64,000 nt of DNA from a bacterium (GTDB lineage: Bacteria; Desulfobacterota; Binatia; DP-6). The stretch covers positions 309,257 to 373,256 of the forward strand of contig JAHCID010000003.1 in the NCBI GenBank assembly GCA_026129405.1, given 5' to 3'. A model generated the notes under the pieces. That model did not search any database and was not told the origin of the DNA. It saw only the letters and a list, made by a program, of their open reading frames with translations. How positions within the stretch are numbered: the stretch's first letter is position 1; every line of letters begins with the position of its first letter. The position numbers and the translations under genes were made by a program. Positions 1 to 64,000 of this stretch are shown piece by piece.

Positions 1-1602
1 GCCGGGGTTCAGAACCCCGGCCGCATCGAGCGTCGTCTTCGCGGCGCGCAGCACGGCCCCGAACAGCTCGGGTCGCTGGCGGTCGTACCAGCGCCGATGG
101 TCGCGGCCGACCGCGTGGTGATGGGTGATCGTCCCGCCCTCATGCAGGATGGCTTCGGCCGCCGCCTGCTTCACCTCGGCCCACTGCGCAAGCTCGCTCC
201 CGCGGCACGCCGGCGCCAGCACGGTGTAGTAGGGCGCAGGACCATCGGGATAGACGTGCGTGAAGCGGCACGTCACCTGGCCGGCACCGCACACACGCCG
301 TACGGCATCCGTCGTCGCTGCCATGACGGCGGCGTGGAACGCCGGGAACCGATCCCAGGTGACGGCGGTCTCGAACGTCTCGGAGACGAGCCCGAGACGC
401 ACGAGTGCGTCGCGCAGATACGGGGCTTCGAGGAAGGCGCGGCGCCAGGCGCCGGCGGCGCCGTCGCGCGCCCCGGCGGCGTCGACGCGGGTGCGCCCCG
501 CGTCCGCCGGCGCCGTACCGCCGTGCGCTCGTGCGCACGCGAGCGCGGCGTCCATCGCGTCGTCGAGGTCGCGGCTGGCGGACTCGAAGCCGACCAGGAG
601 CACGGCGTGGGAGCCGTCGCCCGCCCCGGACGTCAGGGCCTCGAGCGCATCGAGCAGGCGGCAGTTCGTCGGATGGAGCCCCGCCTGCACGATGGCGCGT
701 GCGGCGGTCGCACCGGCCGCGAAGTCGGTGAACGTGATGCTCGCCGAGGCCCGCCGGGTGGGGCGGTCCTGCAGCCGCATCCACGCCTCTACGATGACGC
801 CCAGGGTGCCCTCGGAGCCGAGGAAGAGCCGGTCGGGGCTCGGGCCGGCGCCCGAGCCGGGCAGGCGGCGCGTCTCCAGCGTTCCCGCCGGCGTCACGAC
901 GCGCAGGCCCTCGACGAAGTCGTCGATGTGCGTGTGCAGGGTCGCGTAGTGGCCGCCCGAGCGGGTTGCGAGCCATCCGCCGAGCGTCGAGAACTCGAAC
1001 GACTGCGGGAAGTGCCGCAGCGTCAGTCCGTGCGGGCGAAGCTGCTCCTCGAGAGCCGGACCGTAGATGCCGCCCTGGATGCGCGCGGCGCGACTCGTGG
1101 CGTCGACCTCGACGACGCGATCGAGCCGCGCCAGATCGATGGTGACCACGCCGGGCCAGGCGTCACGCGCAGGCGGCTCCACGCCGCCGACGACGGAAGA
1201 CCCACCGCCGTAGGGAATTGCGGCGAGGCCGGTGTCGGCGCACCACGCGAGGATGGCCGCGACGTCGGCCTCGTCGGCCGGGTACGCGACCAGGTCCGGC
1301 GGGTTCGGAAACTCGCCGCGCGCCCCGCGCACGACGTCGCGGAACGACTTGCCGTACGCATGGCCGGCGCGGGCCGCCGCATCGGTGCGGCACAGCGCCG
1401 CCAGGCGCGGCGGCGGCGTCACGCGCACCGGCGGCAGCGTGACGGCATCGAGACGTGGCCGCGGCAGCGCCTCCGGGAGGACGATGCCGAAGCGTGCCTC
1501 TATCAGCCGCGCGAGGGCGGAGCCGTGTTCGTCGGAGGGGCCGGCGTCGGACCAGCCCCAGCCCCAGAAGCTCCGCTCGCGCGGCGCGGGCGCCGCGCTC
1601 AC
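1..1602 (-). CDS. FAD-binding oxidase, alkylglycerone-phosphate synthase-like (3' end outside window)
   Basis: The frame runs from GTG at 1602 to the left edge, 534 codons without a stop, so only a short C-terminal piece is missing. An N-terminal stretch RSFWGWG and HAYGKSFRDV (about residues 10-90) leads into a PCMH-type FAD-binding domain with IPYGGGSSVVGG near residues 129-140 and GSEGTLGV further on. Near the C-terminus the triple histidine THHHAVGRDHRRWY matches the active-site HHH of alkyldihydroxyacetonephosphate synthases. Family knowledge: these enzymes swap an acyl for an alkyl chain on dihydroxyacetone phosphate during ether-lipid synthesis, while bacterial relatives may oxidise other hydroxy acids. 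Ether-lipid synthesis here is an inference. The start lies about 20 bases after the stop of the upstream RRM gene; no better start is seen. Confidence 0.82.
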   Translation of the reverse strand, partial: MSAAPAPRERSFWGWGWSDAGPSDEHGSALARLIEARFGIVLPEALPRPRLDAVTLPPVRVTPPPRLAALCRTDAAARAGHAYGKSFRDVVRGARGEFPNPPDLVAYPADEADVAAILAWCADTGLAAIPYGGGSSVVGGVEPPARDAWPGVVTIDLARLDRVVEVDATSRAARIQGGIYGPALEEQLRPHGLTLRHFPQSFEFSTLGGWLATRSGGHYATLHTHIDDFVEGLRVVTPAGTLETRRLPGSGAGPSPDRLFLGSEGTLGVIVEAWMRLQDRPTRRASASITFTDFAAGATAARAIVQAGLHPTNCRLLDALEALTSGAGDGSHAVLLVGFESASRDLDDAMDAALACARAHGGTAPADAGRTRVDAAGARDGAAGAWRRAFLEAPYLRDALVRLGLVSETFETAVTWDRFPAFHAAVMAATTDAVRRVCGAGQVTCRFTHVYPDGPAPYYTVLAPACRGSELAQWAEVKQAAAEAILHEGGTITHHHAVGRDHRRWYDRQRPELFGAVLRAAKTTLDAAGVLNPG

Positions 1603-1621
1603 GGTGGTCGAGTCGCGCGGC

Positions 1622-1903
1622 TCAGTAGCGCGGCCGGGCGCCGCCGCCACCACCGCCGCGGTCGTGGGCCTCGCTGACGTTGAGCTTGCGGCCGTCGAAG
1701 TCCTGACCGTTCAGCTCCTCTACGGCGCGCCGCGCTTCGTCTTCGGAGCTCATCTCGACGAACCCGAACCCGCGCGACTGTCCCGTGGCCCGATCCATGA
1801 TCACGGCTGCCGACTGGATCGTGCCGACCTTCGCGAACAGATCCCCGAGCTGCTCGCTGGTCACACGAAACGGCAGGTTGCCCACGAAGAGCTTCTTGCC
1901 CAT
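1622..1903 (-). CDS. Small RNA-binding protein, single RRM
   Basis: A 93-residue protein that is almost entirely one RNA-recognition motif. RNP2 is KLFVGNLPF at the extreme N-terminus and RNP1 is SRGFGFVEM in the middle; the protein ends in a short glycine-rich tail. This is the size and layout of bacterial and cyanobacterial glycine-rich RRM proteins, which bind single-stranded RNA and often act in cold or stress adaptation. ATG at 1903 is preferred over the adjacent in-frame GTG at 1906, because an AAGGAGAG ribosome-binding site sits 7 bases before the ATG. A second RRM gene lies just upstream on the same strand. Confidence 0.9.
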   Translation of the reverse strand: MGKKLFVGNLPFRVTSEQLGDLFAKVGTIQSAAVIMDRATGQSRGFGFVEMSSEDEARRAVEELNGQDFDGRKLNVSEAHDRGGGGGGARPRY

Positions 1904-2094
1904 CACCGAACTCTCCTTACCCCTGTAGGGCGCTCTCGACGACGCCTATCCGGCGCTCGCAGGACGAACGCGCTCGGAATGTCTCCCACGGTACGAAGAG
2001 GGCGACCGTTGGCGTGCGCGGGCATCCGGCAGCCCGTCTAGCAGGGGGATTGCCGGGCATGCAAGCCTGCATGAGGGGCGTTTCGGTGGGGGGC

Positions 2095-2586
2095 TTACCA
2101 GCGCAGGCTGCGTTTCCGAGCGCGGAGGCCGCGCCGGCTTCCGCCGCCCTTCTTGTTCGGCGGGCCACCCCCGCCACCCCATTCACCGCCGCCGGCGTCA
2201 GGGGGCATGAAGCCGCTTCCACCCCCGCCGCCCGCAGGAGCGGCCCACGGCGGCGGGCTGCTGAAGCCGCCTCCCGGACGGGAAGGTCCACCGGGGCGGG
2301 GGCCGGCGCCCATGGGCGGGCGAGGTGCGCGCGGCGGCGGCTTCTGCTCGGCGTCGTTGACGCGCAGGCGCCGACCGCGGAGCTCGTAGCTGTCGAAGCG
2401 GCGGATCGCGTCCGCCGCCTTGGCCTCGTCAGAGAACTCTGCGAAGGCGAAGCCTCGAGGGCGATTGGTCATGCGGTCCATGCCGATGCGGACACGCACG
2501 CGGGGATCGAGCTCGCCGAGAATAGTGCGCAGCTCGTCCTCCGTTGCCTCGAAGCTGAGATTGCCGATGAAGATCGTGGCCGAAAT
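2095..2586 (-). CDS. RRM protein with Gly/Pro-rich tail, probable ATT start
   Basis: The RRM starts with TIFIGNLSF (RNP2) and has RPRGFAFAEF (RNP1). It is followed by about 80 residues rich in proline, glycine and arginine, ending RARKRSLRW. The frame stays open upstream to 2727, but that part has no RRM homology and poor composition. A perfect AAGGAGG lies 6 bases before an in-frame ATT at 2586, which would place the start four codons before RNP2, exactly as in the sister RRM gene downstream. There is no ATG, GTG or TTG at this point. ATT starts are known, for example in E. coli infC and pcnB, where they allow autoregulation. The protein would be 163 residues; using ATT as start is an inference. 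Confidence 0.75.
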   Translation of the reverse strand: MSATIFIGNLSFEATEDELRTILGELDPRVRVRIGMDRMTNRPRGFAFAEFSDEAKAADAIRRFDSYELRGRRLRVNDAEQKPPPRAPRPPMGAGPRPGGPSRPGGGFSSPPPWAAPAGGGGGSGFMPPDAGGGEWGGGGGPPNKKGGGSRRGLRARKRSLRW

Positions 2587-2602
2587 GGGACTCCTCCTTG
2601 AC
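2584..2602 (-). promoter_or_regulatory. Strong Shine-Dalgarno followed by ATT codon
   Basis: On the minus strand AAGGAGGAGTCCC is followed directly by ATT. The spacing from AGGAGG to ATT is 6 bases, which is optimal for initiation and supports ATT as the start of the second RRM gene. Confidence 0.55.
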
Positions 2603-2841
2603 CGTCCGGGTCGGGGGGACCATAGCAGCTCCCTCCGCAGGTGGCGAGTCAGTTCCTGGTCAGGATAGCTCCTGCGTGCAGTGGATGTTGGCTCGCCGCA
2701 TCCCGTCGAGCACGCTCTCGACGCCACCGTCGGGCGGCGGCATTCGGATGTTCACCTCCTGCGCGTGCGCGAGGGCGGTGCTTCCGCGGGACCGGCATGG
2801 GGGCGGCTTAGAGCACAGGCACCGGGACGCCACCAGGCCGC

Positions 2842-3834
2842 TCAGACGGAGACGGACGCGGGTCCCAGGGCCTCGAAGGTCCCCCAGATCGACCGCTCGT
2901 CGAACAGGAACGGGTGCACCATCGGCGTCGTCACGCCGACGTCGGCGAAGGCGCGGAGCCGAGCCCGGCATTCGGCCGCCGTCCCGATGACGGCAATACG
3001 ATCGATCATCTCGTCGGTGACCGCGGCGAGATTGCGGGCGCGGTCCTTCGCCTGCCAGCCGGCGAGGATGGCCTCCGCCTCGGCGGCGAAGCCGCACCAG
3101 GCCACGAAGCGGTTGTAGACCGAGGTGGCGAAGTACGGGCCCATCATGTGACGGAGCGCCGCGCGCGCCGCCGCCGGATCGTCGGTGACGATCACCTGGA
3201 AGCGGCTCACGATCTCGAGCGTGCGCGGGTCGCGCCCGGCGCGCTCGGCACCCCGTCGCACGTGCTCGAGCATGCGCGGCACCGCATCGACGGGCATGAA
3301 GTTCAGGATGACGCCGTCCGCGATCTCCCCCGCGAGCTCGAGCATGGGTGGCATCAGGGCCGCGAGGTAGATGGGAACCGGCTGCGGTGGGAGCGACACC
3401 AGACGAAAGCCGCGCGTGCGGATCGTGCGGCCGGTGAAGGAGACGCGCTCGCCCGCCAGCATCTGCCGCAGGACGCCCACCGACTCGCGGATGCGCGTCA
3501 ACGGTCGCTCGAAGGGCACGCCGCCCCAGGCGTCGACGATGGTGTCGCTCGAGGCGCCGAGTCCGAGGACGAAGCGGCCCGGCAGGATCTGCGCCACCGA
3601 GCCCGACTGCGCCGCCATCACCGACGGGGTACGCGTGTAGACCGGGACGACCGCGGTGCCGATGCGCAGGCGGCTCGTGACGCCGGCCAGGGCGGCGGCG
3701 AGGACGAAGGCGTCCGGGCCGGCGCCGGTGTCCGCGAGCCAGACGCTCTCGTAGCCCAGCTCCTCGACCCGGCGGGCGACGCGCTGGCACATGGCGATGT
3801 CCGGTGGGACGGGCAGGCTCGCGGCGAGGGGCAT
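2842..3834 (-). CDS. LLM-class (F420-dependent type) flavin oxidoreductase
   Basis: A 330-residue TIM-barrel protein of the luciferase-like monooxygenase superfamily. Visible features are the early LGYESVWLADTG segment, the RLRIGTAVVPVYTRTP strand (typical of F420-dependent members), GRFVLGLGASS, PIYLAALMPPMLELAGEIADGV and a late DERSIWGTFEAL. Length and order fit F420-dependent reductases and dehydrogenases acting on hydroxylated or unsaturated substrates. The start is ATG 3834; the frame stays open upstream but runs into the ferredoxin-reductase end. It lies 47 bases downstream of that reductase and may be co-transcribed with it. The exact substrate cannot be read from the sequence. Confidence 0.85.
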   Translation of the reverse strand: MPLAASLPVPPDIAMCQRVARRVEELGYESVWLADTGAGPDAFVLAAALAGVTSRLRIGTAVVPVYTRTPSVMAAQSGSVAQILPGRFVLGLGASSDTIVDAWGGVPFERPLTRIRESVGVLRQMLAGERVSFTGRTIRTRGFRLVSLPPQPVPIYLAALMPPMLELAGEIADGVILNFMPVDAVPRMLEHVRRGAERAGRDPRTLEIVSRFQVIVTDDPAAARAALRHMMGPYFATSVYNRFVAWCGFAAEAEAILAGWQAKDRARNLAAVTDEMIDRIAVIGTAAECRARLRAFADVGVTTPMVHPFLFDERSIWGTFEALGPASVSV

Positions 3835-3880
3835 GGCGCCCCTTCGCACGCCGTCGCCGGTCGGAACAAGCGGAGGCGGC

Positions 3881-4534
3881 TCACCACTTCTCGTATTGGA
3901 CGGCGCGGCGAGCATAGCCCGCGGCGCGCAGCCGATCGCGCAGGCGCGTGACGACGGCGCCGACCCCACAGATGAAGAAGTGGCGCGTGCGGTCCTCGTC
4001 GGCGTCGAGGTAGCGCGCCGCGACGGTCGGCTCGAGCGCGTCGGTCGGCACGAACGAGGTGTCGATGCCGGCAAGGCGCGTGAGCTCGTCGCGGTAGATG
4101 GGATGGTCGGCCGCGCAGACGAGGCGCAGCGGATGGCGGGCGGTAGCGAGCGCGCGGCACAACATCGGACGTATCGCGGCGATGCCGGTGTCCTGCGCCA
4201 GGAACACGGCCTCGGCGTCGGGCGCGGCGTCGAGCACGAACGTCCCCCAGGGACCGGTGAAGGCGAGGGCGTCGCCGGGGCGGCGGGCGAAGAGCCACGT
4301 CGAGCCGGGGCCGTGCGGGACGCGGTTCAGAAGCAGCTCGAGCCGCTCCGGCTCCTCGGGGCTCGAGGCGATCGTGTAGGGGCGTACGAGGCGCTGCGCG
4401 CCGGCCGGGATGAGGCAGGAGAGGAACTGTCCGGGGCGAAAGGCGAAGGGCACGTCGGGACGGAAGACGAGCGAGCGCGTGTCGTGCCCGTGGTCGTGCA
4501 CCGCCTCGAGCACGGCGCGGCGCTCGTCAGCCAT
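3881..4534 (-). CDS. Ferredoxin reductase-type FAD/NAD(P)H oxidoreductase
   Basis: A 217-residue protein with the two domains of the ferredoxin-NADP reductase superfamily. The N-terminal FAD-binding barrel contains RPYTIASSP, the RxY(S/T) flavin motif. The C-terminal nucleotide-binding half contains AQDTGIAAIRPM and ICGVGAVVTRLRDRL, and the protein ends in YEKW, the usual aromatic C-terminus of this family. It should pass electrons from NAD(P)H to the [2Fe-2S] ferredoxin encoded directly upstream. The two genes overlap by 8 bases (ATGGCTGA), so translation is probably coupled. The electron acceptor could be a cytochrome P450 or Rieske oxygenase encoded elsewhere; none is in this window. Confidence 0.87.
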   Translation of the reverse strand: MADERRAVLEAVHDHGHDTRSLVFRPDVPFAFRPGQFLSCLIPAGAQRLVRPYTIASSPEEPERLELLLNRVPHGPGSTWLFARRPGDALAFTGPWGTFVLDAAPDAEAVFLAQDTGIAAIRPMLCRALATARHPLRLVCAADHPIYRDELTRLAGIDTSFVPTDALEPTVAARYLDADEDRTRHFFICGVGAVVTRLRDRLRAAGYARRAVQYEKW

Positions 4535-4898
4535 GCGAGCCCGCGATCTGGTTGATGGTGTAGCGCGGCACGACGACGACGATCTCGGCGTCGTCGCCGT
4601 CGAGGACCGCCTGGCAGCCGAGACGCGAGGTCGGGGTGAGTCCGGGGGCCTTGTCGAGCAGATCCTCCTCGGTCTCCTCTGCGGTGCCGAGCCGGTCGAA
4701 GCCCTGCTTCACGATGACGTGACAGGTGGTGCACGCGCAGACTCCGCCGCAGGCGTGCTCCAGCGGCACGCCGTGCGCGAGCAGGACGTCGAGGATCGAC
4801 CCCGGCTTGCCGTCGTGCCCGAAGGGCGCTTGGGCGAGATCGACGTCGATCACCCGCTCGGGGTCCCCGTTCTCGAAGCGCACGATCACCCGGGCCAT
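4527..4898 (-). CDS. [2Fe-2S] ferredoxin, adrenodoxin/plant type
   Basis: A 123-residue ferredoxin. The cluster ligands are visible in CGGVCACTTC (three Cys) plus the fourth in LGCQA. The acidic segment EETEEDLLD follows the cluster loop as in adrenodoxin-type ferredoxins that feed P450s and hydroxylases. ATG 4898 begins MARVIVRFENGD, where the family fold begins; the open frame further upstream has no similarity. It overlaps the start of the reductase gene by 8 bases and forms an electron-transfer pair with it. It is transcribed away from the enoyl-CoA hydratase gene that begins at 4988. Confidence 0.9.
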   Translation of the reverse strand: MARVIVRFENGDPERVIDVDLAQAPFGHDGKPGSILDVLLAHGVPLEHACGGVCACTTCHVIVKQGFDRLGTAEETEEDLLDKAPGLTPTSRLGCQAVLDGDDAEIVVVVPRYTINQIAGSHG

Positions 4899-4987
4899 CG
4901 CCTCGGCTTTAGCAGGGCGGTTTCGACGGGGCGAACGCCGCCCGAGCGGTGGCACGCCGCGGGCGCTTCGGTGTAAGCCACCGCGCG

Positions 4988-5833
4988 ATGGCGATCCACT
5001 ATGCGAAGGACGGGCACGTCGTCACCATCACGATCGACCGGCCCGAGGCGCGCAACTCTCTCGACATCGAGCATTTCGGGCAGCTCGCCGACGGCTGGGT
5101 GCGCTTCCGCGACGATGCCGACGCCTACGTCGCCATCCTCACCGGCGTCGGCGACGTCTACTGCGTGGGTGCCGACCTGAAGCGCTTCGTCCCGATCGTC
5201 ACCGAGCGCGCCGACAAGCTGGCGGCGGGCGAGTCCGTCCTGCCGGTCGGCGAGTCGCGCTACTCGATGGCGCACTCGCTGGTCGCGGTCCTGCGCGACG
5301 GCGCGATCCTGCCCGAGACCGGCGAGGAGTTCCGCCTCTACAAGCCGGTCATCGCCGCCATCAACGGCATCTGCGCCGCCGGCGGGCTCGAGATGATGTG
5401 GAACACCGACCTGCGCGTCGTCGCCGACGACGCCTGGTTCCAGCTCGCCGAGCCCCGCCGGGGCCTCTTTCCGGGCGGCGGCTCGACGGTGCACAGCGCC
5501 CGGCAGCTGTCGTGGTGCAACGCCATGGAGGTCGTGCTCCTCGCCGACCGCATCACGCCGCAGCGCGCGCTCGAGATGGGGCTCGTCAACCGGGTGGTTC
5601 CGCGCGACCGCGTCATGACGGAAGCGCGCGCGCTGGCCGACACGATCTGCTCGAACGGCCCGCTCGCCGTCCGCGCCTGCAAGGAATCGGCGAAGCAGTC
5701 GACGTTCCTGCCGCTGCGCGAGGCGCTCGAGAACGAGATGAGCTTCTCCGCGTCCGTCTTCATGAGCGACGACGCGAAGGAGGGCATCGCCGCCTTCAAG
5801 GAGAAGCGCCCCCCGGTGTGGAAGGGCCGTTGA
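4988..5833 (+). CDS. Enoyl-CoA hydratase/isomerase family protein
   Basis: A 281-residue crotonase-fold protein. It has the N-terminal TITIDRPEARNSLD, the first oxyanion-hole element YCVGADLKRF, and the second in AAINGICAAGGLEMMWNTDLRVV. A ~40-residue insertion between these two elements is longer than in classic FadB-type hydratases. In AEPRRGLFPGGGST one glutamate (E of AEP) is kept, but the second position is glycine-rich, so hydratase, isomerase or hydrolase activity cannot be decided. The start ATG 4988 follows a short leader; upstream in-frame codons lack homology. The stop codon overlaps the likely start of the next gene (TTGA). Confidence 0.87.
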   Translation: MAIHYAKDGHVVTITIDRPEARNSLDIEHFGQLADGWVRFRDDADAYVAILTGVGDVYCVGADLKRFVPIVTERADKLAAGESVLPVGESRYSMAHSLVAVLRDGAILPETGEEFRLYKPVIAAINGICAAGGLEMMWNTDLRVVADDAWFQLAEPRRGLFPGGGSTVHSARQLSWCNAMEVVLLADRITPQRALEMGLVNRVVPRDRVMTEARALADTICSNGPLAVRACKESAKQSTFLPLREALENEMSFSASVFMSDDAKEGIAAFKEKRPPVWKGR

Positions 5834-7326
5834 CGCCGCGGGCGCGCGCCGCGGTCGCCCTCGCGGTGGCCCTCGGCGCCACGCTGGTCGTCTGGGCGCC
5901 GGTCGTCCACAGCTGCTTCTACGCGGACGACATCGTGCTCCTCTACGACGCGCGCAACGGCGCGCCGCTCGAGTTCGTGCTGACGCCGTACGGCGGGCAC
6001 CTCTACTGGACCCGCAACCTGCTCTTCCTCGGGATCGAGCGCATCTTCGGCCCCGACCCGCGGCCGTTCTTCACGCTCTCGCTCGCCAACCAGCTCTTGA
6101 ACGTCGCGCTCCTGTTCGCCGTGCTGCACACGTGGACCCGGCGCCCCGTGCTGGCCGGGTTCTGGAGCACGCTGTGGGGCACGTGTCCGCTCAACATGGG
6201 GACGCTCAACTGGTTCGCGACCCATGGCCAGATGATGGTCGCGTCCCTGGTGCTCGCGCTCTTGTGGCGGGCTGCCGTGCTCGAGCGTCGCGGCACGATC
6301 CCGGGAGCGCGCGACGCCTGGGTGATCGTCGCCGCGCTCGTCGTCGGCGCGACGTGCTACGGCGTCGGCGTCGGCGCGGCGATGGCGTTTCCGGTCGCCG
6401 CACTGCTGCTCTTTCCGCGCATGACCTCGCGGACACGGCTGCTCGTCTGCCTGCCGATCCTGGTGGTGCCGCTGCTCTACGTCGTCGGCCAGCAGCTCCA
6501 CGCGCTCGTGTCCGTGCGTCCGACCGGCGCGCAGGTTCCGGGCGTGCGCCTGCTCGCCTACGTGCCGGACCAGCTGATCCTCACCGGCCATCTCGTGGCA
6601 CACGGGTTCGCGGGACTGCTGACCGGGTTCCTCGCTCCCGAGCGCGACTTCCCGCCGGCGCTCGTCGTCGGCGCCGGAGCGCTGCTCGGGCTCGCCGTCG
6701 TCGCCGGGCTCGCCGCGGCCGACGGGCCGATGCGGCGGCGCCTCGTCGCCGTGATCCTGCTCATCGGCGCGGTGTGCGGCATCATCGCCGTGGGGCGCGC
6801 GCACATGCTGTGGTTCATGGGCGGAACCTTCGCGAAGGTGGCCGCGACGCCGCGCTACCAGTACCTCGGCCCGCTCTTCCTCGCGCTGCTGGCCGGGCTT
6901 CTCTGTGCCCAGGCGGCGCAGCGTCGCGGCCGTGCGGCGGTGGGCCTCGTCGCCGCCGTCCTGATCCTCACGATCGACGCCCGGGCCTGGGCCCGCACCG
7001 CCTGGCACGTCGACACGCACGCCTGGGCCGGCCGCGAGGTCGCCGGCCTGTTGCAGCGCGTGCGCGACGCGGCGGCCGCCGTGCCGCCGGGAACGACGGT
7101 CGTCCTGCCGAACAAGCGCTTCCAGAGCGTCGGGCCGGTCTTCTCGCAGACGCCGCTCCTCTTCCCGCGCGCGGCAGCGGCGTTCATCGCCTTCGTCGAC
7201 GGCGATGTCGTGGACGGCCGCCCGGTGCGCTTCGCGGAGGAGGACCCGGGCATCTACGCCGCGCTCACCGAGCAGCCCGGCAAGCGCATCGCCGGGCTGC
7301 TGGTCCCGGCGACACCGGCCCCGTGA
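5830..7326 (+). CDS. Polytopic membrane protein, GT-C glycosyltransferase-like
   Basis: About 498 residues with many hydrophobic segments. After the first transmembrane helix comes CFYADDIVLLYD, with an acidic pair in the first external loop, as in GT-C glycosyltransferases that use lipid-linked sugars (PMT/ArnT-like). A non-membrane C-terminal part of about 100 residues follows the last helix and contains VPPGTTVVLPNKRF. Two starts are possible: TTG 5830, overlapping the hydratase stop in TTGA, or GTG 5818 inside that gene. Both imply translational coupling. The membrane topology is clear, whereas the glycosyltransferase role is an inference from topology and the DD motif. Confidence 0.7.
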   Translation: MTPRARAAVALAVALGATLVVWAPVVHSCFYADDIVLLYDARNGAPLEFVLTPYGGHLYWTRNLLFLGIERIFGPDPRPFFTLSLANQLLNVALLFAVLHTWTRRPVLAGFWSTLWGTCPLNMGTLNWFATHGQMMVASLVLALLWRAAVLERRGTIPGARDAWVIVAALVVGATCYGVGVGAAMAFPVAALLLFPRMTSRTRLLVCLPILVVPLLYVVGQQLHALVSVRPTGAQVPGVRLLAYVPDQLILTGHLVAHGFAGLLTGFLAPERDFPPALVVGAGALLGLAVVAGLAAADGPMRRRLVAVILLIGAVCGIIAVGRAHMLWFMGGTFAKVAATPRYQYLGPLFLALLAGLLCAQAAQRRGRAAVGLVAAVLILTIDARAWARTAWHVDTHAWAGREVAGLLQRVRDAAAAVPPGTTVVLPNKRFQSVGPVFSQTPLLFPRAAAAFIAFVDGDVVDGRPVRFAEEDPGIYAALTEQPGKRIAGLLVPATPAP

Positions 7327-7353
7327 CGCCGCCGCCCGCGCGGCGAGGCGAAG

Positions 7354-7428
7354 TGTCCCCGGCGGGATTCGAACCCACGTTATCGGCGTGAAAGGCCGAC
7401 GTCCTAGGCCAGACTAGACGACGGGGAC
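7354..7428 (-). tRNA. tRNA-Glu (anticodon TTC)
   Basis: A 75-base cloverleaf on the minus strand. The acceptor stem GTCCCCG pairs with CGGGGAC, followed by discriminator A. The T-loop reads GGGTTCGAATCCC. The anticodon stem TCGGC/GCCGA closes the loop CTTTCAC, giving anticodon TTC, which reads GAA/GAG. CCA is not encoded directly after the discriminator base. Confidence 0.96.
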
Positions 7429-7539
7429 CCGTGCGTCGCGGCGCGAAGGCGAGGTAGTACACGCGCTGGGGGCAGTCAAACCGCGCAGGCCGCTGGCGCT
7501 TGCGCGGCGGGGCCGCGCTGATGTTCACTCCCCGCCGCC

Positions 7540-8724
7540 GTGGAGATCCGATTCACGCCCGAGGAGGAGCGCTTCCGAGCCGAGGCCCGTCGCTGGCTCG
7601 AAGCCAACGTTCCGCGCGACCAGCGCCCCGAGATCGCCGACATCCGTGGGCGCCGCGACTGGGACATGGCCTGGCAGCGGCGCATGCACGACGCCGGATG
7701 GGCGGGAATCAACTGGCCCAGCGAATACGGCGGACGCGGCGCCACGGTGATGGAGCAGCTCGTCTGGTACGAGGAGTACGCCCGCGTCGGCGCACCCGAC
7801 GTGACCACGGGCTTCGTGGGCTTGAAGCACGCGGGCCCGACGCTCATCGCCTGCGGCACCGAGGAGCAGAAGGCCTACCACCTGCCGCGCATCTTGCGCG
7901 GCGACACCGTGTGGTGCCAGGGCTTCTCCGAGCCGAACGCCGGCTCCGACCTCGCGAGCCTGCAGACGAAGGCCGTCGTCGAGGGCGACGAGCTGGTGGT
8001 CACCGGCCAGAAGATATGGACCAGCTTCGGGCAGATCGCGGAGTGGCAGGAGCTGCTCGTGCGCACCGACCCGAATGCGCCGAAGCACAAGGGCATCACC
8101 TGGGTGATCTGCCCGATGGGTGCGCCCGGCATGGACATCCGGCCGATCAAGACGCTCGCCGGCAACAGCGACTTCTGCGAGGTCTTCTACGACGGCGTGC
8201 GCATCCCGCTGCGCAACGTCGTCGGCAGGCTGAACGACGGCTGGCGGGTCGCCATGGCCACGCTCAGCTTCGAGCGCGGCACCGCGTTCATGTCCGAGCA
8301 GGTGCGGCAGGCACGCCGGGTCGACGAGCTGGTGCGCGTCGCCCAGCACGTCCCGGGGCCTTCGGGACGTGCCCGCGCGATCGACGACGACGAGCTGGCG
8401 CGCCGTCTCGCGACCGTGCGCGCGGAGGTCGAGGCGATGCGCGCCATGACCTACCGCAGCCTGTCGCTGGCCGCGCGCACGGGCATGCCGGGCGCCGAGG
8501 CGTCGATGATCCGGCTCTTCTTCTCAGAGCTGGTGCAGCGCATCGACGCGCTCGCGATGGAGATCATCGGCCCCGCCTGCCTCGACGACTTCGACGCGCA
8601 CGGCGCGCCGGTCGAGGGCTGGTCCGAGCGCTACCTCACCGGGCTGTCGCAGACGATCGGCGGCGGCACCAAGGAGATCCAGCGCAACATCATCGGCGAG
8701 CGCGTGCTCGGCCTGCCGCGCTGA
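7540..8724 (+). CDS. Acyl-CoA dehydrogenase (subunit of probable heteromeric pair)
   Basis: A 394-residue FAD-dependent acyl-CoA dehydrogenase starting at GTG 7540 (EIRFTPEEERFRAEARRWL). WCQGFSEPNAGSDLAS and VTGQKIWTS mark the middle beta domain. The C-terminal helical domain ends with GGGTKEIQRNIIGERVLGL, the standard FAD/CoA-contact signature. It catalyses the first, alpha-beta dehydrogenating step of beta-oxidation. A second acyl-CoA dehydrogenase gene follows after 31 bases. Adjacent unequal pairs of this kind are typical of the alpha2beta2 dehydrogenases that handle steroid side chains or other bulky acyl-CoAs; this pairing is an inference from context. Confidence 0.9.
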   Translation: MEIRFTPEEERFRAEARRWLEANVPRDQRPEIADIRGRRDWDMAWQRRMHDAGWAGINWPSEYGGRGATVMEQLVWYEEYARVGAPDVTTGFVGLKHAGPTLIACGTEEQKAYHLPRILRGDTVWCQGFSEPNAGSDLASLQTKAVVEGDELVVTGQKIWTSFGQIAEWQELLVRTDPNAPKHKGITWVICPMGAPGMDIRPIKTLAGNSDFCEVFYDGVRIPLRNVVGRLNDGWRVAMATLSFERGTAFMSEQVRQARRVDELVRVAQHVPGPSGRARAIDDDELARRLATVRAEVEAMRAMTYRSLSLAARTGMPGAEASMIRLFFSELVQRIDALAMEIIGPACLDDFDAHGAPVEGWSERYLTGLSQTIGGGTKEIQRNIIGERVLGLPR

Positions 8725-8755
8725 CGCGGCCCCAACCCGACTCCGGGAGACCCCG

Positions 8756-9790
8756 ATGGACCTGACCCTCAGTGCCGAGCAGGAGGCGGTGCGCGACGCG
8801 ATCCGCGGCCTGCTCCGCGACCGCCTGCCGTCGGCGCGCGTGCGCGCCGTCATGGAGACGCCCGACGGCGTCGACGCCGAGGTCTGGCGGACCGCCGCCG
8901 AGCTCGGCTGGTTCGGGCTGGCCGTGCCCGAGGCCGCAGGCGGCGCCGGCTACGGGCTCGCCGAGGCGATGCTGCTCTTCGTCGAGCTCGGGCGCAGCCT
9001 CGCCCCGGGACCGTGGCTCGGGACCGTGGTCGGTGCGCTCGCCCTTGCCTCCACGCCGGCGGCGGCCGCGCCGCTGGGCGACGTGCTCGCCGGCCGCACC
9101 CGTGTCGCGCTGGTCGACGATCCGGGCGACCGCCTCGGCCACGGCGCAGGGGCCGACGGTGAGGTCGACGGCGTCTTCGACGCGGGCGCGGCGCAGGCGT
9201 TGCTCGTCGTCGGGCAGGCCGCGGCACGCTTCGTCGCCGTGGGGCCGGAGGCCCGCGTGGAGAGCCGTGCGGGCATGGATCCGACGCGCCGCCTCGGCCG
9301 GGTCGCGTGCCGGGGCGCCGCGGCGCTCGTGCTCGAGGGCGACGCCGCGCACTGGCGCCGGGTGGCAACCGTGCTGGCGGCGGCCGAGGCGACGGGCGTC
9401 GCCGAGCGGACGCTGGAAGCGTCCGTCGAGTACGCCAAGGTGCGCCAGCAATTCGGCCAGCCGATCGGCGCGTTCCAGGCGATCAAGCATCGCTGCGCCG
9501 ACATGGCGGTGCGCGCCGAGGTCGCGCGCTCGGCCGTCACCTACGCCACCGTGGGGCTCGACGAGGGCGCCGGGGACGCGCCCCTCCACGTGCACGTCGC
9601 CAAGACGCTCGCCGGCGGCGCGGCGCTCCAGAACGCGACGGACAACGTCCAGAACCACGGCGGCATGGGCTACACCTGGGAGGCCGACGCGCATCTCTTC
9701 CTCAAGCGAGCCCGCGTGCTCGAGCACACCATGGGCTCGCGCACGGCGCACCTCGACGCGCTCGTCGCGCCCTGGCGCGCGGCCTCCTGA
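8756..9790 (+). CDS. Acyl-CoA dehydrogenase, second (shorter) subunit type
   Basis: A 344-residue acyl-CoA dehydrogenase-like protein starting at ATG 8756 behind GGGAGA. It is shorter than its neighbour because the middle domain is reduced (roughly residues 100-200, alanine-rich). The C-terminal helical domain is intact, with YAKVRQQFGQPIGAFQAIKH and NHGGMGYTWEADAHLFLKR. In heterotetrameric dehydrogenases of steroid catabolism one subunit often has such a reduced active site. The gene is probably co-transcribed with the preceding dehydrogenase and the following transporter. Confidence 0.87.
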   Translation: MDLTLSAEQEAVRDAIRGLLRDRLPSARVRAVMETPDGVDAEVWRTAAELGWFGLAVPEAAGGAGYGLAEAMLLFVELGRSLAPGPWLGTVVGALALASTPAAAAPLGDVLAGRTRVALVDDPGDRLGHGAGADGEVDGVFDAGAAQALLVVGQAAARFVAVGPEARVESRAGMDPTRRLGRVACRGAAALVLEGDAAHWRRVATVLAAAEATGVAERTLEASVEYAKVRQQFGQPIGAFQAIKHRCADMAVRAEVARSAVTYATVGLDEGAGDAPLHVHVAKTLAGGAALQNATDNVQNHGGMGYTWEADAHLFLKRARVLEHTMGSRTAHLDALVAPWRAAS

Positions 9791-9831
9791 CCGCGCCGCG
9801 GACACCGTCGCCCGGCGCGCCGCCGCCGGGG

Positions 9832-11058
9832 ATGCCGCCCGATCGCGGCGGGGGCTTCCCCGCGCTCCGCCATCGCATCTTCCGGCGTTACGTCCTCGGA
9901 CAGGGCGTCTCGCTGATCGGCTTCTGGATGCAGAGCGTGGCGCAGGCCTGGCTCGTCTATCGCCTCTCGGGCTCGACGGTCGCCCTCGGGGTGGTGTCGG
10001 CGTGCGCGTTCGCGCCGATCGCCTTGCTCGCGCCGGTGGCCGGCGTGATCGCCGACCGCGTGTCGAAGCGGAACCTCATCGTGCTGACGCAGACGGCGGC
10101 GATGCTGCTCGCGTTCACCCTCGGCACGCTGGTCGCGTTCGACCTGGCGACGGTACCGCTGGTGGCAGTGATGGCGGCTGGGCTCGGCGTCATCGGCGCC
10201 TTCGACCTGCCGACGCGCCAGGCGTTCCTCGTCGAGATGGTCGGGCCGCAGGATCTCGCCAGCGCGATCGCGCTGAACGCCTCCATCTTCAACACCGCGC
10301 GGGTGGTCGGGCCGGCGATCGCGGGCAGCCTGGTCGGTACCATCGGCGAGGCGCCGTGCTTCTTCCTGAACGGCATCAGCTACCTCGGCGTCCTCTGGGC
10401 GCTCGCCGGCATTCCGGCGCGCGCCCCGGGGGCGGGCGCGGCGAGCGATCGCGGCGATCTCTTCTCCGGCCTGCGCTACGTGCGCCGGCACCGCGCCCTC
10501 GGCGCGCTCCTGATCGCGCTCGGCGTGGTCTCCGCCCTCGCGCTCCAGGCGAACGTGCTCATGCCTGCCTTCGCCGAGCGCACGTTCGCGGGCGGGCCGA
10601 CGGCGTACGGGCTCCTCCTCACGGCGTTCGGGACCGGCGCGGTGCTGTCGGCGCTGCGCCTCGCGTGGCGGCGCTGGACGCGCTCCCAGCACCGCGCCAA
10701 CCTGCTCCTCGGGCTGGGCGTCTTCGCGCTCGGGCTGCTCGGCGTCGCGGCCAGCCCGCGGCTCGAGGTCGCGCTCGCCTGTCAGCTCCTCGCCGGCCTC
10801 GGCATGATCCGCTTCACCGCGACCACCAACACGCTGATCCAGCTGCTCGTCGACGACCGCTACCGCGGCCGCGTCATGGGCCTGCACACGGTGATGTTCA
10901 TGGGCACGGCGCCGATCGGCAGCCTCGTCCTCGGCGTGACCGCAGACGCCCTCGGGCTGCGGGCCGCGCTCGGCGTGGCGGGGGCGGCGCCGCTGGTCGC
11001 GCTGGCGTTCCTGTTCGCCGCGCTCCCGCCGGAGCGGGCGCACACCCACGGCGCGTGA
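9832..11058 (+). CDS. MFS transporter, EntS/MFS_3-like
   Basis: About 408 residues with some twelve hydrophobic helices. LRHRIFRRYVLGQGVSLIGF at the N-terminus and ADRVSKRNLIV (motif A between helices 2 and 3) identify the MFS_3 group that includes the enterobactin exporter EntS. The middle loop (GAGAASDRGDLFSGLRYVRR) and a second motif-A-like DDRYRGRVMGL between helices 8 and 9 also fit. ATG 9832 is the first plausible start after the dehydrogenase stop at 9790. The substrate is unknown; export of a lipid-like metabolite or drug is possible. Confidence 0.83.
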   Translation: MPPDRGGGFPALRHRIFRRYVLGQGVSLIGFWMQSVAQAWLVYRLSGSTVALGVVSACAFAPIALLAPVAGVIADRVSKRNLIVLTQTAAMLLAFTLGTLVAFDLATVPLVAVMAAGLGVIGAFDLPTRQAFLVEMVGPQDLASAIALNASIFNTARVVGPAIAGSLVGTIGEAPCFFLNGISYLGVLWALAGIPARAPGAGAASDRGDLFSGLRYVRRHRALGALLIALGVVSALALQANVLMPAFAERTFAGGPTAYGLLLTAFGTGAVLSALRLAWRRWTRSQHRANLLLGLGVFALGLLGVAASPRLEVALACQLLAGLGMIRFTATTNTLIQLLVDDRYRGRVMGLHTVMFMGTAPIGSLVLGVTADALGLRAALGVAGAAPLVALAFLFAALPPERAHTHGA

Positions 11059-11059
11059 G

Positions 11060-11623
11060 CTACTGGATGCCGGGGCCGGGCGCCAGGGTCATCGGATCGA
11101 CGCCGAGGGTGCGGATGGCGGCGTCCCACATGGTCTCGGGGTCGTGCGCGAAGACGAGGTCCGGATCGGCGGGGGCGCTCAGCCACGCGGAGGCGGCGAG
11201 CTCGGAGTCGAGCTGTCCCGGCCCCCAGCCGGCGTAGCCGAGGAGGACGCGGCAGCGGAAGCGCTCGACGTCGTCCGGGTCGGCCTCGAGCAGCTGGCGC
11301 AGCACGTCCGCCGACGCCGTGAGGTGCAGGCCCGCGCCGATCTCCTCGGTGCCCTCGAGCCCCTCGCCGCCGACCAGGACGAAGCCGCGATGGGTCTCGA
11401 CCGGGCCGCCGGTCCAGAGCGTCAGGCGGCTCTCGCTGCGGACGGGCGGATCGAGCGAGACCGCGGCGCTGGCGAGGACGTCGGTGGGACGGTTGACGAC
11501 GAAGCCCATGGCGCCGTCGGGTCCGTGCTCGCAGAGGAGGACGACGCTGCGGGCAAAGTTCGGATCCTGGAGCTGCGGCATCGCCACCAGCAGCGTCGGG
11601 GCCAGGAAGTCACCAGACCGCAT
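11060..11623 (-). CDS. yqgE: YqgE/AlgH family protein (UPF0301)
   Basis: A 187-residue protein, the standard length of the YqgE/AlgH family. It begins SGDFLAPTLLVAMPQLQDPN and contains the family hallmarks SVVLLCEHGPDGAMGFVVNR, TLWTGGPV, GYAGWGPGQLDSEL and WDAAIRTLGVDP. The family is widespread in Gram-negative bacteria; its biochemical role is unsettled and it has been linked to alginate regulation in Pseudomonas. ATG 11623 matches the family N-terminus. The gene is convergent with the MFS gene (stops nearly adjacent) and follows thiD on the same strand. Confidence 0.93.
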   Translation of the reverse strand: MRSGDFLAPTLLVAMPQLQDPNFARSVVLLCEHGPDGAMGFVVNRPTDVLASAAVSLDPPVRSESRLTLWTGGPVETHRGFVLVGGEGLEGTEEIGAGLHLTASADVLRQLLEADPDDVERFRCRVLLGYAGWGPGQLDSELAASAWLSAPADPDLVFAHDPETMWDAAIRTLGVDPMTLAPGPGIQ

Positions 11624-11654
11624 GCTCGGATGCTCTGTGTCGATTCCGACGTTG

Positions 11655-12491
11655 TCAACCCGCGCCGGACGGATCGTCGTCGGGACGCAGGCGGTGATCG
11701 ATCGGTCGCGCGCCGTGGCCGACCGCAGGGGCGGCGGCGAGGGCACGGCCGAGCCAGCGCTTGGCGCGCACGGCGGCGTCCTCGAGGGTGCGCCCCTGCG
11801 CGAGCCCCGCGGCGATCGCGGCCGACAGGCTGCATCCGGTGCCATGCGTGAGCGCGGCCCCGACGCGCGGCGCGTCCAGCTCGACGACGCCGGTCGCCGT
11901 CGCCAGCACGTCGACGGCGCGGCCGGGCAGGTGGCCGCCCTTCACCAGCACCGCCGCCGCCCCGAGATCGCGCAGGGCGCGGCCCGCATCGCGCATCGCC
12001 GGCAGATCGTCGACGCGACGTCCGGTGAGCGCCGCCGCCTCGGGCAGGTTCGGCGTCACGAGGGTCGCGAGCGGCAGGAGCGCGCGCAGCGCCGCCGCCG
12101 TCGCCGGCGTCGCGAGGGCGTCGCCGCTGGTCGCCACCAGCACCGGGTCGACGACCAGCGCGGGCAGCGGGCGCGCACGCAGATGGGCGGCGAGGGCGGC
12201 GATCACCTCGGGGGTCGGCAGCATGCCCGTCTTCGCAGCCGCGATCACGAGGTCGTCCTGCACCGCGGCGAGCTGGGCTACGACGAAGCCGGCGTCGACG
12301 TCCCGGCGGCCGCGCACGCCGGTCGTGTTCTGCACCGTGAGGCTCGTCAGCACGGCGCCACCGTAGACGTCGAAGGCGTGGAAGGTCTTCAGGTCGGCCT
12401 GGATGCCGGCACCGCCGCTCGGGTCGGAGCCGGCGATCGTCATGGCGACGGGTGGCCCGGCGCCGGCGCCTCCGCTATGGACCGAACCCAT
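11655..12491 (-). CDS. thiD: Hydroxymethylpyrimidine/phosphomethylpyrimidine kinase
   Basis: A ribokinase-fold enzyme of thiamine synthesis that phosphorylates HMP and HMP-P. Visible motifs are TIAGSDPSGGAGIQADLKTF, TVQNTTGV, AKTGML, DPVLVATSGD, VTPNLPEA, KGGHLPG and the catalytic anion-hole segment HGTGCSLSAAIAAGL. Two starts are possible: ATG 12491 (278 residues, chosen) or ATG 12443 (262 residues), where the family fold begins. With the longer start the initiation codon overlaps that of the divergent pgl gene (CATGG), leaving no space between the genes. Neither start has a clear ribosome-binding site. Confidence 0.92.
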   Translation of the reverse strand: MGSVHSGGAGAGPPVAMTIAGSDPSGGAGIQADLKTFHAFDVYGGAVLTSLTVQNTTGVRGRRDVDAGFVVAQLAAVQDDLVIAAAKTGMLPTPEVIAALAAHLRARPLPALVVDPVLVATSGDALATPATAAALRALLPLATLVTPNLPEAAALTGRRVDDLPAMRDAGRALRDLGAAAVLVKGGHLPGRAVDVLATATGVVELDAPRVGAALTHGTGCSLSAAIAAGLAQGRTLEDAAVRAKRWLGRALAAAPAVGHGARPIDHRLRPDDDPSGAG

Positions 12492-13212
12492 GGCGGTCCA
12501 GGTCTACCAGACGGATGCGGAGGCCTTCGAGGCCGCCGCCAACCTCGTCGTGACCCAGCTCCAGGCCGCGCTCGCCCGCGGCCGCGCCCGCTTCGCGCTG
12601 ACCGGCGGGCACAGCGGCCGTGCGCTGCTGACGCGCTTCGCGCAGCGCGCCGACGTGGCGTGGGACCGCATCGACTACACGCTCACCGACGACCGCTGGG
12701 TGCCGGGCGACGATCCGGACTCGAACCTGCGCCTCGCACGGGAGCTGCTGTTCGGGCCGTGCGGCGTCCCGGCGGCGCGCATCCACCCGCCGCCGACCGA
12801 GCGCGCGACGCCCGCCGCCACCGCGGCGGCGTGGGCCGCCGACCTCGAGGGCTTCGCCGGACGGCCACCGGTGCTCGACGTGGTCGTCCTGGCCCTCGCG
12901 CCCGACGGCCACATCGCCTCGCTGATGCCCGGATCGGCGGCGCTCGCCGCGACCGCCTGGGCGGCAGGGGTAGCCGCCGACGAGGTCGGCGTCGAGCCCC
13001 GCGTCGCCCGCGTCACGCTGACCGCGCCGGTGCTCACGGGCGCAGGCCACGTCGTCATGACCGCCATCGGCGCGGAGCGGGCGGCGGCCCTGAAGGCGGC
13101 CGTCGAAGCGCCGGTCGACCCGACGCGCCGGCCGTCGCAGCTGCTGCTGCCGTCGGCGCGCTGCACGTGGATCGCGGATCGCGCGGCGGCGGCGACGCTC
13201 GCACGTCAGTAG
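12490..13212 (+). CDS. pgl: 6-phosphogluconolactonase
   Basis: A 240-residue enzyme of the oxidative pentose phosphate pathway that hydrolyses 6-phosphogluconolactone. Key segments are FALTGGHSGRALL, the DDRWVPGDDPDSNLRLAREL motif shared with glucosamine-6-phosphate deaminases, and the LAPDGHIASLMPGS loop. It ends in the RPSQLLLP-type segment of the family. ATG 12490 matches the family N-terminus. The gene is divergent from thiD with overlapping start codons and convergent with tamB, whose stop follows at once. No neighbouring zwf or gnd gene is seen. Confidence 0.92.
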   Translation: MAVQVYQTDAEAFEAAANLVVTQLQAALARGRARFALTGGHSGRALLTRFAQRADVAWDRIDYTLTDDRWVPGDDPDSNLRLARELLFGPCGVPAARIHPPPTERATPAATAAAWAADLEGFAGRPPVLDVVVLALAPDGHIASLMPGSAALAATAWAAGVAADEVGVEPRVARVTLTAPVLTGAGHVVMTAIGAERAAALKAAVEAPVDPTRRPSQLLLPSARCTWIADRAAAATLARQ

Positions 13213-16200
13213 CGCCGGCCCCAGAGCAGGTCGATCGCGCTCGAGCCGCGGCTCGAGGTGGAGACCTTCACCGACACGCGCGGCAGCAGCTGATACTCGA
13301 CGCCCACGATCTGCGTCGGCTGGGCGCCGAAGTCGGCCGAGATCGACAGGAAGATGTCCTGCGTCAGGTAGCGGCCCGCGCTCACCTCGGTGGCGCCGAG
13401 GTCGAGCGTGTCGAGCCCGAAGGCGTCCATGACGGAGCGGCGCAGCTCCGGGGCGACGTAGCCTGCGGCGAGCGCGACGGCCTGGCGCTGGAGATCGACG
13501 CTCTGCTCGCGGCGGAGGTCGTGCGCCGGGCGGCCGAAGAGCAGCACGGCGAGGATGTCGGCCTGGTCGAGCGGCGGCTCGGAGGTGAGCGTCAGGGTGG
13601 GATGGGTCGCCGTTCCGCCGAGCGCGACCACCACGCGATAGTCGCCGGCGCGGTGCGTGGCCTCCACCTGAAGGGCGGGATCGGGCGGGTTCTCGCCGTC
13701 GAAGATCACGACGCCGCGCTCGAGCGTGAAGCGCCGGCCCTGGAAGGCGTACGACCCGCGCACGAGCCGGATGCGGCCGCGCAGCAGCGTCGGCGCCTGC
13801 GGCGTCTTCGTCACCTGCAGGTCGCCGGCGAGCTCGATGTCGGCGTCGTCACGACGGATCCACGCGTCGCGCTCGATGCGTACGCGCAGGCCGAGCGTGA
13901 GGGCATCGAGCAGGTCCGGGCCGGGCGGCGCCGGCTCCACCGCCGCGGGCGGCAGGCCGACCACCTCGATGGTCGGATCGGCCTCCAGCGACGGTGCCGA
14001 CGTCGGCAGGACGCTCGGGCGGATGACGGCGTCGGCGACGTCGATGTCGCCCTCGATGACCGGTGCGGGCACGCTGCCGGCGAGGCGCAGCGTGCCGCTG
14101 ACGTGCGCGCGATAGGCGGCGAGGTTCACCGCGAGGAAGCGGTCGAGGCGGATCGTCGCCGCGACGCCGCCCGCCGCGCCCTCACGCAGGCCGAGCCGCC
14201 CGCTGGCGTGCAGCGTGCCGTTGCCGGCGCGCGCGTCGAGCTGCTCGATGAGCAGCGTGTCGCCGTCGAGGCGCACGCGTCCCTCGACCCCTTCGTAGGT
14301 GACGGCCGTCGCCGAGAGCGTGATCGCGGACGCCGAGAGCGCGGCGGTGCCGCTGCCGCGCAGCGCCCCCCAGGGGCCGGCGAGGCGGAGGTCGGCGGTG
14401 AGGCGGCCGTCGAGACGCCGCAGCGTGCGCGGCACGAGCAGCGGCACGAAGCCGAGATCGAGGCCGGCGGTTCGCAGCCCGATCTGCACGGGCTGCATGC
14501 GCAGGTCCGGATGCGAGCCGTGCCAGGCGAGATCGAGGGGGATCGTGGCGTCGGCGTCGAGGCGGCCCGCGTCGGCGTGGACGAGCTGGGCACGCAGCCC
14601 GAGACGCTGGCCGGCATAGCGCACGTCGAGCGTGACGTCGCCATAGGTCTCGCGCTCGACGCGGACGGCCGCGGCGCGCAGGGCGCCGTCGAGCGTGGGG
14701 GCCGCCGCCGTCCCGCCGAGGGTCAGCGTGCCGGCCACCGTGCCGCCGCAGGGTCGCTCGCCGAGCTGGCGGCAGATCGGGCCCAGCTCGAGTGCGGCGA
14801 TGGCGACGCGCGCCGCGTTGCGCCCCGGCACGCCGAGGCTTCCCTCGATCATGACGCGCTGGCTCCCGGCCGTGAGCGCCAGGCGGTCGGCGGACACGAC
14901 GCCATCGGCGAGCCGCCAGCGTGCCGGCGCAACGAGCGCCCAGGCGGTCTCGCCCGGCAGACCGACACGCAGGGTCGAGAGCCGCCCGGCGAAGCGCTCG
15001 CCCGCACCCGCACCGTCGAGCGCGAGCGCGGCCACGGCGCCGTCCGCACGGCTCGCACGCACGGACACGGTGCCGCGGTCCTCGCTAGCGGCCCGGCGCC
15101 AGCCGGCGGCGCCGTCGGCGCGCCACGGCGGCTGTCCGCTCTGCACGATGCCCGTGCCGCCGAACCATGCGCGCGCCCAGGGCGCGCTGCCGCCGAGGCC
15201 GTCGAGGCGCACGGTGGCGTCGAGCCGGCGCGCGGAGACCGCCTCGCTGCGCAGGTCCCTGGCCCCGAGGCTGGCGTCGACGGTCAGCGCGTCGAGCCGG
15301 CCGACGGCGCTCGCCAGCAACGTCGCCTGACCGTCGACGCGGCGCTGCGCGCCGAGCGCGCCGAGGCTGCCGCGCGCGTCGAGCCGGAGGTCGAGCCGGC
15401 CGCCGGCGAGGTCGACGCCTCCGTGCGCGTGCGCCGCGAAGCCGAGGGCCTCGCCCCCGCGGCCTCGAGCGTGAGGCGGTCGCCGGCCAGCGCCGCGCGC
15501 GCCACGACCGAGTCCAGCCGCACGCCGGCGAGCGCCAGCGGGGCCGCGTGCAGCGACGCCGTCGCGCGCCGGGTCGCGTCCTCGAAGCCCGTGCCGCGGG
15601 CGGCGGCGCGCAGCACCCCGGCTCCGCTCGGGGCGGCGGAAACGGCTGCGAGGTCGTCGACGCGCGCCGCGAGCCGTCCGCCAGCGTGGCGTCTCGGCCA
15701 GGGTGAGCGGCCCGTACACGCGCGGCGCCCGCAGCCTGGGCCACGCTGCCGTGGGCGACGGCGTGGCCGCCCGCGAGGCGCGCAGCGAGACGCACGCGGT
15801 CGAACGGGACCGAGGCCACGTGCGAGCCGTCCAGACGGACGCGGGCGGCGAGCGTCGCCGCCGCGTCGGCGCCGCGACCGGGCCGCCGCGCCGCTGAGAC
15901 GCCCCGCCGGCAGCGCCGCGACCACGCCGCCCGGGTCGAGGGCGGCGAGCGGGGCCGTCGCCTCCCAGGCGAGGGCGTCCGCATCGAGGCGGCCCGGACC
16001 GCGAGGGCACCGGCGTGCGGGGTCGCGGCGCGCAGCCCCACCGCGAGCGCGTCCCACGGTCCCTCGATGCGCGCCGCGGCGCGGAGGTCGCTCTCGAGCG
16101 CGACCTCCGGCAGCAGCGCGCGCAGCTCGCGTGCGGAGAGCGGCGCCAGGCGGGCACGCAGCCCGGCACGGTGCCCCGGCGTCAGGCCGCCGTCGGCGCG

Positions 16201-16881
16201 CAGCACGGAGCGCTGCGTGGCGAGCCGGAACCCGTCCAGCGTGATGCGCCCGTCCGCCGTGACGGCGACCCGGCCCGTGGCCTCGAGCGGCGACACGTCG
16301 ACACCGGCAGGGCGGGCGGCCAGCCGCCCGACGTCGAGGGTGAGGTCGCCGCGCACGAGGAGCAGCGACGCGGCGACGTCCAGGTCGGTGAGGCCCTGCC
16401 AGCCGGCTTGGCGGCGGAGCGCGACGCGGGCGTCGTGCACCCGCACCTCGGGGAGGGCGATCGGCGGCGGATGCGAGCCGTCGTGCGCGTCGCCGTCCGC
16501 GGTGAGCCGCGCCCACGCGGCGGCGGGGTCGGGCACGCGCACCCGCGGCGACCACGCCGTGACGCCGCCGAGGAGCACCCGGCCGCGCGCCAGCGCCGCG
16601 AGCGACCAGCTGACGGCGATCCGCGGCACGCGCACCCGCGTGCCATCGGGGAAGTCGAGTCGCACGCCGCGCAGCTCGACGCCGTGGAGGAGCCGCGCGT
16701 CGAGACCGCCGATGCGCACCTCGGCCCCCGTGGCGGCGGCGACGACGGTGGTGAGCGTGCGGCGCAGGAACGCGCGGCCGCCGTCGGTGCGCAGCGCGAG
16801 CGCGACGCCGGCCAGGACGACGGCGACGAGCGCCGCCAGCGCGACCAGCGTGCGTCCGAGGAGGCGCAGCATCCATCCCAT
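13206..16881 (-). pseudogene. tamB: tamB-like translocation/assembly module gene, reading frame interrupted
   Basis: The gene follows tamA with 3 bases between them and encodes about 1,225 codons, the normal size of TamB/DUF490 (AsmA-like) proteins that span the periplasm. The N-terminal membrane anchor is at residues 5-30, and repeated beta-rich segments follow. The C-terminal DUF490 domain is intact, with LRGRIRLVRGSYAFQGRRF, VEATHRAGDYRVVVALGG and the end SSAIDLLWGRRY. Between about 15447 and 16010 the coding sense moves between all three frames at least five times (near 16000, 15885, 15725, 15686 and 15455). Every segment keeps TamB-like sequence and each switch lies in a G/C run. Sequencing or assembly indels are the simplest explanation; a decayed gene is the alternative. 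TamB works with TamA in outer-membrane protein insertion or lipid transport. Confidence 0.85.
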
Positions 16882-16884
16882 GGC

Positions 16885-18705
16885 TCAGAAGGTCTGTCCG
16901 ACGCTCACGTACACCTGCCAGGCGGCGTCGTCGCCCCGCGGGTCGAGGGGGAAGCCGAGGTCGAGGCGGATCGGACCGACCGGGGAGATGTAGCGCGCCC
17001 CGACGCCGACGCCCACCTGCATGTCGTCGATGGGGAAATCGCCGCTCGCGCGGGTGACCTGGCCGGCGTCGACGAAGCCGGCCGCGCCGATCGTCTCGGT
17101 GATCGCGTGGCGGAGCTCGACCGAGGTGACGACGATGCTCTTGCCGCCGATGGGCTCGTCGCGCACGAGCGGGCCGACGCGCCGTCGCGCGTAGCCCCGG
17201 ACCGAGCCCAGGCCGCCGGCGTAGAAGCGCTCCCAGATCGGCACCGCGGTGCCGCCGTACGGCTCGATGCTGCCGAGCCCGACGCGACTCGCGCCGACGA
17301 AGCTCCACGGCATCGGCAGGTAGCCGCGCACCTCTCCCCACAGGCGCACGAAGTCGGCGTCGCCGCCGAGGAAGCCGCCCACCGGCTCGACCACCGCGCT
17401 CATCGACACGCCGCGCGAGGGGTCGAGCAGGTCGTCGACGGCGTTCCAGTCGAGGCCGAAGCCGAGGGCGGAGATCACGGCCTGGTCGGGGGTCGCCCGC
17501 GGCAACGCCTTTTCGACGGGGAACGGCACGTCGGAAAGGAAGTCGAGCTCGGCGCGATAGAAGCCGAACACGGACAGCTTCGGCGTGACGTCCCATTCGA
17601 GGCGGGGCAGGCCGCGGGTCTGCAGGAGCGTGTAGGTGTCCTCGTCGAGCTGCTCCTGGGAGAGCGCCAGCCGCACGCGGCTGTTCTGCGTCGGGAAGTG
17701 CGGTTGGAGGAAGTCGGCGGTGATGGTGCGCCGCAGGAACGAGGCCCGCGCGGCGAAGCCGAGCTGGCGGGCGCCGCCGTAGAAGTTGTAGTCGCGCCAG
17801 GCGGCCAGCCCGCGCACCTCCTCGACGGTGTCGTAGCCGATGCCGAAGCGTACCTCGTGCTGCGGCGCCTCCATCAGGCGGACGTCCATGCCGACCTCGC
17901 GCGCCGTGCCGGCGTCCTCGACCAGTCGGACGCTCTGGAAGAGGCGCAGCGCCTCGAGCTGCCGCCGCGTCTTCTCGACGGCGACCTCGCTGAACGGCTC
18001 GCCGGGCGCGAAGCTGATCTCGCGGCGAACGACCTCCTCCTCGACGTCGCCGAGCCCGCTGACGGTGATCGGCCCGAAGACGCAGGCCGGACCCATGACG
18101 ACGGTGTAGGCGACGCTCGCCTCGTTGGTCCGCACGTCGACGCGGGCTTTCTTGTCGACGGCGACGCGCGCGCGCGCATGGGTGCGATACCAGGCACGGA
18201 GCTGCGCGCGCATGCGGTCGTAGCGCTCCTCGGTGAAGACGTCGCCGGGCTCGAGGGCGAGGTCGGTCGGTTGCGGGCGCGGGACGGCGCCGTCCGGGTC
18301 GTCGGTGACGCGCACCGAGACGTCGGCGACGCGCACCGGCGGGCCCTCGTCGACGTAGATCACGATGCGCAGGACGTCGCCCTCGGCGGGCAGCTCCACG
18401 TCGTGTCCCACCTTGGCGTGGTAGTAGCCGCGGCTGCGATAGGTCGCGCGCAGGTTCTCGATGTCGTGCTCGAAGGCGGCCGGATCGAACGGCGGCCGCG
18501 GGCGCCAGAATGCGAACCAGCGCCGGGGCTGGGTCTGCATGACCGCACGCAGGTCCTTCGCCGAGACCTCGCCGGCGCCGTCGATGTCGAGCGAGCCGAC
18601 GACCCAGTCCCGGCGCGGATCGAGCGCCTCGACCTGCACCGCGAACGCCGGACGCGGACCCAGAAGGAGGGCGAGCAGCCCCCCGGCGACGAGGAGCGCG
18701 CGCAC
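16885..18705 (-). CDS. tamA: TamA-like outer-membrane protein (Omp85 family)
   Basis: A 606-residue BamA/TamA-family protein. A signal peptide covers residues 1-22 (ending PAFA). POTRA domains follow (RATYRSRGYYHAKVGHDVEL is a typical POTRA core) and then a C-terminal 16-stranded barrel. The conserved lid-lock motif GGLGSVRGYARRRVGPL is present, as are GFVDAGQVTR, VGVGVGARYISPVGPIRLDL and a terminal phenylalanine (VSVGQTF) as beta-signal. Length and the tight coupling with tamB identify it as TamA rather than BamA. It sits in the outer membrane. The upstream region is shared with the divergent gltA gene. Confidence 0.93.
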   Translation of the reverse strand: MRALLVAGGLLALLLGPRPAFAVQVEALDPRRDWVVGSLDIDGAGEVSAKDLRAVMQTQPRRWFAFWRPRPPFDPAAFEHDIENLRATYRSRGYYHAKVGHDVELPAEGDVLRIVIYVDEGPPVRVADVSVRVTDDPDGAVPRPQPTDLALEPGDVFTEERYDRMRAQLRAWYRTHARARVAVDKKARVDVRTNEASVAYTVVMGPACVFGPITVSGLGDVEEEVVRREISFAPGEPFSEVAVEKTRRQLEALRLFQSVRLVEDAGTAREVGMDVRLMEAPQHEVRFGIGYDTVEEVRGLAAWRDYNFYGGARQLGFAARASFLRRTITADFLQPHFPTQNSRVRLALSQEQLDEDTYTLLQTRGLPRLEWDVTPKLSVFGFYRAELDFLSDVPFPVEKALPRATPDQAVISALGFGLDWNAVDDLLDPSRGVSMSAVVEPVGGFLGGDADFVRLWGEVRGYLPMPWSFVGASRVGLGSIEPYGGTAVPIWERFYAGGLGSVRGYARRRVGPLVRDEPIGGKSIVVTSVELRHAITETIGAAGFVDAGQVTRASGDFPIDDMQVGVGVGARYISPVGPIRLDLGFPLDPRGDDAAWQVYVSVGQTF

Positions 18706-18804
18706 GGGGCTCCTCTGCTAGCACCCGGGCTCCGGGGCGCAAGGGCCGACACGACTTGACCGCCTGCGCCGGAACCAAGACACTGCCGCTCGATCGGGAC
18801 CCGT

Positions 18805-20106
<1,302 letters not shown>

Positions 20107-20108
20107 GC

Positions 20109-20138
20109 CCGGCACGCGGCGCGGCGCGGCCGTGCCGG
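20109..20138. terminator. Hairpin between convergent gltA and pyrophosphatase genes
   Basis: CCGGCACG (20109-20116) pairs with CGTGCCGG (20131-20138) around a 14-base GC-rich loop, just after the gltA stop and before the convergent gene's stop. There is no T-run. It could serve both directions. Confidence 0.5.
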
Positions 20139-20152
20139 CGTCGCGCCGGCGC

Positions 20153-20773
20153 TCACGGGAACCCGGCCCGGTAGTCGGCGAGCGCGCTCTCGATCACCTC
20201 GCGCGCCGTCTCGGCGCCGTAGACGTGGGTGATCTCGCACGGGTTCGGCGCACCCGTCGCGGGTAGCGCCTTGTAGGTGAGGAAGTAGTGCCGCAGGCGG
20301 TCGACCAGCGCCGGCGGCACCTCGGCGAGCTCGCGGATGTCGCCGTAGGCGGGGTCGTCGACCAGCACGGCGACCAGCTTGTCGTCGATCTCGTGGCGGT
20401 CGAAGAGCCGCAGCCCGCCGATCGGCCGCGCGCGCAGGATGATGCCGGCGTGGTTGATCGTGTGCTCGGTGAGGACGCAGATGTCGATCGGGTCGCCGTC
20501 GCCGGCGACGCCGGTGCGTCCGGTGGCCGCCATCGCCAGCTCGGCGACGCGCTCGCGGCACCACGTGCGCGGGATGAAGCCGTAGGGCGCCGGGCAGACG
20601 CTCGAGAACTTCTGCGGCCGGTCGAGCTTCAGGTGCCCGGTGATCTTGTCGACCTCGTACTTGACCGTGTCGGCGGGGACGAGCTCGATGAAGACGTTGA
20701 CGATCTCGGGCGCCGTGTCGCCGGGGGCGATGCCGTGCCAGGGGTGGGCCTGCAGCTCGTTCGTGGTTCGCAT
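20153..20773 (-). CDS. ppa: Inorganic pyrophosphatase (family I, soluble)
   Basis: A 206-residue soluble pyrophosphatase. The metal-binding signature GDGDPIDICVLTE (D-x-D-P-x-D) is complete. VKYEVDKITGHLKLDR, YGFIPRTWC, RLFDRHEIDDKLVAVLVDDP and HYFLTYK are the other conserved active-site segments. It hydrolyses PPi in the cytoplasm and drives biosynthetic reactions. It is longer than the 175-residue E. coli enzyme and resembles the 200-plus residue branch. ATG 20773 is the natural start. It lies 8 bases downstream of the patatin gene on the same strand and could be translated from the same message. Confidence 0.95.
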   Translation of the reverse strand: MRTTNELQAHPWHGIAPGDTAPEIVNVFIELVPADTVKYEVDKITGHLKLDRPQKFSSVCPAPYGFIPRTWCRERVAELAMAATGRTGVAGDGDPIDICVLTEHTINHAGIILRARPIGGLRLFDRHEIDDKLVAVLVDDPAYGDIRELAEVPPALVDRLRHYFLTYKALPATGAPNPCEITHVYGAETAREVIESALADYRAGFP

Positions 20774-20780
20774 GGGACTT

Positions 20781-21674
20781 TCAGGAGACGCTGCGGATGG
20801 TTGGCGGCGCCCCGGCGCGCGCCGCTTCGAGGCGGGCGCGCTCGGCCAGCGCCCGCTTCGCGTCGCGATAGCCGTGGGCCATCAGCATCCGGTTCTTGCG
20901 CGGGTGCGCGTGGAAGACGGCGAGCGGGCCGAAGCCGCTCCACTGCTCGGTCGGCTCGATGATGGTGACCGGCACGCCGTGGAAGCGGCCGTGCTCCATG
21001 AGCGCGTACAGGTAGCCCATGTTGCCGATCGTGCGCCACATGACGTCCATCACCCGCTGGACGAAGTCGACGATGGTGGAGAAGCGGCCCTGGTAGGGGA
21101 GCTGACTCGCGATCGGCGCCAGCAGGTAGATCTCCGTGGCCCCGAGCTGGAGCGCGCGCTCGAGCGGGATGTTCCACGCGAAGCCGCCGTCGACGTACCA
21201 ATCGCCGCGCCACTCGATGGGCGGGAAGAGGAAGGGAATCGCGTAGCCCGCGCGCACCAGCGTGCGTAGCTCGCGCCAGTCGGCGCACTGGGCCTTGCTC
21301 ACCATCTCGCCCTGGCCGCGCGAGAGGTTCAGCACGATGAACTCGAGCTCGAGCGGGCTGGCCAGCACCTCGCGGAAGTCGACGTGCTCCTCGATCGCCT
21401 CGGAGAGCGCGTCCATCGAGAAGAGCGACAGCCCCAAGAGCGGATTGTGGCGCAGGCTCGGGGACACGATGCGCGGCAGCGAGCGGAATCCGTGCCAGGC
21501 GCGCTCGAGCGCCGCGACGCCGCCCGAGGCGTACGCACAGGCGTTGATGACGCCGATCGAGCTGGCGACGATGGCGTCGGGGCGTATGCCCTGCTCGGCG
21601 AGGTAGCGCAGCGCGCCCACCTGATGGGCACCGAGCGCGGCGCCGCCGCCGAGGATGAACACGCGCTTGGTCAC
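20781..21674 (-). CDS. Patatin-like phospholipase family protein
   Basis: A 297-residue patatin-fold acyl hydrolase. The oxyanion-hole loop ILGGGAALGAHQVGAL is at the N-terminus. The nucleophile elbow reads VASSIGVINA, so the usual G-x-S-x-G has alanine at the first position (A-S-S-I-G). The catalytic aspartate is in VDGGFAWNIPL. These proteins hydrolyse phospholipids or other acyl esters. GTG 21674 overlaps the stop of the upstream CoA-transferase gene (GTGA), so translation should be coupled. A C-terminal 100-residue extension (from HPRKNRMLMAHGYRDAKRAL on) is helical and basic. Confidence 0.88.
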   Translation of the reverse strand: MTKRVFILGGGAALGAHQVGALRYLAEQGIRPDAIVASSIGVINACAYASGGVAALERAWHGFRSLPRIVSPSLRHNPLLGLSLFSMDALSEAIEEHVDFREVLASPLELEFIVLNLSRGQGEMVSKAQCADWRELRTLVRAGYAIPFLFPPIEWRGDWYVDGGFAWNIPLERALQLGATEIYLLAPIASQLPYQGRFSTIVDFVQRVMDVMWRTIGNMGYLYALMEHGRFHGVPVTIIEPTEQWSGFGPLAVFHAHPRKNRMLMAHGYRDAKRALAERARLEAARAGAPPTIRSVS

Positions 21675-22888
21675 GCCACGACGCCGGCGTCCTTCCAGCG
21701 CCCGATGTCCTCCCAGCTGCAGCCCAGCTCGAGCAGGACCTCCTCGGTGTGGGCACCGGCGTCGGCGGCGGCGCTGCGGACCGCGGGCGGCTGGCCGCCG
21801 AACTGTACCGGGTTCGCGCACACCCGCACCGGGCCGTCGGCCTGCGGCGCTTCGAGCAGGTAGCCGTTGGCCTGCACCTGCGGATCGTCGGGCAGATCGA
21901 GCGGGGTCTGGAACGGACCCCAGATGCATTCCGTCGGCGCCAGGAGCTGGGTCCAGGCCGCCCGAGGGCGGGTCGCGAAATGGGCGACCAGCTCGGCGCG
22001 GATCGCCGCGTGCTCGCGGCTGCGCACCTCCGGCGTCGGCCAGCGCTCGAGGAGATCGGGACGCTCGATGGTGGCCGCGAAGAGCGGCCAGAAGCGCTCG
22101 GCCTGGAGCATCATGAGAACGATCGCCCTGCCGTCGGCGCACGGGTAGGTGCCGACGAGGGGGTTCGGCGCGCCCGGCATGTCGCCCGCCGACGGCAGCA
22201 TGAAGCCGTAGAGCAGGGCGGCGGTGATGTCGGGCGACAGCACCCACATCGCGGTGCCGAGCAGCGAGACGTCGACCTCGCCGCCGACGCCGGTCCGCTC
22301 GCGCCGGAAGAGGGCGGCGGCAACGCCGCCGGCGATCGCCATGCCGCCGATGAAGTCGCCGAACGCCGGCCGTTGCTGGAGCGGCGGCTGGCCGGTCGTC
22401 GAGTAGCGGTCGGCGATGCCGCCCCGGGCCCAGAACGAGACGCCGTCGTAGCCGCCACGACGGGCGTCCGGGCCGCGGCGCCCCTGGCCGCTGCCGCGCG
22501 CATAGACGAGGCGCGGGTTCACCGCCCGCAGATCGTCCCACGTGAGGCGCAGGCGCTCGCGGGCGTCGTCGAGGAAGCTGGTGACGAACACGTCGGCGTC
22601 GGCGAGCAGCCGGTCGAGCAGGGCGCGTCCTTCCGGATGCCCGAGATCGATGCCGACGCTGCGCTTGTTGCGGCCGAGGTGCTCGACGAAGAAGTTACGC
22701 CCGGACGCACCGGGGATCAGCCCGGCGGTGACCAGCCCGCGGATCGGGTCGCCGAAGCGGGGGTGCTCGATCTTGACGACGTCGGCGCCCCAGTCGCCGA
22801 GGACGGTCGCCGCCGACGGCACGAAGCCCCAGTCGGCGACCTCGATCACCCGCACTCCGTCGAGCACCGCCGAGCCGGCATCAGGCAT
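21671..22888 (-). CDS. CaiB/BaiF-type (family III) CoA transferase
   Basis: A 405-residue family III CoA transferase. VLDGVRVIEVADWGFVPSAA and LGDWGADVVKIEHPRFGDPIR form the N-terminal Rossmann-type part, with RNKRSVGIDLGHPEGR following. The catalytic aspartate should be in AFGDFIGGMAIAGGV. LGTYPCADGR-like VGTYPCADGRAIVLMM marks the second domain. These enzymes move CoA between carboxylic acids, for example bile acids, carnitine or oxalate. Start ATG 22888 fits the family N-terminus. It is coupled to the patatin gene and lies in a minus-strand cluster with an SDR resembling 3-alpha-hydroxysteroid dehydrogenase, which points to steroid or lipid acid activation. Confidence 0.9.
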   Translation of the reverse strand: MPDAGSAVLDGVRVIEVADWGFVPSAATVLGDWGADVVKIEHPRFGDPIRGLVTAGLIPGASGRNFFVEHLGRNKRSVGIDLGHPEGRALLDRLLADADVFVTSFLDDARERLRLTWDDLRAVNPRLVYARGSGQGRRGPDARRGGYDGVSFWARGGIADRYSTTGQPPLQQRPAFGDFIGGMAIAGGVAAALFRRERTGVGGEVDVSLLGTAMWVLSPDITAALLYGFMLPSAGDMPGAPNPLVGTYPCADGRAIVLMMLQAERFWPLFAATIERPDLLERWPTPEVRSREHAAIRAELVAHFATRPRAAWTQLLAPTECIWGPFQTPLDLPDDPQVQANGYLLEAPQADGPVRVCANPVQFGGQPPAVRSAAADAGAHTEEVLLELGCSWEDIGRWKDAGVVA

Positions 22889-22934
22889 CGCAGCGACAGT
22901 AGAAGCGGCGGCCGGCGATGACAAGGCGCGGGCG

Positions 22935-24164
22935 TCAGCGCTCGGCTTCGAGCGGGAGCCAGACCTCGAGGCGCGCGCCGGGACCCTGGCCGCCATTGGC
23001 AGGCCCCATCTGCACCGTCCCACCGAGGGCACGCACGCGCTCGCGGATGCCGATGAGACCCACGCCGGCCCGCGCGGGGCCGGCGTGGCGTCCGCTGCGG
23101 AGGCCGACGCCGTCGTCCTCCACCTCGAGACGGAGCCGGTCGCCCTCGACGCCGAGCGTGACCTGGACGCTGCGGGCGCGCGCATGCCGGGCGACGTTCG
23201 TGAGCGCCTCCTGGGTGATGCGGTAGACCGCGGTCTCGACCTCGCGCGAGAGGCGATGCGGCAGCGTCGCGGCCGTGAAGCTGGTCAGCAGCTGCTCCCG
23301 ATCGGCGAAGGCCTTCACGTGCTGATCGAGCGAGGGGACGAGGCCGTAGTCGTCCAGCACCGAGGGGCGGAGGAGCTGCGAGAGCTCACGGATCTGGGTC
23401 AACGTCTTCGAGGCGAGGCGGCGGGCCTCGGCGACGCGACCATGGAGCTCGTCCTCACGCGCGGGGAGCTGCTTCTCGACCAGCCAGAGATACGACAGCA
23501 CCGCCGTGAGCGACTGCCCGAGCTCGTCGTGCAGCTCGCGCGACAGCCGGGCGCGCTCCTCTTCCTGGATCGACATGAGGCGCGACGACAGCTCCGTCAG
23601 CTCGCGCTGGCGCAGGTCGAGGCGCACGCGCACGCGGGCGAAGCCGACCGCGCAGGCGAAAGCGACCGCCACCCCGACCGCCAGCGCCGCGACCGAGAAC
23701 GCGAAGGAGCCGTGCACCGGATCGGGCGGCGCGCGCAGGACACCGATGGCCGCATAGGCCGCGGTCAGGCCGATGCCGATCACGGTCGTGCGGCCCACCG
23801 ACCAGAGCCCGAGCACGGCGCTGCCGACGAGCAGCAGCGTCAGCCCCATCGCCACCAGCGTCGGCAGCTGGGGCGAGACCCAGAAGTAGCCGAGCGTGCT
23901 CGCGGCGAGGACGAGGCTCAGGGCCACCCCGAGGGCGTCGGTGTGGCGTTCGCCCCAGGGGAGGAAGGTGAGGAGGAAGCCGCCGAGGACCGTCGCCGAG
24001 GTGACCCCGTAGAGCACCAGGTGTACGCCGAGGTCGTCGCGGTCGGTGTACGTCGTCTCGAGGGGCAGGAAGATGCAGTAGGCGAGGAGGACGATCGCCG
24101 AGGCGCCGCGGATGGTCGCGACGGAGACCGTGTCGTCCCGTGCCGGCGCAGCGTCGACGGCCAT
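22935..24164 (-). CDS. Membrane sensor histidine kinase, NarL/UhpB (HisKA_3) class
   Basis: A 409-residue kinase. About six hydrophobic segments lie between residues 18 and 175 with very short loops, so sensing is likely within or near the membrane. A coiled linker leads into the HisKA_3 domain with phosphoacceptor His212 in ARLSRELHDELGQSL. The HATPase domain has N-box TQEALTNVARHA (Asn323), G1 EVEDDGVGL and G2-like AGVGLIGIRERV. No response regulator gene is adjacent, so it is an orphan in this window. Such kinases pair with LuxR/NarL-type regulators. Confidence 0.9.
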   Translation of the reverse strand: MAVDAAPARDDTVSVATIRGASAIVLLAYCIFLPLETTYTDRDDLGVHLVLYGVTSATVLGGFLLTFLPWGERHTDALGVALSLVLAASTLGYFWVSPQLPTLVAMGLTLLLVGSAVLGLWSVGRTTVIGIGLTAAYAAIGVLRAPPDPVHGSFAFSVAALAVGVAVAFACAVGFARVRVRLDLRQRELTELSSRLMSIQEEERARLSRELHDELGQSLTAVLSYLWLVEKQLPAREDELHGRVAEARRLASKTLTQIRELSQLLRPSVLDDYGLVPSLDQHVKAFADREQLLTSFTAATLPHRLSREVETAVYRITQEALTNVARHARARSVQVTLGVEGDRLRLEVEDDGVGLRSGRHAGPARAGVGLIGIRERVRALGGTVQMGPANGGQGPGARLEVWLPLEAER

Positions 24165-24213
24165 CGACGCGCCGTCTACCGCCGCCGCCGCCGGGCGACA
24201 AGCGGCGCCGGTG

Positions 24214-24975
24214 TCAGAAGGCGTCGGGGCGCAGCAGGGCGTCGCTGCCGCCGTCGACGAAAAGCACGCTCCCGCAGCAGAAGCGGGCATCCGGCCCGAG
24301 CAGGAAGGCGATCGCGTCGGCGACGGCGTCGGGTGTCCCGAAGCCGCCCGTGGGGATCGGGAAGCCGCGCACGGCGGGCCCCAGGACCGGGTCGGCCAGC
24401 GAGCCGTCGAGGAGAGGCGTCTGCACCGCGCCGGGGGCGACCGCATTGAGCCGCACGCTGCGGCCGGCCCAATCGGGGCCCGTGGCGCTGCGCCGCACCC
24501 AGCAGGCGAGCGCGCGCTTCGACGCCGCGTAGGCCGAAGCGCCGTGCAGCGTCGCGGCCGCCGTACGGGCCGCGTTCTCGTCGCCGGCGAGACAATGGTC
24601 GACGAGTGCGTCGACCGCGTTCGGCAGCGACGCGGAGTTGGAGGCGACGGCGACCGCCGCCGCCCCGGGGCGGCCGACGAGCAGCGGCCGCAGGCCCTCG
24701 AGGAGCTCCGCCGCGCCGAAGTAGTTGACCGAGACGAGCAGCCCGCGATCGGGCACGTGCGGGCCGAGCCCGGCGCACGCGACGGCGCCGGTGAGGCCCT
24801 GCGGCGCGAGCGCCCGCACCCCGTCGACCGCCGCGCGGCGGCCGGCCGGGGTGGCGAGATCGGCGCAGACCTCGGCATCGCCGAGATCGACGCCGATCAC
24901 ACGCGCGCCGTCGCAGAGGAGTCGCGCGCGCACGGCGGCGCCGATGCCGGACGCCGCCCCGGAGAGCGCGACGAT
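24214..24975 (-). CDS. Short-chain dehydrogenase, 3-alpha-hydroxysteroid dehydrogenase/carbonyl reductase-like; start unresolved
   Basis: About 253 residues. It resembles Comamonas 3-alpha-hydroxysteroid dehydrogenase/carbonyl reductase over its whole length: VALSGAASGIGAAVRARL (NAD(P) loop), GVDLGDAEVCADL, CAGLGPHVP, VSVNYFGAAELLEG, the active-site Ser in VASNSASLPN, YAASKRAL (Tyr/Lys) and FVDGGSDALLRPDAF at the end. It probably oxidises or reduces a steroid or similar alcohol. Homology begins exactly where the upstream amidohydrolase gene ends, but no ATG, GTG or TTG is available there. The first in-frame codons are GAG CAG ATC GTC. I use ATC 24975 as a placeholder; a non-standard start or a base error is possible. 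Confidence 0.8.
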   Translation of the reverse strand: MVALSGAASGIGAAVRARLLCDGARVIGVDLGDAEVCADLATPAGRRAAVDGVRALAPQGLTGAVACAGLGPHVPDRGLLVSVNYFGAAELLEGLRPLLVGRPGAAAVAVASNSASLPNAVDALVDHCLAGDENAARTAAATLHGASAYAASKRALACWVRRSATGPDWAGRSVRLNAVAPGAVQTPLLDGSLADPVLGPAVRGFPIPTGGFGTPDAVADAIAFLLGPDARFCCGSVLFVDGGSDALLRPDAF

Positions 24976-24979
24976 CTGC

Positions 24980-26092
24980 TCAGGCGAGGCCGTAGAGACG
25001 CGCGCAGTTGCCGCCGGCGATGAGGGCGCGCTCGTTCGCCGGGACGTCCTTGAAGTGCTCCGCCAGCGCCTCGCGCGACTTCGGCCAGGAGCTGTCCGAG
25101 TGCGGGTAGTCGGTCGACCAGAGGATGTTCTGCAGCCCGGCACGATGCCGCTCGGCGACGCCGGCGAGATCCGAGATGAACGTGGCGTGACCCTGGCGGT
25201 ACCAGTACGTGCTCGGCTTCTCGGTGAGGATCGACTTGGTCCAGAAGCGGTGCTTGTTGAAGGTCTGGTCCATGCGCTCGAGGAAGTAGGGGATCCAGCC
25301 GATGCCGCACTCGACGAGCACGAACTTGAGCTTCGGGTGCCGCGCCAGGATGCCGGTGAAGACCAGCGTCGAGACCGTCTCGCAGATCGAGATCGGCGCG
25401 ATCGCGATGAAGGTCTCCTTCACGCCCGGCGTCGGGTTCTGGAACGTCGCCTGCACGTTCGCGTTGCGCGGGCCGACGATGTGGAAGGAGAGCGGCAGGC
25501 CGGTCTCCTCGATCGCGGACCAGAACGGCTCGTAGTCCTCGTGCCAGAGCGGCTTGCCGCCACGCTCGTCCGGGAACGGATCGCAGTGGAAACCGCGGAG
25601 CCCGAGCTTGGCGATGCGCCGGAGCTCGGTGATGCCCTCCTCGATGTCGACCAGCGGCACGTGCGCGAGGCCGATCAGGCGATCGGGAGCGGCCTTCGAC
25701 AGGTCGACCATCCAGTCGTTGTAGCGCTGGACGATCCAGCGGCGCAGCGCCGCATCCTTCGGATACTGCGTGACGGGGCCGCCGAAGTAGAGGACCTCGG
25801 CGTCGACGCCGTCGATATCCATGTCTGCGAGACGGGCTTTCGGGTCGTACGAGCCCGGGCGCATGTCCTTGTAGCCGAGACCGTACGCCTTGAACTCCTC
25901 CGGCTTGCGGCCGGCGGAGGAGTCGAGGCCGATGGCCCCGCTGATCTGGGAGTCGACGATCCAGAAGTCGCCCATGTCGGTCGACTCGACGCGCGGCGCC
26001 CGGTCTTTGAAGGCAGCGGGCACCTCGCGTGTCCACAGGTCCTTCTCGGGGTTCACGTGCGAGTCCGCCGAGATGATGCGTTCCGTGGCCAT
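24980..26092 (-). CDS. Amidohydrolase family 2 protein
   Basis: A 370-residue amidohydrolase_2 (ACMSD/decarboxylase-like) TIM barrel. Metal and active-site segments are ISADSHVNPE at the N-terminus, LRGFHCDPFPDE and LSFHIVGPR in the middle, and WSTDYPHSDSSWPKS near the C-terminus, with the conserved aspartate. Members of this branch act as hydrolases or decarboxylases of cyclic compounds and are frequent in steroid and aromatic degraders. ATG 26092 has an ideal AGGAGG 8 bases upstream, so it is preferred over GTG 26101. It is the first gene of the minus-strand cluster 20.2-26.1 kb. A short hairpin lies just before the ribosome-binding site. Confidence 0.9.
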   Translation of the reverse strand: MATERIISADSHVNPEKDLWTREVPAAFKDRAPRVESTDMGDFWIVDSQISGAIGLDSSAGRKPEEFKAYGLGYKDMRPGSYDPKARLADMDIDGVDAEVLYFGGPVTQYPKDAALRRWIVQRYNDWMVDLSKAAPDRLIGLAHVPLVDIEEGITELRRIAKLGLRGFHCDPFPDERGGKPLWHEDYEPFWSAIEETGLPLSFHIVGPRNANVQATFQNPTPGVKETFIAIAPISICETVSTLVFTGILARHPKLKFVLVECGIGWIPYFLERMDQTFNKHRFWTKSILTEKPSTYWYRQGHATFISDLAGVAERHRAGLQNILWSTDYPHSDSSWPKSREALAEHFKDVPANERALIAGGNCARLYGLA

Positions 26093-26113
26093 GCGATCCA
26101 CCTCCTGACGATC

Positions 26114-26135
26114 GACACGGGGATCTCCCCGAGTC
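26114..26135 (-). promoter_or_regulatory. Hairpin in the leader of the amidohydrolase gene
   Basis: GAC-A-CGGGGA / TCCCCG-A-GTC forms a hairpin with a 2-base centre, about 10 bases before AGGAGG. It may be an operator or a leader structure; no partner copy is seen elsewhere in the window. Confidence 0.35.
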
Positions 26136-26165
26136 GTCGCCGGTCTAACCGAGGTGTGCCGCGGT

Positions 26166-26188
26166 AATCAAGCGATCGCTCGATTTTT
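26166..26188. terminator. Hairpin after the 26.2 kb cysteine-rich gene
   Basis: AGCGATCGCT is a perfect palindrome extended by AATC/GATT with one mismatch. On the plus strand it is followed by TTTTT. It lies between the stop of the cysteine-rich gene (26196) and the amidohydrolase start and could stop transcription in either direction. Confidence 0.45.
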
Positions 26189-26195
26189 GCCGAGC

Positions 26196-28832
26196 TCAGA
26201 GCGTGAGGCCGCCGAGCGCACCCGAAGCCCCCGTGAGCGCCGCGCCGAGGGCAGACGCGACGTCGGCCGGGATCTGCTTGCCGGACTGCTTGCCGACGTA
26301 CTTGCCGAGCGCCTTCAGCTGCTTCGTGGCCGCCTTGCGCGCCTTCACCGCCTTCTTGCCGCTGCTGGCACCGACCACGTCGACCTTCGTGCGGATGGCG
26401 CGGAGGCCCTTCGGCAGCTTCTTCGCGGCCTTCTTGCCGAGCTGGCCGCTCGCGCCGGCGACGATGGCAGCCGCGGTCTCGAGGCGGCAGGTGACGCTGC
26501 CGATGCCGACCTTCGGCACGTTCTCGCAGCCGGCGGCGTCGCTGCACGCGTCGTCGGTGCAGAGATCGCCGTCGTCGCACTGCGGCGCGGTGCCGGCGAC
26601 GCAGCCGACCGCCGGATCGCACGTCTCGGTGCCGTTGCAGGCCTGGCCGTCGTCGCAGGCGATGGGCGTGCTGACGCAGCCGACCGCCGGGTTGCACGAG
26701 TCCTGCGTGCAGGCGTCGCCGTCATCGCACGACGGCGGGTCGGCGGGCGTGCAGATGCCGGCGATGCACGCTGCGTCGCCGCACTCGCCGAGCGGGGTGC
26801 AGTCGCCGTGCTCGGCGCACTGGATGCACGCCTCGGTCGACTCGGGCGTGCACAGCTCGCCCACCTCGCACACGCCCGCGAGGCAGGACGAGGGCGTCGT
26901 GCCGTTCGCGGCGCCGTCGTCGCACTCCTCGAAGCAGTCGATGGTGCCGTTGCCGCACTCCTCGGTGCGGCAGCTCGCGCTGCAGCCGTCGCAGGAGACC
27001 GTGTTGAAGTCGTCGCACTCCTCGCCGCACTCGACGACGCCGTTGCCGCAGCCCTCGATCTCGCAGAAGGCGTTGCAGCCGTCGCAGTTCGCCGTGTTGC
27101 CGTCGTCGCACTGCTCGCCGGGGTCGGGGTTGCCGTTGCCGCAGCCGGGCGGCGCCTGCTTCGCGCAGGCGGTGCTGCAGGTGAGCGAGCCCTCGGGTCC
27201 GTCGTCGCACTCCTCGGCGCACTCGATGATGCCGTTGCCGCAGGTCTCGACCTGGCAGGTCGCCGAGCAGCCGTCGCACGAGCTCGTGTTGGAGTCGTCG
27301 CAGCCCTCGAGGTTGTCGGTGATCCCGTCGCCGCAGACGTTGGTAGCGCGCGAGCAGTCGGCGGCGCAGCCGTCGCCGTCCTCGGTGTTCATGTCGTCGC
27401 ACGCCTCGCCGGGGTCGAGGATGCCGTTGCCGCAGATCTGGCAGCGGCACTGCTCGGAGCAGGTCACGCCCTGACCGCAGACGCCCGAGAGCGCGCCGTC
27501 GCACTCTTCGCCCGTGTCGAGGAACTCGTTGCCGCAGCCGACGCCGCCGCAGGGGATGAGGTCGATATCCATGACCTTGGTGGCCGCGGGCACGATGCTG
27601 GCCCCGGTGGTGATGGGCTCCTTGGTGAGCCAGCGCAGCTCGTTCTGCTGGGTCGCCCGCATGGTGCCCGCGACGGTGAGCTGACCGCCGCTGCCGAGAC
27701 GGATGCGCCCGCCGCTGCCGCGCGCGTCGACGACACGGCCGCCGGGCAGGGTGAGGTCGCACTGGGCGCGGATGTCGACCTCGCCGCCGCCGAACGCGTC
27801 GCTGCCGCGGGCGTCGATGTTGCCGAGCACGACCTTGCGGCTGGCCTCGATCTGCACGAGCGGCCCGGTGGTTCCGACGCCGACGGTGCTGCCGTTGATG
27901 CTGACGCTGCCGACCTGGATGAAGTCCTCGCCGGCGGAGATGTCGACGTCGCCGCCCGAGCCCGAGGGCCCGCCGCCGGTGACGTCGATGCTGCCGCTCA
28001 GCTCGACGCTGCCGGTGAAGGCGGTGACGGTGAGGTCGCCGCCGTCGCCGCCGAACGCGCCGCCGGCGCGGCCGGCGAGCCGCAGCGCGCCGGAGAGGGC
28101 CACGCGGCCGTCCACCGAGTCGATCTCGATGGTGCCGCCGGAGCCGTCGACGGCCTTCGCCTGGAGATCGAGGATACCGCCGAGGTTCACGTCGTCGTCC
28201 GCGACCACGGAGAAGGACCCGCCGAGATCCTGGCCGGTGAGGTCGATCTTGCCGCTGAGCGTCACCGAGGCGTCGGAGATCAGGTCGACGGCGCCGCCGC
28301 TGCTGAAGCCCTGCGCGCCGCCGGTCGCGGTGATGTCCCCCGTGATGACGATGTCGCCGGCGGTGATGGCGACGTCGCCGCCGCTCTCGTCGGCGGAGGT
28401 GGCCTTGGCGGTGATCTGCCCGTCGACCTGCACGCGGCCCCCGGCGGTGAGCGCCACACGGCCGGGGAAGGACGCGTTGACGTCGATCTTCGCGGCGTTG
28501 CTGCCCGCCTTCTGGATGCGGATGTCGTTCACCGCGTCGATGCTGAGAAGGCCGCCGGAGCCGACGAGGGCCGCGTTGGTCTCCATGATCACGCTGCCGG
28601 CGACGATGCGGAAGTCGCCGCCGCCGAAGTCGATCTTGGCGCCCTGCTTCAGCACCAGCGTGCGCGCGCCGAAGTCGAAGGTGACGATGGCGGGGCCGGG
28701 GATCGTCCAGTTCCCGGTCACGGTGCATGGGTTCGCGGCAGGCGCACACAGGTCGTTGGGCGAGTTCGCCGGTGCGGCGAACGCCATGGTGGCCGCGAGG
28801 ACGAGCGGGGCAGCGAGCAGGACGCGGGTCAT
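26196..28832 (-). CDS. Exported cysteine-rich protein: beta-helix-like half, Myxococcus-type Cys repeats, basic tail
   Basis: An 878-residue protein. The signal peptide ends AMAFAAPA (residue ~20). Residues ~25-430 are Gly/Asp/Val-rich repeats (for example GGDVAITAGDIVITGDITAT) that look like a right-handed beta-helix. Next come about eight Cys repeats of the form CGNGxxDxGExCDDGNTxxCDGC (the Myxococcus Cys-rich/DUF4215 type), then three CDDGxxCxxDxC units. A tail of about 95 residues starting VTCRLETA is rich in Lys and Ala (GKKAAKKLPKGL) and predicted helical. Three other proteins in the window share this layout of tail. It is presumably secreted or surface-bound. A sigma-54-like element ends 16 bases before the ATG; there is no clear ribosome-binding site. 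Confidence 0.85.
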   Translation of the reverse strand: MTRVLLAAPLVLAATMAFAAPANSPNDLCAPAANPCTVTGNWTIPGPAIVTFDFGARTLVLKQGAKIDFGGGDFRIVAGSVIMETNAALVGSGGLLSIDAVNDIRIQKAGSNAAKIDVNASFPGRVALTAGGRVQVDGQITAKATSADESGGDVAITAGDIVITGDITATGGAQGFSSGGAVDLISDASVTLSGKIDLTGQDLGGSFSVVADDDVNLGGILDLQAKAVDGSGGTIEIDSVDGRVALSGALRLAGRAGGAFGGDGGDLTVTAFTGSVELSGSIDVTGGGPSGSGGDVDISAGEDFIQVGSVSINGSTVGVGTTGPLVQIEASRKVVLGNIDARGSDAFGGGEVDIRAQCDLTLPGGRVVDARGSGGRIRLGSGGQLTVAGTMRATQQNELRWLTKEPITTGASIVPAATKVMDIDLIPCGGVGCGNEFLDTGEECDGALSGVCGQGVTCSEQCRCQICGNGILDPGEACDDMNTEDGDGCAADCSRATNVCGDGITDNLEGCDDSNTSSCDGCSATCQVETCGNGIIECAEECDDGPEGSLTCSTACAKQAPPGCGNGNPDPGEQCDDGNTANCDGCNAFCEIEGCGNGVVECGEECDDFNTVSCDGCSASCRTEECGNGTIDCFEECDDGAANGTTPSSCLAGVCEVGELCTPESTEACIQCAEHGDCTPLGECGDAACIAGICTPADPPSCDDGDACTQDSCNPAVGCVSTPIACDDGQACNGTETCDPAVGCVAGTAPQCDDGDLCTDDACSDAAGCENVPKVGIGSVTCRLETAAAIVAGASGQLGKKAAKKLPKGLRAIRTKVDVVGASSGKKAVKARKAATKQLKALGKYVGKQSGKQIPADVASALGAALTGASGALGGLTL

Positions 28833-28847
28833 CGTGCGGCGGCAGAG

Positions 28848-28863
28848 AGCAACCGGCGTGCCC
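28848..28863 (-). promoter_or_regulatory. Sigma-54-like -24/-12 element before the 26.2-28.8 kb gene
   Basis: GGGCACGCCGGTTGCT has GG-N10-GC spacing and differs from TGGCACGN4TTGCT only at the first base. The C of the -12 GC (28849) is 17 bases from the A of the start codon. Confidence 0.6.
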
Positions 28864-28957
28864 TGGAGCGGCGTGCGTGGCAGCGGCGCAAGGCCTGATC
28901 GTGCAAGGGCGAAATGGCCGCCTTGCGCTACGCCACGAATCGCATGATTGCAAGGCT

Positions 28958-28973
28958 CGGGCGCGCGCGCCCG
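28958..28973. terminator. GC palindrome after the 29-32.7 kb gene
   Basis: CGGGCGCGCGCGCCCG is a perfect 16-base palindrome 23 bases beyond the stop of the minus-strand gene at 28996. There is no T-run, so it is a candidate terminator only. Confidence 0.35.
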
Positions 28974-28995
28974 GGCGCACGCCGATGAGTCGCAG

Positions 28996-31900
28996 TCAGC
29001 GCACGGCGCGGACGGCTCCCGAGGCGCCGTCGGCGTACCGCGCGAGTGCGGTGGCGAGCGCCGGATCGAGGCGGCGTCCCTGCGCCCGCGTGACGTTGCG
29101 GCCGAGCGCGCCCACGCGCTTCGTCGCCTTCGCCAGCTGCTTCTTGCGCTTGCCCGCCTTGGTCGTGCCCTCGGCCGCGCGCAGCGCCGCGCGCACCTTC
29201 GTGACCAGGGCGCCGAGCTTGCGCCGGACCTTCGGCGCCGCCGCCTCGGCCGGTGCCGCCGCGAGCGCCGCGGCGAAGCCGTCGAGCTTGCAGTGCACGG
29301 CGGCGAAGCCCGTGCGCTCCTCGTGCGTGCAGCCGACGACGTCGTCGCACGCGTCGTCGGTGCAGAGGTCGCCGTCGTCGCAGTTGGGCATGGTCCCCGC
29401 GACGCAGCCGCTCGTCGGGTCGCACAGCTCGGCCCCGTTGCAGGCGCGGCCGTCGTCGCAGGCGCGCGGCGTGTGCGTGCAGCCCGCGGCGCTCGGGCAG
29501 GCGTCGATGGTGCAGGCGTTGCCGTCGTCGCAGGCGAGCGGGGCGACGTCGACGCAGACGCCGCCCTCGCACGCCACGCCGCCGCAGCGCCCGAGCGGGT
29601 CGCAGTCGACGTCGCTCGCGCACGCGGTGCAGGTGGGCTCGGGTGCGTGCCGGCACTCGTTCAGATCGAGGTCGCAGGTGTCGGTGGTGCAGGCGTTGGC
29701 GTCGTCGCACTGGTTCGCGAGGCCGCTGCAGCAGCCGGCGCGCGCCTGATGCTGGCAGCCCGTTTCGGGGTCGCAGAAATCGTCGGTGCAGGGGTCGGCG
29801 TCGTCGCAGTCGAGCGGCGCCGCCGGCGTGCAGGCGCCGGCGACGCAGGTCGCGGGCTCGCAGAGGTCGCCGCAGCCGCCGATCTGGCCGACGAGCGGCG
29901 TGTGCGCACAGCGCCCGTCGCCGTCGCAGAGGTCGGCGGTGCAGGGGTCGGCGTCGTCGCAGTCCGACGCGGTCGTGCAGCAGGACGGATCCGGCGTCAC
30001 CACGCAGCTCCCGTCGACGCAGGTCGCGAGCTCGCAGGCGCCCGCAGCGCACGGCCGGGTCGCACTGCAGCAGCCCGGCACGAGCACGCCGACACAGCCG
30101 CCCGGGACGCTCGGGTTGCAGCTGATCTCCGTGCACGGGTCCGCGTCCTGGCACACCGGCGGCGTGCCCGCCTCGCAGCCGCCGGCGGTGCAGGTCTCCT
30201 CGCCGTTGCAGGCGTCGCCGTCGTTGCAGGGCGTGCCCGGCAGACACGCGCCCGAGGTCGGGTCGCACACCTCGATGCCGTTGCACGGATCCCCGTCGCT
30301 GCACACGATCGGCGCTCCGGGCACGCAGACGCCGCCGCTGCACGTCTCGAGGCCGTTGCAGGCATTCTGGTCGCGGCAGTCGAGGTCGTCCTCGCACTCG
30401 GGCGCCGGGCCGCAGCCGCTGCCCGGCGTGCAGAGCTCGCCGGGAGCGCACGCGAGGGGCGTTCCCGGGCGACAGACGCCGCCGCCGCAGCGGTCGCCGG
30501 TGGTGCAGACGTCGCCGTCGTCGCAGACGGCGGTGGTGTTGGTGTGGACGCAGCCCGTGGCCGGGTTGCAGGCGTCGGCGGTGCAGGGGTTACCGTCGTC
30601 GCACGAGAGCGGCGTGTGCTTGCAGCCGAGCTGCGCGTCGCAGGTGTCGACGGTGCAGGCGTTGGCGTCGTTGCAGGAGAGCGTCGAGCCCTGGCAGAGC
30701 CCGTTCGTGTCGCACTTGCCGGTGACGCACGCGCTGCCGGTGTCGCAGGTGTTGCCCGCCTGCTTCAACGGGAAGACGCAGCCCGAGGTCTCGTCGCAGG
30801 TGTCGTCGGTGCAGGGGAACCCGTCGACGCACGACTGGCGGCGGCACTGCGGCGAGCACCAGGCGTCCTGGCCGCAGCGCGGGCCGGTGCCTGCATCGCA
30901 GGTCTCCGGCCACTCGGTCAGCCCGTCGCCGCAGGTCGGGCACGGCACGAGGCAGCCGGCCGGGGCGTTGCCCTGCGCACAGGCGACCCGCTCACAGCAC
31001 GCGGCGCTCGTGCCGCCGCCCGGACAGGCGCAGGCCCCGAGGGCGGGCGTGACGACGCCGCCGGGCTCGATGCGGAGCCCGGTCTGATCTCCCGCCATCG
31101 GACGCACCGCGGTCTGCGTTCCGCTGCTCGTCAGCCGGCCCCACACGCGCACCAGCCGGCGGGCGACGATTTCGGTGCGCCCCTGGGCGTTGCCGCTGCC
31201 GTCGACCCGGCCGCCCGGGTCGATGGTCACGCCGCAGCCCTCGAGGCTGATGCGGCTCGGCGGTGCCGCGGTCGCGCCCGTGACCGTGACCGGCCCCTGG
31301 ACGAGGAGGTCGCCGGGCTGGTCGTCGACGCCGGCCCGCAGGGTGACGTTGCCCGCCCCGCCGTTGCGCCCGCCGGAGGCCAGCAGCGTCATGCTCGCGC
31401 CCGTGCGCAGCTCGCCGCCGGCGGCGATGTCGATGTCGCCGCCGCCGCCGACGCCGGTGCCGGAGACGTCGAGGCGGCGTCCCGACGTCGGCACCAGGCG
31501 CACCGCGTTCAGCGCCGTGATGCTGATGCTGCCGCCGTCGTTGCCGCCGTCGGCGTTCGCGAGGCCGGCGGCGACGACGTTCTCGGTGACGACGACGTCG
31601 CGGCCCGCCTCCAGCGTGATCTCTCCCGCCACGGCCGAATCGCTGGCGAGCAGCTCGCCGGCGATCTCGACGTCGTGGAGCGCGCTCGTGATGGCGATCA
31701 CGCCTCCGGTGGTGTCGTCCTTGCTCGTCCCGTTCGCGTTGATGCGCTTCTGCACCTGGACGCGCCCGGTCGCGGACAGCGTCACCTCGCTCGCCTGCGC
31801 CTGGGTCGGGGCGGCGAGGACGATCGTGCCTTCCGGGCCGGGCGTCTCGGCCGCCAGGGAGACCAGCCCTTCGCCGTCGACCGTGATGGCGGCGCCGTTG

Positions 31901-32730
31901 CGCTGGAGGCGCAGCTCGCCCGCGGTGGTGAGGAGGTCGACGGACCCGCCACCGGTGGCGACGATCTCGCCTTCGCCGAAGAGGGTCCCACCGGTGACGT
32001 CGATGGAGCCGCCCATCGCTCCGTCGATCGTCGTCGGCTGCTCGAAGCGCACGAGGCCACGCGCGCCGACGTCGATGATGCCCGCACGCGCGGCGAGCTT
32101 GCCGGCGCTGCCGCGCAGGCCGACGCCGCCGTCGCGCGCCTCGACGCGCACCAGGCCGCCGCTGCCGACCCCGTTGGCCTGGAGCTCGATGCGCACGTTG
32201 ACGTCGCCGCGGTTGGCGTCGACGATGATCTCGCCGCCGCTCGAGCCGGCACCCGTGCCCTCGGCGACGATGCGGCCCTTGGTGAGATCGACCGCGCCGT
32301 CGGCGAACAGGGTGAAGGCGCCGCCGCCGCCCGGCCCCGAGAGGTCGATGCGGGCGTTGTTCTGGTCCATCAGGAAGGAGAGGGTGGTCTGCTGCGTGGT
32401 GTGGATGGTGAGACGACCGCCGGCCGCCGTGCCGGTCCCCTTGCCGTCGACCGCCGCGCCGACGCCGACGCTGCCGGCGCGCAGGACGAGGGTCCGCGGG
32501 CCAATGCGCAGGCCGCCGCTGATGACGACGTGGCGCGTCCCGAAGTCCATCTCGCACGACGGCCCCGTCGTCGTGATGAGCGCATCGAGGACGCATTGCT
32601 GGGCGCTGCAGCACTGGGCGTTGGCGAGAAGGGCGGTCGCGTTGCAGGCCTGGGTGATGGGACAGGCGGCCTCCGCCGTGGCGATCAGGGCGACGGAGAG
32701 CAGGGCGAGCACGGCGAGGGCGCGGGTCAT
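28996..32730 (-). CDS. Large exported cysteine-rich repeat protein with basic helical tail
   Basis: A 1,244-residue protein. The signal peptide is ALLSVALIATAEA. A short Cys-rich head (CPITQACNATALL, AQCCSAQQC) precedes a long Gly/Val/Asp beta-helix-like region (residues ~45-590). About 20 cysteine units follow, mainly CDDGNxCTxDxC and CxxGxxCNGxExC, and include a CCS-type variant. The tail starts VHCKLDGFAAAL and continues with the basic KVRRKLGALVTKVR and GKRKKQLAKATKRV, as in the neighbouring gene. ATG 32730 has GGGAGG 5 bases upstream and overlaps the upstream gene's stop (ATGA), so the two are co-translated. Role unknown; an extracellular matrix or surface protein is likely. Confidence 0.85.
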   Translation of the reverse strand: MTRALAVLALLSVALIATAEAACPITQACNATALLANAQCCSAQQCVLDALITTTGPSCEMDFGTRHVVISGGLRIGPRTLVLRAGSVGVGAAVDGKGTGTAAGGRLTIHTTQQTTLSFLMDQNNARIDLSGPGGGGAFTLFADGAVDLTKGRIVAEGTGAGSSGGEIIVDANRGDVNVRIELQANGVGSGGLVRVEARDGGVGLRGSAGKLAARAGIIDVGARGLVRFEQPTTIDGAMGGSIDVTGGTLFGEGEIVATGGGSVDLLTTAGELRLQRNGAAITVDGEGLVSLAAETPGPEGTIVLAAPTQAQASEVTLSATGRVQVQKRINANGTSKDDTTGGVIAITSALHDVEIAGELLASDSAVAGEITLEAGRDVVVTENVVAAGLANADGGNDGGSISITALNAVRLVPTSGRRLDVSGTGVGGGGDIDIAAGGELRTGASMTLLASGGRNGGAGNVTLRAGVDDQPGDLLVQGPVTVTGATAAPPSRISLEGCGVTIDPGGRVDGSGNAQGRTEIVARRLVRVWGRLTSSGTQTAVRPMAGDQTGLRIEPGGVVTPALGACACPGGGTSAACCERVACAQGNAPAGCLVPCPTCGDGLTEWPETCDAGTGPRCGQDAWCSPQCRRQSCVDGFPCTDDTCDETSGCVFPLKQAGNTCDTGSACVTGKCDTNGLCQGSTLSCNDANACTVDTCDAQLGCKHTPLSCDDGNPCTADACNPATGCVHTNTTAVCDDGDVCTTGDRCGGGVCRPGTPLACAPGELCTPGSGCGPAPECEDDLDCRDQNACNGLETCSGGVCVPGAPIVCSDGDPCNGIEVCDPTSGACLPGTPCNDGDACNGEETCTAGGCEAGTPPVCQDADPCTEISCNPSVPGGCVGVLVPGCCSATRPCAAGACELATCVDGSCVVTPDPSCCTTASDCDDADPCTADLCDGDGRCAHTPLVGQIGGCGDLCEPATCVAGACTPAAPLDCDDADPCTDDFCDPETGCQHQARAGCCSGLANQCDDANACTTDTCDLDLNECRHAPEPTCTACASDVDCDPLGRCGGVACEGGVCVDVAPLACDDGNACTIDACPSAAGCTHTPRACDDGRACNGAELCDPTSGCVAGTMPNCDDGDLCTDDACDDVVGCTHEERTGFAAVHCKLDGFAAALAAAPAEAAAPKVRRKLGALVTKVRAALRAAEGTTKAGKRKKQLAKATKRVGALGRNVTRAQGRRLDPALATALARYADGASGAVRAVR

Positions 32731-33350
32731 CGGGCCTCCCGGTCCGCACGGCGGGTGCGGCGGCGCCCGTCGCGTCCATTGTCGGCGACCCGCCCGCCCT
32801 CGAGACGCGGCGGCCGTCCGCTCCGCGCGACACCGTCGCGGCCGTTGTCCTCGGCGACGCAGTCGATCAGCTCCGTGTCGTCGCCGCGGACGAGGAAGCC
32901 GTCGCGCCGGTTGTCGCGCGCGGCCACGGCGACGGCACGCGCGAGGGCGCCCGGGCCTGCCGACACGCCCACGTCGAAGCGCTCGACCCCGCCGGGCCCT
33001 GCGAGCACCACGCCGCCGCCGAGCACGCGCAGGCCGGTGCCGCGTCCGGCCCCGCGCAGCACGACGCCATCGAGCGTCACCGTGACCGGGGCGGACGCAT
33101 CGATGACGAGGCCGTCGGTGGCACACGTGCCAACGGCGACGGGATCGTCGGCACGCAGACGCACGTCGCTGACGACGACGTCGCCGCACGCACAGCGTAT
33201 CGCCGTGCCGCGACCGTCGACGTCGTCGCCGCAGCGGCGTGCCTCCGCCGGCAGGACACCGGCCGCCGAGACCAGCAGCGCGAGCAGGAGCGGGAGCGAC
33301 GCGCGGCGCGGCAGGGGACGCCGCGACGACGCCCGGACGAGAGGACGCAT
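32727..33350 (-). CDS. Small exported beta-helix-like protein
   Basis: A 207-residue protein with a twin-arginine-rich N-region and hydrophobic core (SLPLLLALLVSAAGVLPAEA). The mature part starts CGDDVDGRGTAIRCACGD and continues with short repeats such as GLVIDASAPVTVTLDGVVL and VAARDNRRDGFLVRGDD, typical of NosD/parallel beta-helix proteins. It ends in a basic RRRTRRADREAR stretch and is short for a beta-helix, so it may be truncated. The stop overlaps the start of the large cysteine-rich gene (ATGA), suggesting that the two products act together. It is divergent from the prepilin gene. Confidence 0.72.
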   Translation of the reverse strand: MRPLVRASSRRPLPRRASLPLLLALLVSAAGVLPAEARRCGDDVDGRGTAIRCACGDVVVSDVRLRADDPVAVGTCATDGLVIDASAPVTVTLDGVVLRGAGRGTGLRVLGGGVVLAGPGGVERFDVGVSAGPGALARAVAVAARDNRRDGFLVRGDDTELIDCVAEDNGRDGVARSGRPPRLEGGRVADNGRDGRRRTRRADREAR

Positions 33351-33497
33351 GCGGGCGCGGACCCTAGCCGATGTCGGCCGATCTGGCCATCGCGAAGCGC
33401 ATGGCGAGTCGGCGGGTTACGTCACGGCCGCGTCGCCCGAAGCGCCACCGCATCGACGCTCCGGGCGGAAAGCCCCGGCCGCGCGTGGATGGCCGGC

Positions 33498-33513
33498 TGG
33501 CACCTCGCTTGCA
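33498..33513 (+). promoter_or_regulatory. Sigma-54 promoter element of the prepilin gene
   Basis: TGGCACCTCGCTTGCA matches the -24/-12 consensus at every conserved position (GG-N10-GC). Pilin genes are classic sigma-54 targets. The -12 C (33512) is 15 bases from the start codon. Confidence 0.75.
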
Positions 33514-33526
33514 GCCGCGGAGCACC

Positions 33527-33898
33527 ATGGCACGCAAGCAAGACAGCGGCGGTTTCACGCTGGTCGAGCTGCTGGTGGTCGTGTCGATCGTGGGGATACT
33601 GGTCGCGATCGCGCTGCCGAGCTTCGCCGGCCGCCAGGGCAAGGCATACGACGCGCGCGTCCAGTCCGATCTGCGCCGCGCGGCCGCGGGCCAGGAAGCC
33701 TACTTCACCGATCACTTCACGTACTCGAGCGACTGCAACGATCTGCCCGGCTTCGAAACCTCCGACGGCGTCGTCATCACCGACTGTGCCGGCGACGCGA
33801 ACGGATTCACGCTCACCACCGACCACCCCCGCGCCACGCGAAGCTGCACCTGGTCGAGCGGCGGCTCGCCGTCGATGACCTGCGCCCCCAAGTCCTGA
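33527..33898 (+). CDS. Type IV prepilin-like protein
   Basis: A 123-residue protein with a 9-residue basic leader ending in GG, then FTLVELLVVVSIVGILVAIA, the class-III signal with Glu at +5 cleaved and N-methylated by PilD. The globular part has four cysteines, two of them near the C-terminus as in a pilin D-region (SCTWSSGGSPSMTC). The length fits a short PilA/PilE-type major pilin or a minor pilin. GGAG lies 4 bases before the ATG, but the sigma-54 element overlaps this leader. No pilus assembly genes are nearby, so it is a solitary pilin gene. Confidence 0.9.
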   Translation: MARKQDSGGFTLVELLVVVSIVGILVAIALPSFAGRQGKAYDARVQSDLRRAAAGQEAYFTDHFTYSSDCNDLPGFETSDGVVITDCAGDANGFTLTTDHPRATRSCTWSSGGSPSMTCAPKS

Positions 33899-33988
33899 CC
33901 CGACTCCCAGCCCGCCCACCCCGGAGCTGCCGCGCCGTCCCCCCCGGCGCGGCTTGCTCCACGCGGGCCCGGCGTGTAGCCAGGGCCC

Positions 33989-34228
33989 ATGGTCGACCCC
34001 GACGAAGTCCACACGCGCATCGCGGCGGCGTTGCCCGGCGCGCGCGTCACGGTGGCGGACTCGACGGGCGCCGGCGATCATTTCGAGGTCCACGTGATCG
34101 CGGCCGCGTTCGCGGGCAAGAGCCTCCTCGAGCAGCACCGCATGATCTACGGCGCGCTCGGGGATCTCATGTCGCGCATCCACGCGCTGGCGCTGCGCAC
34201 GGAGCCGGCCGGAGAGGGTGCCGCATGA
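33989..34228 (+). CDS. BolA/IbaG family protein
   Basis: A 79-residue BolA-like protein. The family signature FAGKSLLEQHRMIYGALGDL with its conserved histidine is present, and the central strand reads DHFEVHVIAAAF. BolA-type proteins bind a shared [2Fe-2S] cluster with CGFS glutaredoxins and act in iron-sulfur trafficking or regulation. Its stop overlaps the start of the monothiol glutaredoxin gene (ATGA), which matches this known partnership. Confidence 0.93.
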   Translation: MVDPDEVHTRIAAALPGARVTVADSTGAGDHFEVHVIAAAFAGKSLLEQHRMIYGALGDLMSRIHALALRTEPAGEGAA

Positions 34229-34548
34229 GCGACGTGATCAAGGAGATCGAGCGCGAGATCACCGAGAACCCGGTGGTCATCTACATGAAGGGGACGCCCC
34301 GCTTCCCGATGTGCGGCTTCTCGGCCGCGACGGTCGAGGTGCTGAACGACCTCGGTGTGCCCTTCAAGGCCATCGACATCCTCGCCGAGCAGGACAAGCG
34401 CGAGGGAGTGAAGCAGTTCACGCAATGGCCGACGATCCCGCAGGTGTTCGTGGGCGGCAAGTTCATCGGCGGCTGCGACATCGTGCGTGAGATGCACGCC
34501 AAGGGCGAGCTCGCCGGCCTCGTGCGCGCCGCCGTCGACAAGGCCTAG
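34225..34548 (+). CDS. grxD: Monothiol glutaredoxin (CGFS type)
   Basis: A 107-residue Grx4-type protein. The active site CGFS starts at residue 30, after KGTPRFPM. WPTIPQVFVGGKFIGGCDI carries the glutathione-binding TIP and GG elements. CGFS glutaredoxins carry and deliver [2Fe-2S] clusters and pair with BolA proteins; the partner gene overlaps by 4 bases upstream. Its stop codon shares the palindrome CTAG with the stop of the convergent ydcF-like gene, so the two genes overlap tail to tail. Confidence 0.95.
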   Translation: MSDVIKEIEREITENPVVIYMKGTPRFPMCGFSAATVEVLNDLGVPFKAIDILAEQDKREGVKQFTQWPTIPQVFVGGKFIGGCDIVREMHAKGELAGLVRAAVDKA

Positions 34549-35198
34549 CTCCCCGGCGTGACGCCGGCGCAGGGCGCGAGCCGCCCGCGCTCGCGCAGCC
34601 AGTAGTGCGCGAGCTTCTCCCACTCGCGCAGCACGTACTTCGCGGCGCGCCGATCGCGCCACCAGGCTGCGGCCGGGAAGGGATCGTCGGGGGTGGCCAC
34701 GACGGCGATCTCGGTCTCCGCCGGCAGGAGGCGCCGCAGGATGAGCCGCGCCCGGCGCGTGTGCGCCGGCGAGGTCACCACGACGAGCGTGCGCAGGTCG
34801 TGCCCGCAGGCCCATCGTGCGATCACGCTCGCCTCGCTCACCGTACTGTCGGCGCGCGTCGGCAGGACGGTGAGCGCGTCGGCCGGGACGCCGAGCCCGG
34901 CGAGCGCACGGCCGAGGCGCTCGTGCTCCTCCTCGAGATGCACGCCCAGTGCGCGCAGGGTGTCCTCCGCGGGGTGCAGGCGCGTGCGCGTGGTCACGAT
35001 GCGCGGCGCCACGCCGGCCTTCCAGAGGCGCGCGGCCTCGAGCGCCCGGTCCGGAACCGAGCCGGCGAGCACCACGATCACGTCGGCGCGCGCCGGCAGC
35101 GGATCGGCGACCACGAGGAAGGTCCCCGCGCCGCGCATGGCGAGGAGCGCGAGCCCGACGAGCACCGCCGTCCCCGCCGCCCAACCTCGCCAGCGCAT
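34545..35198 (-). CDS. YdcF-like DUF218 membrane-anchored protein
   Basis: About 217 residues. One N-terminal transmembrane segment (GTAVLVGLALLAMRGAG) is followed by a DUF218 domain: ADVIVVLAGSVPDRALEAARLW, RADSTVSEASVIARWA and LVVVTSPAHTRRARLILRRL. This family (YdcF/SanA/ElyC) is linked to envelope or peptidoglycan metabolism; the biochemical activity is not established. ATG 35198 is preferred over TTG 35237, which only adds a 13-residue extension. The gene is convergent with grxD. Confidence 0.85.
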   Translation of the reverse strand: MRWRGWAAGTAVLVGLALLAMRGAGTFLVVADPLPARADVIVVLAGSVPDRALEAARLWKAGVAPRIVTTRTRLHPAEDTLRALGVHLEEEHERLGRALAGLGVPADALTVLPTRADSTVSEASVIARWACGHDLRTLVVVTSPAHTRRARLILRRLLPAETEIAVVATPDDPFPAAAWWRDRRAAKYVLREWEKLAHYWLRERGRLAPCAGVTPGS

Positions 35199-35293
35199 CG
35201 CACGGGCAGCGTAGGAGCGGGTAGGGGAGACGGTCAAGCAGCGGTGCTGCGCGGGTGTTGACGGCGCGCGCGGCGCGCGGCTCTGCTGGCGCC

Positions 35294-36271
35294 ATGGACG
35301 TCGTGCACACCGTCACCGGGCCCTGCGCGCCCGCCGAGCTCGGCGTCACCCTGATGCACGAGCATCTGATGGTCGGCTGGCCGGGTTGGGAGGCCGAGGC
35401 GCTCGCCGATCGGGGACAGCGCCGCGAGTTCCAGCGTCGCTGCGTCGAGCGCCTCGCCGAGTTGGCGGCGCTCGGCGTGGGCACCCTCGTCGATCCCTGT
35501 CCCATCGATCTCGGCCGCGACGTCGAGTTCACCGCCGAGGTCGCGCAGCAGAGTCGCGTGCGCATCGTCTTCGCGACGGGCCTCTACAAGGAGGACCAGG
35601 GCGCCGCGCCGTACTTCAAGTTCCGCCGCCAGTTCGGCGACGCGGTGGGCGAGATGACGGCGCTGTTCGTGCGCGAGCTGACGGAAGGCGTGGGCGACAC
35701 CGGGCTGCGCGCCGGCATCATCAAGGTGGCCACCGGGGCGCACCGGATCACGCCCTACGAGGAAGCGGTGCTGCGCGCGGCGGCACGCGCCCACGGCGCC
35801 ACGGGGGCGCCCATCACGACCCATACGGACGAAGGCACGATGGGCCCCGAGCAGCTCGCCATCCTCGAGGAGGAGGGCGTCGATCCGTCGGCGGTGGTCG
35901 TCGGACACTCGTGCGGCGCGAGCGACGTCTCGTACCATCTGCGCATGCTCGACCGCGGCGCGTACCTCGGCTTCGACCGCTTCGGCCTCGAGCTGCTGCA
36001 TCCGGATCGCGAGCGGCTCGCGGTGCTGATCGGGCTCCTGGGCGTGGGCTTCGAGCGCCAGCTCGTGCTGTCGCACGATACGGTCTGGTGCTGGCGTGGG
36101 CGTGCGCCGACGCTGCCGGCGGAGCTGCTGACCCAGTGGCGGCCGACCTACGTGCTCGACACCATCGTCCCGCGCCTGCGCGACGCGGGCGTGCCGGAGG
36201 CACGCATCCAGGCACTGCTGGTCGACAACCCGCGCCGCTACTTCGCCCGCGCCGGCACCGCGCGCTGCTGA
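35294..36271 (+). CDS. Phosphotriesterase/lactonase-like amidohydrolase
   Basis: A 325-residue phosphotriesterase-family TIM barrel. The binuclear metal ligands are visible: HEHLMV (HxH), the carboxylated lysine in GIIKVATGAH, His in TTHTDEG and GHSCGAS, and Asp in LSHDTVW. The C-terminal DNPRRYF is typical of the family. Bacterial relatives hydrolyse lactones (including acyl-homoserine lactones) or esters; true phosphotriesterase activity is less likely. ATG 35294 matches the family N-terminus (VHTVTGPCAPAELG). The gene stands alone between the divergent ydcF-like gene and the convergent thiolase. Confidence 0.9.
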   Translation: MDVVHTVTGPCAPAELGVTLMHEHLMVGWPGWEAEALADRGQRREFQRRCVERLAELAALGVGTLVDPCPIDLGRDVEFTAEVAQQSRVRIVFATGLYKEDQGAAPYFKFRRQFGDAVGEMTALFVRELTEGVGDTGLRAGIIKVATGAHRITPYEEAVLRAAARAHGATGAPITTHTDEGTMGPEQLAILEEEGVDPSAVVVGHSCGASDVSYHLRMLDRGAYLGFDRFGLELLHPDRERLAVLIGLLGVGFERQLVLSHDTVWCWRGRAPTLPAELLTQWRPTYVLDTIVPRLRDAGVPEARIQALLVDNPRRYFARAGTARC

Positions 36272-36276
36272 GCGCG

Positions 36277-37413
36277 TCAGCCCGCACGCAGCACGACGAC
36301 GCAGGCGTTCGCGCCGCGGCCGACCGTGTGCGCCAGGCCGACCCGGGCGTCCGCGACCTGGCGCGCGCCCGCCGCGCCGCGGAGCTGCCACGCCAGCTCG
36401 ACGATCTGCCCGAGCGCGGAGGCGCCGAGCGGCTCGCCCTTCGACAGCAGGCCGCCGCTGGGATTCACCGGCAGCCGGGAGCCCATGCTGCCGCCGCCGC
36501 CGCGCACCCAGGCGCCGCCGCCGCCGCGTGGGCAGAGACCGAGCTCCTCGGCGGACAGGATGTGACGGGCGGCGTCGGTGTCCTGGAGCTCGACGACGTG
36601 GAGGTCCGCGGGACCGACGCCCGCCGCCTCGTAGGCGACGCATGCGGCCATCTCGCTCGGGGTCGGGCTGGCGTCGTCGGCGAGCCCGGCGAGCGGGGTG
36701 TGCTCGCCGAGGACCGAGCCGGGCAGATGCGAGCGCAGGACCGCCGCGAGGACGCGCACCGGCGGCGCGTCGCCCGGCCGCGACGAGAGCACGACCGCGG
36801 CGGCGCCTTCGTTCGGCGCGCACAGCATGAGCAGGCGCAGCGGATCGCACACGAGCGCCGACGCCAGCACCGCCTCGGCGCCGATCGGCTTGCGGTACAT
36901 GGCGTACGGGTTGTGCACGCCGTGGAGATGGTTCTGCACCGAGACCGCGGCGAGGTCCTCGGCGCGCACGTCGCTCTCGCGCATGAGACGCTGGGCGCGC
37001 AGCGCGAAGTACGCCGGCGTCGCCGCGAGACCGGCCTCCTCGCGCCAGGGCTCGAAGAAGCTGGAGCGGATCATGCCGCGGGGCATCTTCTCGAGTCCGA
37101 AGACGAGCGCCGTGTCGCAGGCGCCGCTGGCGATCTGCGCGCTCGCGAGCGCGAGCGCGGCGCCGCCGCTGGCGCAGCCGGCCTCGACGTTCACCGTCGG
37201 GACGCCGGACAGCCCGAGCGCCGTCAGGACCTTGTGCCCCGTCGCCACGCCGCCGTAGACCGAGCCGCAGAACGCGGCCTGGAAGCCGCCGCGCCCGATC
37301 GCCGCCTCGGCGAGCGCGCGCTGCACCGCCACCATGCCGAGCGCGGTGAGGCTGGCGTCGGGGAAGCGGCCGAAGGCGTGCAGCCCGACGCCGGTGACGT
37401 AGACCGGCCTCAC
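36277..37413 (-). CDS. Thiolase-like protein (SCP2/Ltp2 type)
   Basis: A 378-residue thiolase-superfamily protein starting VYVTGVGLHAFGRFPD. The nucleophile region reads NVEAGCASGGAALALA, with the active cysteine. The expected C-terminal histidine segment is NPSGGLLSKGEPLGASALGQ, where GHPxGAS is replaced by GEPLGAS, as in the SCP2-thiolase/lipid-transfer branch. GTG 37413 overlaps the stop of the upstream DUF35 gene (GTGA). Thiolase plus DUF35 pairs form complexes in steroid side-chain degradation (Ltp2-ChsH2 type), where they perform retro-aldol or thiolytic cleavage. A beta-ketothiolase for other acyl-CoAs is the alternative. Confidence 0.88.
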   Translation of the reverse strand: MRPVYVTGVGLHAFGRFPDASLTALGMVAVQRALAEAAIGRGGFQAAFCGSVYGGVATGHKVLTALGLSGVPTVNVEAGCASGGAALALASAQIASGACDTALVFGLEKMPRGMIRSSFFEPWREEAGLAATPAYFALRAQRLMRESDVRAEDLAAVSVQNHLHGVHNPYAMYRKPIGAEAVLASALVCDPLRLLMLCAPNEGAAAVVLSSRPGDAPPVRVLAAVLRSHLPGSVLGEHTPLAGLADDASPTPSEMAACVAYEAAGVGPADLHVVELQDTDAARHILSAEELGLCPRGGGGAWVRGGGGSMGSRLPVNPSGGLLSKGEPLGASALGQIVELAWQLRGAAGARQVADARVGLAHTVGRGANACVVVLRAG

Positions 37414-37823
37414 GCCTCCCCCTCGGGCGCAAACGCCCACGCTTCGACGGGCGTGCCGTCGTCGTCCGCACAGAGGGTCTCGACGACCAGCCGCATCGGC
37501 TGCCCGGCATGCAGGTGCCCGAGCCGCGTCTCGGTGAGCCGGGTGACGACGCGGAGCCCGATCCGATCGAGCTCGACCACCCCGAACCCGTACGGCAGCG
37601 TGCCGCGATAGCCGGGCGGACGGGTCGTCACCACCGTCCAGAGCCAGAGGCGGCCCGTCGGGCCGACCGGCTCGGCCGCCGCGCCGTCGGCCCCGCAGTA
37701 CGGGCACACCGGGCTGGCGGGGAAGTGATGGCGGGCGCAGGAGCGACAGCGTCCCGCGAGCAGCCGGGCGCCGTCGGACGCGGCGACGAAGAGATCGGGC
37801 GCGACGGGGCGGGCATCCGACAT
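37410..37823 (-). CDS. DUF35 OB-fold protein with zinc ribbon (thiolase partner)
   Basis: A 137-residue protein. The N-terminal rubredoxin-like zinc ribbon has CRSCARHHFPASPVCPYCG (two CxxC pairs), followed by an OB fold (GRLWLWTVVTTRPP, YGFGVVELDRIGLRVVTRL). DUF35 proteins bind acyl-CoA and partner with thiolases or MaoC hydratases; the zinc ribbon is structural. Its stop overlaps the GTG start of the thiolase gene. ATG 37823 is clear. The gene is divergent from the exported protein gene at 37936. Confidence 0.92.
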   Translation of the reverse strand: MSDARPVAPDLFVAASDGARLLAGRCRSCARHHFPASPVCPYCGADGAAAEPVGPTGRLWLWTVVTTRPPGYRGTLPYGFGVVELDRIGLRVVTRLTETRLGHLHAGQPMRLVVETLCADDDGTPVEAWAFAPEGEA

Positions 37824-37935
37824 GGCGCTCCCTACGAGCGCCCCGGCCATGACGTCAAGCGCCCGCCCGATGGTCGCAGATGGAAACGGAAATTTCTCGT
37901 CGCCGGCCGCACGCCGCTGTGCTAGCGGAGCGCCC

Positions 37936-40839
37936 ATGTCCACCTCCGGCGCCGGCGCGACGCCTCGGGCGGCCGCACGGCGCCTGGCGCGTCTCTTCCT
38001 GCTCGCGTGTCTCGTCCCGGGTCCGATGGCGCACGCCACCGTGGCCGGCGACCTCTGCGCCCCGGCGGCGGATCCCTGCGTGATCGAAGGCACCCGGACG
38101 TTCACCGCGGGCTCCGTCGTGGACGTCGGCGCGCGCACGCTGGAGGTGGCGGCGTCGGCCCGCGTGACGCTGCCGGCGGGGACGGCCGTGCTGCGCGCGG
38201 GCAGCGTCCGCCTGCGTCCGGGCGCGCGTATCCAGGCCGGCGCGGACGGCGCCGCGCTCACCATCGAGGCGGCGGGCGACGTCGAGCTGCAGGCGCTCGG
38301 CAGCGTGCGCGCGCGGATCGACCTCTCCGGGACCCTCGTCGCCGGCGACCTCTCGATCGTCGCCGGGGGAACCGTGCGCCTCGACGGCGACGTCGCCGCC
38401 AGCGCGCCCGGACCCGACGGCTTGCCGGGCTACGTCACCATCGACGGCAGCGGCGACGTGCTGGCCGGCGGGGGCAGCATCGTCGTGCGCAGCGGCGCCA
38501 CCAGCGGCGGCGGTACGGTCGAGATCTCGGCGGCCGGACGCCTCGCCCTGGGCGCCCGGGTCGACGTCTCCGGGGGGGAGTTCGGCGGCGGCGCGATCAC
38601 GCTCGAGGGCGGCAGCGACGTCGCGGTCACGGCGGCGCTCGACCTGAACGGCGGTGGTGCCTACGGCGACGGCGGCGTGCTCGATGCGACCGCGGTGGCC
38701 GGCTCGCTCCAGATCCTGGGGGCGATCAGCGGTCGCGCCGCCGGCAGCAGCAGCGAGGGCGGTGGGCTCGGTGCGGACGTGACCCTCGTCGCCGGGCAGG
38801 GCGTGACCGTGTCCGCGGCGGTCACGGTGACGGGCGCGAGCCCGGACGGCTCCGGCGGCTCGTTCGTGGTCGACGCGGGGGCGAGCGCGCTGGTGACGGC
38901 GACGGTTCTTGCCGGTGCGAGCGGAGCCGAGTCGTGCGGCGGTGAGGTGGACATCCGCGCCGGGCGCGACGTCACCCTCGGTCGCGTCGACCTCTCCGCC
39001 GGCGGCTGCGGCGGTGGATTCTTCGCCGTCGACGCGCTCGGCACGGCGTCGCTCACGGGCCTCGTCTCCGTCGACGGCGCGACCAGCTTCGGCTCCGGCG
39101 GTCTCGTGACCATCGGGGCGCCGACGGTCAACGTGGGCGCCGTGGTGCGCGCCAGCGCGCCCGACGGCGGCTTCGGCGGCGCCATCGAGGTCGCCGGCTG
39201 CACGATCGGCATCGGCGCCGCGGGCGAGCTGCGCTCGAACGGCCTCGGCGCGCAGACGGAGATACGTGCGAGCGGCCTGGCCACCATCGCGGGACGGCTG
39301 TCGGCGACGGGCGGCCGTAACGTGCTCGCGTACCGTGACCCGGCGCTCGCACCGGTGGTCACGGGGATCGTCAACCCGGCGACGGTGGCGGTGCTCGCCC
39401 CGGACCTGCCCCCGTGCCCGCCGAGCGGCGCCGTCTGCGGCGACGGGGTGCCGGCGGGCGCCGAGCAGTGCGACGACGGCAACACGCTCGCCTGCGACGG
39501 CTGCAGCGCGAGCTGCCGCCTCGAGGCCTGCGGCAACGGCCGCGTCGAGTGCGACGAGGAGTGCGACGACGGCCCGCAAACCGGCCTGCCCGGGAGCGCC
39601 TGCGACGCAAGCTGCCGCGTCATCCCGTCCGCGGGCGGCGTGCAGTGGATCCCGGGGGGCCGCTCGCGCAACGCGTGCCTCCTCGAGTGGGCGGTGCGCA
39701 ACCCGGCGGCGCCGATCGAGGACGGGTTCCCGTCGCCCGCGCAGCGCTGCATCGACGGCGATCCCGCCTGCGACGCCGACGGCGCCAGCGACGGCACCTG
39801 TCTCTTCCAGGTGGCGGCGTGCCTCGCGGCGGACGACCCGCGTCTGCCCGCGTGCCAGCCGGCCGGGGTCACGAACGTGACCCTGAAGACGCCGAACCCG
39901 CTCAAGGTGACGGCGGCGGCCGACGTCGCGCGGGCCGCCGCGCTCGTGCAGGCGCTCGCCGCGCTGGGCGTCACGGTGAAGGGCGGCAGCAACGTCGTCG
40001 TTCCCGGCGCGCCGGTGCTCGGCCGCGACCGCTGCACGGCGCCGGTTCTGCTGCCGGTCCCGCATGCGCCGGGCGCGGCCGCGACGGTGTCGCTCGAGGT
40101 CGCGGCGCAGTCGAGCGCCGGCGGCCGCATGCGGCGCAACGCCATCGACCTGGTGTGCGAGCCGAACCGCGCCGTCTGCGGCAACGGCACGATCGAGCTC
40201 GGTGAGCAGTGCGACGACGGCAACACCGCCGCGTGCGACGGCTGCTCGCCCGCCTGCCGCACGGAGAGCTGCGGCGACGCCGTGGTCGCCTGCGGCGAGG
40301 AGTGCGACGACGGCGCCGCGAACGGCACGCCGGCGAGCGGCTGCACCGCCGCGTGTACGTTCGTCGTGCCGGCGCTGCGCATCCCGGGCGGCGGCTCCAA
40401 GGCGACCGACTGCCACCTCGAGACGGCCGTCGCGCTCGCCGCGCCGGCCACGGACCGTACGGGACTGCCGTCGTCGAAGCAGACGTGCCGCGACGGCGAT
40501 CCGGCGTGCGACCTCGACCCCGCCCCGGGCTCGTGCGCCTTCGCCACCTGGGCCTGCGTCGGCGGTGCCGATGCGCGGCTCGGCTGCGCGGCGGCGCAGA
40601 TCACCAGCCTCGAGGTCCGCCGGCCCACGAGCCGCGACGGCGGGGCGCTCGCCGCGCTGCGCGCCGAGCTGCTGGACCATCTCGGTGGCTACGTCCCGGC
40701 AGGGCCCGGCGAGGTGTGCAGCCACCGCATGCTGCTGCACCTGCCCGCCGACAAGCGCTGGGCGAGGGTGCAGCTGCGCACGCGCGACGCCGCCGGCCGC
40801 TCGGACACCGACACCTTGCGGCTGCGCTGCGTGCCCTGA
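37936..40839 (+). CDS. Exported beta-helix/cysteine-rich protein with duplicated C-terminal block
   Basis: A 967-residue protein. The signal sequence is LARLFLLACLVPGPMAHA. Residues ~38-495 are Gly/Val/Asp repeats of beta-helix type. The C-terminal half holds two copies of a block of about 245 residues (from ~39430 and ~40168). Each copy has a pair of DUF4215-type Cys repeats (EQCDDGNT..CDGC and EECDDG), then a module with IPGG, an invariant Cys, QxCxDGDPxCDxD and GxCxF, then a beta-rich end closing with LxCxP. I recognise no named domain in the module. Unlike its neighbours it lacks the basic helical tail, and no sigma-54-like element precedes it. Confidence 0.83.
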   Translation: MSTSGAGATPRAAARRLARLFLLACLVPGPMAHATVAGDLCAPAADPCVIEGTRTFTAGSVVDVGARTLEVAASARVTLPAGTAVLRAGSVRLRPGARIQAGADGAALTIEAAGDVELQALGSVRARIDLSGTLVAGDLSIVAGGTVRLDGDVAASAPGPDGLPGYVTIDGSGDVLAGGGSIVVRSGATSGGGTVEISAAGRLALGARVDVSGGEFGGGAITLEGGSDVAVTAALDLNGGGAYGDGGVLDATAVAGSLQILGAISGRAAGSSSEGGGLGADVTLVAGQGVTVSAAVTVTGASPDGSGGSFVVDAGASALVTATVLAGASGAESCGGEVDIRAGRDVTLGRVDLSAGGCGGGFFAVDALGTASLTGLVSVDGATSFGSGGLVTIGAPTVNVGAVVRASAPDGGFGGAIEVAGCTIGIGAAGELRSNGLGAQTEIRASGLATIAGRLSATGGRNVLAYRDPALAPVVTGIVNPATVAVLAPDLPPCPPSGAVCGDGVPAGAEQCDDGNTLACDGCSASCRLEACGNGRVECDEECDDGPQTGLPGSACDASCRVIPSAGGVQWIPGGRSRNACLLEWAVRNPAAPIEDGFPSPAQRCIDGDPACDADGASDGTCLFQVAACLAADDPRLPACQPAGVTNVTLKTPNPLKVTAAADVARAAALVQALAALGVTVKGGSNVVVPGAPVLGRDRCTAPVLLPVPHAPGAAATVSLEVAAQSSAGGRMRRNAIDLVCEPNRAVCGNGTIELGEQCDDGNTAACDGCSPACRTESCGDAVVACGEECDDGAANGTPASGCTAACTFVVPALRIPGGGSKATDCHLETAVALAAPATDRTGLPSSKQTCRDGDPACDLDPAPGSCAFATWACVGGADARLGCAAAQITSLEVRRPTSRDGGALAALRAELLDHLGGYVPAGPGEVCSHRMLLHLPADKRWARVQLRTRDAAGRSDTDTLRLRCVP

Positions 40840-40844
40840 GCGGA

Positions 40845-42059
40845 CTAGAGCGCTTCGAGGATCGTCGCCGCGCCCTGGCCCATGCCGCCGCAGATCGCCG
40901 CCATGCCGTAGCGTGCGCCCCGCCGCCGCATCTCGAGCGCGGTCGTGCCGACGAGCCGAGCCCCCGAGGCGCCGACGGGATGCCCGAGCGCACAGGCGCC
41001 GCCGTTGGGGTTCATGCGCTCGGGGTCGCGCAGCCCGAACTCGCGCATCACCGCGAGCGGCGCCGACGCGAAGGCCTCGTTCACCTCGACCACCGCCATG
41101 TCGTCCCACCCGAGGCCGCTGCGCTCGATGGCGCGGCGGGCGGCCGGGACGACGGAGTAGATGAGATCGGTCGGATGGCAGGCTCCGGTGGCGATGGTGT
41201 GGATGCGGGCGAGCGGGGCGATGCCGTGGCGCTGCGCCGCCTCGGCCGACATGACGAGGCAGACGGCGGCGCCATCCGCCTGGCCCGACGAGGTGGCCGC
41301 GGTGATGCGGCCGTCCCCGCGGTACACGGGAGCGAGGCCGGCGATCTTCTCGTAGGTCGTGTCGGCACGCGGTCCCTGGTCGTCCTCGACCCGGATCGCG
41401 TTGCCGTCGAGATCGAGGCCATCGACCGGCACGATCTCCTCGCGCAGCCGGCCGCGGGCGGCGATCGCGCGCTCGTGGCTGCGCAGCGCCCAGCGATCCA
41501 TCTCCTCGCGCGTGATGCCGTAGCGGTCGCAGAGGCGCTCGGCGCCCTGACCACCGTTCAGCTCGATCGGGTTCACGAGGTCGAAGAGCTTCGGGTTCGG
41601 GTTCATGGCGGCCAGCATGTGGCCGCCCTCCTTGATGACCGCGTCCATGTCCATTCCGTCCTTGATGGTGGGGATGCGGAAGTGCGTCATGCTGTCGAGC
41701 CCGCCGGCGATGAAGACGTCGCCGAGGCCGCATTGCACCTGCATGGTCGCGAGGTGGACCGCCATCATCGCCGTGGTGCACGCGCGCTCGATGCTGGTGC
41801 CGACGACGTGATCCGGGAAGCCGGCGAGAAAGGGGACGGCCGTGCCGGGATGGGCCTGCTCGCCCATCATCTCGACGGCGCCGAGGATGACGCCGTCGAC
41901 GTGGCCCTTCTCGATGCCGGCGCGCTCGACGAGGGCGTTCAGCGCCACGACGGCCAGGTCGTCGGAGCGCACGGCGCGGAACACGCCGCGGCGCGGATCG
42001 GCCCGACCGAAGGGCGTACGAACGTAACCGGCGAGGACGGCGTCGCGGAGAGCGGCCAT
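40845..42059 (-). CDS. Acetyl-CoA C-acyltransferase (thiolase)
   Basis: A 404-residue degradative-type thiolase. The nucleophile is in SIERACTTAMMAV, NEAFASAPLAVM carries the conserved Asn, GGACALGHPVGASGAR the active-site His, and CGGMGQGAA the second Cys. It cleaves 3-ketoacyl-CoA with CoA in beta-oxidation, or acts in reverse. Note CTT instead of the usual CSS/CAS after the nucleophile. ATG 42059 is clear. The gene lies between two exported cysteine-rich genes but is unrelated to them; it may serve the same catabolic pathways as the acyl-CoA dehydrogenases at 7.5-9.8 kb. Confidence 0.94.
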   Translation of the reverse strand: MAALRDAVLAGYVRTPFGRADPRRGVFRAVRSDDLAVVALNALVERAGIEKGHVDGVILGAVEMMGEQAHPGTAVPFLAGFPDHVVGTSIERACTTAMMAVHLATMQVQCGLGDVFIAGGLDSMTHFRIPTIKDGMDMDAVIKEGGHMLAAMNPNPKLFDLVNPIELNGGQGAERLCDRYGITREEMDRWALRSHERAIAARGRLREEIVPVDGLDLDGNAIRVEDDQGPRADTTYEKIAGLAPVYRGDGRITAATSSGQADGAAVCLVMSAEAAQRHGIAPLARIHTIATGACHPTDLIYSVVPAARRAIERSGLGWDDMAVVEVNEAFASAPLAVMREFGLRDPERMNPNGGACALGHPVGASGARLVGTTALEMRRRGARYGMAAICGGMGQGAATILEAL

Positions 42060-42087
42060 GGGCGCCGCGTCTACCGCACGCCGCTTC

Positions 42088-43923
42088 TCACTGGCAAACG
42101 CCGTTGAAGCACACCTTGCCGTTCGCCCCGCACGGGGTGAAGTTCGGAAGCTGGCTGTGCCCGCAGGTCGCGACCGGCGCCTCGATCGGACCGTTCAGGG
42201 TGCAGAAGTCCGCCGTGCAGGGGTTCGCGTCGCTGCACAGCTGCGACGCACCCGAGGTGCAGATGCCCTGCTGGCAGGCGTCGAGCGTCGTGCAGGGGCT
42301 GGCGCCGGCACACGAGGTGCCGTTCGGCAGGGGCGTCTGCTTGCAGCCGAGCACCGGATCGCAGGAGCCCGCGGTGCACGGGTTCGCATCGTCGCAGTCG
42401 ACCGCCGTGCCGCCGATGCAGGTGCCGCGGATGCAGGCGTCGCCCTGGGTACAGGCGTTCTCGTCCGTGCAGGCGGCGCCGTTCTCGAGCGGCGTACGCT
42501 TGCAGCCGGTGGCGGGCACGCAGGTGTCGGTGGTGCAGCTGTTGTCGTCGTCGCAGTTGCGTGCCGGCCCGCCGACGCAGACGCCGCCCTGGCAGGTGTC
42601 GTTGGTCGTGCAGAGGTTGGCGTCCGAGCAGCCGCTGCCGTCCGGGCGCGGCTCGTTCACGCAGCCGCGGGCCGGGTCGCAGTCGCGCGTGCAGGGATTG
42701 CCGTCGTCGCAGCTGGGCGGCGTGCCGGGGACGCAGATGCCCGCCTGGCAGGTCTCCTCGCCGTCGCACTTGTCGCCGTCGTCGCAGTCCGCATTGCTCT
42801 CGCAGCGGCAGCGGCACTGGCCGGGCTGCCCTAGCTCGATGCGTCCGAGGCCGCTCGGGTCGCCCGGGATGCAGTCGCCCGGGCAGGCGGCGTCACCGTT
42901 CGGCGCCGAAAGATCACACTCCTCGGCGATGCTGCGCTGCCCGTCGCCGCAGCCGCCCTGGAGCGCGACCACCGCCCGCTTCGAGACGGTGACGCGATCG
43001 GCGATGATCCGCCCGATGACGGTCGCGCTGGCGCCGACGCCGACCTTGCCGCCGGGTACGCGCACCTGCGCCACGACCGTGGCCCCGCGGCTCAGCTTCA
43101 TGGCGGCGCCGGCGACGTTCACCTGGATGTCGCCGGCCAGCAGCGGCTCGCCGGCCGAGGGCCCGAGGTAGCCGCGGCCGGCGATGCCGATGCGCTCGCG
43201 CACGTTGACCACCACGGCGTTGTCCGCGCTCACGCGACCCTCGAACGCCACCTTGAGAGCCGCGATGTCGTAGCGTCCGACGCCGGCTCCGCCGGTGTAG
43301 CCGCGCAGTCGGAGGCGGCCCCCGCTCGCCACCGTCAGAGCGCCGTACCGGCCGGGGGACAATATCCGGGTCTGGCCGGCGGCCACGCTGATGTCCTCGG
43401 TACCGGCGGTGAAGGACGCGAAGGCGGGGAGGGTGGCGAACACCAGCGGTGTCCGGAACGGGTAGGGACCTCCACCGGCCAGGTTCGCGTCCCTGGCCAC
43501 GATCGGGTCGTTGGCGAAGAGGCGACCGAGGTTGGCGCGGGAGAGAACCTTCGTCTTGTCCCCGACCACGTGGCCGGTGACAGGCAGCGCACCGTCCTTG
43601 CCGAGGGCGAGGAAGCCGTCGGCGGCGGTCGCCGCGATGCTGCCCCCGACGATCACCGTGCTGCCGCCCAGCTTCACCTGCTTGCCGCCGATGATGGCGT
43701 AGGCGCGGAAGTCGCCGAGCGGGACCGCGCAGGTGCAGCGCTCGATCACCGGCGGCAGGATGCAGGCGCCGGGGCAGGCGGCGTCACCGCCGGGCGCGGA
43801 GGCGTCGCACGCCTCGGCCGGCTGCTTGATCCCGTCGCCGCAGACGGCGTGTGCGGTCCGTGCCAGCGGCGGCACACATGCAAGGAGGCCGAGCAGGATG
43901 GTCGAGGTGAGACGAGTCCGCAT
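42088..43923 (-). CDS. Exported cysteine-rich protein without basic tail
   Basis: A 611-residue protein with signal peptide TSTILLGLLACVPPLARTAHA. It starts with a CGDGIKQPAEACDASAPGGD repeat that recurs near residue 330 (CGDGQRSIAEECDLSAPNGD). Between the copies is a beta-rich domain (YAIIGGKQVKLGGSTVIVGG). The C-terminal 240 residues are about ten CDDGNPCTxxxC units. It ends at FNGVCQ, without the basic helical tail of its relatives. ATG 43923 fits the signal peptide. A near-perfect sigma-54 element ends 14 bases before this ATG; there is no Shine-Dalgarno. The next exported gene is divergent. Confidence 0.85.
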   Translation of the reverse strand: MRTRLTSTILLGLLACVPPLARTAHAVCGDGIKQPAEACDASAPGGDAACPGACILPPVIERCTCAVPLGDFRAYAIIGGKQVKLGGSTVIVGGSIAATAADGFLALGKDGALPVTGHVVGDKTKVLSRANLGRLFANDPIVARDANLAGGGPYPFRTPLVFATLPAFASFTAGTEDISVAAGQTRILSPGRYGALTVASGGRLRLRGYTGGAGVGRYDIAALKVAFEGRVSADNAVVVNVRERIGIAGRGYLGPSAGEPLLAGDIQVNVAGAAMKLSRGATVVAQVRVPGGKVGVGASATVIGRIIADRVTVSKRAVVALQGGCGDGQRSIAEECDLSAPNGDAACPGDCIPGDPSGLGRIELGQPGQCRCRCESNADCDDGDKCDGEETCQAGICVPGTPPSCDDGNPCTRDCDPARGCVNEPRPDGSGCSDANLCTTNDTCQGGVCVGGPARNCDDDNSCTTDTCVPATGCKRTPLENGAACTDENACTQGDACIRGTCIGGTAVDCDDANPCTAGSCDPVLGCKQTPLPNGTSCAGASPCTTLDACQQGICTSGASQLCSDANPCTADFCTLNGPIEAPVATCGHSQLPNFTPCGANGKVCFNGVCQ

Positions 43924-43937
43924 GGACCACGCCGCAA

Positions 43938-43953
43938 GGCAAGACACGTGCCA
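43938..43953 (-). promoter_or_regulatory. Sigma-54 -24/-12 element of the 42.1-43.9 kb gene
   Basis: TGGCACGTGTCTTGCC is nearly identical to the textbook element TGGCACGN4TTGCA/T, with GG-N10-GC. The -12 C (43939) lies 16 bases before the start codon. Confidence 0.75.
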
Positions 43954-44269
43954 TGAGCGTTGCGGCGATTACCCGAAAAACCTGAGGAAACTCAGCCACG
44001 CGGGCATGTTTCGCGAGCGGTAGCGCACGACAGCGCGGAGCCGCGATGCCCCTCCGACCAGGGGACGAGGAGGGTCGGTCGAGGCCTCGAGGGAGGTGAG
44101 CGGATGCGAGGAATTCGCAGCGACCGCGTTGCGGGAGTGCAGGTTTCGGGCGGTCATGTCGGGTGGTTCCCCCACTTCGTCGGAGCGCAGCACACACAGC
44201 GCCTCCGCCGGCGGATGGAAATGTTCCTGGATTTCAGCCGGTTACACCTTGCCTCGACGCACCTGGTCG
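43954..44269. other. Intergenic region between two divergent exported-protein genes
   Basis: I see no gene. CTGAG-GAAA-CTCAG (43982-43995) is a small inverted repeat followed on the minus strand by GTTTTTC, possibly a regulator site or weak terminator. CGCACGA at 44024-44030 matches half of the palindrome found before the polysaccharide operon. The region is slightly richer in A/T than its surroundings near 43975-44015 and 44215-44260. Confidence 0.5.
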
Positions 44270-44285
44270 TGGCATGGTTCCTGCT
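44270..44285 (+). promoter_or_regulatory. Sigma-54-like element of the 44.3-48.4 kb gene
   Basis: TGGCATGGTTCCTGCT, GG-N10-GC. It shares TGGCATG and CTGCT with the element of the paralogous gene at 48.7 kb. The -12 C (44284) is 16 bases before the ATG. Confidence 0.65.
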
Positions 44286-44299
44286 CGATGGGAGGCCGT

Positions 44300-47200
44300 A
44301 TGCGTGTGGGGACGAAGATTACATCGACACTTTCGGTACTTACGGCCATCGTTGGGATGGGCGTGCTGCCCGGGACGGCACACGCGCTTCACCGCGAGAC
44401 ACCCGGGGCGGTGCAGATCACCAACGGTGTGTCCCACGTCCACTCGACCGGTCGATCGTGGGGCAACTACCTCACGTTCGTCTCGAGCCAGGACCTCGCG
44501 GGCACCGGCAACACGACGAAGCAGGTCTTCGTCTTCAACCTCGCCGCCTACGACTGCGCGAAGGGGACGACGGTGCCGACCACGCCGTGCCCGCCGGCGA
44601 CGACGCCCCATATCTGGCAGCTGACCACGGGCAACGGCCAGCCGGACAACCCGAGCGCCGGCACCCCGTCCAACGGCGCCACCATCGGCGACCTGTGGGT
44701 GGCCTTCGACGCGCTCGGCTCCTTCTCCGTGCCGGGCGCGCTGAGCCCGCTCAGCGGAGCGGCCGGCAACCGCCGGCAGATCTACCTCGCCAACCTGAAG
44801 ACGGGCGAGTACCGCCGCGTCACGACGGCGGCGGACGGCGACAGCATCCGCCCGTCGGTGAACGTGCTCGCCGGCGTCGTGGTGTTCGAGTCGACTGCCA
44901 CCGCGCTGAGCGGCATGCAGAACCCGAGCGGCACGTCGCAGGTGTACGCCTATCAGAAGGGCAACGGCGCGATCACGCGCATCTCCCAGTGTGCGACCGG
45001 CCCGTGCAACGCGAGCGGCAACAGCCGGTTCCCGAACACGAACCGGGACGGTACGAGGATCGTCTTCGAGTCGACGTCCGACCTCATGGGCAACGGGCAC
45101 GACACCGGGGTCTGGCAGATATACTTCGCGGACTTCGCCAAGAACGGGAACCCCCCGAGCAGCACGCTGTACCGGCTGACCAACGGCAACGCCTCGAGCC
45201 ACAACCCGCACATCGCCGAGAACGGCCCCGTGGTCGCCTTCGACACCACCGCGACGAACCTCCCCGGCGTCGCCGGTGGCGCTGGCCGCCGGGTCGTGCT
45301 CGCCAACGTCTCGACGCCGGCGGCGCCCACCTTGCTGGGCATCACGACCCCCGAGGTCTACGGCGACTGCAGCTACCCGGCACTCAACCCCGGCGCGACC
45401 GCCACCGGCGCCACCCAGTTCCAGGCACGCGTACCCATGATCTGCACCGGCGACCCGCTGCAGAACGGTACGACCGGGAACCGGGCGTTCGTCTACGACA
45501 CCACCGGCACGCTGAACCAGATCACCGGCGCCGGCGACGTGCAGGGCCCGCTGGCGGCGAACCTCGGCCTCTGGTTCATGACCGTCGCCACCAGCAGCGA
45601 TCTCACCGGCGGCGGCGTCTGCGGCTATCAAATCTACTCGATCAACTACAACGTCGAGCAGAACCCGAACACCGGCTGGCTCCCTGCGACGCAGATCGGC
45701 CAGCTGCCGCCCGACTCGCTCGGCCAGCGTACCAGCAGCGTGGTCGGCCTGCGCAACTTCGAGGTGCTCCCGGAGTCGAGCTCGACGCGCCTCACGAACG
45801 CGGCCGGCACGACCAACGCCGCCGTACCGGCGGGCGTGACCATCGGCCTCGACATCGGTGCCCCGAGCGGCTTCAACGGCCAGGCCCCCATCAAGGTGCC
45901 GAAGGCCCGTGTCGTCCTGCCGCCGGTTCCGGTCCCGAACCTCGGCGCCATCTGTATGAAGGCGGTCGGGGACGGTACCGGCATCATCGACTGCGACGGC
46001 GGCCCGTCGCAGGCCAACGTGCTCCTCTATCGCGATCACAACATCGACGACACCGACCCCAGCTGCTTCGGCGGCTGTCGCGAGGACGACGCCACCTGCC
46101 AGGGCTCCCTGATCGGGCCGCACCGCGGCGACATCGGCCTCGGCGTCTGCAACGGTCCGCTGGTCGAAGACTTCACCGGCAGCTACGCCGCCGGCGGCGC
46201 GCGCGTCTCGATCCCCGTCGCCTACGGCCTCTCGACCGGTGCCGGCCTCGACGGCGTCTTCTGCACGGCCGACGACATCTATTCGAGCGTGCAGGGCGTC
46301 ACGGCCACGCTGCGGCTGACGACCGGCAACGCCGGCGCGACCATCGACGACCGCGACAACGTCCTCATGCAGTCGATCTCGGCCGCCGCCGTGGGGACAC
46401 CGTTCGAATGCAACCGCGTGCGGGCGGGCGACCTCGCCGGCGCCAAGCTGGTCGGCTTCCTGCCCATCCTCGACGCGCCGGTCGCGCGCGACGTCGTCCT
46501 CGGCTTCTCGCTGGTTGCGGCGCCGAGCGCGAACAACTCCTGCGGCGCGAGCTGCGGGTCGGACTTCGACTGCGACGACGGCGACCAGTGCAACGGGGCC
46601 GAGACCTGCAACCTCACCACCCGCCGCTGCGTCGCCGGCACGCCGCTCGTCTGCGACGACGGCAACGTCTGCAACGGCACCGAGGTGTGCGATCCGCAGC
46701 AGGGCTGCGTCGCCGGCACGCCCTGCAACGACGGCAATCCGTGCAACGGCGAGGAGACCTGCTCGCCCACGACCGGATGTCAGCCCGGCACGCCGATCGT
46801 CTGTACCGACGGCAACGCCTGCAACGGCCTCGAGACCTGCAACCCCGCGAACGGCCAGTGCGTCGCCGGCACCGCGCCGGTCTGCGACGACGGCAACCCC
46901 TGCACCAACGACGGGTGCAACCCGGCGACCGGGTGCACCTACATGAACAACACCAACCCGTGTAACGACGGCAGCGCCTGCACGGAGAACGACGTGTGCG
47001 CCGGCGGCCAGTGCAAGGGCACGCTCACGTCCGCCGCCCAGATCTGCAACGCCGGCAACGGCACGGTCTGCGACGGCATCGAGCAGTGCAGCCCGGCGAC
47101 CGGCGCCTGCGAGGCCACGCCCCTCGATTGCGACGACGGCAACCCCTGCACGGACGACATGTGCGACCCGGTGCTCGGCTGCCAGCACGTGAACAACACC

Positions 47201-48403
47201 GCGAGCTGCAACGACGGCAACCTCTGTACGCTGAGCGACGTGTGCAGCAACGGCGTCTGCGGCGGCGTGCCGCTGCCCTGCGGCGACGGCAACGCGTGCA
47301 ACGGCATCGAGACCTGCAACCCGACGACGGGCCAGTGCCAGGCCGGCACGCCGCCGAACTGCGACGACGGCGACGTGTGCACCAACGACGCCTGCTCGGT
47401 GGCGGTCGGCTGCGTCTACACCTACAACACGAACCCCTGCGACGACGGCAACGCCTGCACCGGCACGCCCTCGATGCGCGACCAGTGCAGCAACGGAGCT
47501 TGCATCCCGGGCGCCGTCATCAACTGCAACGACGGCAACGTCTGCAACGGCACCGAGATCTGCGACCCCGAGATCGGCTGCCAGGCGGGTACGCCGCTCG
47601 CGTGCAACGACGGCAATCCCTGCAACGGCGTCGAGACCTGCAGCCCCGCGGCGAACGGCTGCGTCGCCGGCAACCCGCTCGTCTGCGACGACGGCAATGC
47701 CTGCAACGGCCTCGAGACCTGCGACCCCTCGAGCGGCTGCTCGCCGGGCACGGCGCCGAGCTGCGACGACGGCAACCCCTGCACCGCCGACAGCTGCGAT
47801 CCCACCGCGGAGGGCGGCTGCAAACACGTCCCCCTCGACGACGTCCCCTGCGACGACGGCAGCGCCTGCACCCTGGGCGACGTCTGCACCGCCGGCGTCT
47901 GCGGCGGCACGCCGCAGGAGTGCGGCGACGACAACCTCTGCAATGGAACCGAGACCTGCAATGGACAAACCGGAGTTTGTGAGGCCGGCACCCCCGTCGT
48001 CTGCGACGACGGCGACGAGTGCACCATCGACAACCCCTGCGATCCGCTCCTCGGGTGCAGCTTCACGCGCGTCCCGAACTTCGTGGTCTGCCGTCTGGAC
48101 CAGATCAGTAGCCTGGTCCGGGCCGCCCAGCCCTTCGACGTCGGCGGGCGCAAGCGCCAGAAGGTCCTCCTGAAGCGTCTCGCCCAGGCCCGCCGCAGGG
48201 CGCAGCTCGGCCTGATCGGGACCGGCAACAAGGCGGTCCAGAACCTCCGCCGCTCGGATCGCCGCCTGCAGTCCTTCATGGGGCTGCTCCAGATCGGCCT
48301 GCTGAAGGGCCGCGTCCAGGCCGAGATGGGCGAGCGGCTGCTCGGGCTGGCGTCCGATACCGAGGGCGAGATCACGACCCTCGTGCGCAACACTCCGCGC
48401 TGA
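44300..48403 (+). CDS. Giant exported protein: PD40-type beta-propeller, Cys-rich repeats, basic tail
   Basis: A 1,367-residue protein with signal peptide ending GTAHA (~residue 29). Residues ~30-450 are TolB/PD40-like propeller blades, each with a VFEST or AFDT strand and QIYLANLKTGE-type strand. A conserved middle part follows (DCDGG, CTADD, LRLTTGNAGATIDD, RAGDLAGAKLVG). From about residue 745 there are 19 cysteine units alternating CDDGNxCNGxETC and CDDGNPCTxDxC. The tail starts VVCRLDQISSLV and is strongly basic (GGRKRQKVLLKRLAQARRR). ATG 44300 has GGAGG 4 bases upstream, preferred over ATG 44288. The gene at 48.7 kb is a full-length paralog. It is likely a surface or matrix protein; the ligand is unknown. 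Confidence 0.87.
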   Translation: MRVGTKITSTLSVLTAIVGMGVLPGTAHALHRETPGAVQITNGVSHVHSTGRSWGNYLTFVSSQDLAGTGNTTKQVFVFNLAAYDCAKGTTVPTTPCPPATTPHIWQLTTGNGQPDNPSAGTPSNGATIGDLWVAFDALGSFSVPGALSPLSGAAGNRRQIYLANLKTGEYRRVTTAADGDSIRPSVNVLAGVVVFESTATALSGMQNPSGTSQVYAYQKGNGAITRISQCATGPCNASGNSRFPNTNRDGTRIVFESTSDLMGNGHDTGVWQIYFADFAKNGNPPSSTLYRLTNGNASSHNPHIAENGPVVAFDTTATNLPGVAGGAGRRVVLANVSTPAAPTLLGITTPEVYGDCSYPALNPGATATGATQFQARVPMICTGDPLQNGTTGNRAFVYDTTGTLNQITGAGDVQGPLAANLGLWFMTVATSSDLTGGGVCGYQIYSINYNVEQNPNTGWLPATQIGQLPPDSLGQRTSSVVGLRNFEVLPESSSTRLTNAAGTTNAAVPAGVTIGLDIGAPSGFNGQAPIKVPKARVVLPPVPVPNLGAICMKAVGDGTGIIDCDGGPSQANVLLYRDHNIDDTDPSCFGGCREDDATCQGSLIGPHRGDIGLGVCNGPLVEDFTGSYAAGGARVSIPVAYGLSTGAGLDGVFCTADDIYSSVQGVTATLRLTTGNAGATIDDRDNVLMQSISAAAVGTPFECNRVRAGDLAGAKLVGFLPILDAPVARDVVLGFSLVAAPSANNSCGASCGSDFDCDDGDQCNGAETCNLTTRRCVAGTPLVCDDGNVCNGTEVCDPQQGCVAGTPCNDGNPCNGEETCSPTTGCQPGTPIVCTDGNACNGLETCNPANGQCVAGTAPVCDDGNPCTNDGCNPATGCTYMNNTNPCNDGSACTENDVCAGGQCKGTLTSAAQICNAGNGTVCDGIEQCSPATGACEATPLDCDDGNPCTDDMCDPVLGCQHVNNTASCNDGNLCTLSDVCSNGVCGGVPLPCGDGNACNGIETCNPTTGQCQAGTPPNCDDGDVCTNDACSVAVGCVYTYNTNPCDDGNACTGTPSMRDQCSNGACIPGAVINCNDGNVCNGTEICDPEIGCQAGTPLACNDGNPCNGVETCSPAANGCVAGNPLVCDDGNACNGLETCDPSSGCSPGTAPSCDDGNPCTADSCDPTAEGGCKHVPLDDVPCDDGSACTLGDVCTAGVCGGTPQECGDDNLCNGTETCNGQTGVCEAGTPVVCDDGDECTIDNPCDPLLGCSFTRVPNFVVCRLDQISSLVRAAQPFDVGGRKRQKVLLKRLAQARRRAQLGLIGTGNKAVQNLRRSDRRLQSFMGLLQIGLLKGRVQAEMGERLLGLASDTEGEITTLVRNTPR

Positions 48404-48435
48404 GCGATACCCCACACGCCATCGCACAGCGCAAG

Positions 48436-48471
48436 CGGGCCGCCCGGGACCTCGTCGTTCCGGGCGGCCCG
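48436..48471 (+). terminator. Terminator hairpin after the 44.3-48.4 kb gene
   Basis: CGGGCCGCCCGG (48436-48447) pairs perfectly with CCGGGCGGCCCG (48460-48471) around a 12-base loop, 33 bases after the stop. The following bases TGTCGTTTC are only weakly T-rich. Confidence 0.75.
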
Positions 48472-48508
48472 TGTCGTTTCGGGCACGGATGAGGGCGGAA
48501 CATCGAGC

Positions 48509-48541
48509 TCGTGCAGCCGTGCACCGTTCACGCATGCACGA
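48509..48541. promoter_or_regulatory. Inverted repeat TCGTGCA-N19-TGCACGA, candidate activator site
   Basis: TCGTGCA (48509-48515) and TGCACGA (48535-48541) face each other. The site lies about 110-140 bases before the sigma-54-like element of the next gene, the usual distance for enhancer-binding regulators. Direct copies of GTGCA also occur inside. Confidence 0.4.
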
Positions 48542-48650
48542 TACGGCCCCGCCCTTTGGTCGGACATGTAACGCCCTATGGTCTGAGCTGGAAGCCGTTG
48601 ATTTTACTGTGATCCAATCGTTCTGAACGCATGGCGTCACGCCAGGGGAG

Positions 48651-48666
48651 TGGCATGTTTTCTGCT
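48651..48666 (+). promoter_or_regulatory. Sigma-54-like element of the 48.7-53.1 kb gene
   Basis: TGGCATGTTTTCTGCT, GG-N10-GC. The -12 C (48665) is 16 bases before the ATG, the same spacing as in the paralog at 44.3 kb. Confidence 0.65.
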
Positions 48667-48680
48667 GCCTCACGCGCCCA

Positions 48681-51600
48681 ATGCGGACAAAGCGGAAGAT
48701 CTCTTCGTCCGGCCTCCTGCTGATCCTGCTTGGATTCGCGGCCGCCCTCACTCCGATCACGGCATTCGCGCTCCATGAGGAGTCGCCTCCGGTCACCCGC
48801 CTGAGCAGCGCCGACGATCACTTCCATCCGCCCGGCCGCTCGTGGGGCAACTGGTTCGCGTTCTCCTCGACGCAGGACCTGCTGAACATCGGCCCGGCCC
48901 GCGCGCCCGGCCGGCAGATATACCTGTTCAGCATGGGCTTCTTCGACTGCTACCAGGGCACGACCAAGTCCTGCTCCGACCCGAACGCCCCGGACGACTG
49001 TCAGCAGACGCCATGTCCGCCCGCCGGCACCCCGTACCTGTACCAGGTGACGAACTTCCCCGGCGACTTCGACAATCCGTCGGTGAGCGTGGCCCCCGCC
49101 TCCACCGATCCGCAGCGGCGCTACTACGACCACTGGATCGCCTTCGACGGCCCGGGCAACTACCTCGTAGCCCCGGGGACCTCTCCGCATCCGTCGCACA
49201 GCCGGCGCCAGGTCTTCATGTGGAATCAGCACACGCGGGAGTACCGTCAGGTCACGACCGGGACCGACGGCGACAGCGTCAAGCCGTCGCTCAGCCGCGG
49301 CGGCCAGATGATGGTGTTCGAATCGACCGCGTCGCTCGGCGGCTTCCCCAATCCCGCCGGCGTGAAGCAGGTCTATCTCTACCAGCGCAGCCAGTCGGGT
49401 CTCGGCGGCATCGGCTCGCTGAAGCGGCTCAGCGTCGGCCCGGCGCCCGCCAACGTCATCGGCCTCGGCGCGAGCACGGCGCCGATCCTCAACGAGAACG
49501 GCACCGGCGCCGCCTTCCAGTCGACGGCCGACCTCATGGGCTCCGGCAACGACACCGGCGTCTCGCAGATCTTCTACGTCGACATCGACAAGCGGAACTT
49601 CGTCACCAAGCTGACCCAGGTGACGAGCGGCAACGGGCCGAGCCGATCGCCCCATCTCGGCTTCACCCGCACGCCGAATCCGCTCCCCGGCGCCGACAAC
49701 CGGCGCAAGATCCTCCTCTTCGAATCGTCGGCCACCAATCTTCCGGGGCAGGTCGCGGGGACGACGGGCAACAACATCTACGAGGTCCAGATCGCCGGCC
49801 TGCCCGACGACAACGGTGATCCGGCGAGCACGGTCACGGCGATCACGACGCAGCTGCTCGGCGACTGCCACTACCCGAGCGTCGATCCGTCGGGGAATCG
49901 TCTCGGCTTCGTCTGCAAGGGCGACCCGTTCCAGAACGGCACCACCGGAAACCGCGCCTTCGCCCTCACGCGCAACAACGGCCAGCTCTTCCAGCTGACC
50001 GGCGCGGGCGACATCCACGGTCCCATCGGCCAGAACATCGGCCAGTGGTTCATGACCGTCTCGACGACGAGCGATCTCACCCAGGGCGGCAGCTGCGGCT
50101 ACCAGCTCTACGTTCTCGACTTCACGCGCAGCCGCTGGGCGGCGGCGACGAGCCTCAACCAGGCGCCGCCCGACGTCGTCGGCCAGAACCCGACCTCGGT
50201 CATCGGCCTGAAGAACTTCGAGTTCGCCCCCGGCACCGGGGTGGGCGGTACGCAGATCGCGATCACGACGCGCGACGGGACGTTCACCGGCAACCTCGCC
50301 TCGATCCCGAACACCGCCGAGGAAGGCCGGCTCGGTCTCAACATCGGAGCCCCCGACGAGTTCTTCCGTGAGGCGTCGGTGAGCGTGGCGATGAACCGCG
50401 TCAAGCTGCCGGCGGTGCCGATCCCCGGCTACGGCGCGGTCTGCCTCGAGGCCACGTCGGCGCCCATGGGTCTGCTCGACTGCGACGGCGGCGCGCTGAA
50501 CGGCGATCTGCTCTCGCGCCAGGACCACCTCACCGACGACGTCGACTTCTTCTGCGAGAACGGCTGTCGTGAGAACGACGTCTCCTGCCAGCCGCTCGGT
50601 CTGTCGGGGCCGTACCTGGCGCAGTGTCCGACCTGTAATACGACCACGCGCACCTGCGACGGCGGACCGAACCACGGCATCGGCTGCAGCTCCGACGCCA
50701 CCTGTCAGCTCGGCGTGCCCTGCGCCCAGTGCCCCGTCTGCGACACCGTCACCCAGGTCTGCACGGGCGGTCCGGCGGTCGGCTTCCCCTGCAGCTCCGA
50801 CGCCACCTGCCGCGTCGGGCTGACGTGCAACGTGGTCCCGGCCTGCAACGGCCCCCTCACGGTGCAGTCGCAGGGGCTCTATCAGCCCGGCGGCATGCGC
50901 CTCATCGCGCCGGCGAAGCTGTCGATGAGCCTCGCTCCGGGCAAGGACGACAAGTGGTGCACCGCCGACGATCTCAAGTCGTCGGTGCAGGACGTGCCGA
51001 CCGAGATCCGCCTGACCACGGGCACCGCCACCGCGGAGATCCAGGACGCCGATGCCCAGCCCGGGCTGACGATCCCGGTCAGCGTGACCGGTGCGCCGTT
51101 CGACTGCACCCGCCTGCGCGCCGGTGACCTCGCCGGGGCACGCCTGGTCGGCACCGTCTCGCTGCTGAACCTGCGCACGAACCCCGGCATCCGCGATGCG
51201 ATCCTGAGCCTGCGCCTCGAGCCGAAGACCAACACCGCCAGCTCGTGCGCTGCCTTCTGCCAGACCTCCGCCGACTGCGACGACGGCAACCTGTGCAACG
51301 GCACCGAGAGCTGCGTCGCCAACCGGTGCCAGTCGGGCCAGCCGCTCATCTGCAACGACGACAACGTCTGCAACGGCGCCGAGACCTGCCATCCGGTGCT
51401 CGGCTGCCAGACGGGCACGCCGCTCAGCTGCGACGACGGCAACGCCTGCAACGGCACCGAGACGTGCCACCCCGTCAACGGCTGCCAGACGGGCACGCCG
51501 GTCACCTGCACCGACCCCGACGGCGATCCGTGCACGGGCGAGCCGGTCTGCAACCCGGCGAACGGCGCCTGCGTGATGCAGCCGCCGCCCACCTGCAACG

Positions 51601-53078
51601 ACGCCAACGTCTGCACCGACGACTCCTGCGTCCAGTTCGTCGGTTGCCAGCACGTGCCCAACTCGAATCCCTGCAACGACGGCAGCGCCTGCACCGAGAA
51701 CGACACCTGCTCGGGCGGTGTGTGCGCGGGCCAGCTCACGGCCGCCGCGGTCATCTGCAACGCCGGTGACGGCAACGTCTGCAACGGCGCCGAGGCCTGC
51801 AACCCGGCCAACGGCGCGTGCGCGCCGGGGACGCCGCTGGTGGTCGACGACGGCAACCCCTGCACCGACGACATGTGCGACCCGATCACCGGGGTCAGTC
51901 ACATGCCGAACACCGCCGGCTGCAACGACGGCAACGCCTGTACGTCCGGCGACGTCTGCTCGGGCGGGACGTGCGCCGGCACGCCGATCACCTGTGACGA
52001 CGGCAACGTCTGCAACGGCGTCGAGACCTGTGATCCGAGCAGCGGCTGCACCGATCCGCCCGACCTGGTCTGCGACGACGGCAACACCTGCACCTCGGAC
52101 AGCTGCCATCCGATCAACGGCTGTCAGAACGTGCCGGTGACCAACGGGACCGGGTGCACCGACAACAGCCTCTGCACGACCGGCGACAGCTGCCAGAACG
52201 GCGTCTGCACCGGCACTCCGATCGTCTGCGACGACGGCAACGTGTGCAACGGCACCGAGAGCTGCGATCCGGGCAGCGGTTGCCTCTTCGGGGTGCCGCT
52301 CGACTGCGACGACAACAACTTCTGCACCAACGACTCGTGCAACCCGGGCTCGGGCTGCGTCAACGCGCCGAACAGCAATCCGTGCAACGACGGCAGCCTC
52401 TGCACCACCGGCGACGTCTGCTCGGGCGGGACCTGCGCCGGCACGCCGGTGAGCTGCAGCGACAACAACGCCTGCAACGGCGAAGAGACCTGCAACCCCG
52501 GGACCGGCGCCTGCGAGCCGGGCCTGCCGCCGTCGTGTGACGACGCCAACGTCTGCAACGGCGCCGAGACCTGCAACCCGGCGACGGGCTGCGTGGCGGG
52601 CGCGCCGCTCAACTGCAACGACGGCAACGCCTGCAACGGCCTCGAGACCTGCGATCCGAGCGGCGGTTGCCTCCCGGGCACGCCGCCGAACTGCAACGAC
52701 GACGACGTCTGCACCGCCGACTCGTGCGACCCGGTCCTCGGCTGCGCGAACGTCCGCGATCCGAACTACGCCCTCTGCCGCATGAACGTCCTCGCGGACA
52801 CGCTGCTGGCGACGCCCGGAGAGAGCCTCGGCGGGGTGCGCAAGAAGCGCAAGCTGATCCGCATCGTCACCGGCAGCATCAAGCTGCTGCAGAAGTCGCT
52901 CGCAGCGAACCCGCGGCAGGCGGCCGTCAATCTGCGGCGCTCGCAGCGTAAGCTGCTGAAGTACACGAAGCAGCTCCAGAAGTACGTCGACAACCGCATC
53001 GTGTCCGGTGCCGTGGGTGACCCGCTCCTCGAGCTCGGTCGCGTCGCGGCGCTCGCCCTGCAGGAGCTCGGGCAGTGA
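48681..53078 (+). CDS. Giant exported protein, paralog of the 44.3 kb gene
   Basis: A 1,465-residue protein with a signal peptide ending PITAFA. It is colinear with the upstream neighbour: RSWGNWFAFSSTQDL, GDSVKPSLSRGG, STADLMGSGNDTGVSQI, TGAGDIHGP, GQWFMTVSTTSDLT, LLDCDGG, CTADD and RAGDLAGARLVG. It differs by two CSSDATC units (residues ~665-710) in the middle. About 19 Cys units follow. In one unit both the first and last Cys are Val (residues 1055 and 1072). The tail starts ALCRMNVLADTLL and is basic (GGVRKKRKLIRIV). There is no Shine-Dalgarno before ATG 48681, but the sigma-54-like element is close upstream. Tandem duplication produced the pair. Confidence 0.87.
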   Translation: MRTKRKISSSGLLLILLGFAAALTPITAFALHEESPPVTRLSSADDHFHPPGRSWGNWFAFSSTQDLLNIGPARAPGRQIYLFSMGFFDCYQGTTKSCSDPNAPDDCQQTPCPPAGTPYLYQVTNFPGDFDNPSVSVAPASTDPQRRYYDHWIAFDGPGNYLVAPGTSPHPSHSRRQVFMWNQHTREYRQVTTGTDGDSVKPSLSRGGQMMVFESTASLGGFPNPAGVKQVYLYQRSQSGLGGIGSLKRLSVGPAPANVIGLGASTAPILNENGTGAAFQSTADLMGSGNDTGVSQIFYVDIDKRNFVTKLTQVTSGNGPSRSPHLGFTRTPNPLPGADNRRKILLFESSATNLPGQVAGTTGNNIYEVQIAGLPDDNGDPASTVTAITTQLLGDCHYPSVDPSGNRLGFVCKGDPFQNGTTGNRAFALTRNNGQLFQLTGAGDIHGPIGQNIGQWFMTVSTTSDLTQGGSCGYQLYVLDFTRSRWAAATSLNQAPPDVVGQNPTSVIGLKNFEFAPGTGVGGTQIAITTRDGTFTGNLASIPNTAEEGRLGLNIGAPDEFFREASVSVAMNRVKLPAVPIPGYGAVCLEATSAPMGLLDCDGGALNGDLLSRQDHLTDDVDFFCENGCRENDVSCQPLGLSGPYLAQCPTCNTTTRTCDGGPNHGIGCSSDATCQLGVPCAQCPVCDTVTQVCTGGPAVGFPCSSDATCRVGLTCNVVPACNGPLTVQSQGLYQPGGMRLIAPAKLSMSLAPGKDDKWCTADDLKSSVQDVPTEIRLTTGTATAEIQDADAQPGLTIPVSVTGAPFDCTRLRAGDLAGARLVGTVSLLNLRTNPGIRDAILSLRLEPKTNTASSCAAFCQTSADCDDGNLCNGTESCVANRCQSGQPLICNDDNVCNGAETCHPVLGCQTGTPLSCDDGNACNGTETCHPVNGCQTGTPVTCTDPDGDPCTGEPVCNPANGACVMQPPPTCNDANVCTDDSCVQFVGCQHVPNSNPCNDGSACTENDTCSGGVCAGQLTAAAVICNAGDGNVCNGAEACNPANGACAPGTPLVVDDGNPCTDDMCDPITGVSHMPNTAGCNDGNACTSGDVCSGGTCAGTPITCDDGNVCNGVETCDPSSGCTDPPDLVCDDGNTCTSDSCHPINGCQNVPVTNGTGCTDNSLCTTGDSCQNGVCTGTPIVCDDGNVCNGTESCDPGSGCLFGVPLDCDDNNFCTNDSCNPGSGCVNAPNSNPCNDGSLCTTGDVCSGGTCAGTPVSCSDNNACNGEETCNPGTGACEPGLPPSCDDANVCNGAETCNPATGCVAGAPLNCNDGNACNGLETCDPSGGCLPGTPPNCNDDDVCTADSCDPVLGCANVRDPNYALCRMNVLADTLLATPGESLGGVRKKRKLIRIVTGSIKLLQKSLAANPRQAAVNLRRSQRKLLKYTKQLQKYVDNRIVSGAVGDPLLELGRVAALALQELGQ

Positions 53079-53155
53079 GGGCGCGCGGAACCGAGGGCTT
53101 CCCCATGTCGCTCACCGCCTCGCACCGCCCCGCGGCACACGCAGGAGGACACCAC

Positions 53156-54352
53156 ATGACCCGCCGGCTCCTTCCCGCCGCGCTCGCACTTGCCGCCGCC
53201 CTGGCGTCCTCGGCGGCGGCCGAGATCCGCTACGTCAACGACGCCACGCCCGACCCCTTCCAGTGCGAAGGGGCGCCGTACTCCACCATCGGCGCGGCGC
53301 TGGCGGTCTCACAGGCCGGCGACGAGATCCGCATCTGCCCGGGCGTCTATCCGGAGCAGATCGTCGTCACGACCGACATCCGGCTGACCGGCGTCCCGCT
53401 CGGCACCGCGCGGCCGCTCATTCGGCCGACCGCGCTGCCCACCTCGCGGCCGAGCCTGCTCGGCGGCGCTCCGGTGACGGGCGCGATCATCGCCGACGCG
53501 GAGTCGGCCCGTATCCGCAACCTCGACGTCGACCTCGGCGCCATCGGGGAGACGTCGTGCACGCCGCTGCTCACGGGCGTCTACCTGCGTAACGCGAGCG
53601 GCATCGTCGAGGACGTCAACATCCGGAACGTCTACGGCGGCACGGCGTGCGACAGCGGTGTCGGGCTGTACGTCGAGAGCGGCCAGATCCGCGATGAGCT
53701 GGGGAAGCCGATCCTCGGCCTCGCCCGGGTCATCATTCGCAGCACCAACTACGAGGGCTACCGGAAGGCCGGGCTCGTGGGCGCCGGCCCGCGCACGATC
53801 CTCAGCGTGAAGGGCGGCACCGCGACCGGTCCCGGCGACGGCGGCGGCATCGTACCGTACGGCCTCCAGATCGGCTTCGACGCCAAGGCGCGGGTCTCCG
53901 GCTTCACCACCAGCGGCAACCGCTCGAGTGATCCCGCCCGCGCGGCCGCCGGCTTCCTCGTCTGGCGCACCGATCAGATCACGATCCGCAAGAGCTCGGT
54001 GACGGACTCGGACGAAGGCATCCTCGTCGTCGGGGATCGCGTCAAGGTGAAGAAGAACAAGCTGTCCGGGCTCGGCCGCGACGGCCTGGTCTTGCTCGGT
54101 GACGCGAACATCGCCACCGGCAACCTGATCGAGGCGACCAACGTCTCCGGCGCCTTCATCAACGGCAGCCGCAATACGGTGCGCGGCGGCGTCATGCGCA
54201 ACCTGCCCGTCGGCCTCTGGTTCCAGAACGGGATCGGCAACCGCTTCGGCGGCGTGCGCTTCGACGTCGTGCCGAAGGCGACCCAGGGCCTCGAGGCCGG
54301 CATCCGTGCCGACATGACGGAGGCGGCGGCCGCGCCCTTCACGACCAACTGA
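53156..54352 (+). CDS. Exported right-handed beta-helix protein
   Basis: A 398-residue protein with signal peptide LLPAALALAAALASSAAA. It then shows the pectin-lyase-like layout: IRYVNDATPDPFQCEGAPYS and QAGDEIRICPGVYPEQIVV (as in pectinesterase/NosD-type helices), followed by short coils such as ITIRKSSVTDSDEGILVVGD and NTVRGGVMRNLPVGLWFQN. No catalytic residues of a known lyase can be pointed out. ATG 53156 has AGGAGG 8 bases upstream, so it is preferred over ATG 53105. It follows the giant Cys-rich gene by 77 bases and may be co-transcribed with it. A strong hairpin follows the stop. Confidence 0.83.
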   Translation: MTRRLLPAALALAAALASSAAAEIRYVNDATPDPFQCEGAPYSTIGAALAVSQAGDEIRICPGVYPEQIVVTTDIRLTGVPLGTARPLIRPTALPTSRPSLLGGAPVTGAIIADAESARIRNLDVDLGAIGETSCTPLLTGVYLRNASGIVEDVNIRNVYGGTACDSGVGLYVESGQIRDELGKPILGLARVIIRSTNYEGYRKAGLVGAGPRTILSVKGGTATGPGDGGGIVPYGLQIGFDAKARVSGFTTSGNRSSDPARAAAGFLVWRTDQITIRKSSVTDSDEGILVVGDRVKVKKNKLSGLGRDGLVLLGDANIATGNLIEATNVSGAFINGSRNTVRGGVMRNLPVGLWFQNGIGNRFGGVRFDVVPKATQGLEAGIRADMTEAAAAPFTTN

Positions 54353-54395
54353 GTAACCGGCACGGCGCGCGCGCGTCGTTGCCGTTCCTCGAAGC

Positions 54396-54429
54396 CGGGC
54401 CGGGTGACTCCGCGGAGTCACCCGGCCCG
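54396..54429. terminator. Perfect 34-base palindromic terminator
   Basis: CGGGCCGGGTGACTCCG and its exact complement form a hairpin with 17-base arms and no spacer, 44 bases after the beta-helix gene. A long T-run is missing. It is the strongest palindrome in the window. Confidence 0.8.
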
Positions 54430-54584
54430 CGTCGCTTCTGGGGCGTACCGCGGAGGCGGATCGCAGCTCCGGTCACGGCGCTCGGCTCACATGCGGAGCG
54501 ATACGGCCGGCAAAGGGCAGTGCACCGCGGGCGGCGGCTGGTTGCCGCCTCGACCGATGCGGGCCGACGGCCGTCGGAGACGAA

Positions 54585-54618
54585 ACGGCCCGCCGCGGCA
54601 GGTGCCGGGGCGGGCCGT
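54585..54618 (-). terminator. Terminator of the lipoprotein gene
   Basis: ACGGCCCGCC and GGCGGGCCGT form a 10-base-pair stem with a 14-base loop. On the minus strand it lies 25 bases after the lipoprotein stop and is followed by TTTCG. Confidence 0.7.
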
Positions 54619-54642
54619 CGATCGATCAGCGGCTCGGGCGCC

Positions 54643-55212
54643 TCAGTGGAGCGGCTCGAGGTTGAGCCCGACGACCGGCGTGTCCATCGCCGTCCAGTCG
54701 TCGAAGTAGCCCCCGTCCTTCGGCTTCAGCTTGAAGCTGCTGCCGAGGAGCGCGTCCGGGCTGAAAATGCGCAGCGAGCGCCCGGCGGCGCGGAAGAACC
54801 CGACCGGATAGTCGTAGAACGCGGCGTGGGCGAAGCGGACCGCGATGTTCGCCTTCGACACGTCGTAGGTCGGCAGGGCCCCGACGGCCTCGCAGCCGCC
54901 GCAGGCGTATTGGGCCCAGAGCCAGTCGTACTCGCTGACGATCTGGGTGGTGCCCAGCTGATAGCCGGGCAGCTGCATCTCGACCCGGTAGTCGTTGTCG
55001 CGCTGGAGGCGCACGACCGCCGGCGTGGTGACGACCTGCTGCTTGTCGTCCTTGAAGTTCGGGCCTCGCTGGGAGCCCTGGGTGGTGATGGTCGCCGTTG
55101 CGCCGGCCGGATTCGAGACGATTTGCACGTCCTGGTAGGGACCGTGTGCGATCGTCGCGCAGCCGCTCAGGAGCGCGAGGGACGTTGCAAGGAGCAGGGG
55201 TCGCCGCTTCAT
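54643..55212 (-). CDS. Lipoprotein of unknown function
   Basis: A 189-residue lipoprotein. The signal ends LALLSGC, a canonical lipobox with the lipidated Cys at 18. The mature part has DVQIVSNPAGATATIT, a PEGA-like beta segment seen in periplasmic lipoproteins, then VRLQRDNDYRVEMQLPGY, and two close cysteines in YACGGCEAVG. No catalytic motif is visible. GGGAGGTGATCC stands directly before ATG 55212, an excellent ribosome-binding site. It is presumably anchored in the outer membrane facing the periplasm. Confidence 0.85.
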   Translation of the reverse strand: MKRRPLLLATSLALLSGCATIAHGPYQDVQIVSNPAGATATITTQGSQRGPNFKDDKQQVVTTPAVVRLQRDNDYRVEMQLPGYQLGTTQIVSEYDWLWAQYACGGCEAVGALPTYDVSKANIAVRFAHAAFYDYPVGFFRAAGRSLRIFSPDALLGSSFKLKPKDGGYFDDWTAMDTPVVGLNLEPLH

Positions 55213-55315
55213 GGATCACCTCCCGGCGGACGCCGCGCCGGCCCGTCGGGTCCGGCGTCGTCTCCGCAGCGCGACGGCCTCTCCCCCCGGAGCGGGCGCC
55301 GCGGATTCAGGGTGC

Positions 55316-55600
55316 TCACTTGGGCTTGCCGAGCACCTGCTCCTTGAAGGTCTTCGCCACCGAGAACCCGACCTTCTTGCGCGCCGGGATCTTGATCGGC
55401 TCGCCCGTCTGCGGGTTGCGCCCGACGCGCGCCTTCATCTTGCGAAGCCGGAAGATACCCAGCCCGGGGATCTTCACGGATTCGCCCTTCTTGACGCTCT
55501 TCACCACCGTCTCGACGAGACCGTCGAGGATCGCGTCCGCTTGCTTCCGGCTGACGTCGCCCATCTCCGCCAGCTTCGTCACCAATTGCGCCTTCGTCAT
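55316..55600 (-). CDS. HU/IHF-family DNA-binding protein
   Basis: A 94-residue histone-like protein. The N-terminal helices are MTKAQLVTKLAEMGDVSRKQ, the dimer core is GESVKIPGLGIFRLRKMKAR, and the DNA-contacting arm contains GRNPQTGEPIKIPARKKVGF. ATG 55600 matches the family N-terminus and has GGAGGTG upstream. HU proteins bend DNA; bending of this kind often assists sigma-54 activators. A sigma-70-like promoter lies about 60-90 bases upstream. Confidence 0.95.
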   Translation of the reverse strand: MTKAQLVTKLAEMGDVSRKQADAILDGLVETVVKSVKKGESVKIPGLGIFRLRKMKARVGRNPQTGEPIKIPARKKVGFSVAKTFKEQVLGKPK

Positions 55601-55659
55601 CGCCGCACCTCCATCCGTGGGGGCCAGGTTGTTCCGATTCACTCGGAGAAACGGCGTCG

Positions 55660-55689
55660 CTTCTACGGCAGCGCCATGGCGAGTGTCAA
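55660..55689 (-). promoter_or_regulatory. Sigma-70-like promoter of the HU gene
   Basis: TTGACA (55689-55684) and TAGAAG (55665-55660) are separated by 18 bases, leaving a leader of about 50 bases before the HU ATG. Confidence 0.5.
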
Positions 55690-55795
55690 GAAAAGCCGCG
55701 CCCATCAAGGGGTAGCGCGGTATCGCGCGCGGGAGGCCACGCCCCGCAGCGGGTTGCGCGTCGGGGCGTGCGCCGGCCGGCGGATCGGCGATGCT

Positions 55796-58423
55796 TCAGC
55801 GCACCTCGCCGATGCGGAAGGCCTTCGACTCGGTGACGTCCCACTGGTCCTGGCGCTCGACGTAGGCCTGATCGACCGCGTCGCGCGGCAGGCAGCCGGC
55901 ACGGCCGCGCACGCGGTCGCGCATCTCGGCGCCGGCATGGGTCGTCACCGGCGGGACGTCGACCGGCGTCGGGCTCGACGCCTGCTTGGCGGCCACGGCG
56001 TAGCCCTCGTAGGTGTTGCCCGCGACGAAGACCGGCCCGCTCTGCTGCAGGCGCAGCGCGCTGTCGGCCTTGCCGCCCTCGGCGCGCGCGTGCGTCCCGA
56101 GCACGAAGAGCGAGTTGACGATGTTGCCGCTCGCGGAGGCCTCGAACCGCGTGCCCCAGAGCGTCCAGTCCTCGACGATGAGGTTGCGCAGGTCGACCAC
56201 GGCGGAGCCGGAGACGAGGGGGCCGCGGATCCACTGCTTCATGATCCAGGTGTGATGCACGCTGACGTTCGTCGTCGAGCCGTATTTTAGGAAGATGGAG
56301 CGCGTGTTGCCGGCGAGGAAGCAGTACTGGACGGTGACGTCGCGGGCACCGTAGCCGATCGAGATGCCGTCGTCGGAGGCTCCCGTCGACGAGACGTGAC
56401 TGAAGACGATGCGCTGGGCGCCGTTGCCCTGCGCGCGCAGATTGTCGGAGCCGTTGCGCAGCCGCAGGTTGCGGACGATCACGTCGCTGCCGCGCACGTC
56501 GATCAGGTTGACCGAGGCGCCGGACCTGGCGACGAGCGTGGCGCCGTTGCCCTCGATGGTGACGAAGCTGCCCTCGAGACGCGGCAGGCTCTTGCTGATC
56601 TGGATCGGACCGGGGGTGTCGAAGCGGACGATGGTGCGCCCGGCGTTCGCCGCCTGGATGGCGGCCCGTACCGCCGCCTCCGTCGGCTCGCTCACGATGA
56701 CGACCCGGCCGCCGGCGCCGCCGGGCGTGTCGGCGCCGAAGCCTTCGAGCGGATCGGCGTCGTTGTCGTCGGGGCCGCCCGGCGGCGGCGGCAGGACGTC
56801 GTCGCCGACCGTGATCGTGACGCTGGCCGTCGTGCTCTGACCGCCCGCCGTCACCGTGACCCGCGCCGTGTAGGTGCCGGAATTGAGATACTCGTGGTCC
56901 GCGCGCGCGCCGGCCGCGGGAATCGCCATCGTGGAGGCGAAGACGGGCCCTTCCGGCGGAATCGCGCAGCGGCCGTCGCGCAGCTTCTGCTCGGCGCGCT
57001 TGATGTTGCCGACCGTTCCGTTGAGCTCGGGCAGCTTGGGAAAGCCGCCCGCAATGGCCTGCGCCTTCGACTCGCGCGAGTACCGCAGGGAGGCTGCGTA
57101 GCGCTCGCATCCGGAGCGGTCGACGTCGTTGAACAGGTAGATGCCGCCGAGATCGTGCGCGATCTTCTGGAGGTACCAGCGCGCCACGCGATCGATGCGG
57201 TTGGTACCCTTGCGGGCGATCGGACCGATCTCCTGCACCGCGGTCAGGGGCACGAGGTTCGTGACCAGCGCGAGGTAGGCGCTCACCGCTTCCGGATACT
57301 TCTTGCCGTCGCGCTTGCTGCGGGCCGCGGTGTAGGCCGGCGGCGCTGCCTTGATGCCCACGGCGGGGTTGCCGCTCGGCGCCGGCGGGCCGCCGGTCAG
57401 ACCGTCGCCGAACGACCAGGAGTAGGCGAGGGCATCGCCGTCGGCGTCGCTCGAGCCGCTGGCGTCGAGCTGCACGCGCAGCGGCGGCGGTCCGGCCACC
57501 GGAGTCGCCGTGAGCTTCGCGATCGGCGCGCTGCCGCCCTTCGGGGGCGGCGGGGGCGGCGGCGTCGCGCTCAGCTCGCCGGGACGCAGCGCCGGGACGG
57601 CAGGCCCCGAGCCGGGATCGGCGATCGCCCAATCGGAGCGCAGCTTCCAGCCGCGACCTGTGTTCTCGTACGCCACCGAGCGCGCGCTGCCGTCGGCGAC
57701 GATCACGTCGAAATCGCCGTCGCCGTCGAGGTCGCCGAGCCCGGGATTGGTGCGCGTCGAGGTGCGCGGCAGATCCCACCCGGGCGCGCGTACGAACGGC
57801 GCACTGGGATCGCCGGTGGCGAGGAAGGCGTAGACGTCGCCCGGTGCGGTGCCGACGAGGAGGTCGAGCCGCGCGTCGCCGTCGAGCCGACCGAACGCCG
57901 GACGGGCGTACTGCGCGCCGCCGGCGAAGTCCCACGCCGTGCGCCGCTGCCACTTCGGGCCACCCACGCCGCCGACGTTCGCGAACGCGACGATGGCGCC
58001 GCTCGCGGCACCGATCAGCAGATCGGCGTCGCCGTCGCCGTCGATGTCGCCGAGCGCCGGCGCAGCCGCCGAGCCGACGTCGAGACCGGGGTCCCACGCG
58101 GCGCGGCGCTCCCACACGGGCGCGGCGTCGCTGCCGACGTTGGCCCATGCCTGCACGAGGCCGCCGTTCTCGCCGACGAGCGCATCGTGATCGCCGTCGC
58201 CGTCGAGGTCGGCGAACGTCGGCGCGGCGTAGCCGCCGACGTCGGGCAGGTCGCTCGTCGCGCGCGCCTTCCACGGCATCGCGCCGCCGACCGTCGAGTA
58301 GGCGATGCTACGGCCGTTCGGGAGACCGAGGTAGAGCACCGCTGCGTTGCTTGCCGTCGCCGAGACGGTGAGTGCCACCGCACCCGCCATCGACGTCCAC
58401 CACTGCCGCGTGTTGCACTGCAT
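55796..58423 (-). CDS. Exported FG-GAP / split PKD / pectate-lyase-like protein
   Basis: An 875-residue protein with signal peptide to about residue 28 (ATASNAA). Residues ~65-250 carry four FG-GAP/VCBS repeats (FADLDGDGDHDALVGENGG, GDIDGDGDADLLIGAASG). A proline run (~288-294) precedes the first half of a PKD domain (DASGSSDADGDALAYSWSFG). A helical insert of ~160 residues follows, then the second PKD half (HEYLNSGTYTARVTVT). The C-terminal ~300 residues resemble polysaccharide lyase family 1: IEGNGATL, RNLRLRNGSDN, DDGISIGYGARDVTVQYCFL, WIRGPLVSG with the expected Arg. It probably binds and perhaps cleaves an acidic polysaccharide. ATG 58423 is preferred; ATG 58390 is possible. Confidence 0.85.
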   Translation of the reverse strand: MQCNTRQWWTSMAGAVALTVSATASNAAVLYLGLPNGRSIAYSTVGGAMPWKARATSDLPDVGGYAAPTFADLDGDGDHDALVGENGGLVQAWANVGSDAAPVWERRAAWDPGLDVGSAAAPALGDIDGDGDADLLIGAASGAIVAFANVGGVGGPKWQRRTAWDFAGGAQYARPAFGRLDGDARLDLLVGTAPGDVYAFLATGDPSAPFVRAPGWDLPRTSTRTNPGLGDLDGDGDFDVIVADGSARSVAYENTGRGWKLRSDWAIADPGSGPAVPALRPGELSATPPPPPPPKGGSAPIAKLTATPVAGPPPLRVQLDASGSSDADGDALAYSWSFGDGLTGGPPAPSGNPAVGIKAAPPAYTAARSKRDGKKYPEAVSAYLALVTNLVPLTAVQEIGPIARKGTNRIDRVARWYLQKIAHDLGGIYLFNDVDRSGCERYAASLRYSRESKAQAIAGGFPKLPELNGTVGNIKRAEQKLRDGRCAIPPEGPVFASTMAIPAAGARADHEYLNSGTYTARVTVTAGGQSTTASVTITVGDDVLPPPPGGPDDNDADPLEGFGADTPGGAGGRVVIVSEPTEAAVRAAIQAANAGRTIVRFDTPGPIQISKSLPRLEGSFVTIEGNGATLVARSGASVNLIDVRGSDVIVRNLRLRNGSDNLRAQGNGAQRIVFSHVSSTGASDDGISIGYGARDVTVQYCFLAGNTRSIFLKYGSTTNVSVHHTWIMKQWIRGPLVSGSAVVDLRNLIVEDWTLWGTRFEASASGNIVNSLFVLGTHARAEGGKADSALRLQQSGPVFVAGNTYEGYAVAAKQASSPTPVDVPPVTTHAGAEMRDRVRGRAGCLPRDAVDQAYVERQDQWDVTESKAFRIGEVR

Positions 58424-58439
58424 TCCGGGCGTCGCGGGT

Positions 58440-58455
58440 TGCAGTCGGCGTGCCG
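58440..58455 (-). promoter_or_regulatory. Sigma-54-like element before the FG-GAP/pectate-lyase-like gene
   Basis: CGGCACGCCGACTGCA, GG-N10-GC with GGCACG and CTGC conserved. The -12 C (58441) is 18 bases before ATG 58423. Confidence 0.5.
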
Positions 58456-58828
58456 CACACGGATGCCCGGAATTGCTGGTACGCGCAGGCTGCGAGTGCA
58501 CACGCGCGTCCGCGAGCGGCGGCGCGATGCCGGACGCTCCGCGAACGCCGCTGCGCAGCGCGTGGCGAACGACGAGCGTCGCGAGCGGCGACGACGCGCA
58601 CGGCGCGCGCGCGCATGGACGGCGCACCACACCCGCGCGGGCGGCTGCCGCGAGAAACGCTGCATCCTGCGAAGCGAGTGCGGCACCGCCCGCGGGTGAC
58701 GCGCAGGAACATGCCGGCAGTTGTTGCGCGCTCGCAGCGCGCGCGAGCGGTCGTGCATGTCCGCAAGGCATCTGCGTGCAGGCGGACGTCGAGAACGCCC
58801 GTCCCGGCTGGCGAATCACCTGCGCGCG
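58456..58828. other. Intergenic region without recognisable gene
   Basis: This is the space between divergent genes at 58423 and 58881. Open frames here are arginine/alanine-rich and look non-coding. TCGTGCA occurs at 58751-58757, about 80 bases before the plus-strand sigma-54 element. I see no RNA gene. Confidence 0.45.
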
Positions 58829-58844
58829 TGGCATCCGACTTGCT
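58829..58844 (+). promoter_or_regulatory. Sigma-54 element of the regulator operon
   Basis: TGGCATCCGACTTGCT, GG-N10-GC with TTGC intact. The predicted transcript would start near 58855 and carry an AGGAGGGG ribosome-binding site before GTG 58881, so leader length is normal here. Confidence 0.65.
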
Positions 58845-58880
58845 CGACGCCAAGCTGCGCCCAGGAGGGGCAAACCGCTC

Positions 58881-59177
58881 GTGCACGACTCGTCCGGCAA
58901 CGACACCGTCCGCGAGGTGCTGGATCGCATCCTCACCTCCTACGAAGACATCGACCGTCGCTTCGCTGCGGCCGGCGGGCTCGGCAGCCTGCTCAACCTC
59001 TACGAGCAGGTTCGCCGCGAGCTCGAGCGCGTGTCCTATGCCGAGATCGATCGCATGACCGGGGAGATCAAAGGCGTCATCGAGGCGCTCCTCAAGATGG
59101 ACTACCAGCTGAAGCGGGTGCACCACCTGAAGCTCACGTTCGACGCCCGCCCGCTCGGCGCCGCGCCCGGAAGCTGA
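58881..59177 (+). CDS. Small helical protein of unknown function
   Basis: A 98-residue protein starting at GTG 58881, with AGGAGGGG 10 bases upstream. It is largely amphipathic helix: NDTVREVLDRILTSYEDIDR, YEQVRRELERVSYAEIDR and IKGVIEALLKMDYQLKR. It has no cysteine, no signal peptide and no named domain that I recognise. It is the first gene of the group that encodes a kinase-like protein and an NtrC-type regulator. It could be an adaptor or dimerisation partner of those proteins; this is an inference from position only. The start codon lies within TCGTGCACGA, a 10-base palindrome. Confidence 0.65.
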   Translation: MHDSSGNDTVREVLDRILTSYEDIDRRFAAAGGLGSLLNLYEQVRRELERVSYAEIDRMTGEIKGVIEALLKMDYQLKRVHHLKLTFDARPLGAAPGS

Positions 59178-59295
59178 GCCCGCATGCGCTCGCCGCCACC
59201 GGGCGGCGGGCTTGCGCGAGCGCCACAGCGAGCGCCGTGCGCCGCACGGATGCGCGATTCGTGCTTGCAAGCGTGAGGCATCCGGGCCTACACTC

Positions 59296-59327
59296 GGGGC
59301 TCCTCGTCGCCATCCCGGGACGAGCCC
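59296..59327 (+). promoter_or_regulatory. Hairpin just before the kinase-like gene
   Basis: GGGGCTC pairs with GAGCCCC over a 17-20 base loop and ends about 8 bases before ATG 59335. No Shine-Dalgarno is visible, so the hairpin may limit translation of this gene. Confidence 0.35.
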
Positions 59328-59334
59328 CACGCGC

Positions 59335-60171
59335 ATGCCGCGCGAGCTTGCCTCCAGTCGTTCCCGTCGCTCGACCTACCGGAAGACGGTGGCGTCGCGC
59401 GGTGTTGCATCCGACGTCGCGCCGATGCGCGACGACGTCACCGCAGCGGCGCAATCGCAGAGCGACACGCCCGCACCTGCACCCGCGCACGGTCCGGCGC
59501 GACCGCTCGCGGCCCGCAGTGAGACGGCGCCGCCGGCGGCGGTGCAGGAGCGGGTGCTCGCGGAAGTGGGACACGAGCTGGGGAACTTCTTCCACAAGCT
59601 CTACTACTGGGCCGAGTACCTCCAGGAGCGCCGCGCCGGCCATGGCGGCGACACCACGGCCACCCAGATGCTGGGGCGCACGGTGCACAACCTGGAGGAG
59701 TTCCTTCGCACCACGCTCGACTTCTTCCGTCCGATCACCCTCACGCCGATGAGCCTCTCCGTGACCGAGCTGGTCGCGGGCGTCCTCGGGCAGCTGCGCG
59801 CGCAAGCCGACGGCATCTCGCTCACGGTCACCGACCCGGGTGCGTGGGAGGGACACACGGTCGTCGTCGATCCCGTGCGACTGCCGCCGGTGTTCCTGCT
59901 CGCGATGCGGCGCCTGGCCGAGCAGGCGGCGCCTGGCAGCCGCCTGCGCGTCAGTCTCGCCGAGGTCGAGCAGGGCGGACGAATCGGACTCGAGGTCGCG
60001 TTCGCACTGGCAACACCGGGCAACACCACGTCGCTGTTCCAGACGGCGGCGGCGGGGATCGAATGGGCGGTGGCGGAGCGGGTGGTGGCCCTGCACGGTG
60101 GGGCGCTCACGGAGCACGACGCCGGGCAGGACGAGCGACGCATCGTCGTCTTCCTGCCGTTTCACGCCTAG
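59335..60171 (+). CDS. Histidine-kinase-like protein with degenerate ATPase half
   Basis: A 278-residue protein without transmembrane segments. After a ~65-residue Ala/Pro-rich N-terminus comes a HisKA-like helix, VLAEVGHELGNFFHKLYYWA, with His80. The C-terminal part keeps the end of a HATPase fold (EWAVAERVVALHGGALTEHD, RRIVVFLPF). The N-box Asn is missing (MRRLAEQAAPGSRLRV where LxNAxxA is expected) and no glycine-rich lid is seen. It may be a pseudokinase or phosphatase for the response regulator encoded 15 bases downstream. ATG 59335 is the likely start; ATG 59425 is an alternative. Confidence 0.72.
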   Translation: MPRELASSRSRRSTYRKTVASRGVASDVAPMRDDVTAAAQSQSDTPAPAPAHGPARPLAARSETAPPAAVQERVLAEVGHELGNFFHKLYYWAEYLQERRAGHGGDTTATQMLGRTVHNLEEFLRTTLDFFRPITLTPMSLSVTELVAGVLGQLRAQADGISLTVTDPGAWEGHTVVVDPVRLPPVFLLAMRRLAEQAAPGSRLRVSLAEVEQGGRIGLEVAFALATPGNTTSLFQTAAAGIEWAVAERVVALHGGALTEHDAGQDERRIVVFLPFHA

Positions 60172-60186
60172 ATTCGAGGACCCCGA

Positions 60187-61614
60187 ATGGAAACCCGCAT
60201 CCTCATCGTCGACGACGACCCCTTCATCTGTCGCCAGCTCGAAGAGCTCTACGTCTCGCAGCGCTACGCCGTGTCGTGCGCGCCCAACTCCACCGAGGCG
60301 CTGCGCCTGCTCGGCGAGCACGACTTCGCTCTGGCCGTCGTCGATCTCAAGATCCCGGGTACCGACGGCATCGGCCTCACCCGCGAGATCAAAGACCGCT
60401 GGCCCGATCTCGACGTCATCATGATCACCGGCTACGCGAGCATCAAAGGCGCGGTCGAGGCGATCAAGCAGGGCGCGAGCGACTACATCACGAAGCCGTT
60501 CCAGAAGGAGGAGATCCTCCTCGCGACCGAGAAGATCCTCGAGAAGCGGCGGCTGCTCGACGAGATCAACTACCTCCGCAGCCAGCTCTCCGATCGTTAC
60601 TCGTTCGCGAACATGGTGAGCCGCAACCGCGTCATGCACGAGATCTTCGAGACGATCTCGGTGCTGGCGCAGAACGACGCCACGGTCCTCATCTACGGCG
60701 AGTCCGGCACCGGCAAGGAGCTCGCCGCGCGCGCCATCCACTATCAGGGCAAGCGCAAGAACGGCCGCTTCGTCGCCATCAACTGCGCGGCGTTCCCCGA
60801 CACGCTGCTCGAGTCCGAGCTCTTCGGCTACGAGCGCGGCGCGTTCACCGGCGCCGTGCACGACCGCGTCGGCAAGATCGAGCTGTCGAGCGGCGGCACG
60901 CTGTTCCTCGACGAGATCGAGTCGATCTCGCTCAACATGCAGCTGAAGCTGCTGCGCGTCCTCGAGGAGCGCGAGGTCGAGAAGCTCGGCTCGAACCGCC
61001 GCATCAAGGTCAACATGCGGATCATCTGCGCCACCAACATGGACCTGGCGCAGGCGGTGGCCGAAGGCCGGATGCGCGAGGACTTCTACTACCGCATCAA
61101 CGTCGTGCCCCTGCGCATCCCGCCGCTGCGCGAGCGCATCGAGGACATCCCGCTGCTGGTCGGCGAGTTCCTGCGCAACAGCGAGATGGCGCGCGAGAAG
61201 GGCATCAACCGCCTCTCGAACAAGGCGCTCTCGCAGCTCATGAGCTACTCGTGGCCGGGCAACGTGCGCGAGCTGGGAAACGTCATCGAGCGCGCCATCC
61301 TGCGCACGAGCGGATCGGTGATCCGCGAGGTCGATCTGCCCGGGCACTCGAGCGTGGGCCGTGAGACCGCGAACGGCACCGGACGCCAGTCCGGCTACGA
61401 CTACGAGGTTCCGCTGAAGGAGTATCTGCGGCGCGCGGAGAAGGATTACCTGACCCGCGTCCTGCGCAAGTACCGCGGCGGCATCAACCTCACGGCCAAG
61501 CACGCACTCGTCGATGCGGCGACGCTGCACCGCAAGATGAAGCTCCACGGTCTCCGGCGCGAGGACTACCGCCTGCGGGGCGGGAAGCTCGACGCCGCCG
61601 AGGCCGTCGGCTGA
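60187..61614 (+). CDS. NtrC-family sigma-54-dependent response regulator
   Basis: A 475-residue enhancer-binding protein. The receiver domain (1-120) has phosphoacceptor Asp53 (VVDLKIPG) and Lys103 (ITKPF). The AAA+ domain has Walker A GESGTGKE (171-178), GAFTGA (218-223, the sigma-54 contact loop) and Walker B GTLFLDEI (237-244). WPGNVRELGNVIERAI closes it. The C-terminal helix-turn-helix (about 430-465) includes AATLHRKMKLHGL. All residues needed to activate sigma-54 polymerase are present. ATG 60187 follows GAGGA. The window holds several sigma-54-like promoters that it could serve. Function resembles PrsR of PEP-CTERM systems, but orthology is not shown. Confidence 0.95.
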   Translation: METRILIVDDDPFICRQLEELYVSQRYAVSCAPNSTEALRLLGEHDFALAVVDLKIPGTDGIGLTREIKDRWPDLDVIMITGYASIKGAVEAIKQGASDYITKPFQKEEILLATEKILEKRRLLDEINYLRSQLSDRYSFANMVSRNRVMHEIFETISVLAQNDATVLIYGESGTGKELAARAIHYQGKRKNGRFVAINCAAFPDTLLESELFGYERGAFTGAVHDRVGKIELSSGGTLFLDEIESISLNMQLKLLRVLEEREVEKLGSNRRIKVNMRIICATNMDLAQAVAEGRMREDFYYRINVVPLRIPPLRERIEDIPLLVGEFLRNSEMAREKGINRLSNKALSQLMSYSWPGNVRELGNVIERAILRTSGSVIREVDLPGHSSVGRETANGTGRQSGYDYEVPLKEYLRRAEKDYLTRVLRKYRGGINLTAKHALVDAATLHRKMKLHGLRREDYRLRGGKLDAAEAVG

Positions 61615-61674
61615 CGCGGCCGATCGGCGCCGTCTCCGCGCGGGCGTCTCTCGCCCGCGCACATCGCGCCGATG

Positions 61675-61690
61675 CGGCAACTGCCTTGCA
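61675..61690 (+). promoter_or_regulatory. Sigma-54-like element, distal, before the polysaccharide operon
   Basis: CGGCAACTGCCTTGCA, GG-N10-GC with a perfect TTGCA. The predicted start near 61701 leads into a region without a clear gene. ATG 61706 lies 17 bases after the -12 C, as in the exported-protein genes, but its frame does not look coding. Confidence 0.5.
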
Positions 61691-61731
61691 GTGATGCACG
61701 GATTGATGCGCCATGACGAGAGGTGTGACCT

Positions 61732-61755
61732 GGATCGTGCGCCATCGCACGATCC
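61732..61755. promoter_or_regulatory. Perfect inverted repeat, candidate regulator site
   Basis: GGATCGTGCG and CGCACGATCC are exact complements separated by CCAT. The site lies 180-200 bases before the proximal sigma-54-like element, a position typical of enhancer-binding protein sites. A transcript hairpin is the alternative. Confidence 0.5.
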
Positions 61756-61934
61756 GATGTGCGCGCGCGGCGGGCGGCTCCGGCCCATGTGCCGCCGGCG
61801 CCCGTCCGGACGGGGCGGTGCGATCGTGCACGGACGCCGCATCAGTGCGAGGCATCGAGCGATTCCTCTGCGTTTGCGCGAGGGTCGAAAGCGTCGAGAA
61901 ATCAACGGCTTTCCCGTCATGGCGCGATGTGGCG

Positions 61935-61950
61935 TGGCATTGAAATTGCA
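61935..61950 (+). promoter_or_regulatory. Sigma-54 element of the polysaccharide export operon
   Basis: TGGCATTGAAATTGCA, GG-N10-GC with TTGCA intact and an A/T-rich spacer. The predicted start near 61961 leaves a leader of about 180 bases before ATG 62144. Confidence 0.7.
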
Positions 61951-62143
61951 CACCCGCAGGCCAAGATGCGCTGGACCTTCGCACGCCCTCGCCAGTTTCT
62001 CCAGGGCGTCGCGACCGTGGCGAGAACCCGGGCAGCACTGCCGCCGCCGGCAGCGGCTTCGGGCGGACCAGGTGGGGGCAGGTGAGGGCGGCCCGGCACG
62101 CCGGCACCGACAGCGGGGAACGCGAGCGCACCGAAAGGTTCAC

Positions 62144-62956
62144 ATGACGATGAAAACGCTAGGAAACCGGGATCGTCGGCGCTATACGCCAACCTCGACG
62201 GAATCCGCGATGTCCCCCCGTGTCTCCGCGCGAATGCTGCTCGTCGCTGCCGGCGTGGCCTGCCTCCTGGTCACCGGGTGCAGCTCCAAGCGCAGCTCGG
62301 TTCCGCCCGGCGCGAACGTGGCCCCGGGCGACATCGCCGCTCTCGGTCCGGCGCCCGTTCCGGAGGTCGGCCCCGACTACCGCATCCAGGTCGGCGACGA
62401 GCTCCACGTCCGCTTCCTGCACCACCCCGAGATGAACGAGCAGCTGCCGGTGCGTCCGGACGGGCGCATCTCCCTCGGCGCGACCGGCCAGATCGAGGTG
62501 GTCGGTATGACGCCGGCGCAGCTCGAGACCGCCATCGTCGACAAGTCCTCCGACCGCTTGCGCAATCCGGTGGTCACGGTGGTCGTCACCAAGGTCGGTG
62601 AGCAGCGCGTCTACATCGGCGGCGAGGTCGGCAAGCCTGGCTACGTCACCCTGCGCAACGACATGACGGTCCTCCAGGCGGTTCTCCAGGCGGGCGATTT
62701 CCGCCGCACCGCCAAGCTCGACGGCGTCCTCCTCCTGACGCCGCAGGCGGGCGGCACGTTCAGCGCCGCGCGCGTCAACATGGAGCAGGTCGTGGACGAG
62801 GGCGTGCCGGAGCGCGTGCGCCTGCGGCCCAACGACATCGTCTACGTGCCGCCGTCGACGGTCGGCGAGATGATCAACGTCGTCGACCTCTACGTGCGGG
62901 GGCTCATCCCCGTCCTGCCCCGCGTCGGCGTGGGCTACTCCTTGTCGGGTAACTAG
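62144..62956 (+). CDS. Polysaccharide export lipoprotein (Wza/OPX family)
   Basis: About 270 residues. A lipoprotein signal LVAAGVACLLVTGC precedes the poly_export domain: DYRIQVGDELHVRFLHHPEM, LPVRPDGRISLGATGQIEV and RNPVVTVVVTKVGEQRVYIG. A SLBB domain follows (GEVGKPGYVTLRNDMTVLQA, RLRPNDIVYVPPS). It forms the outer-membrane exit channel for exopolysaccharide, working with the Wzc/GumC-type protein encoded next. Start choice: ATG 62144 has AAAGG upstream but gives a long N-region; ATG 62210 would place the signal peptide nearer the N-terminus. Confidence 0.92.
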   Translation: MTMKTLGNRDRRRYTPTSTESAMSPRVSARMLLVAAGVACLLVTGCSSKRSSVPPGANVAPGDIAALGPAPVPEVGPDYRIQVGDELHVRFLHHPEMNEQLPVRPDGRISLGATGQIEVVGMTPAQLETAIVDKSSDRLRNPVVTVVVTKVGEQRVYIGGEVGKPGYVTLRNDMTVLQAVLQAGDFRRTAKLDGVLLLTPQAGGTFSAARVNMEQVVDEGVPERVRLRPNDIVYVPPSTVGEMINVVDLYVRGLIPVLPRVGVGYSLSGN

Positions 62957-62985
62957 GCCCGCACACGCCAGGCAGAGGACCCCCC

Positions 62986-64000
62986 ATGGCCACCCTCCAG
63001 AACCTCCCCGCAGAGACGACCCTACTCCCGGCGAACCCGTCCGGGACGCCCGCCACCACGCTCGCCGCGCGCAGCTTCCTGTACGCCGTCTTCAAGCACC
63101 GGCGCCTCGTGCTCGGCGTCTTCGCGCTCGTCTTCATCGGCTCGACGATCGCCGCGTTCATGCGCCCGCGCGTATGGCTCGCGAGCTCGAAGGTGCTCGT
63201 GAAGCTGGGTGAGACGGTCCAGCTCGCACCGGCCGAAGCTCCGTCGCGCAGCATCAACCTCCCGCTCAACCAGGAGGTGGTGAAGACGGAAGCCGACATC
63301 GTGAAGAGCTACCAGGTCGTCGAGCAGGCCGTGCAGCAGCTCGGGGTGAAGCCGGAGGCGGGCGTCAGCATGGCGGAGCTGGTCGACGGGCTCCGCCGCG
63401 GGCTCGTGGTGTCGCAGACGCCGGGCACCAACATGCTCCAGATCAGCTTCATCGGGAAGAATCCCGAGCGGGCTGCGCGCATGGTGAACGCGATCACCGA
63501 CGTCTACATCAACCACCACAACAAGGTGTACCGTCGCGAGGGGCTGTACTCGTTCTACAACGAGCAGTTGCGCATCCTCGAAGTGCAGATGAAGGAGGCG
63601 CAGGAGAAGCTCCGCGCCTACCTCAAGAAGAACGACGTCGTCGATGTCGAGCAGGAGATCAAGCTGCTCTCGAACGACGCGGTTCAGCAGGAGAAGGGGT
63701 ACCGGGCCCACCGGGCCAAGATCAAGGCGATCGAGCGCAAGATGGAGCACGTCAAGGGAAACCTCGCCAAGACGCCGCCCCAGGTCGCGTTCTCGCAGGA
63801 GTTCACCTCGAACCCCACGGCCGTGGCGCTGAAGGGCGAGCTCACGAAGCTCGAGGTCGAGCGCTTCGATCTGCTGCAACGCTACCAGCCGGGCTCGCGG
63901 GAGGTGCAGGACGTCGAGGCCCGCATCGGCAGCCTGAAGAGCCGCATCCGGGGCGAGCAGAGCAGCATCCTCGGCAAGGAGACGGTGCGCAGCAACGACC
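62986..64000 (+). CDS. Exopolysaccharide chain-length/co-polymerase protein, Wzz/GumC type (3' end outside window)
   Basis: The frame is open from ATG 62986 to the right edge, 338 codons. After a ~37-residue cytoplasmic N-terminus comes a transmembrane helix (LVLGVFALVFIGSTIAAFM), the Wzz domain (SSKVLVKLGETVQLAPAEAP, NQEVVKTEADIVKSYQVVEQ) and long coiled-coil helices (LRILEVQMKEAQEKLRAYLK). The missing part would show whether a C-terminal tyrosine kinase (Wzc/BY-kinase) is fused. It controls chain length and links synthesis to the export channel encoded 29 bases upstream. AGAGGA precedes the start. Confidence 0.92.
   Translation, partial: MATLQNLPAETTLLPANPSGTPATTLAARSFLYAVFKHRRLVLGVFALVFIGSTIAAFMRPRVWLASSKVLVKLGETVQLAPAEAPSRSINLPLNQEVVKTEADIVKSYQVVEQAVQQLGVKPEAGVSMAELVDGLRRGLVVSQTPGTNMLQISFIGKNPERAARMVNAITDVYINHHNKVYRREGLYSFYNEQLRILEVQMKEAQEKLRAYLKKNDVVDVEQEIKLLSNDAVQQEKGYRAHRAKIKAIERKMEHVKGNLAKTPPQVAFSQEFTSNPTAVALKGELTKLEVERFDLLQRYQPGSREVQDVEARIGSLKSRIRGEQSSILGKETVRSND

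Follow-up and report, generated by a model that had tools for sequence, protein, structure and literature searches.

In leaderless genes of the TA-led type, the motif TANNNT lies about 12 bp before the start codon (Zheng et al. 2011, PMC3160421), and a -10 motif is found in Deinococcus (PMC12340547). TANNNT before the start codon is generally accepted as marking sigma-70 leaderless genes, and Zheng et al. state that only Pribnow-box promoters were identified in their survey (PMC3160421). For sigma-54, the accessible part of the account by Francke et al. (2011, PMC3162934) places sites before genes for pili, flagella, polysaccharides and exported proteins, as in the locus described here; distances are given in 100-nt bins, sites from -50 to 300 nt are allowed, and a leaderless class, predicted here, is absent from that part. 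Since surveys of leaderless genes have covered Pribnow boxes only and surveys of sigma-54 have used coarse distance bins, leaderless genes behind sigma-54 promoters would escape both. RNA-seq studies of S. meliloti, Leptospira and B. japonicum report leaderless mRNAs coexisting with sigma-54 promoters (PMC3616915, PMC5243855, PMC4842269), the leaderless-mRNA motif of B. japonicum being an extended -10 box (PMC4842269); the portions of these studies at hand, supplementary tables excluded, draw no link between sigma-54 and leaderless mRNAs. No description of a sigma-54 leaderless class was found in the literature searched, although most subscription papers and all supplements fell outside that search and absence is thus unproven. 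The PrsR/PrsK system of PEP-CTERM proteins (Haft et al. 2006, PMC1569441) resembles our locus in combining sigma-54-linked exported genes, an NtrC-type regulator and exopolysaccharide genes, but its element lies on average 71 nt, and at least 23 nt, from the start codon (PMC1569441), in comparison with 11 to 16 nt here.

The window, that is, the whole stretch of 64,000 nucleotides analyzed, has a GC content of 72.5% and comes from a bacterial genome of 5.63 Mb. A preliminary description listed nine sigma-54-type elements before genes, and we verified all nine 16-mers at their coordinates and strands; the element at 61675 departs from the consensus proposed for them, having no pyrimidine after GGCA, and is a poor match. 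In six cases, the distance from the -12 C to the ATG was confirmed as 15 (33498), 16 (43953, 44270 and 48651), 17 (28863) or 18 (58455) bases. Measured as d, the number of bases from the last base of the 16-mer to the ATG, the six spacings are 13, 14, 14, 14, 15 and 16. Sigma-54 RNA usually starts about 12 bases past the -12 C. If the C is at -12, the predicted leader is d - 10, which agrees with the earlier estimate of 3 to 6 nt for the six close sites.

The close-spaced genes of the window encode exported repeat proteins and one prepilin. The element TGGCACCTCGCTTGCA (33498..33513, + strand) stands 13 nt before ATG 33527, with a predicted +1 near 33524, and gives a near-leaderless layout to the gene of a prepilin with a type IV N-methylation motif (33527..33898, +; Pfam N_methyl, 2.1e-08), whose homologues in three other genera (L140, L149 and L128) show spacings of 12, 13 and 15 nt. 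On the opposite strand, GGGCACGCCGGTTGCT (28848..28863, -) lies at d = 15 from ATG 28832, the start of an exported protein with DUF4215 and cysteine-rich acidic repeats (26196..28832, -), and TGGCACGTGTCTTGCC (43938..43953, -) at d = 14 from ATG 43923, the start of an exported protein with Dicty_CTDC repeats (42088..43923, -); in both, the signal peptide begins at this ATG. Two large exported proteins, paralogues with 40 to 46% identity, follow at the same spacing of d = 14: the first (44300..48403, +) behind TGGCATGGTTCCTGCT (44270..44285, +; ATG 44300), the second, with Dicty_CTDC repeats (48681..53078, +), behind TGGCATGTTTTCTGCT (48651..48666, +), its ATG 48681 being the earliest possible start in the frame. 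The sigma-54-like element CGGCACGCCGACTGCA (58440..58455, -; ATG 58423, d = 16), before an exported protein with FG-GAP and PKD repeats (55796..58423, -), is the weakest of the six. A Shine-Dalgarno sequence had been ascribed to two of the close genes; a clear core was present in the spacer of only one of the six sites, that at 44270, where the GGGAGG would be upstream of the predicted +1. Taken as a whole, the region 26196-53078 encodes a row of exported proteins of very large size whose repeats are of the Dicty_CTDC, DUF4215 and cysteine-rich acidic types; several of these proteins are paralogues.

The remaining elements differ in layout. The gene behind TGGCATCCGACTTGCT (58829..58844, +) has a normal leader, with AGGAGG and GTG 58881 at d = 36; it encodes a 98-aa protein (58881..59177, +) and heads a small operon with two regulator genes. 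One of these (59335..60171, +; start uncertain) is weakly sensor-kinase-like, scoring 21.7 bits against the ZraS model, far under the cut-off, and matched no Pfam family; standing before the gene of an NtrC-type regulator, it may encode a kinase partner that has degenerated or diverged strongly. The other (60187..61614, +) encodes an NtrC-type sigma-54 activator with receiver and AAA+ domains (Pfam Sigma54_activat, 5.8e-69; Response_reg, 4.1e-27) and is, by its proximity, a candidate activator of the promoters described here. A search upstream of the window promoters gave no shared activator site or dyad, and several activators may act. Against TIGR02915 (PEP_resp_reg) the regulator scored 371.7, with a cut-off of 502.6, and exosortase (EpsH, PF09721) had no match in the host genome; together with a spacing outside the published range, this excludes a PEP-CTERM/PrsR regulon. 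The weak element CGGCAACTGCCTTGCA (61675..61690, +) was missed by the consensus scans and may be due to chance. The last element, TGGCATTGAAATTGCA (61935..61950, +), precedes the gene of a polysaccharide export lipoprotein at 62210; the nearest ATG, 61966, is 15 nt after the site and opens 39 codons only. Judged by eye (window 61935-62956, L048), the gene at 62210 opens an apparent exopolysaccharide cluster continuing past the window. The TGAAA spacer of this promoter is found again in four members of the family (G148, G149, G150 and G152), in two of which a protein that looks NusG-like by eye follows the site at 19 nt (L178 and L179).

In the window, the strict motif TGGCAYN5YTGCW has 5 matches, in comparison with 0.12 in shuffled sequences, while the relaxed YGGCAYN5YTGC has 7 against 2.1; the relaxed consensus being less distinctive, the signal sits in the stricter one. 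Across the host genome, we found 42 sites of the form TGGCAY-N5-TTGCW and 4 of the reversed pattern. Gene calls came from a home-made gene finder applied to host stretches of 1.24 Mb in total that include all 42 strict sites: all 42 are intergenic, although noncoding sequence makes up only 12% of the sample. Replacing N5 with N3, N4, N6 or N7 gave 0, 0, 1 and 0 sites. The rpoN check proposed earlier was positive, the genome holding one sigma-54 gene (one Sigma54_DBD match) and approximately 27 full-length activator domains (Sigma54_activat). By motif, exact spacing and intergenic position, the strict sites are sigma-54 promoters, from which we infer sigma-54 dependence. The other option raised earlier, a use of the element unlike that of classic sigma-54 promoters, found no support, as the motif, the exact N5, rpoN and the approximately 27 activators all follow the classic pattern; ordinary leaders with a Shine-Dalgarno sequence precede many sigma-54 genes in the same genomes.

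The spacing to the start codon is nonrandom. An ATG lies at d = 11-16 in 13 of the 42 strict host sites, whereas the other offsets lead one to expect 2.8 (p = 9e-6), and 7 of the 13 form a sharp peak at d = 13. The genome scan that the preliminary description had named as a possible refutation came out in its favor. Six further genomes from this family (f1) have 69 of 152 ATGs at 11-16 nt, in comparison with 21 expected (p = 1e-16), the mode again being 13 nt with 26 ATGs; in another family of the class, f69, 24 of 54 ATGs fall within this range. These counts include orthologous sites, the 93 short-spaced sites reducing to 76 nonredundant ones. The shuffles, the reversed pattern, the spacer variants, the offset peak and the conservation within the family exclude a chance origin. 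In 147 other genomes of the phylum, short spacings are not in excess (224 at d = 11-15 versus 231 at d = 26-30, p = 0.41), which excludes a phylum-wide property; the close spacing belongs to this lineage of the class rather than to sigma-54 promoters at large. Five phylum members with AT-rich genomes showed 36 short spacings against 13.9 expected but were picked for their high short counts and, being selected on the count itself, are not taken as evidence. On the planctomycete side, in the phylum of a Phycisphaerae match, no enrichment was seen except in genome G178, where 15 of 40 ATGs near strict sites are at 11-16 nt in comparison with 5.7 expected (p = 9e-4, post hoc), possibly a second occurrence of close sigma-54 promoters.

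In GC-rich DNA, reading frames stay open over long distances and offer many NTG alternatives, and an upstream alternative start was present in 31 of 39 short-spaced frames; as most of them are open upstream, as high GC predicts, individual start codons are uncertain, and one could propose that the real starts lie downstream and leave normal leaders. Such misassignment would have to contend with the signal peptides and the prepilin motif of the window starting exactly at the close-spaced ATGs and with the family loci examined, where frames of 50 aa or more begin at 39 of the 41 short-spaced ATGs and the codon preference score climbs across the ATG in 35 of the 39 (p = 1e-7). Orthologue pairs are, moreover, co-terminal from residue 1 at the short-spaced Met (L134 and L159, L127 and L152, and L139 and L155), and GTG, counted likewise in three genomes of the families with close sites, has no peak comparable to the strong one of ATG. 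We therefore consider misassigned starts very improbable.

A sigma-54 polymerase could instead act at these sites mainly as a brake, its closed complex at the start codon blocking an upstream sigma-70 promoter from which a longer mRNA is made and translated. Stable closed complexes are an established property of the sigma-54 holoenzyme, but one would expect such a longer mRNA to have a Shine-Dalgarno sequence in the spacer, and the cores there are at background: we found them in 9 of 93 short spacers, whereas 26 of 68 long spacers have one (p = 3e-5), or 21 of 68 when only the last 14 nt are considered (p = 9e-4), the background rate being 10.8%. As the narrow family spacing of 12-15 nt is also needless for a blocking site, we regard this explanation as unlikely. 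Similarly unlikely is that these are ordinary sigma-54 promoters with RNA starting several bases closer to the -12 element, giving a short leader and standard initiation independent of Shine-Dalgarno. The start point is predicted only, and just about one third of host genes (331 of 963) have a Shine-Dalgarno core, both of which suit this view; the element would nevertheless be only about 11-16 nt from the ATG, and the sharp family peak is what a constraint tied to the 5' end of the RNA would be expected to produce.

The reading that the sites are sigma-54 promoters giving leaderless or near-leaderless mRNAs, with leaders of about 1-6 nt, as a lineage-level architecture, is in our judgment quite probable, and the earlier suggestion of leaderless mRNAs gains support, at the sequence level, from the spacing peak, its family conservation, the lack of Shine-Dalgarno enrichment, the co-terminal orthologues and the presence of sigma-70 leaderless genes. 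In the 1.24 Mb of host stretches, TANNNT stands at -14 to -12 of the ATG in 18 genes in comparison with 2.9 expected (p = 2e-9), and a Shine-Dalgarno sequence is present in none of the 18 but in 245 of 604 other ATG genes. This signature makes it very likely that leaderless mRNA is translated by the organism. The TANNNT peak in these stretches spans -12 to -18 of start codons, ATG and GTG alike. The TA-led class thus exists in the host genome beside the sigma-54 class, and in both a promoter element set close to the ORF at a fixed distance takes the place of the leader and a Shine-Dalgarno sequence is lacking; promoter geometry predicts leaders of about 0-6 nt for both. They differ in that TA-led genes rely on the sigma-70 Pribnow box, whereas the genes described here have a -24/-12 sigma-54 promoter that would need an activator.

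Under the mechanism we propose, activator-dependent sigma-54 promoters would be placed straight against the start codon in this lineage. With GG and GC at -24 and -12 and the usual start point, the ATG would fall at about +2 to +7, leaving a leader of about 1-6 nt, and ribosomes would have to engage the mRNA at its 5'-terminal AUG with no help from a Shine-Dalgarno sequence. This layout is found at about one third of the strong sigma-54 promoters of the host, and others have ordinary Shine-Dalgarno leaders. The sequences themselves show the motif, the spacing peak and its conservation, the start codons, the lack of Shine-Dalgarno enrichment and the presence of rpoN and activators; the sigma-54 dependence, the exact 5' ends and translation from a 5'-terminal AUG are predictions from them, and the choice of activator is likewise inferred. 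Two points count against the leaderless reading: the modal spacing gives a predicted leader of about 3 nt, not 0, and no purine preference was visible at the predicted +1.

The tie to exported proteins drawn in the preliminary description is a feature of the window: genome-wide, nonexported products are also found behind close sites, which excludes a rule restricted to exported proteins. Elsewhere, with product names other than those tested with HMMs assigned by eye, the close-spaced genes include PilT (L037), a FliK-like protein, FlgF (G152), small HTH regulators, a response regulator, an HDOD-like protein and SRPBCC-like proteins. The gene set agrees with the role of sigma-54 in controlling the cell exterior (PMC3162934), yet is not confined to exported proteins. 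Orthologues can differ in layout. The host gene L006 has a 58-nt leader with GAGAGGA before its ATG, while L138, 86% identical from Met1, has a spacing of 13 nt; the window gene 58881, with its Shine-Dalgarno sequence at d = 36, has an orthologue in G152 (L148) with an ATG at d = 11 and no Shine-Dalgarno sequence. A gene leadered in one genome can thus have the near-leaderless layout in another. L006 and L138 are small HTH proteins of one family (QEEFAHEIAVTVSTVNRWENAHAEPSKLAWKAI), which also comprises L139, L155, L163, L141, L168 and the host gene L040; several occur per genome, each gene behind a sigma-54 site, and the spacing ranges from 12 to 58 nt across orthologues and paralogues.

Activator-dependent control by sigma-54 is the tightest form of bacterial transcription control. 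It seems likely, if a little less so than the leaderless reading itself, that throughout the lineage such promoters serve as standard start devices of leaderless genes, joining this control to initiation at a 5'-terminal AUG, with leadered and leaderless orthologues differing in this respect. If this is true, activator-dependent genes can do without a leader, and the sigma-54 site would provide an anchor for the annotation of start codons in such genomes. The natural pairs of leadered and leaderless orthologues would then allow a direct test of what the leader contributes to expression.
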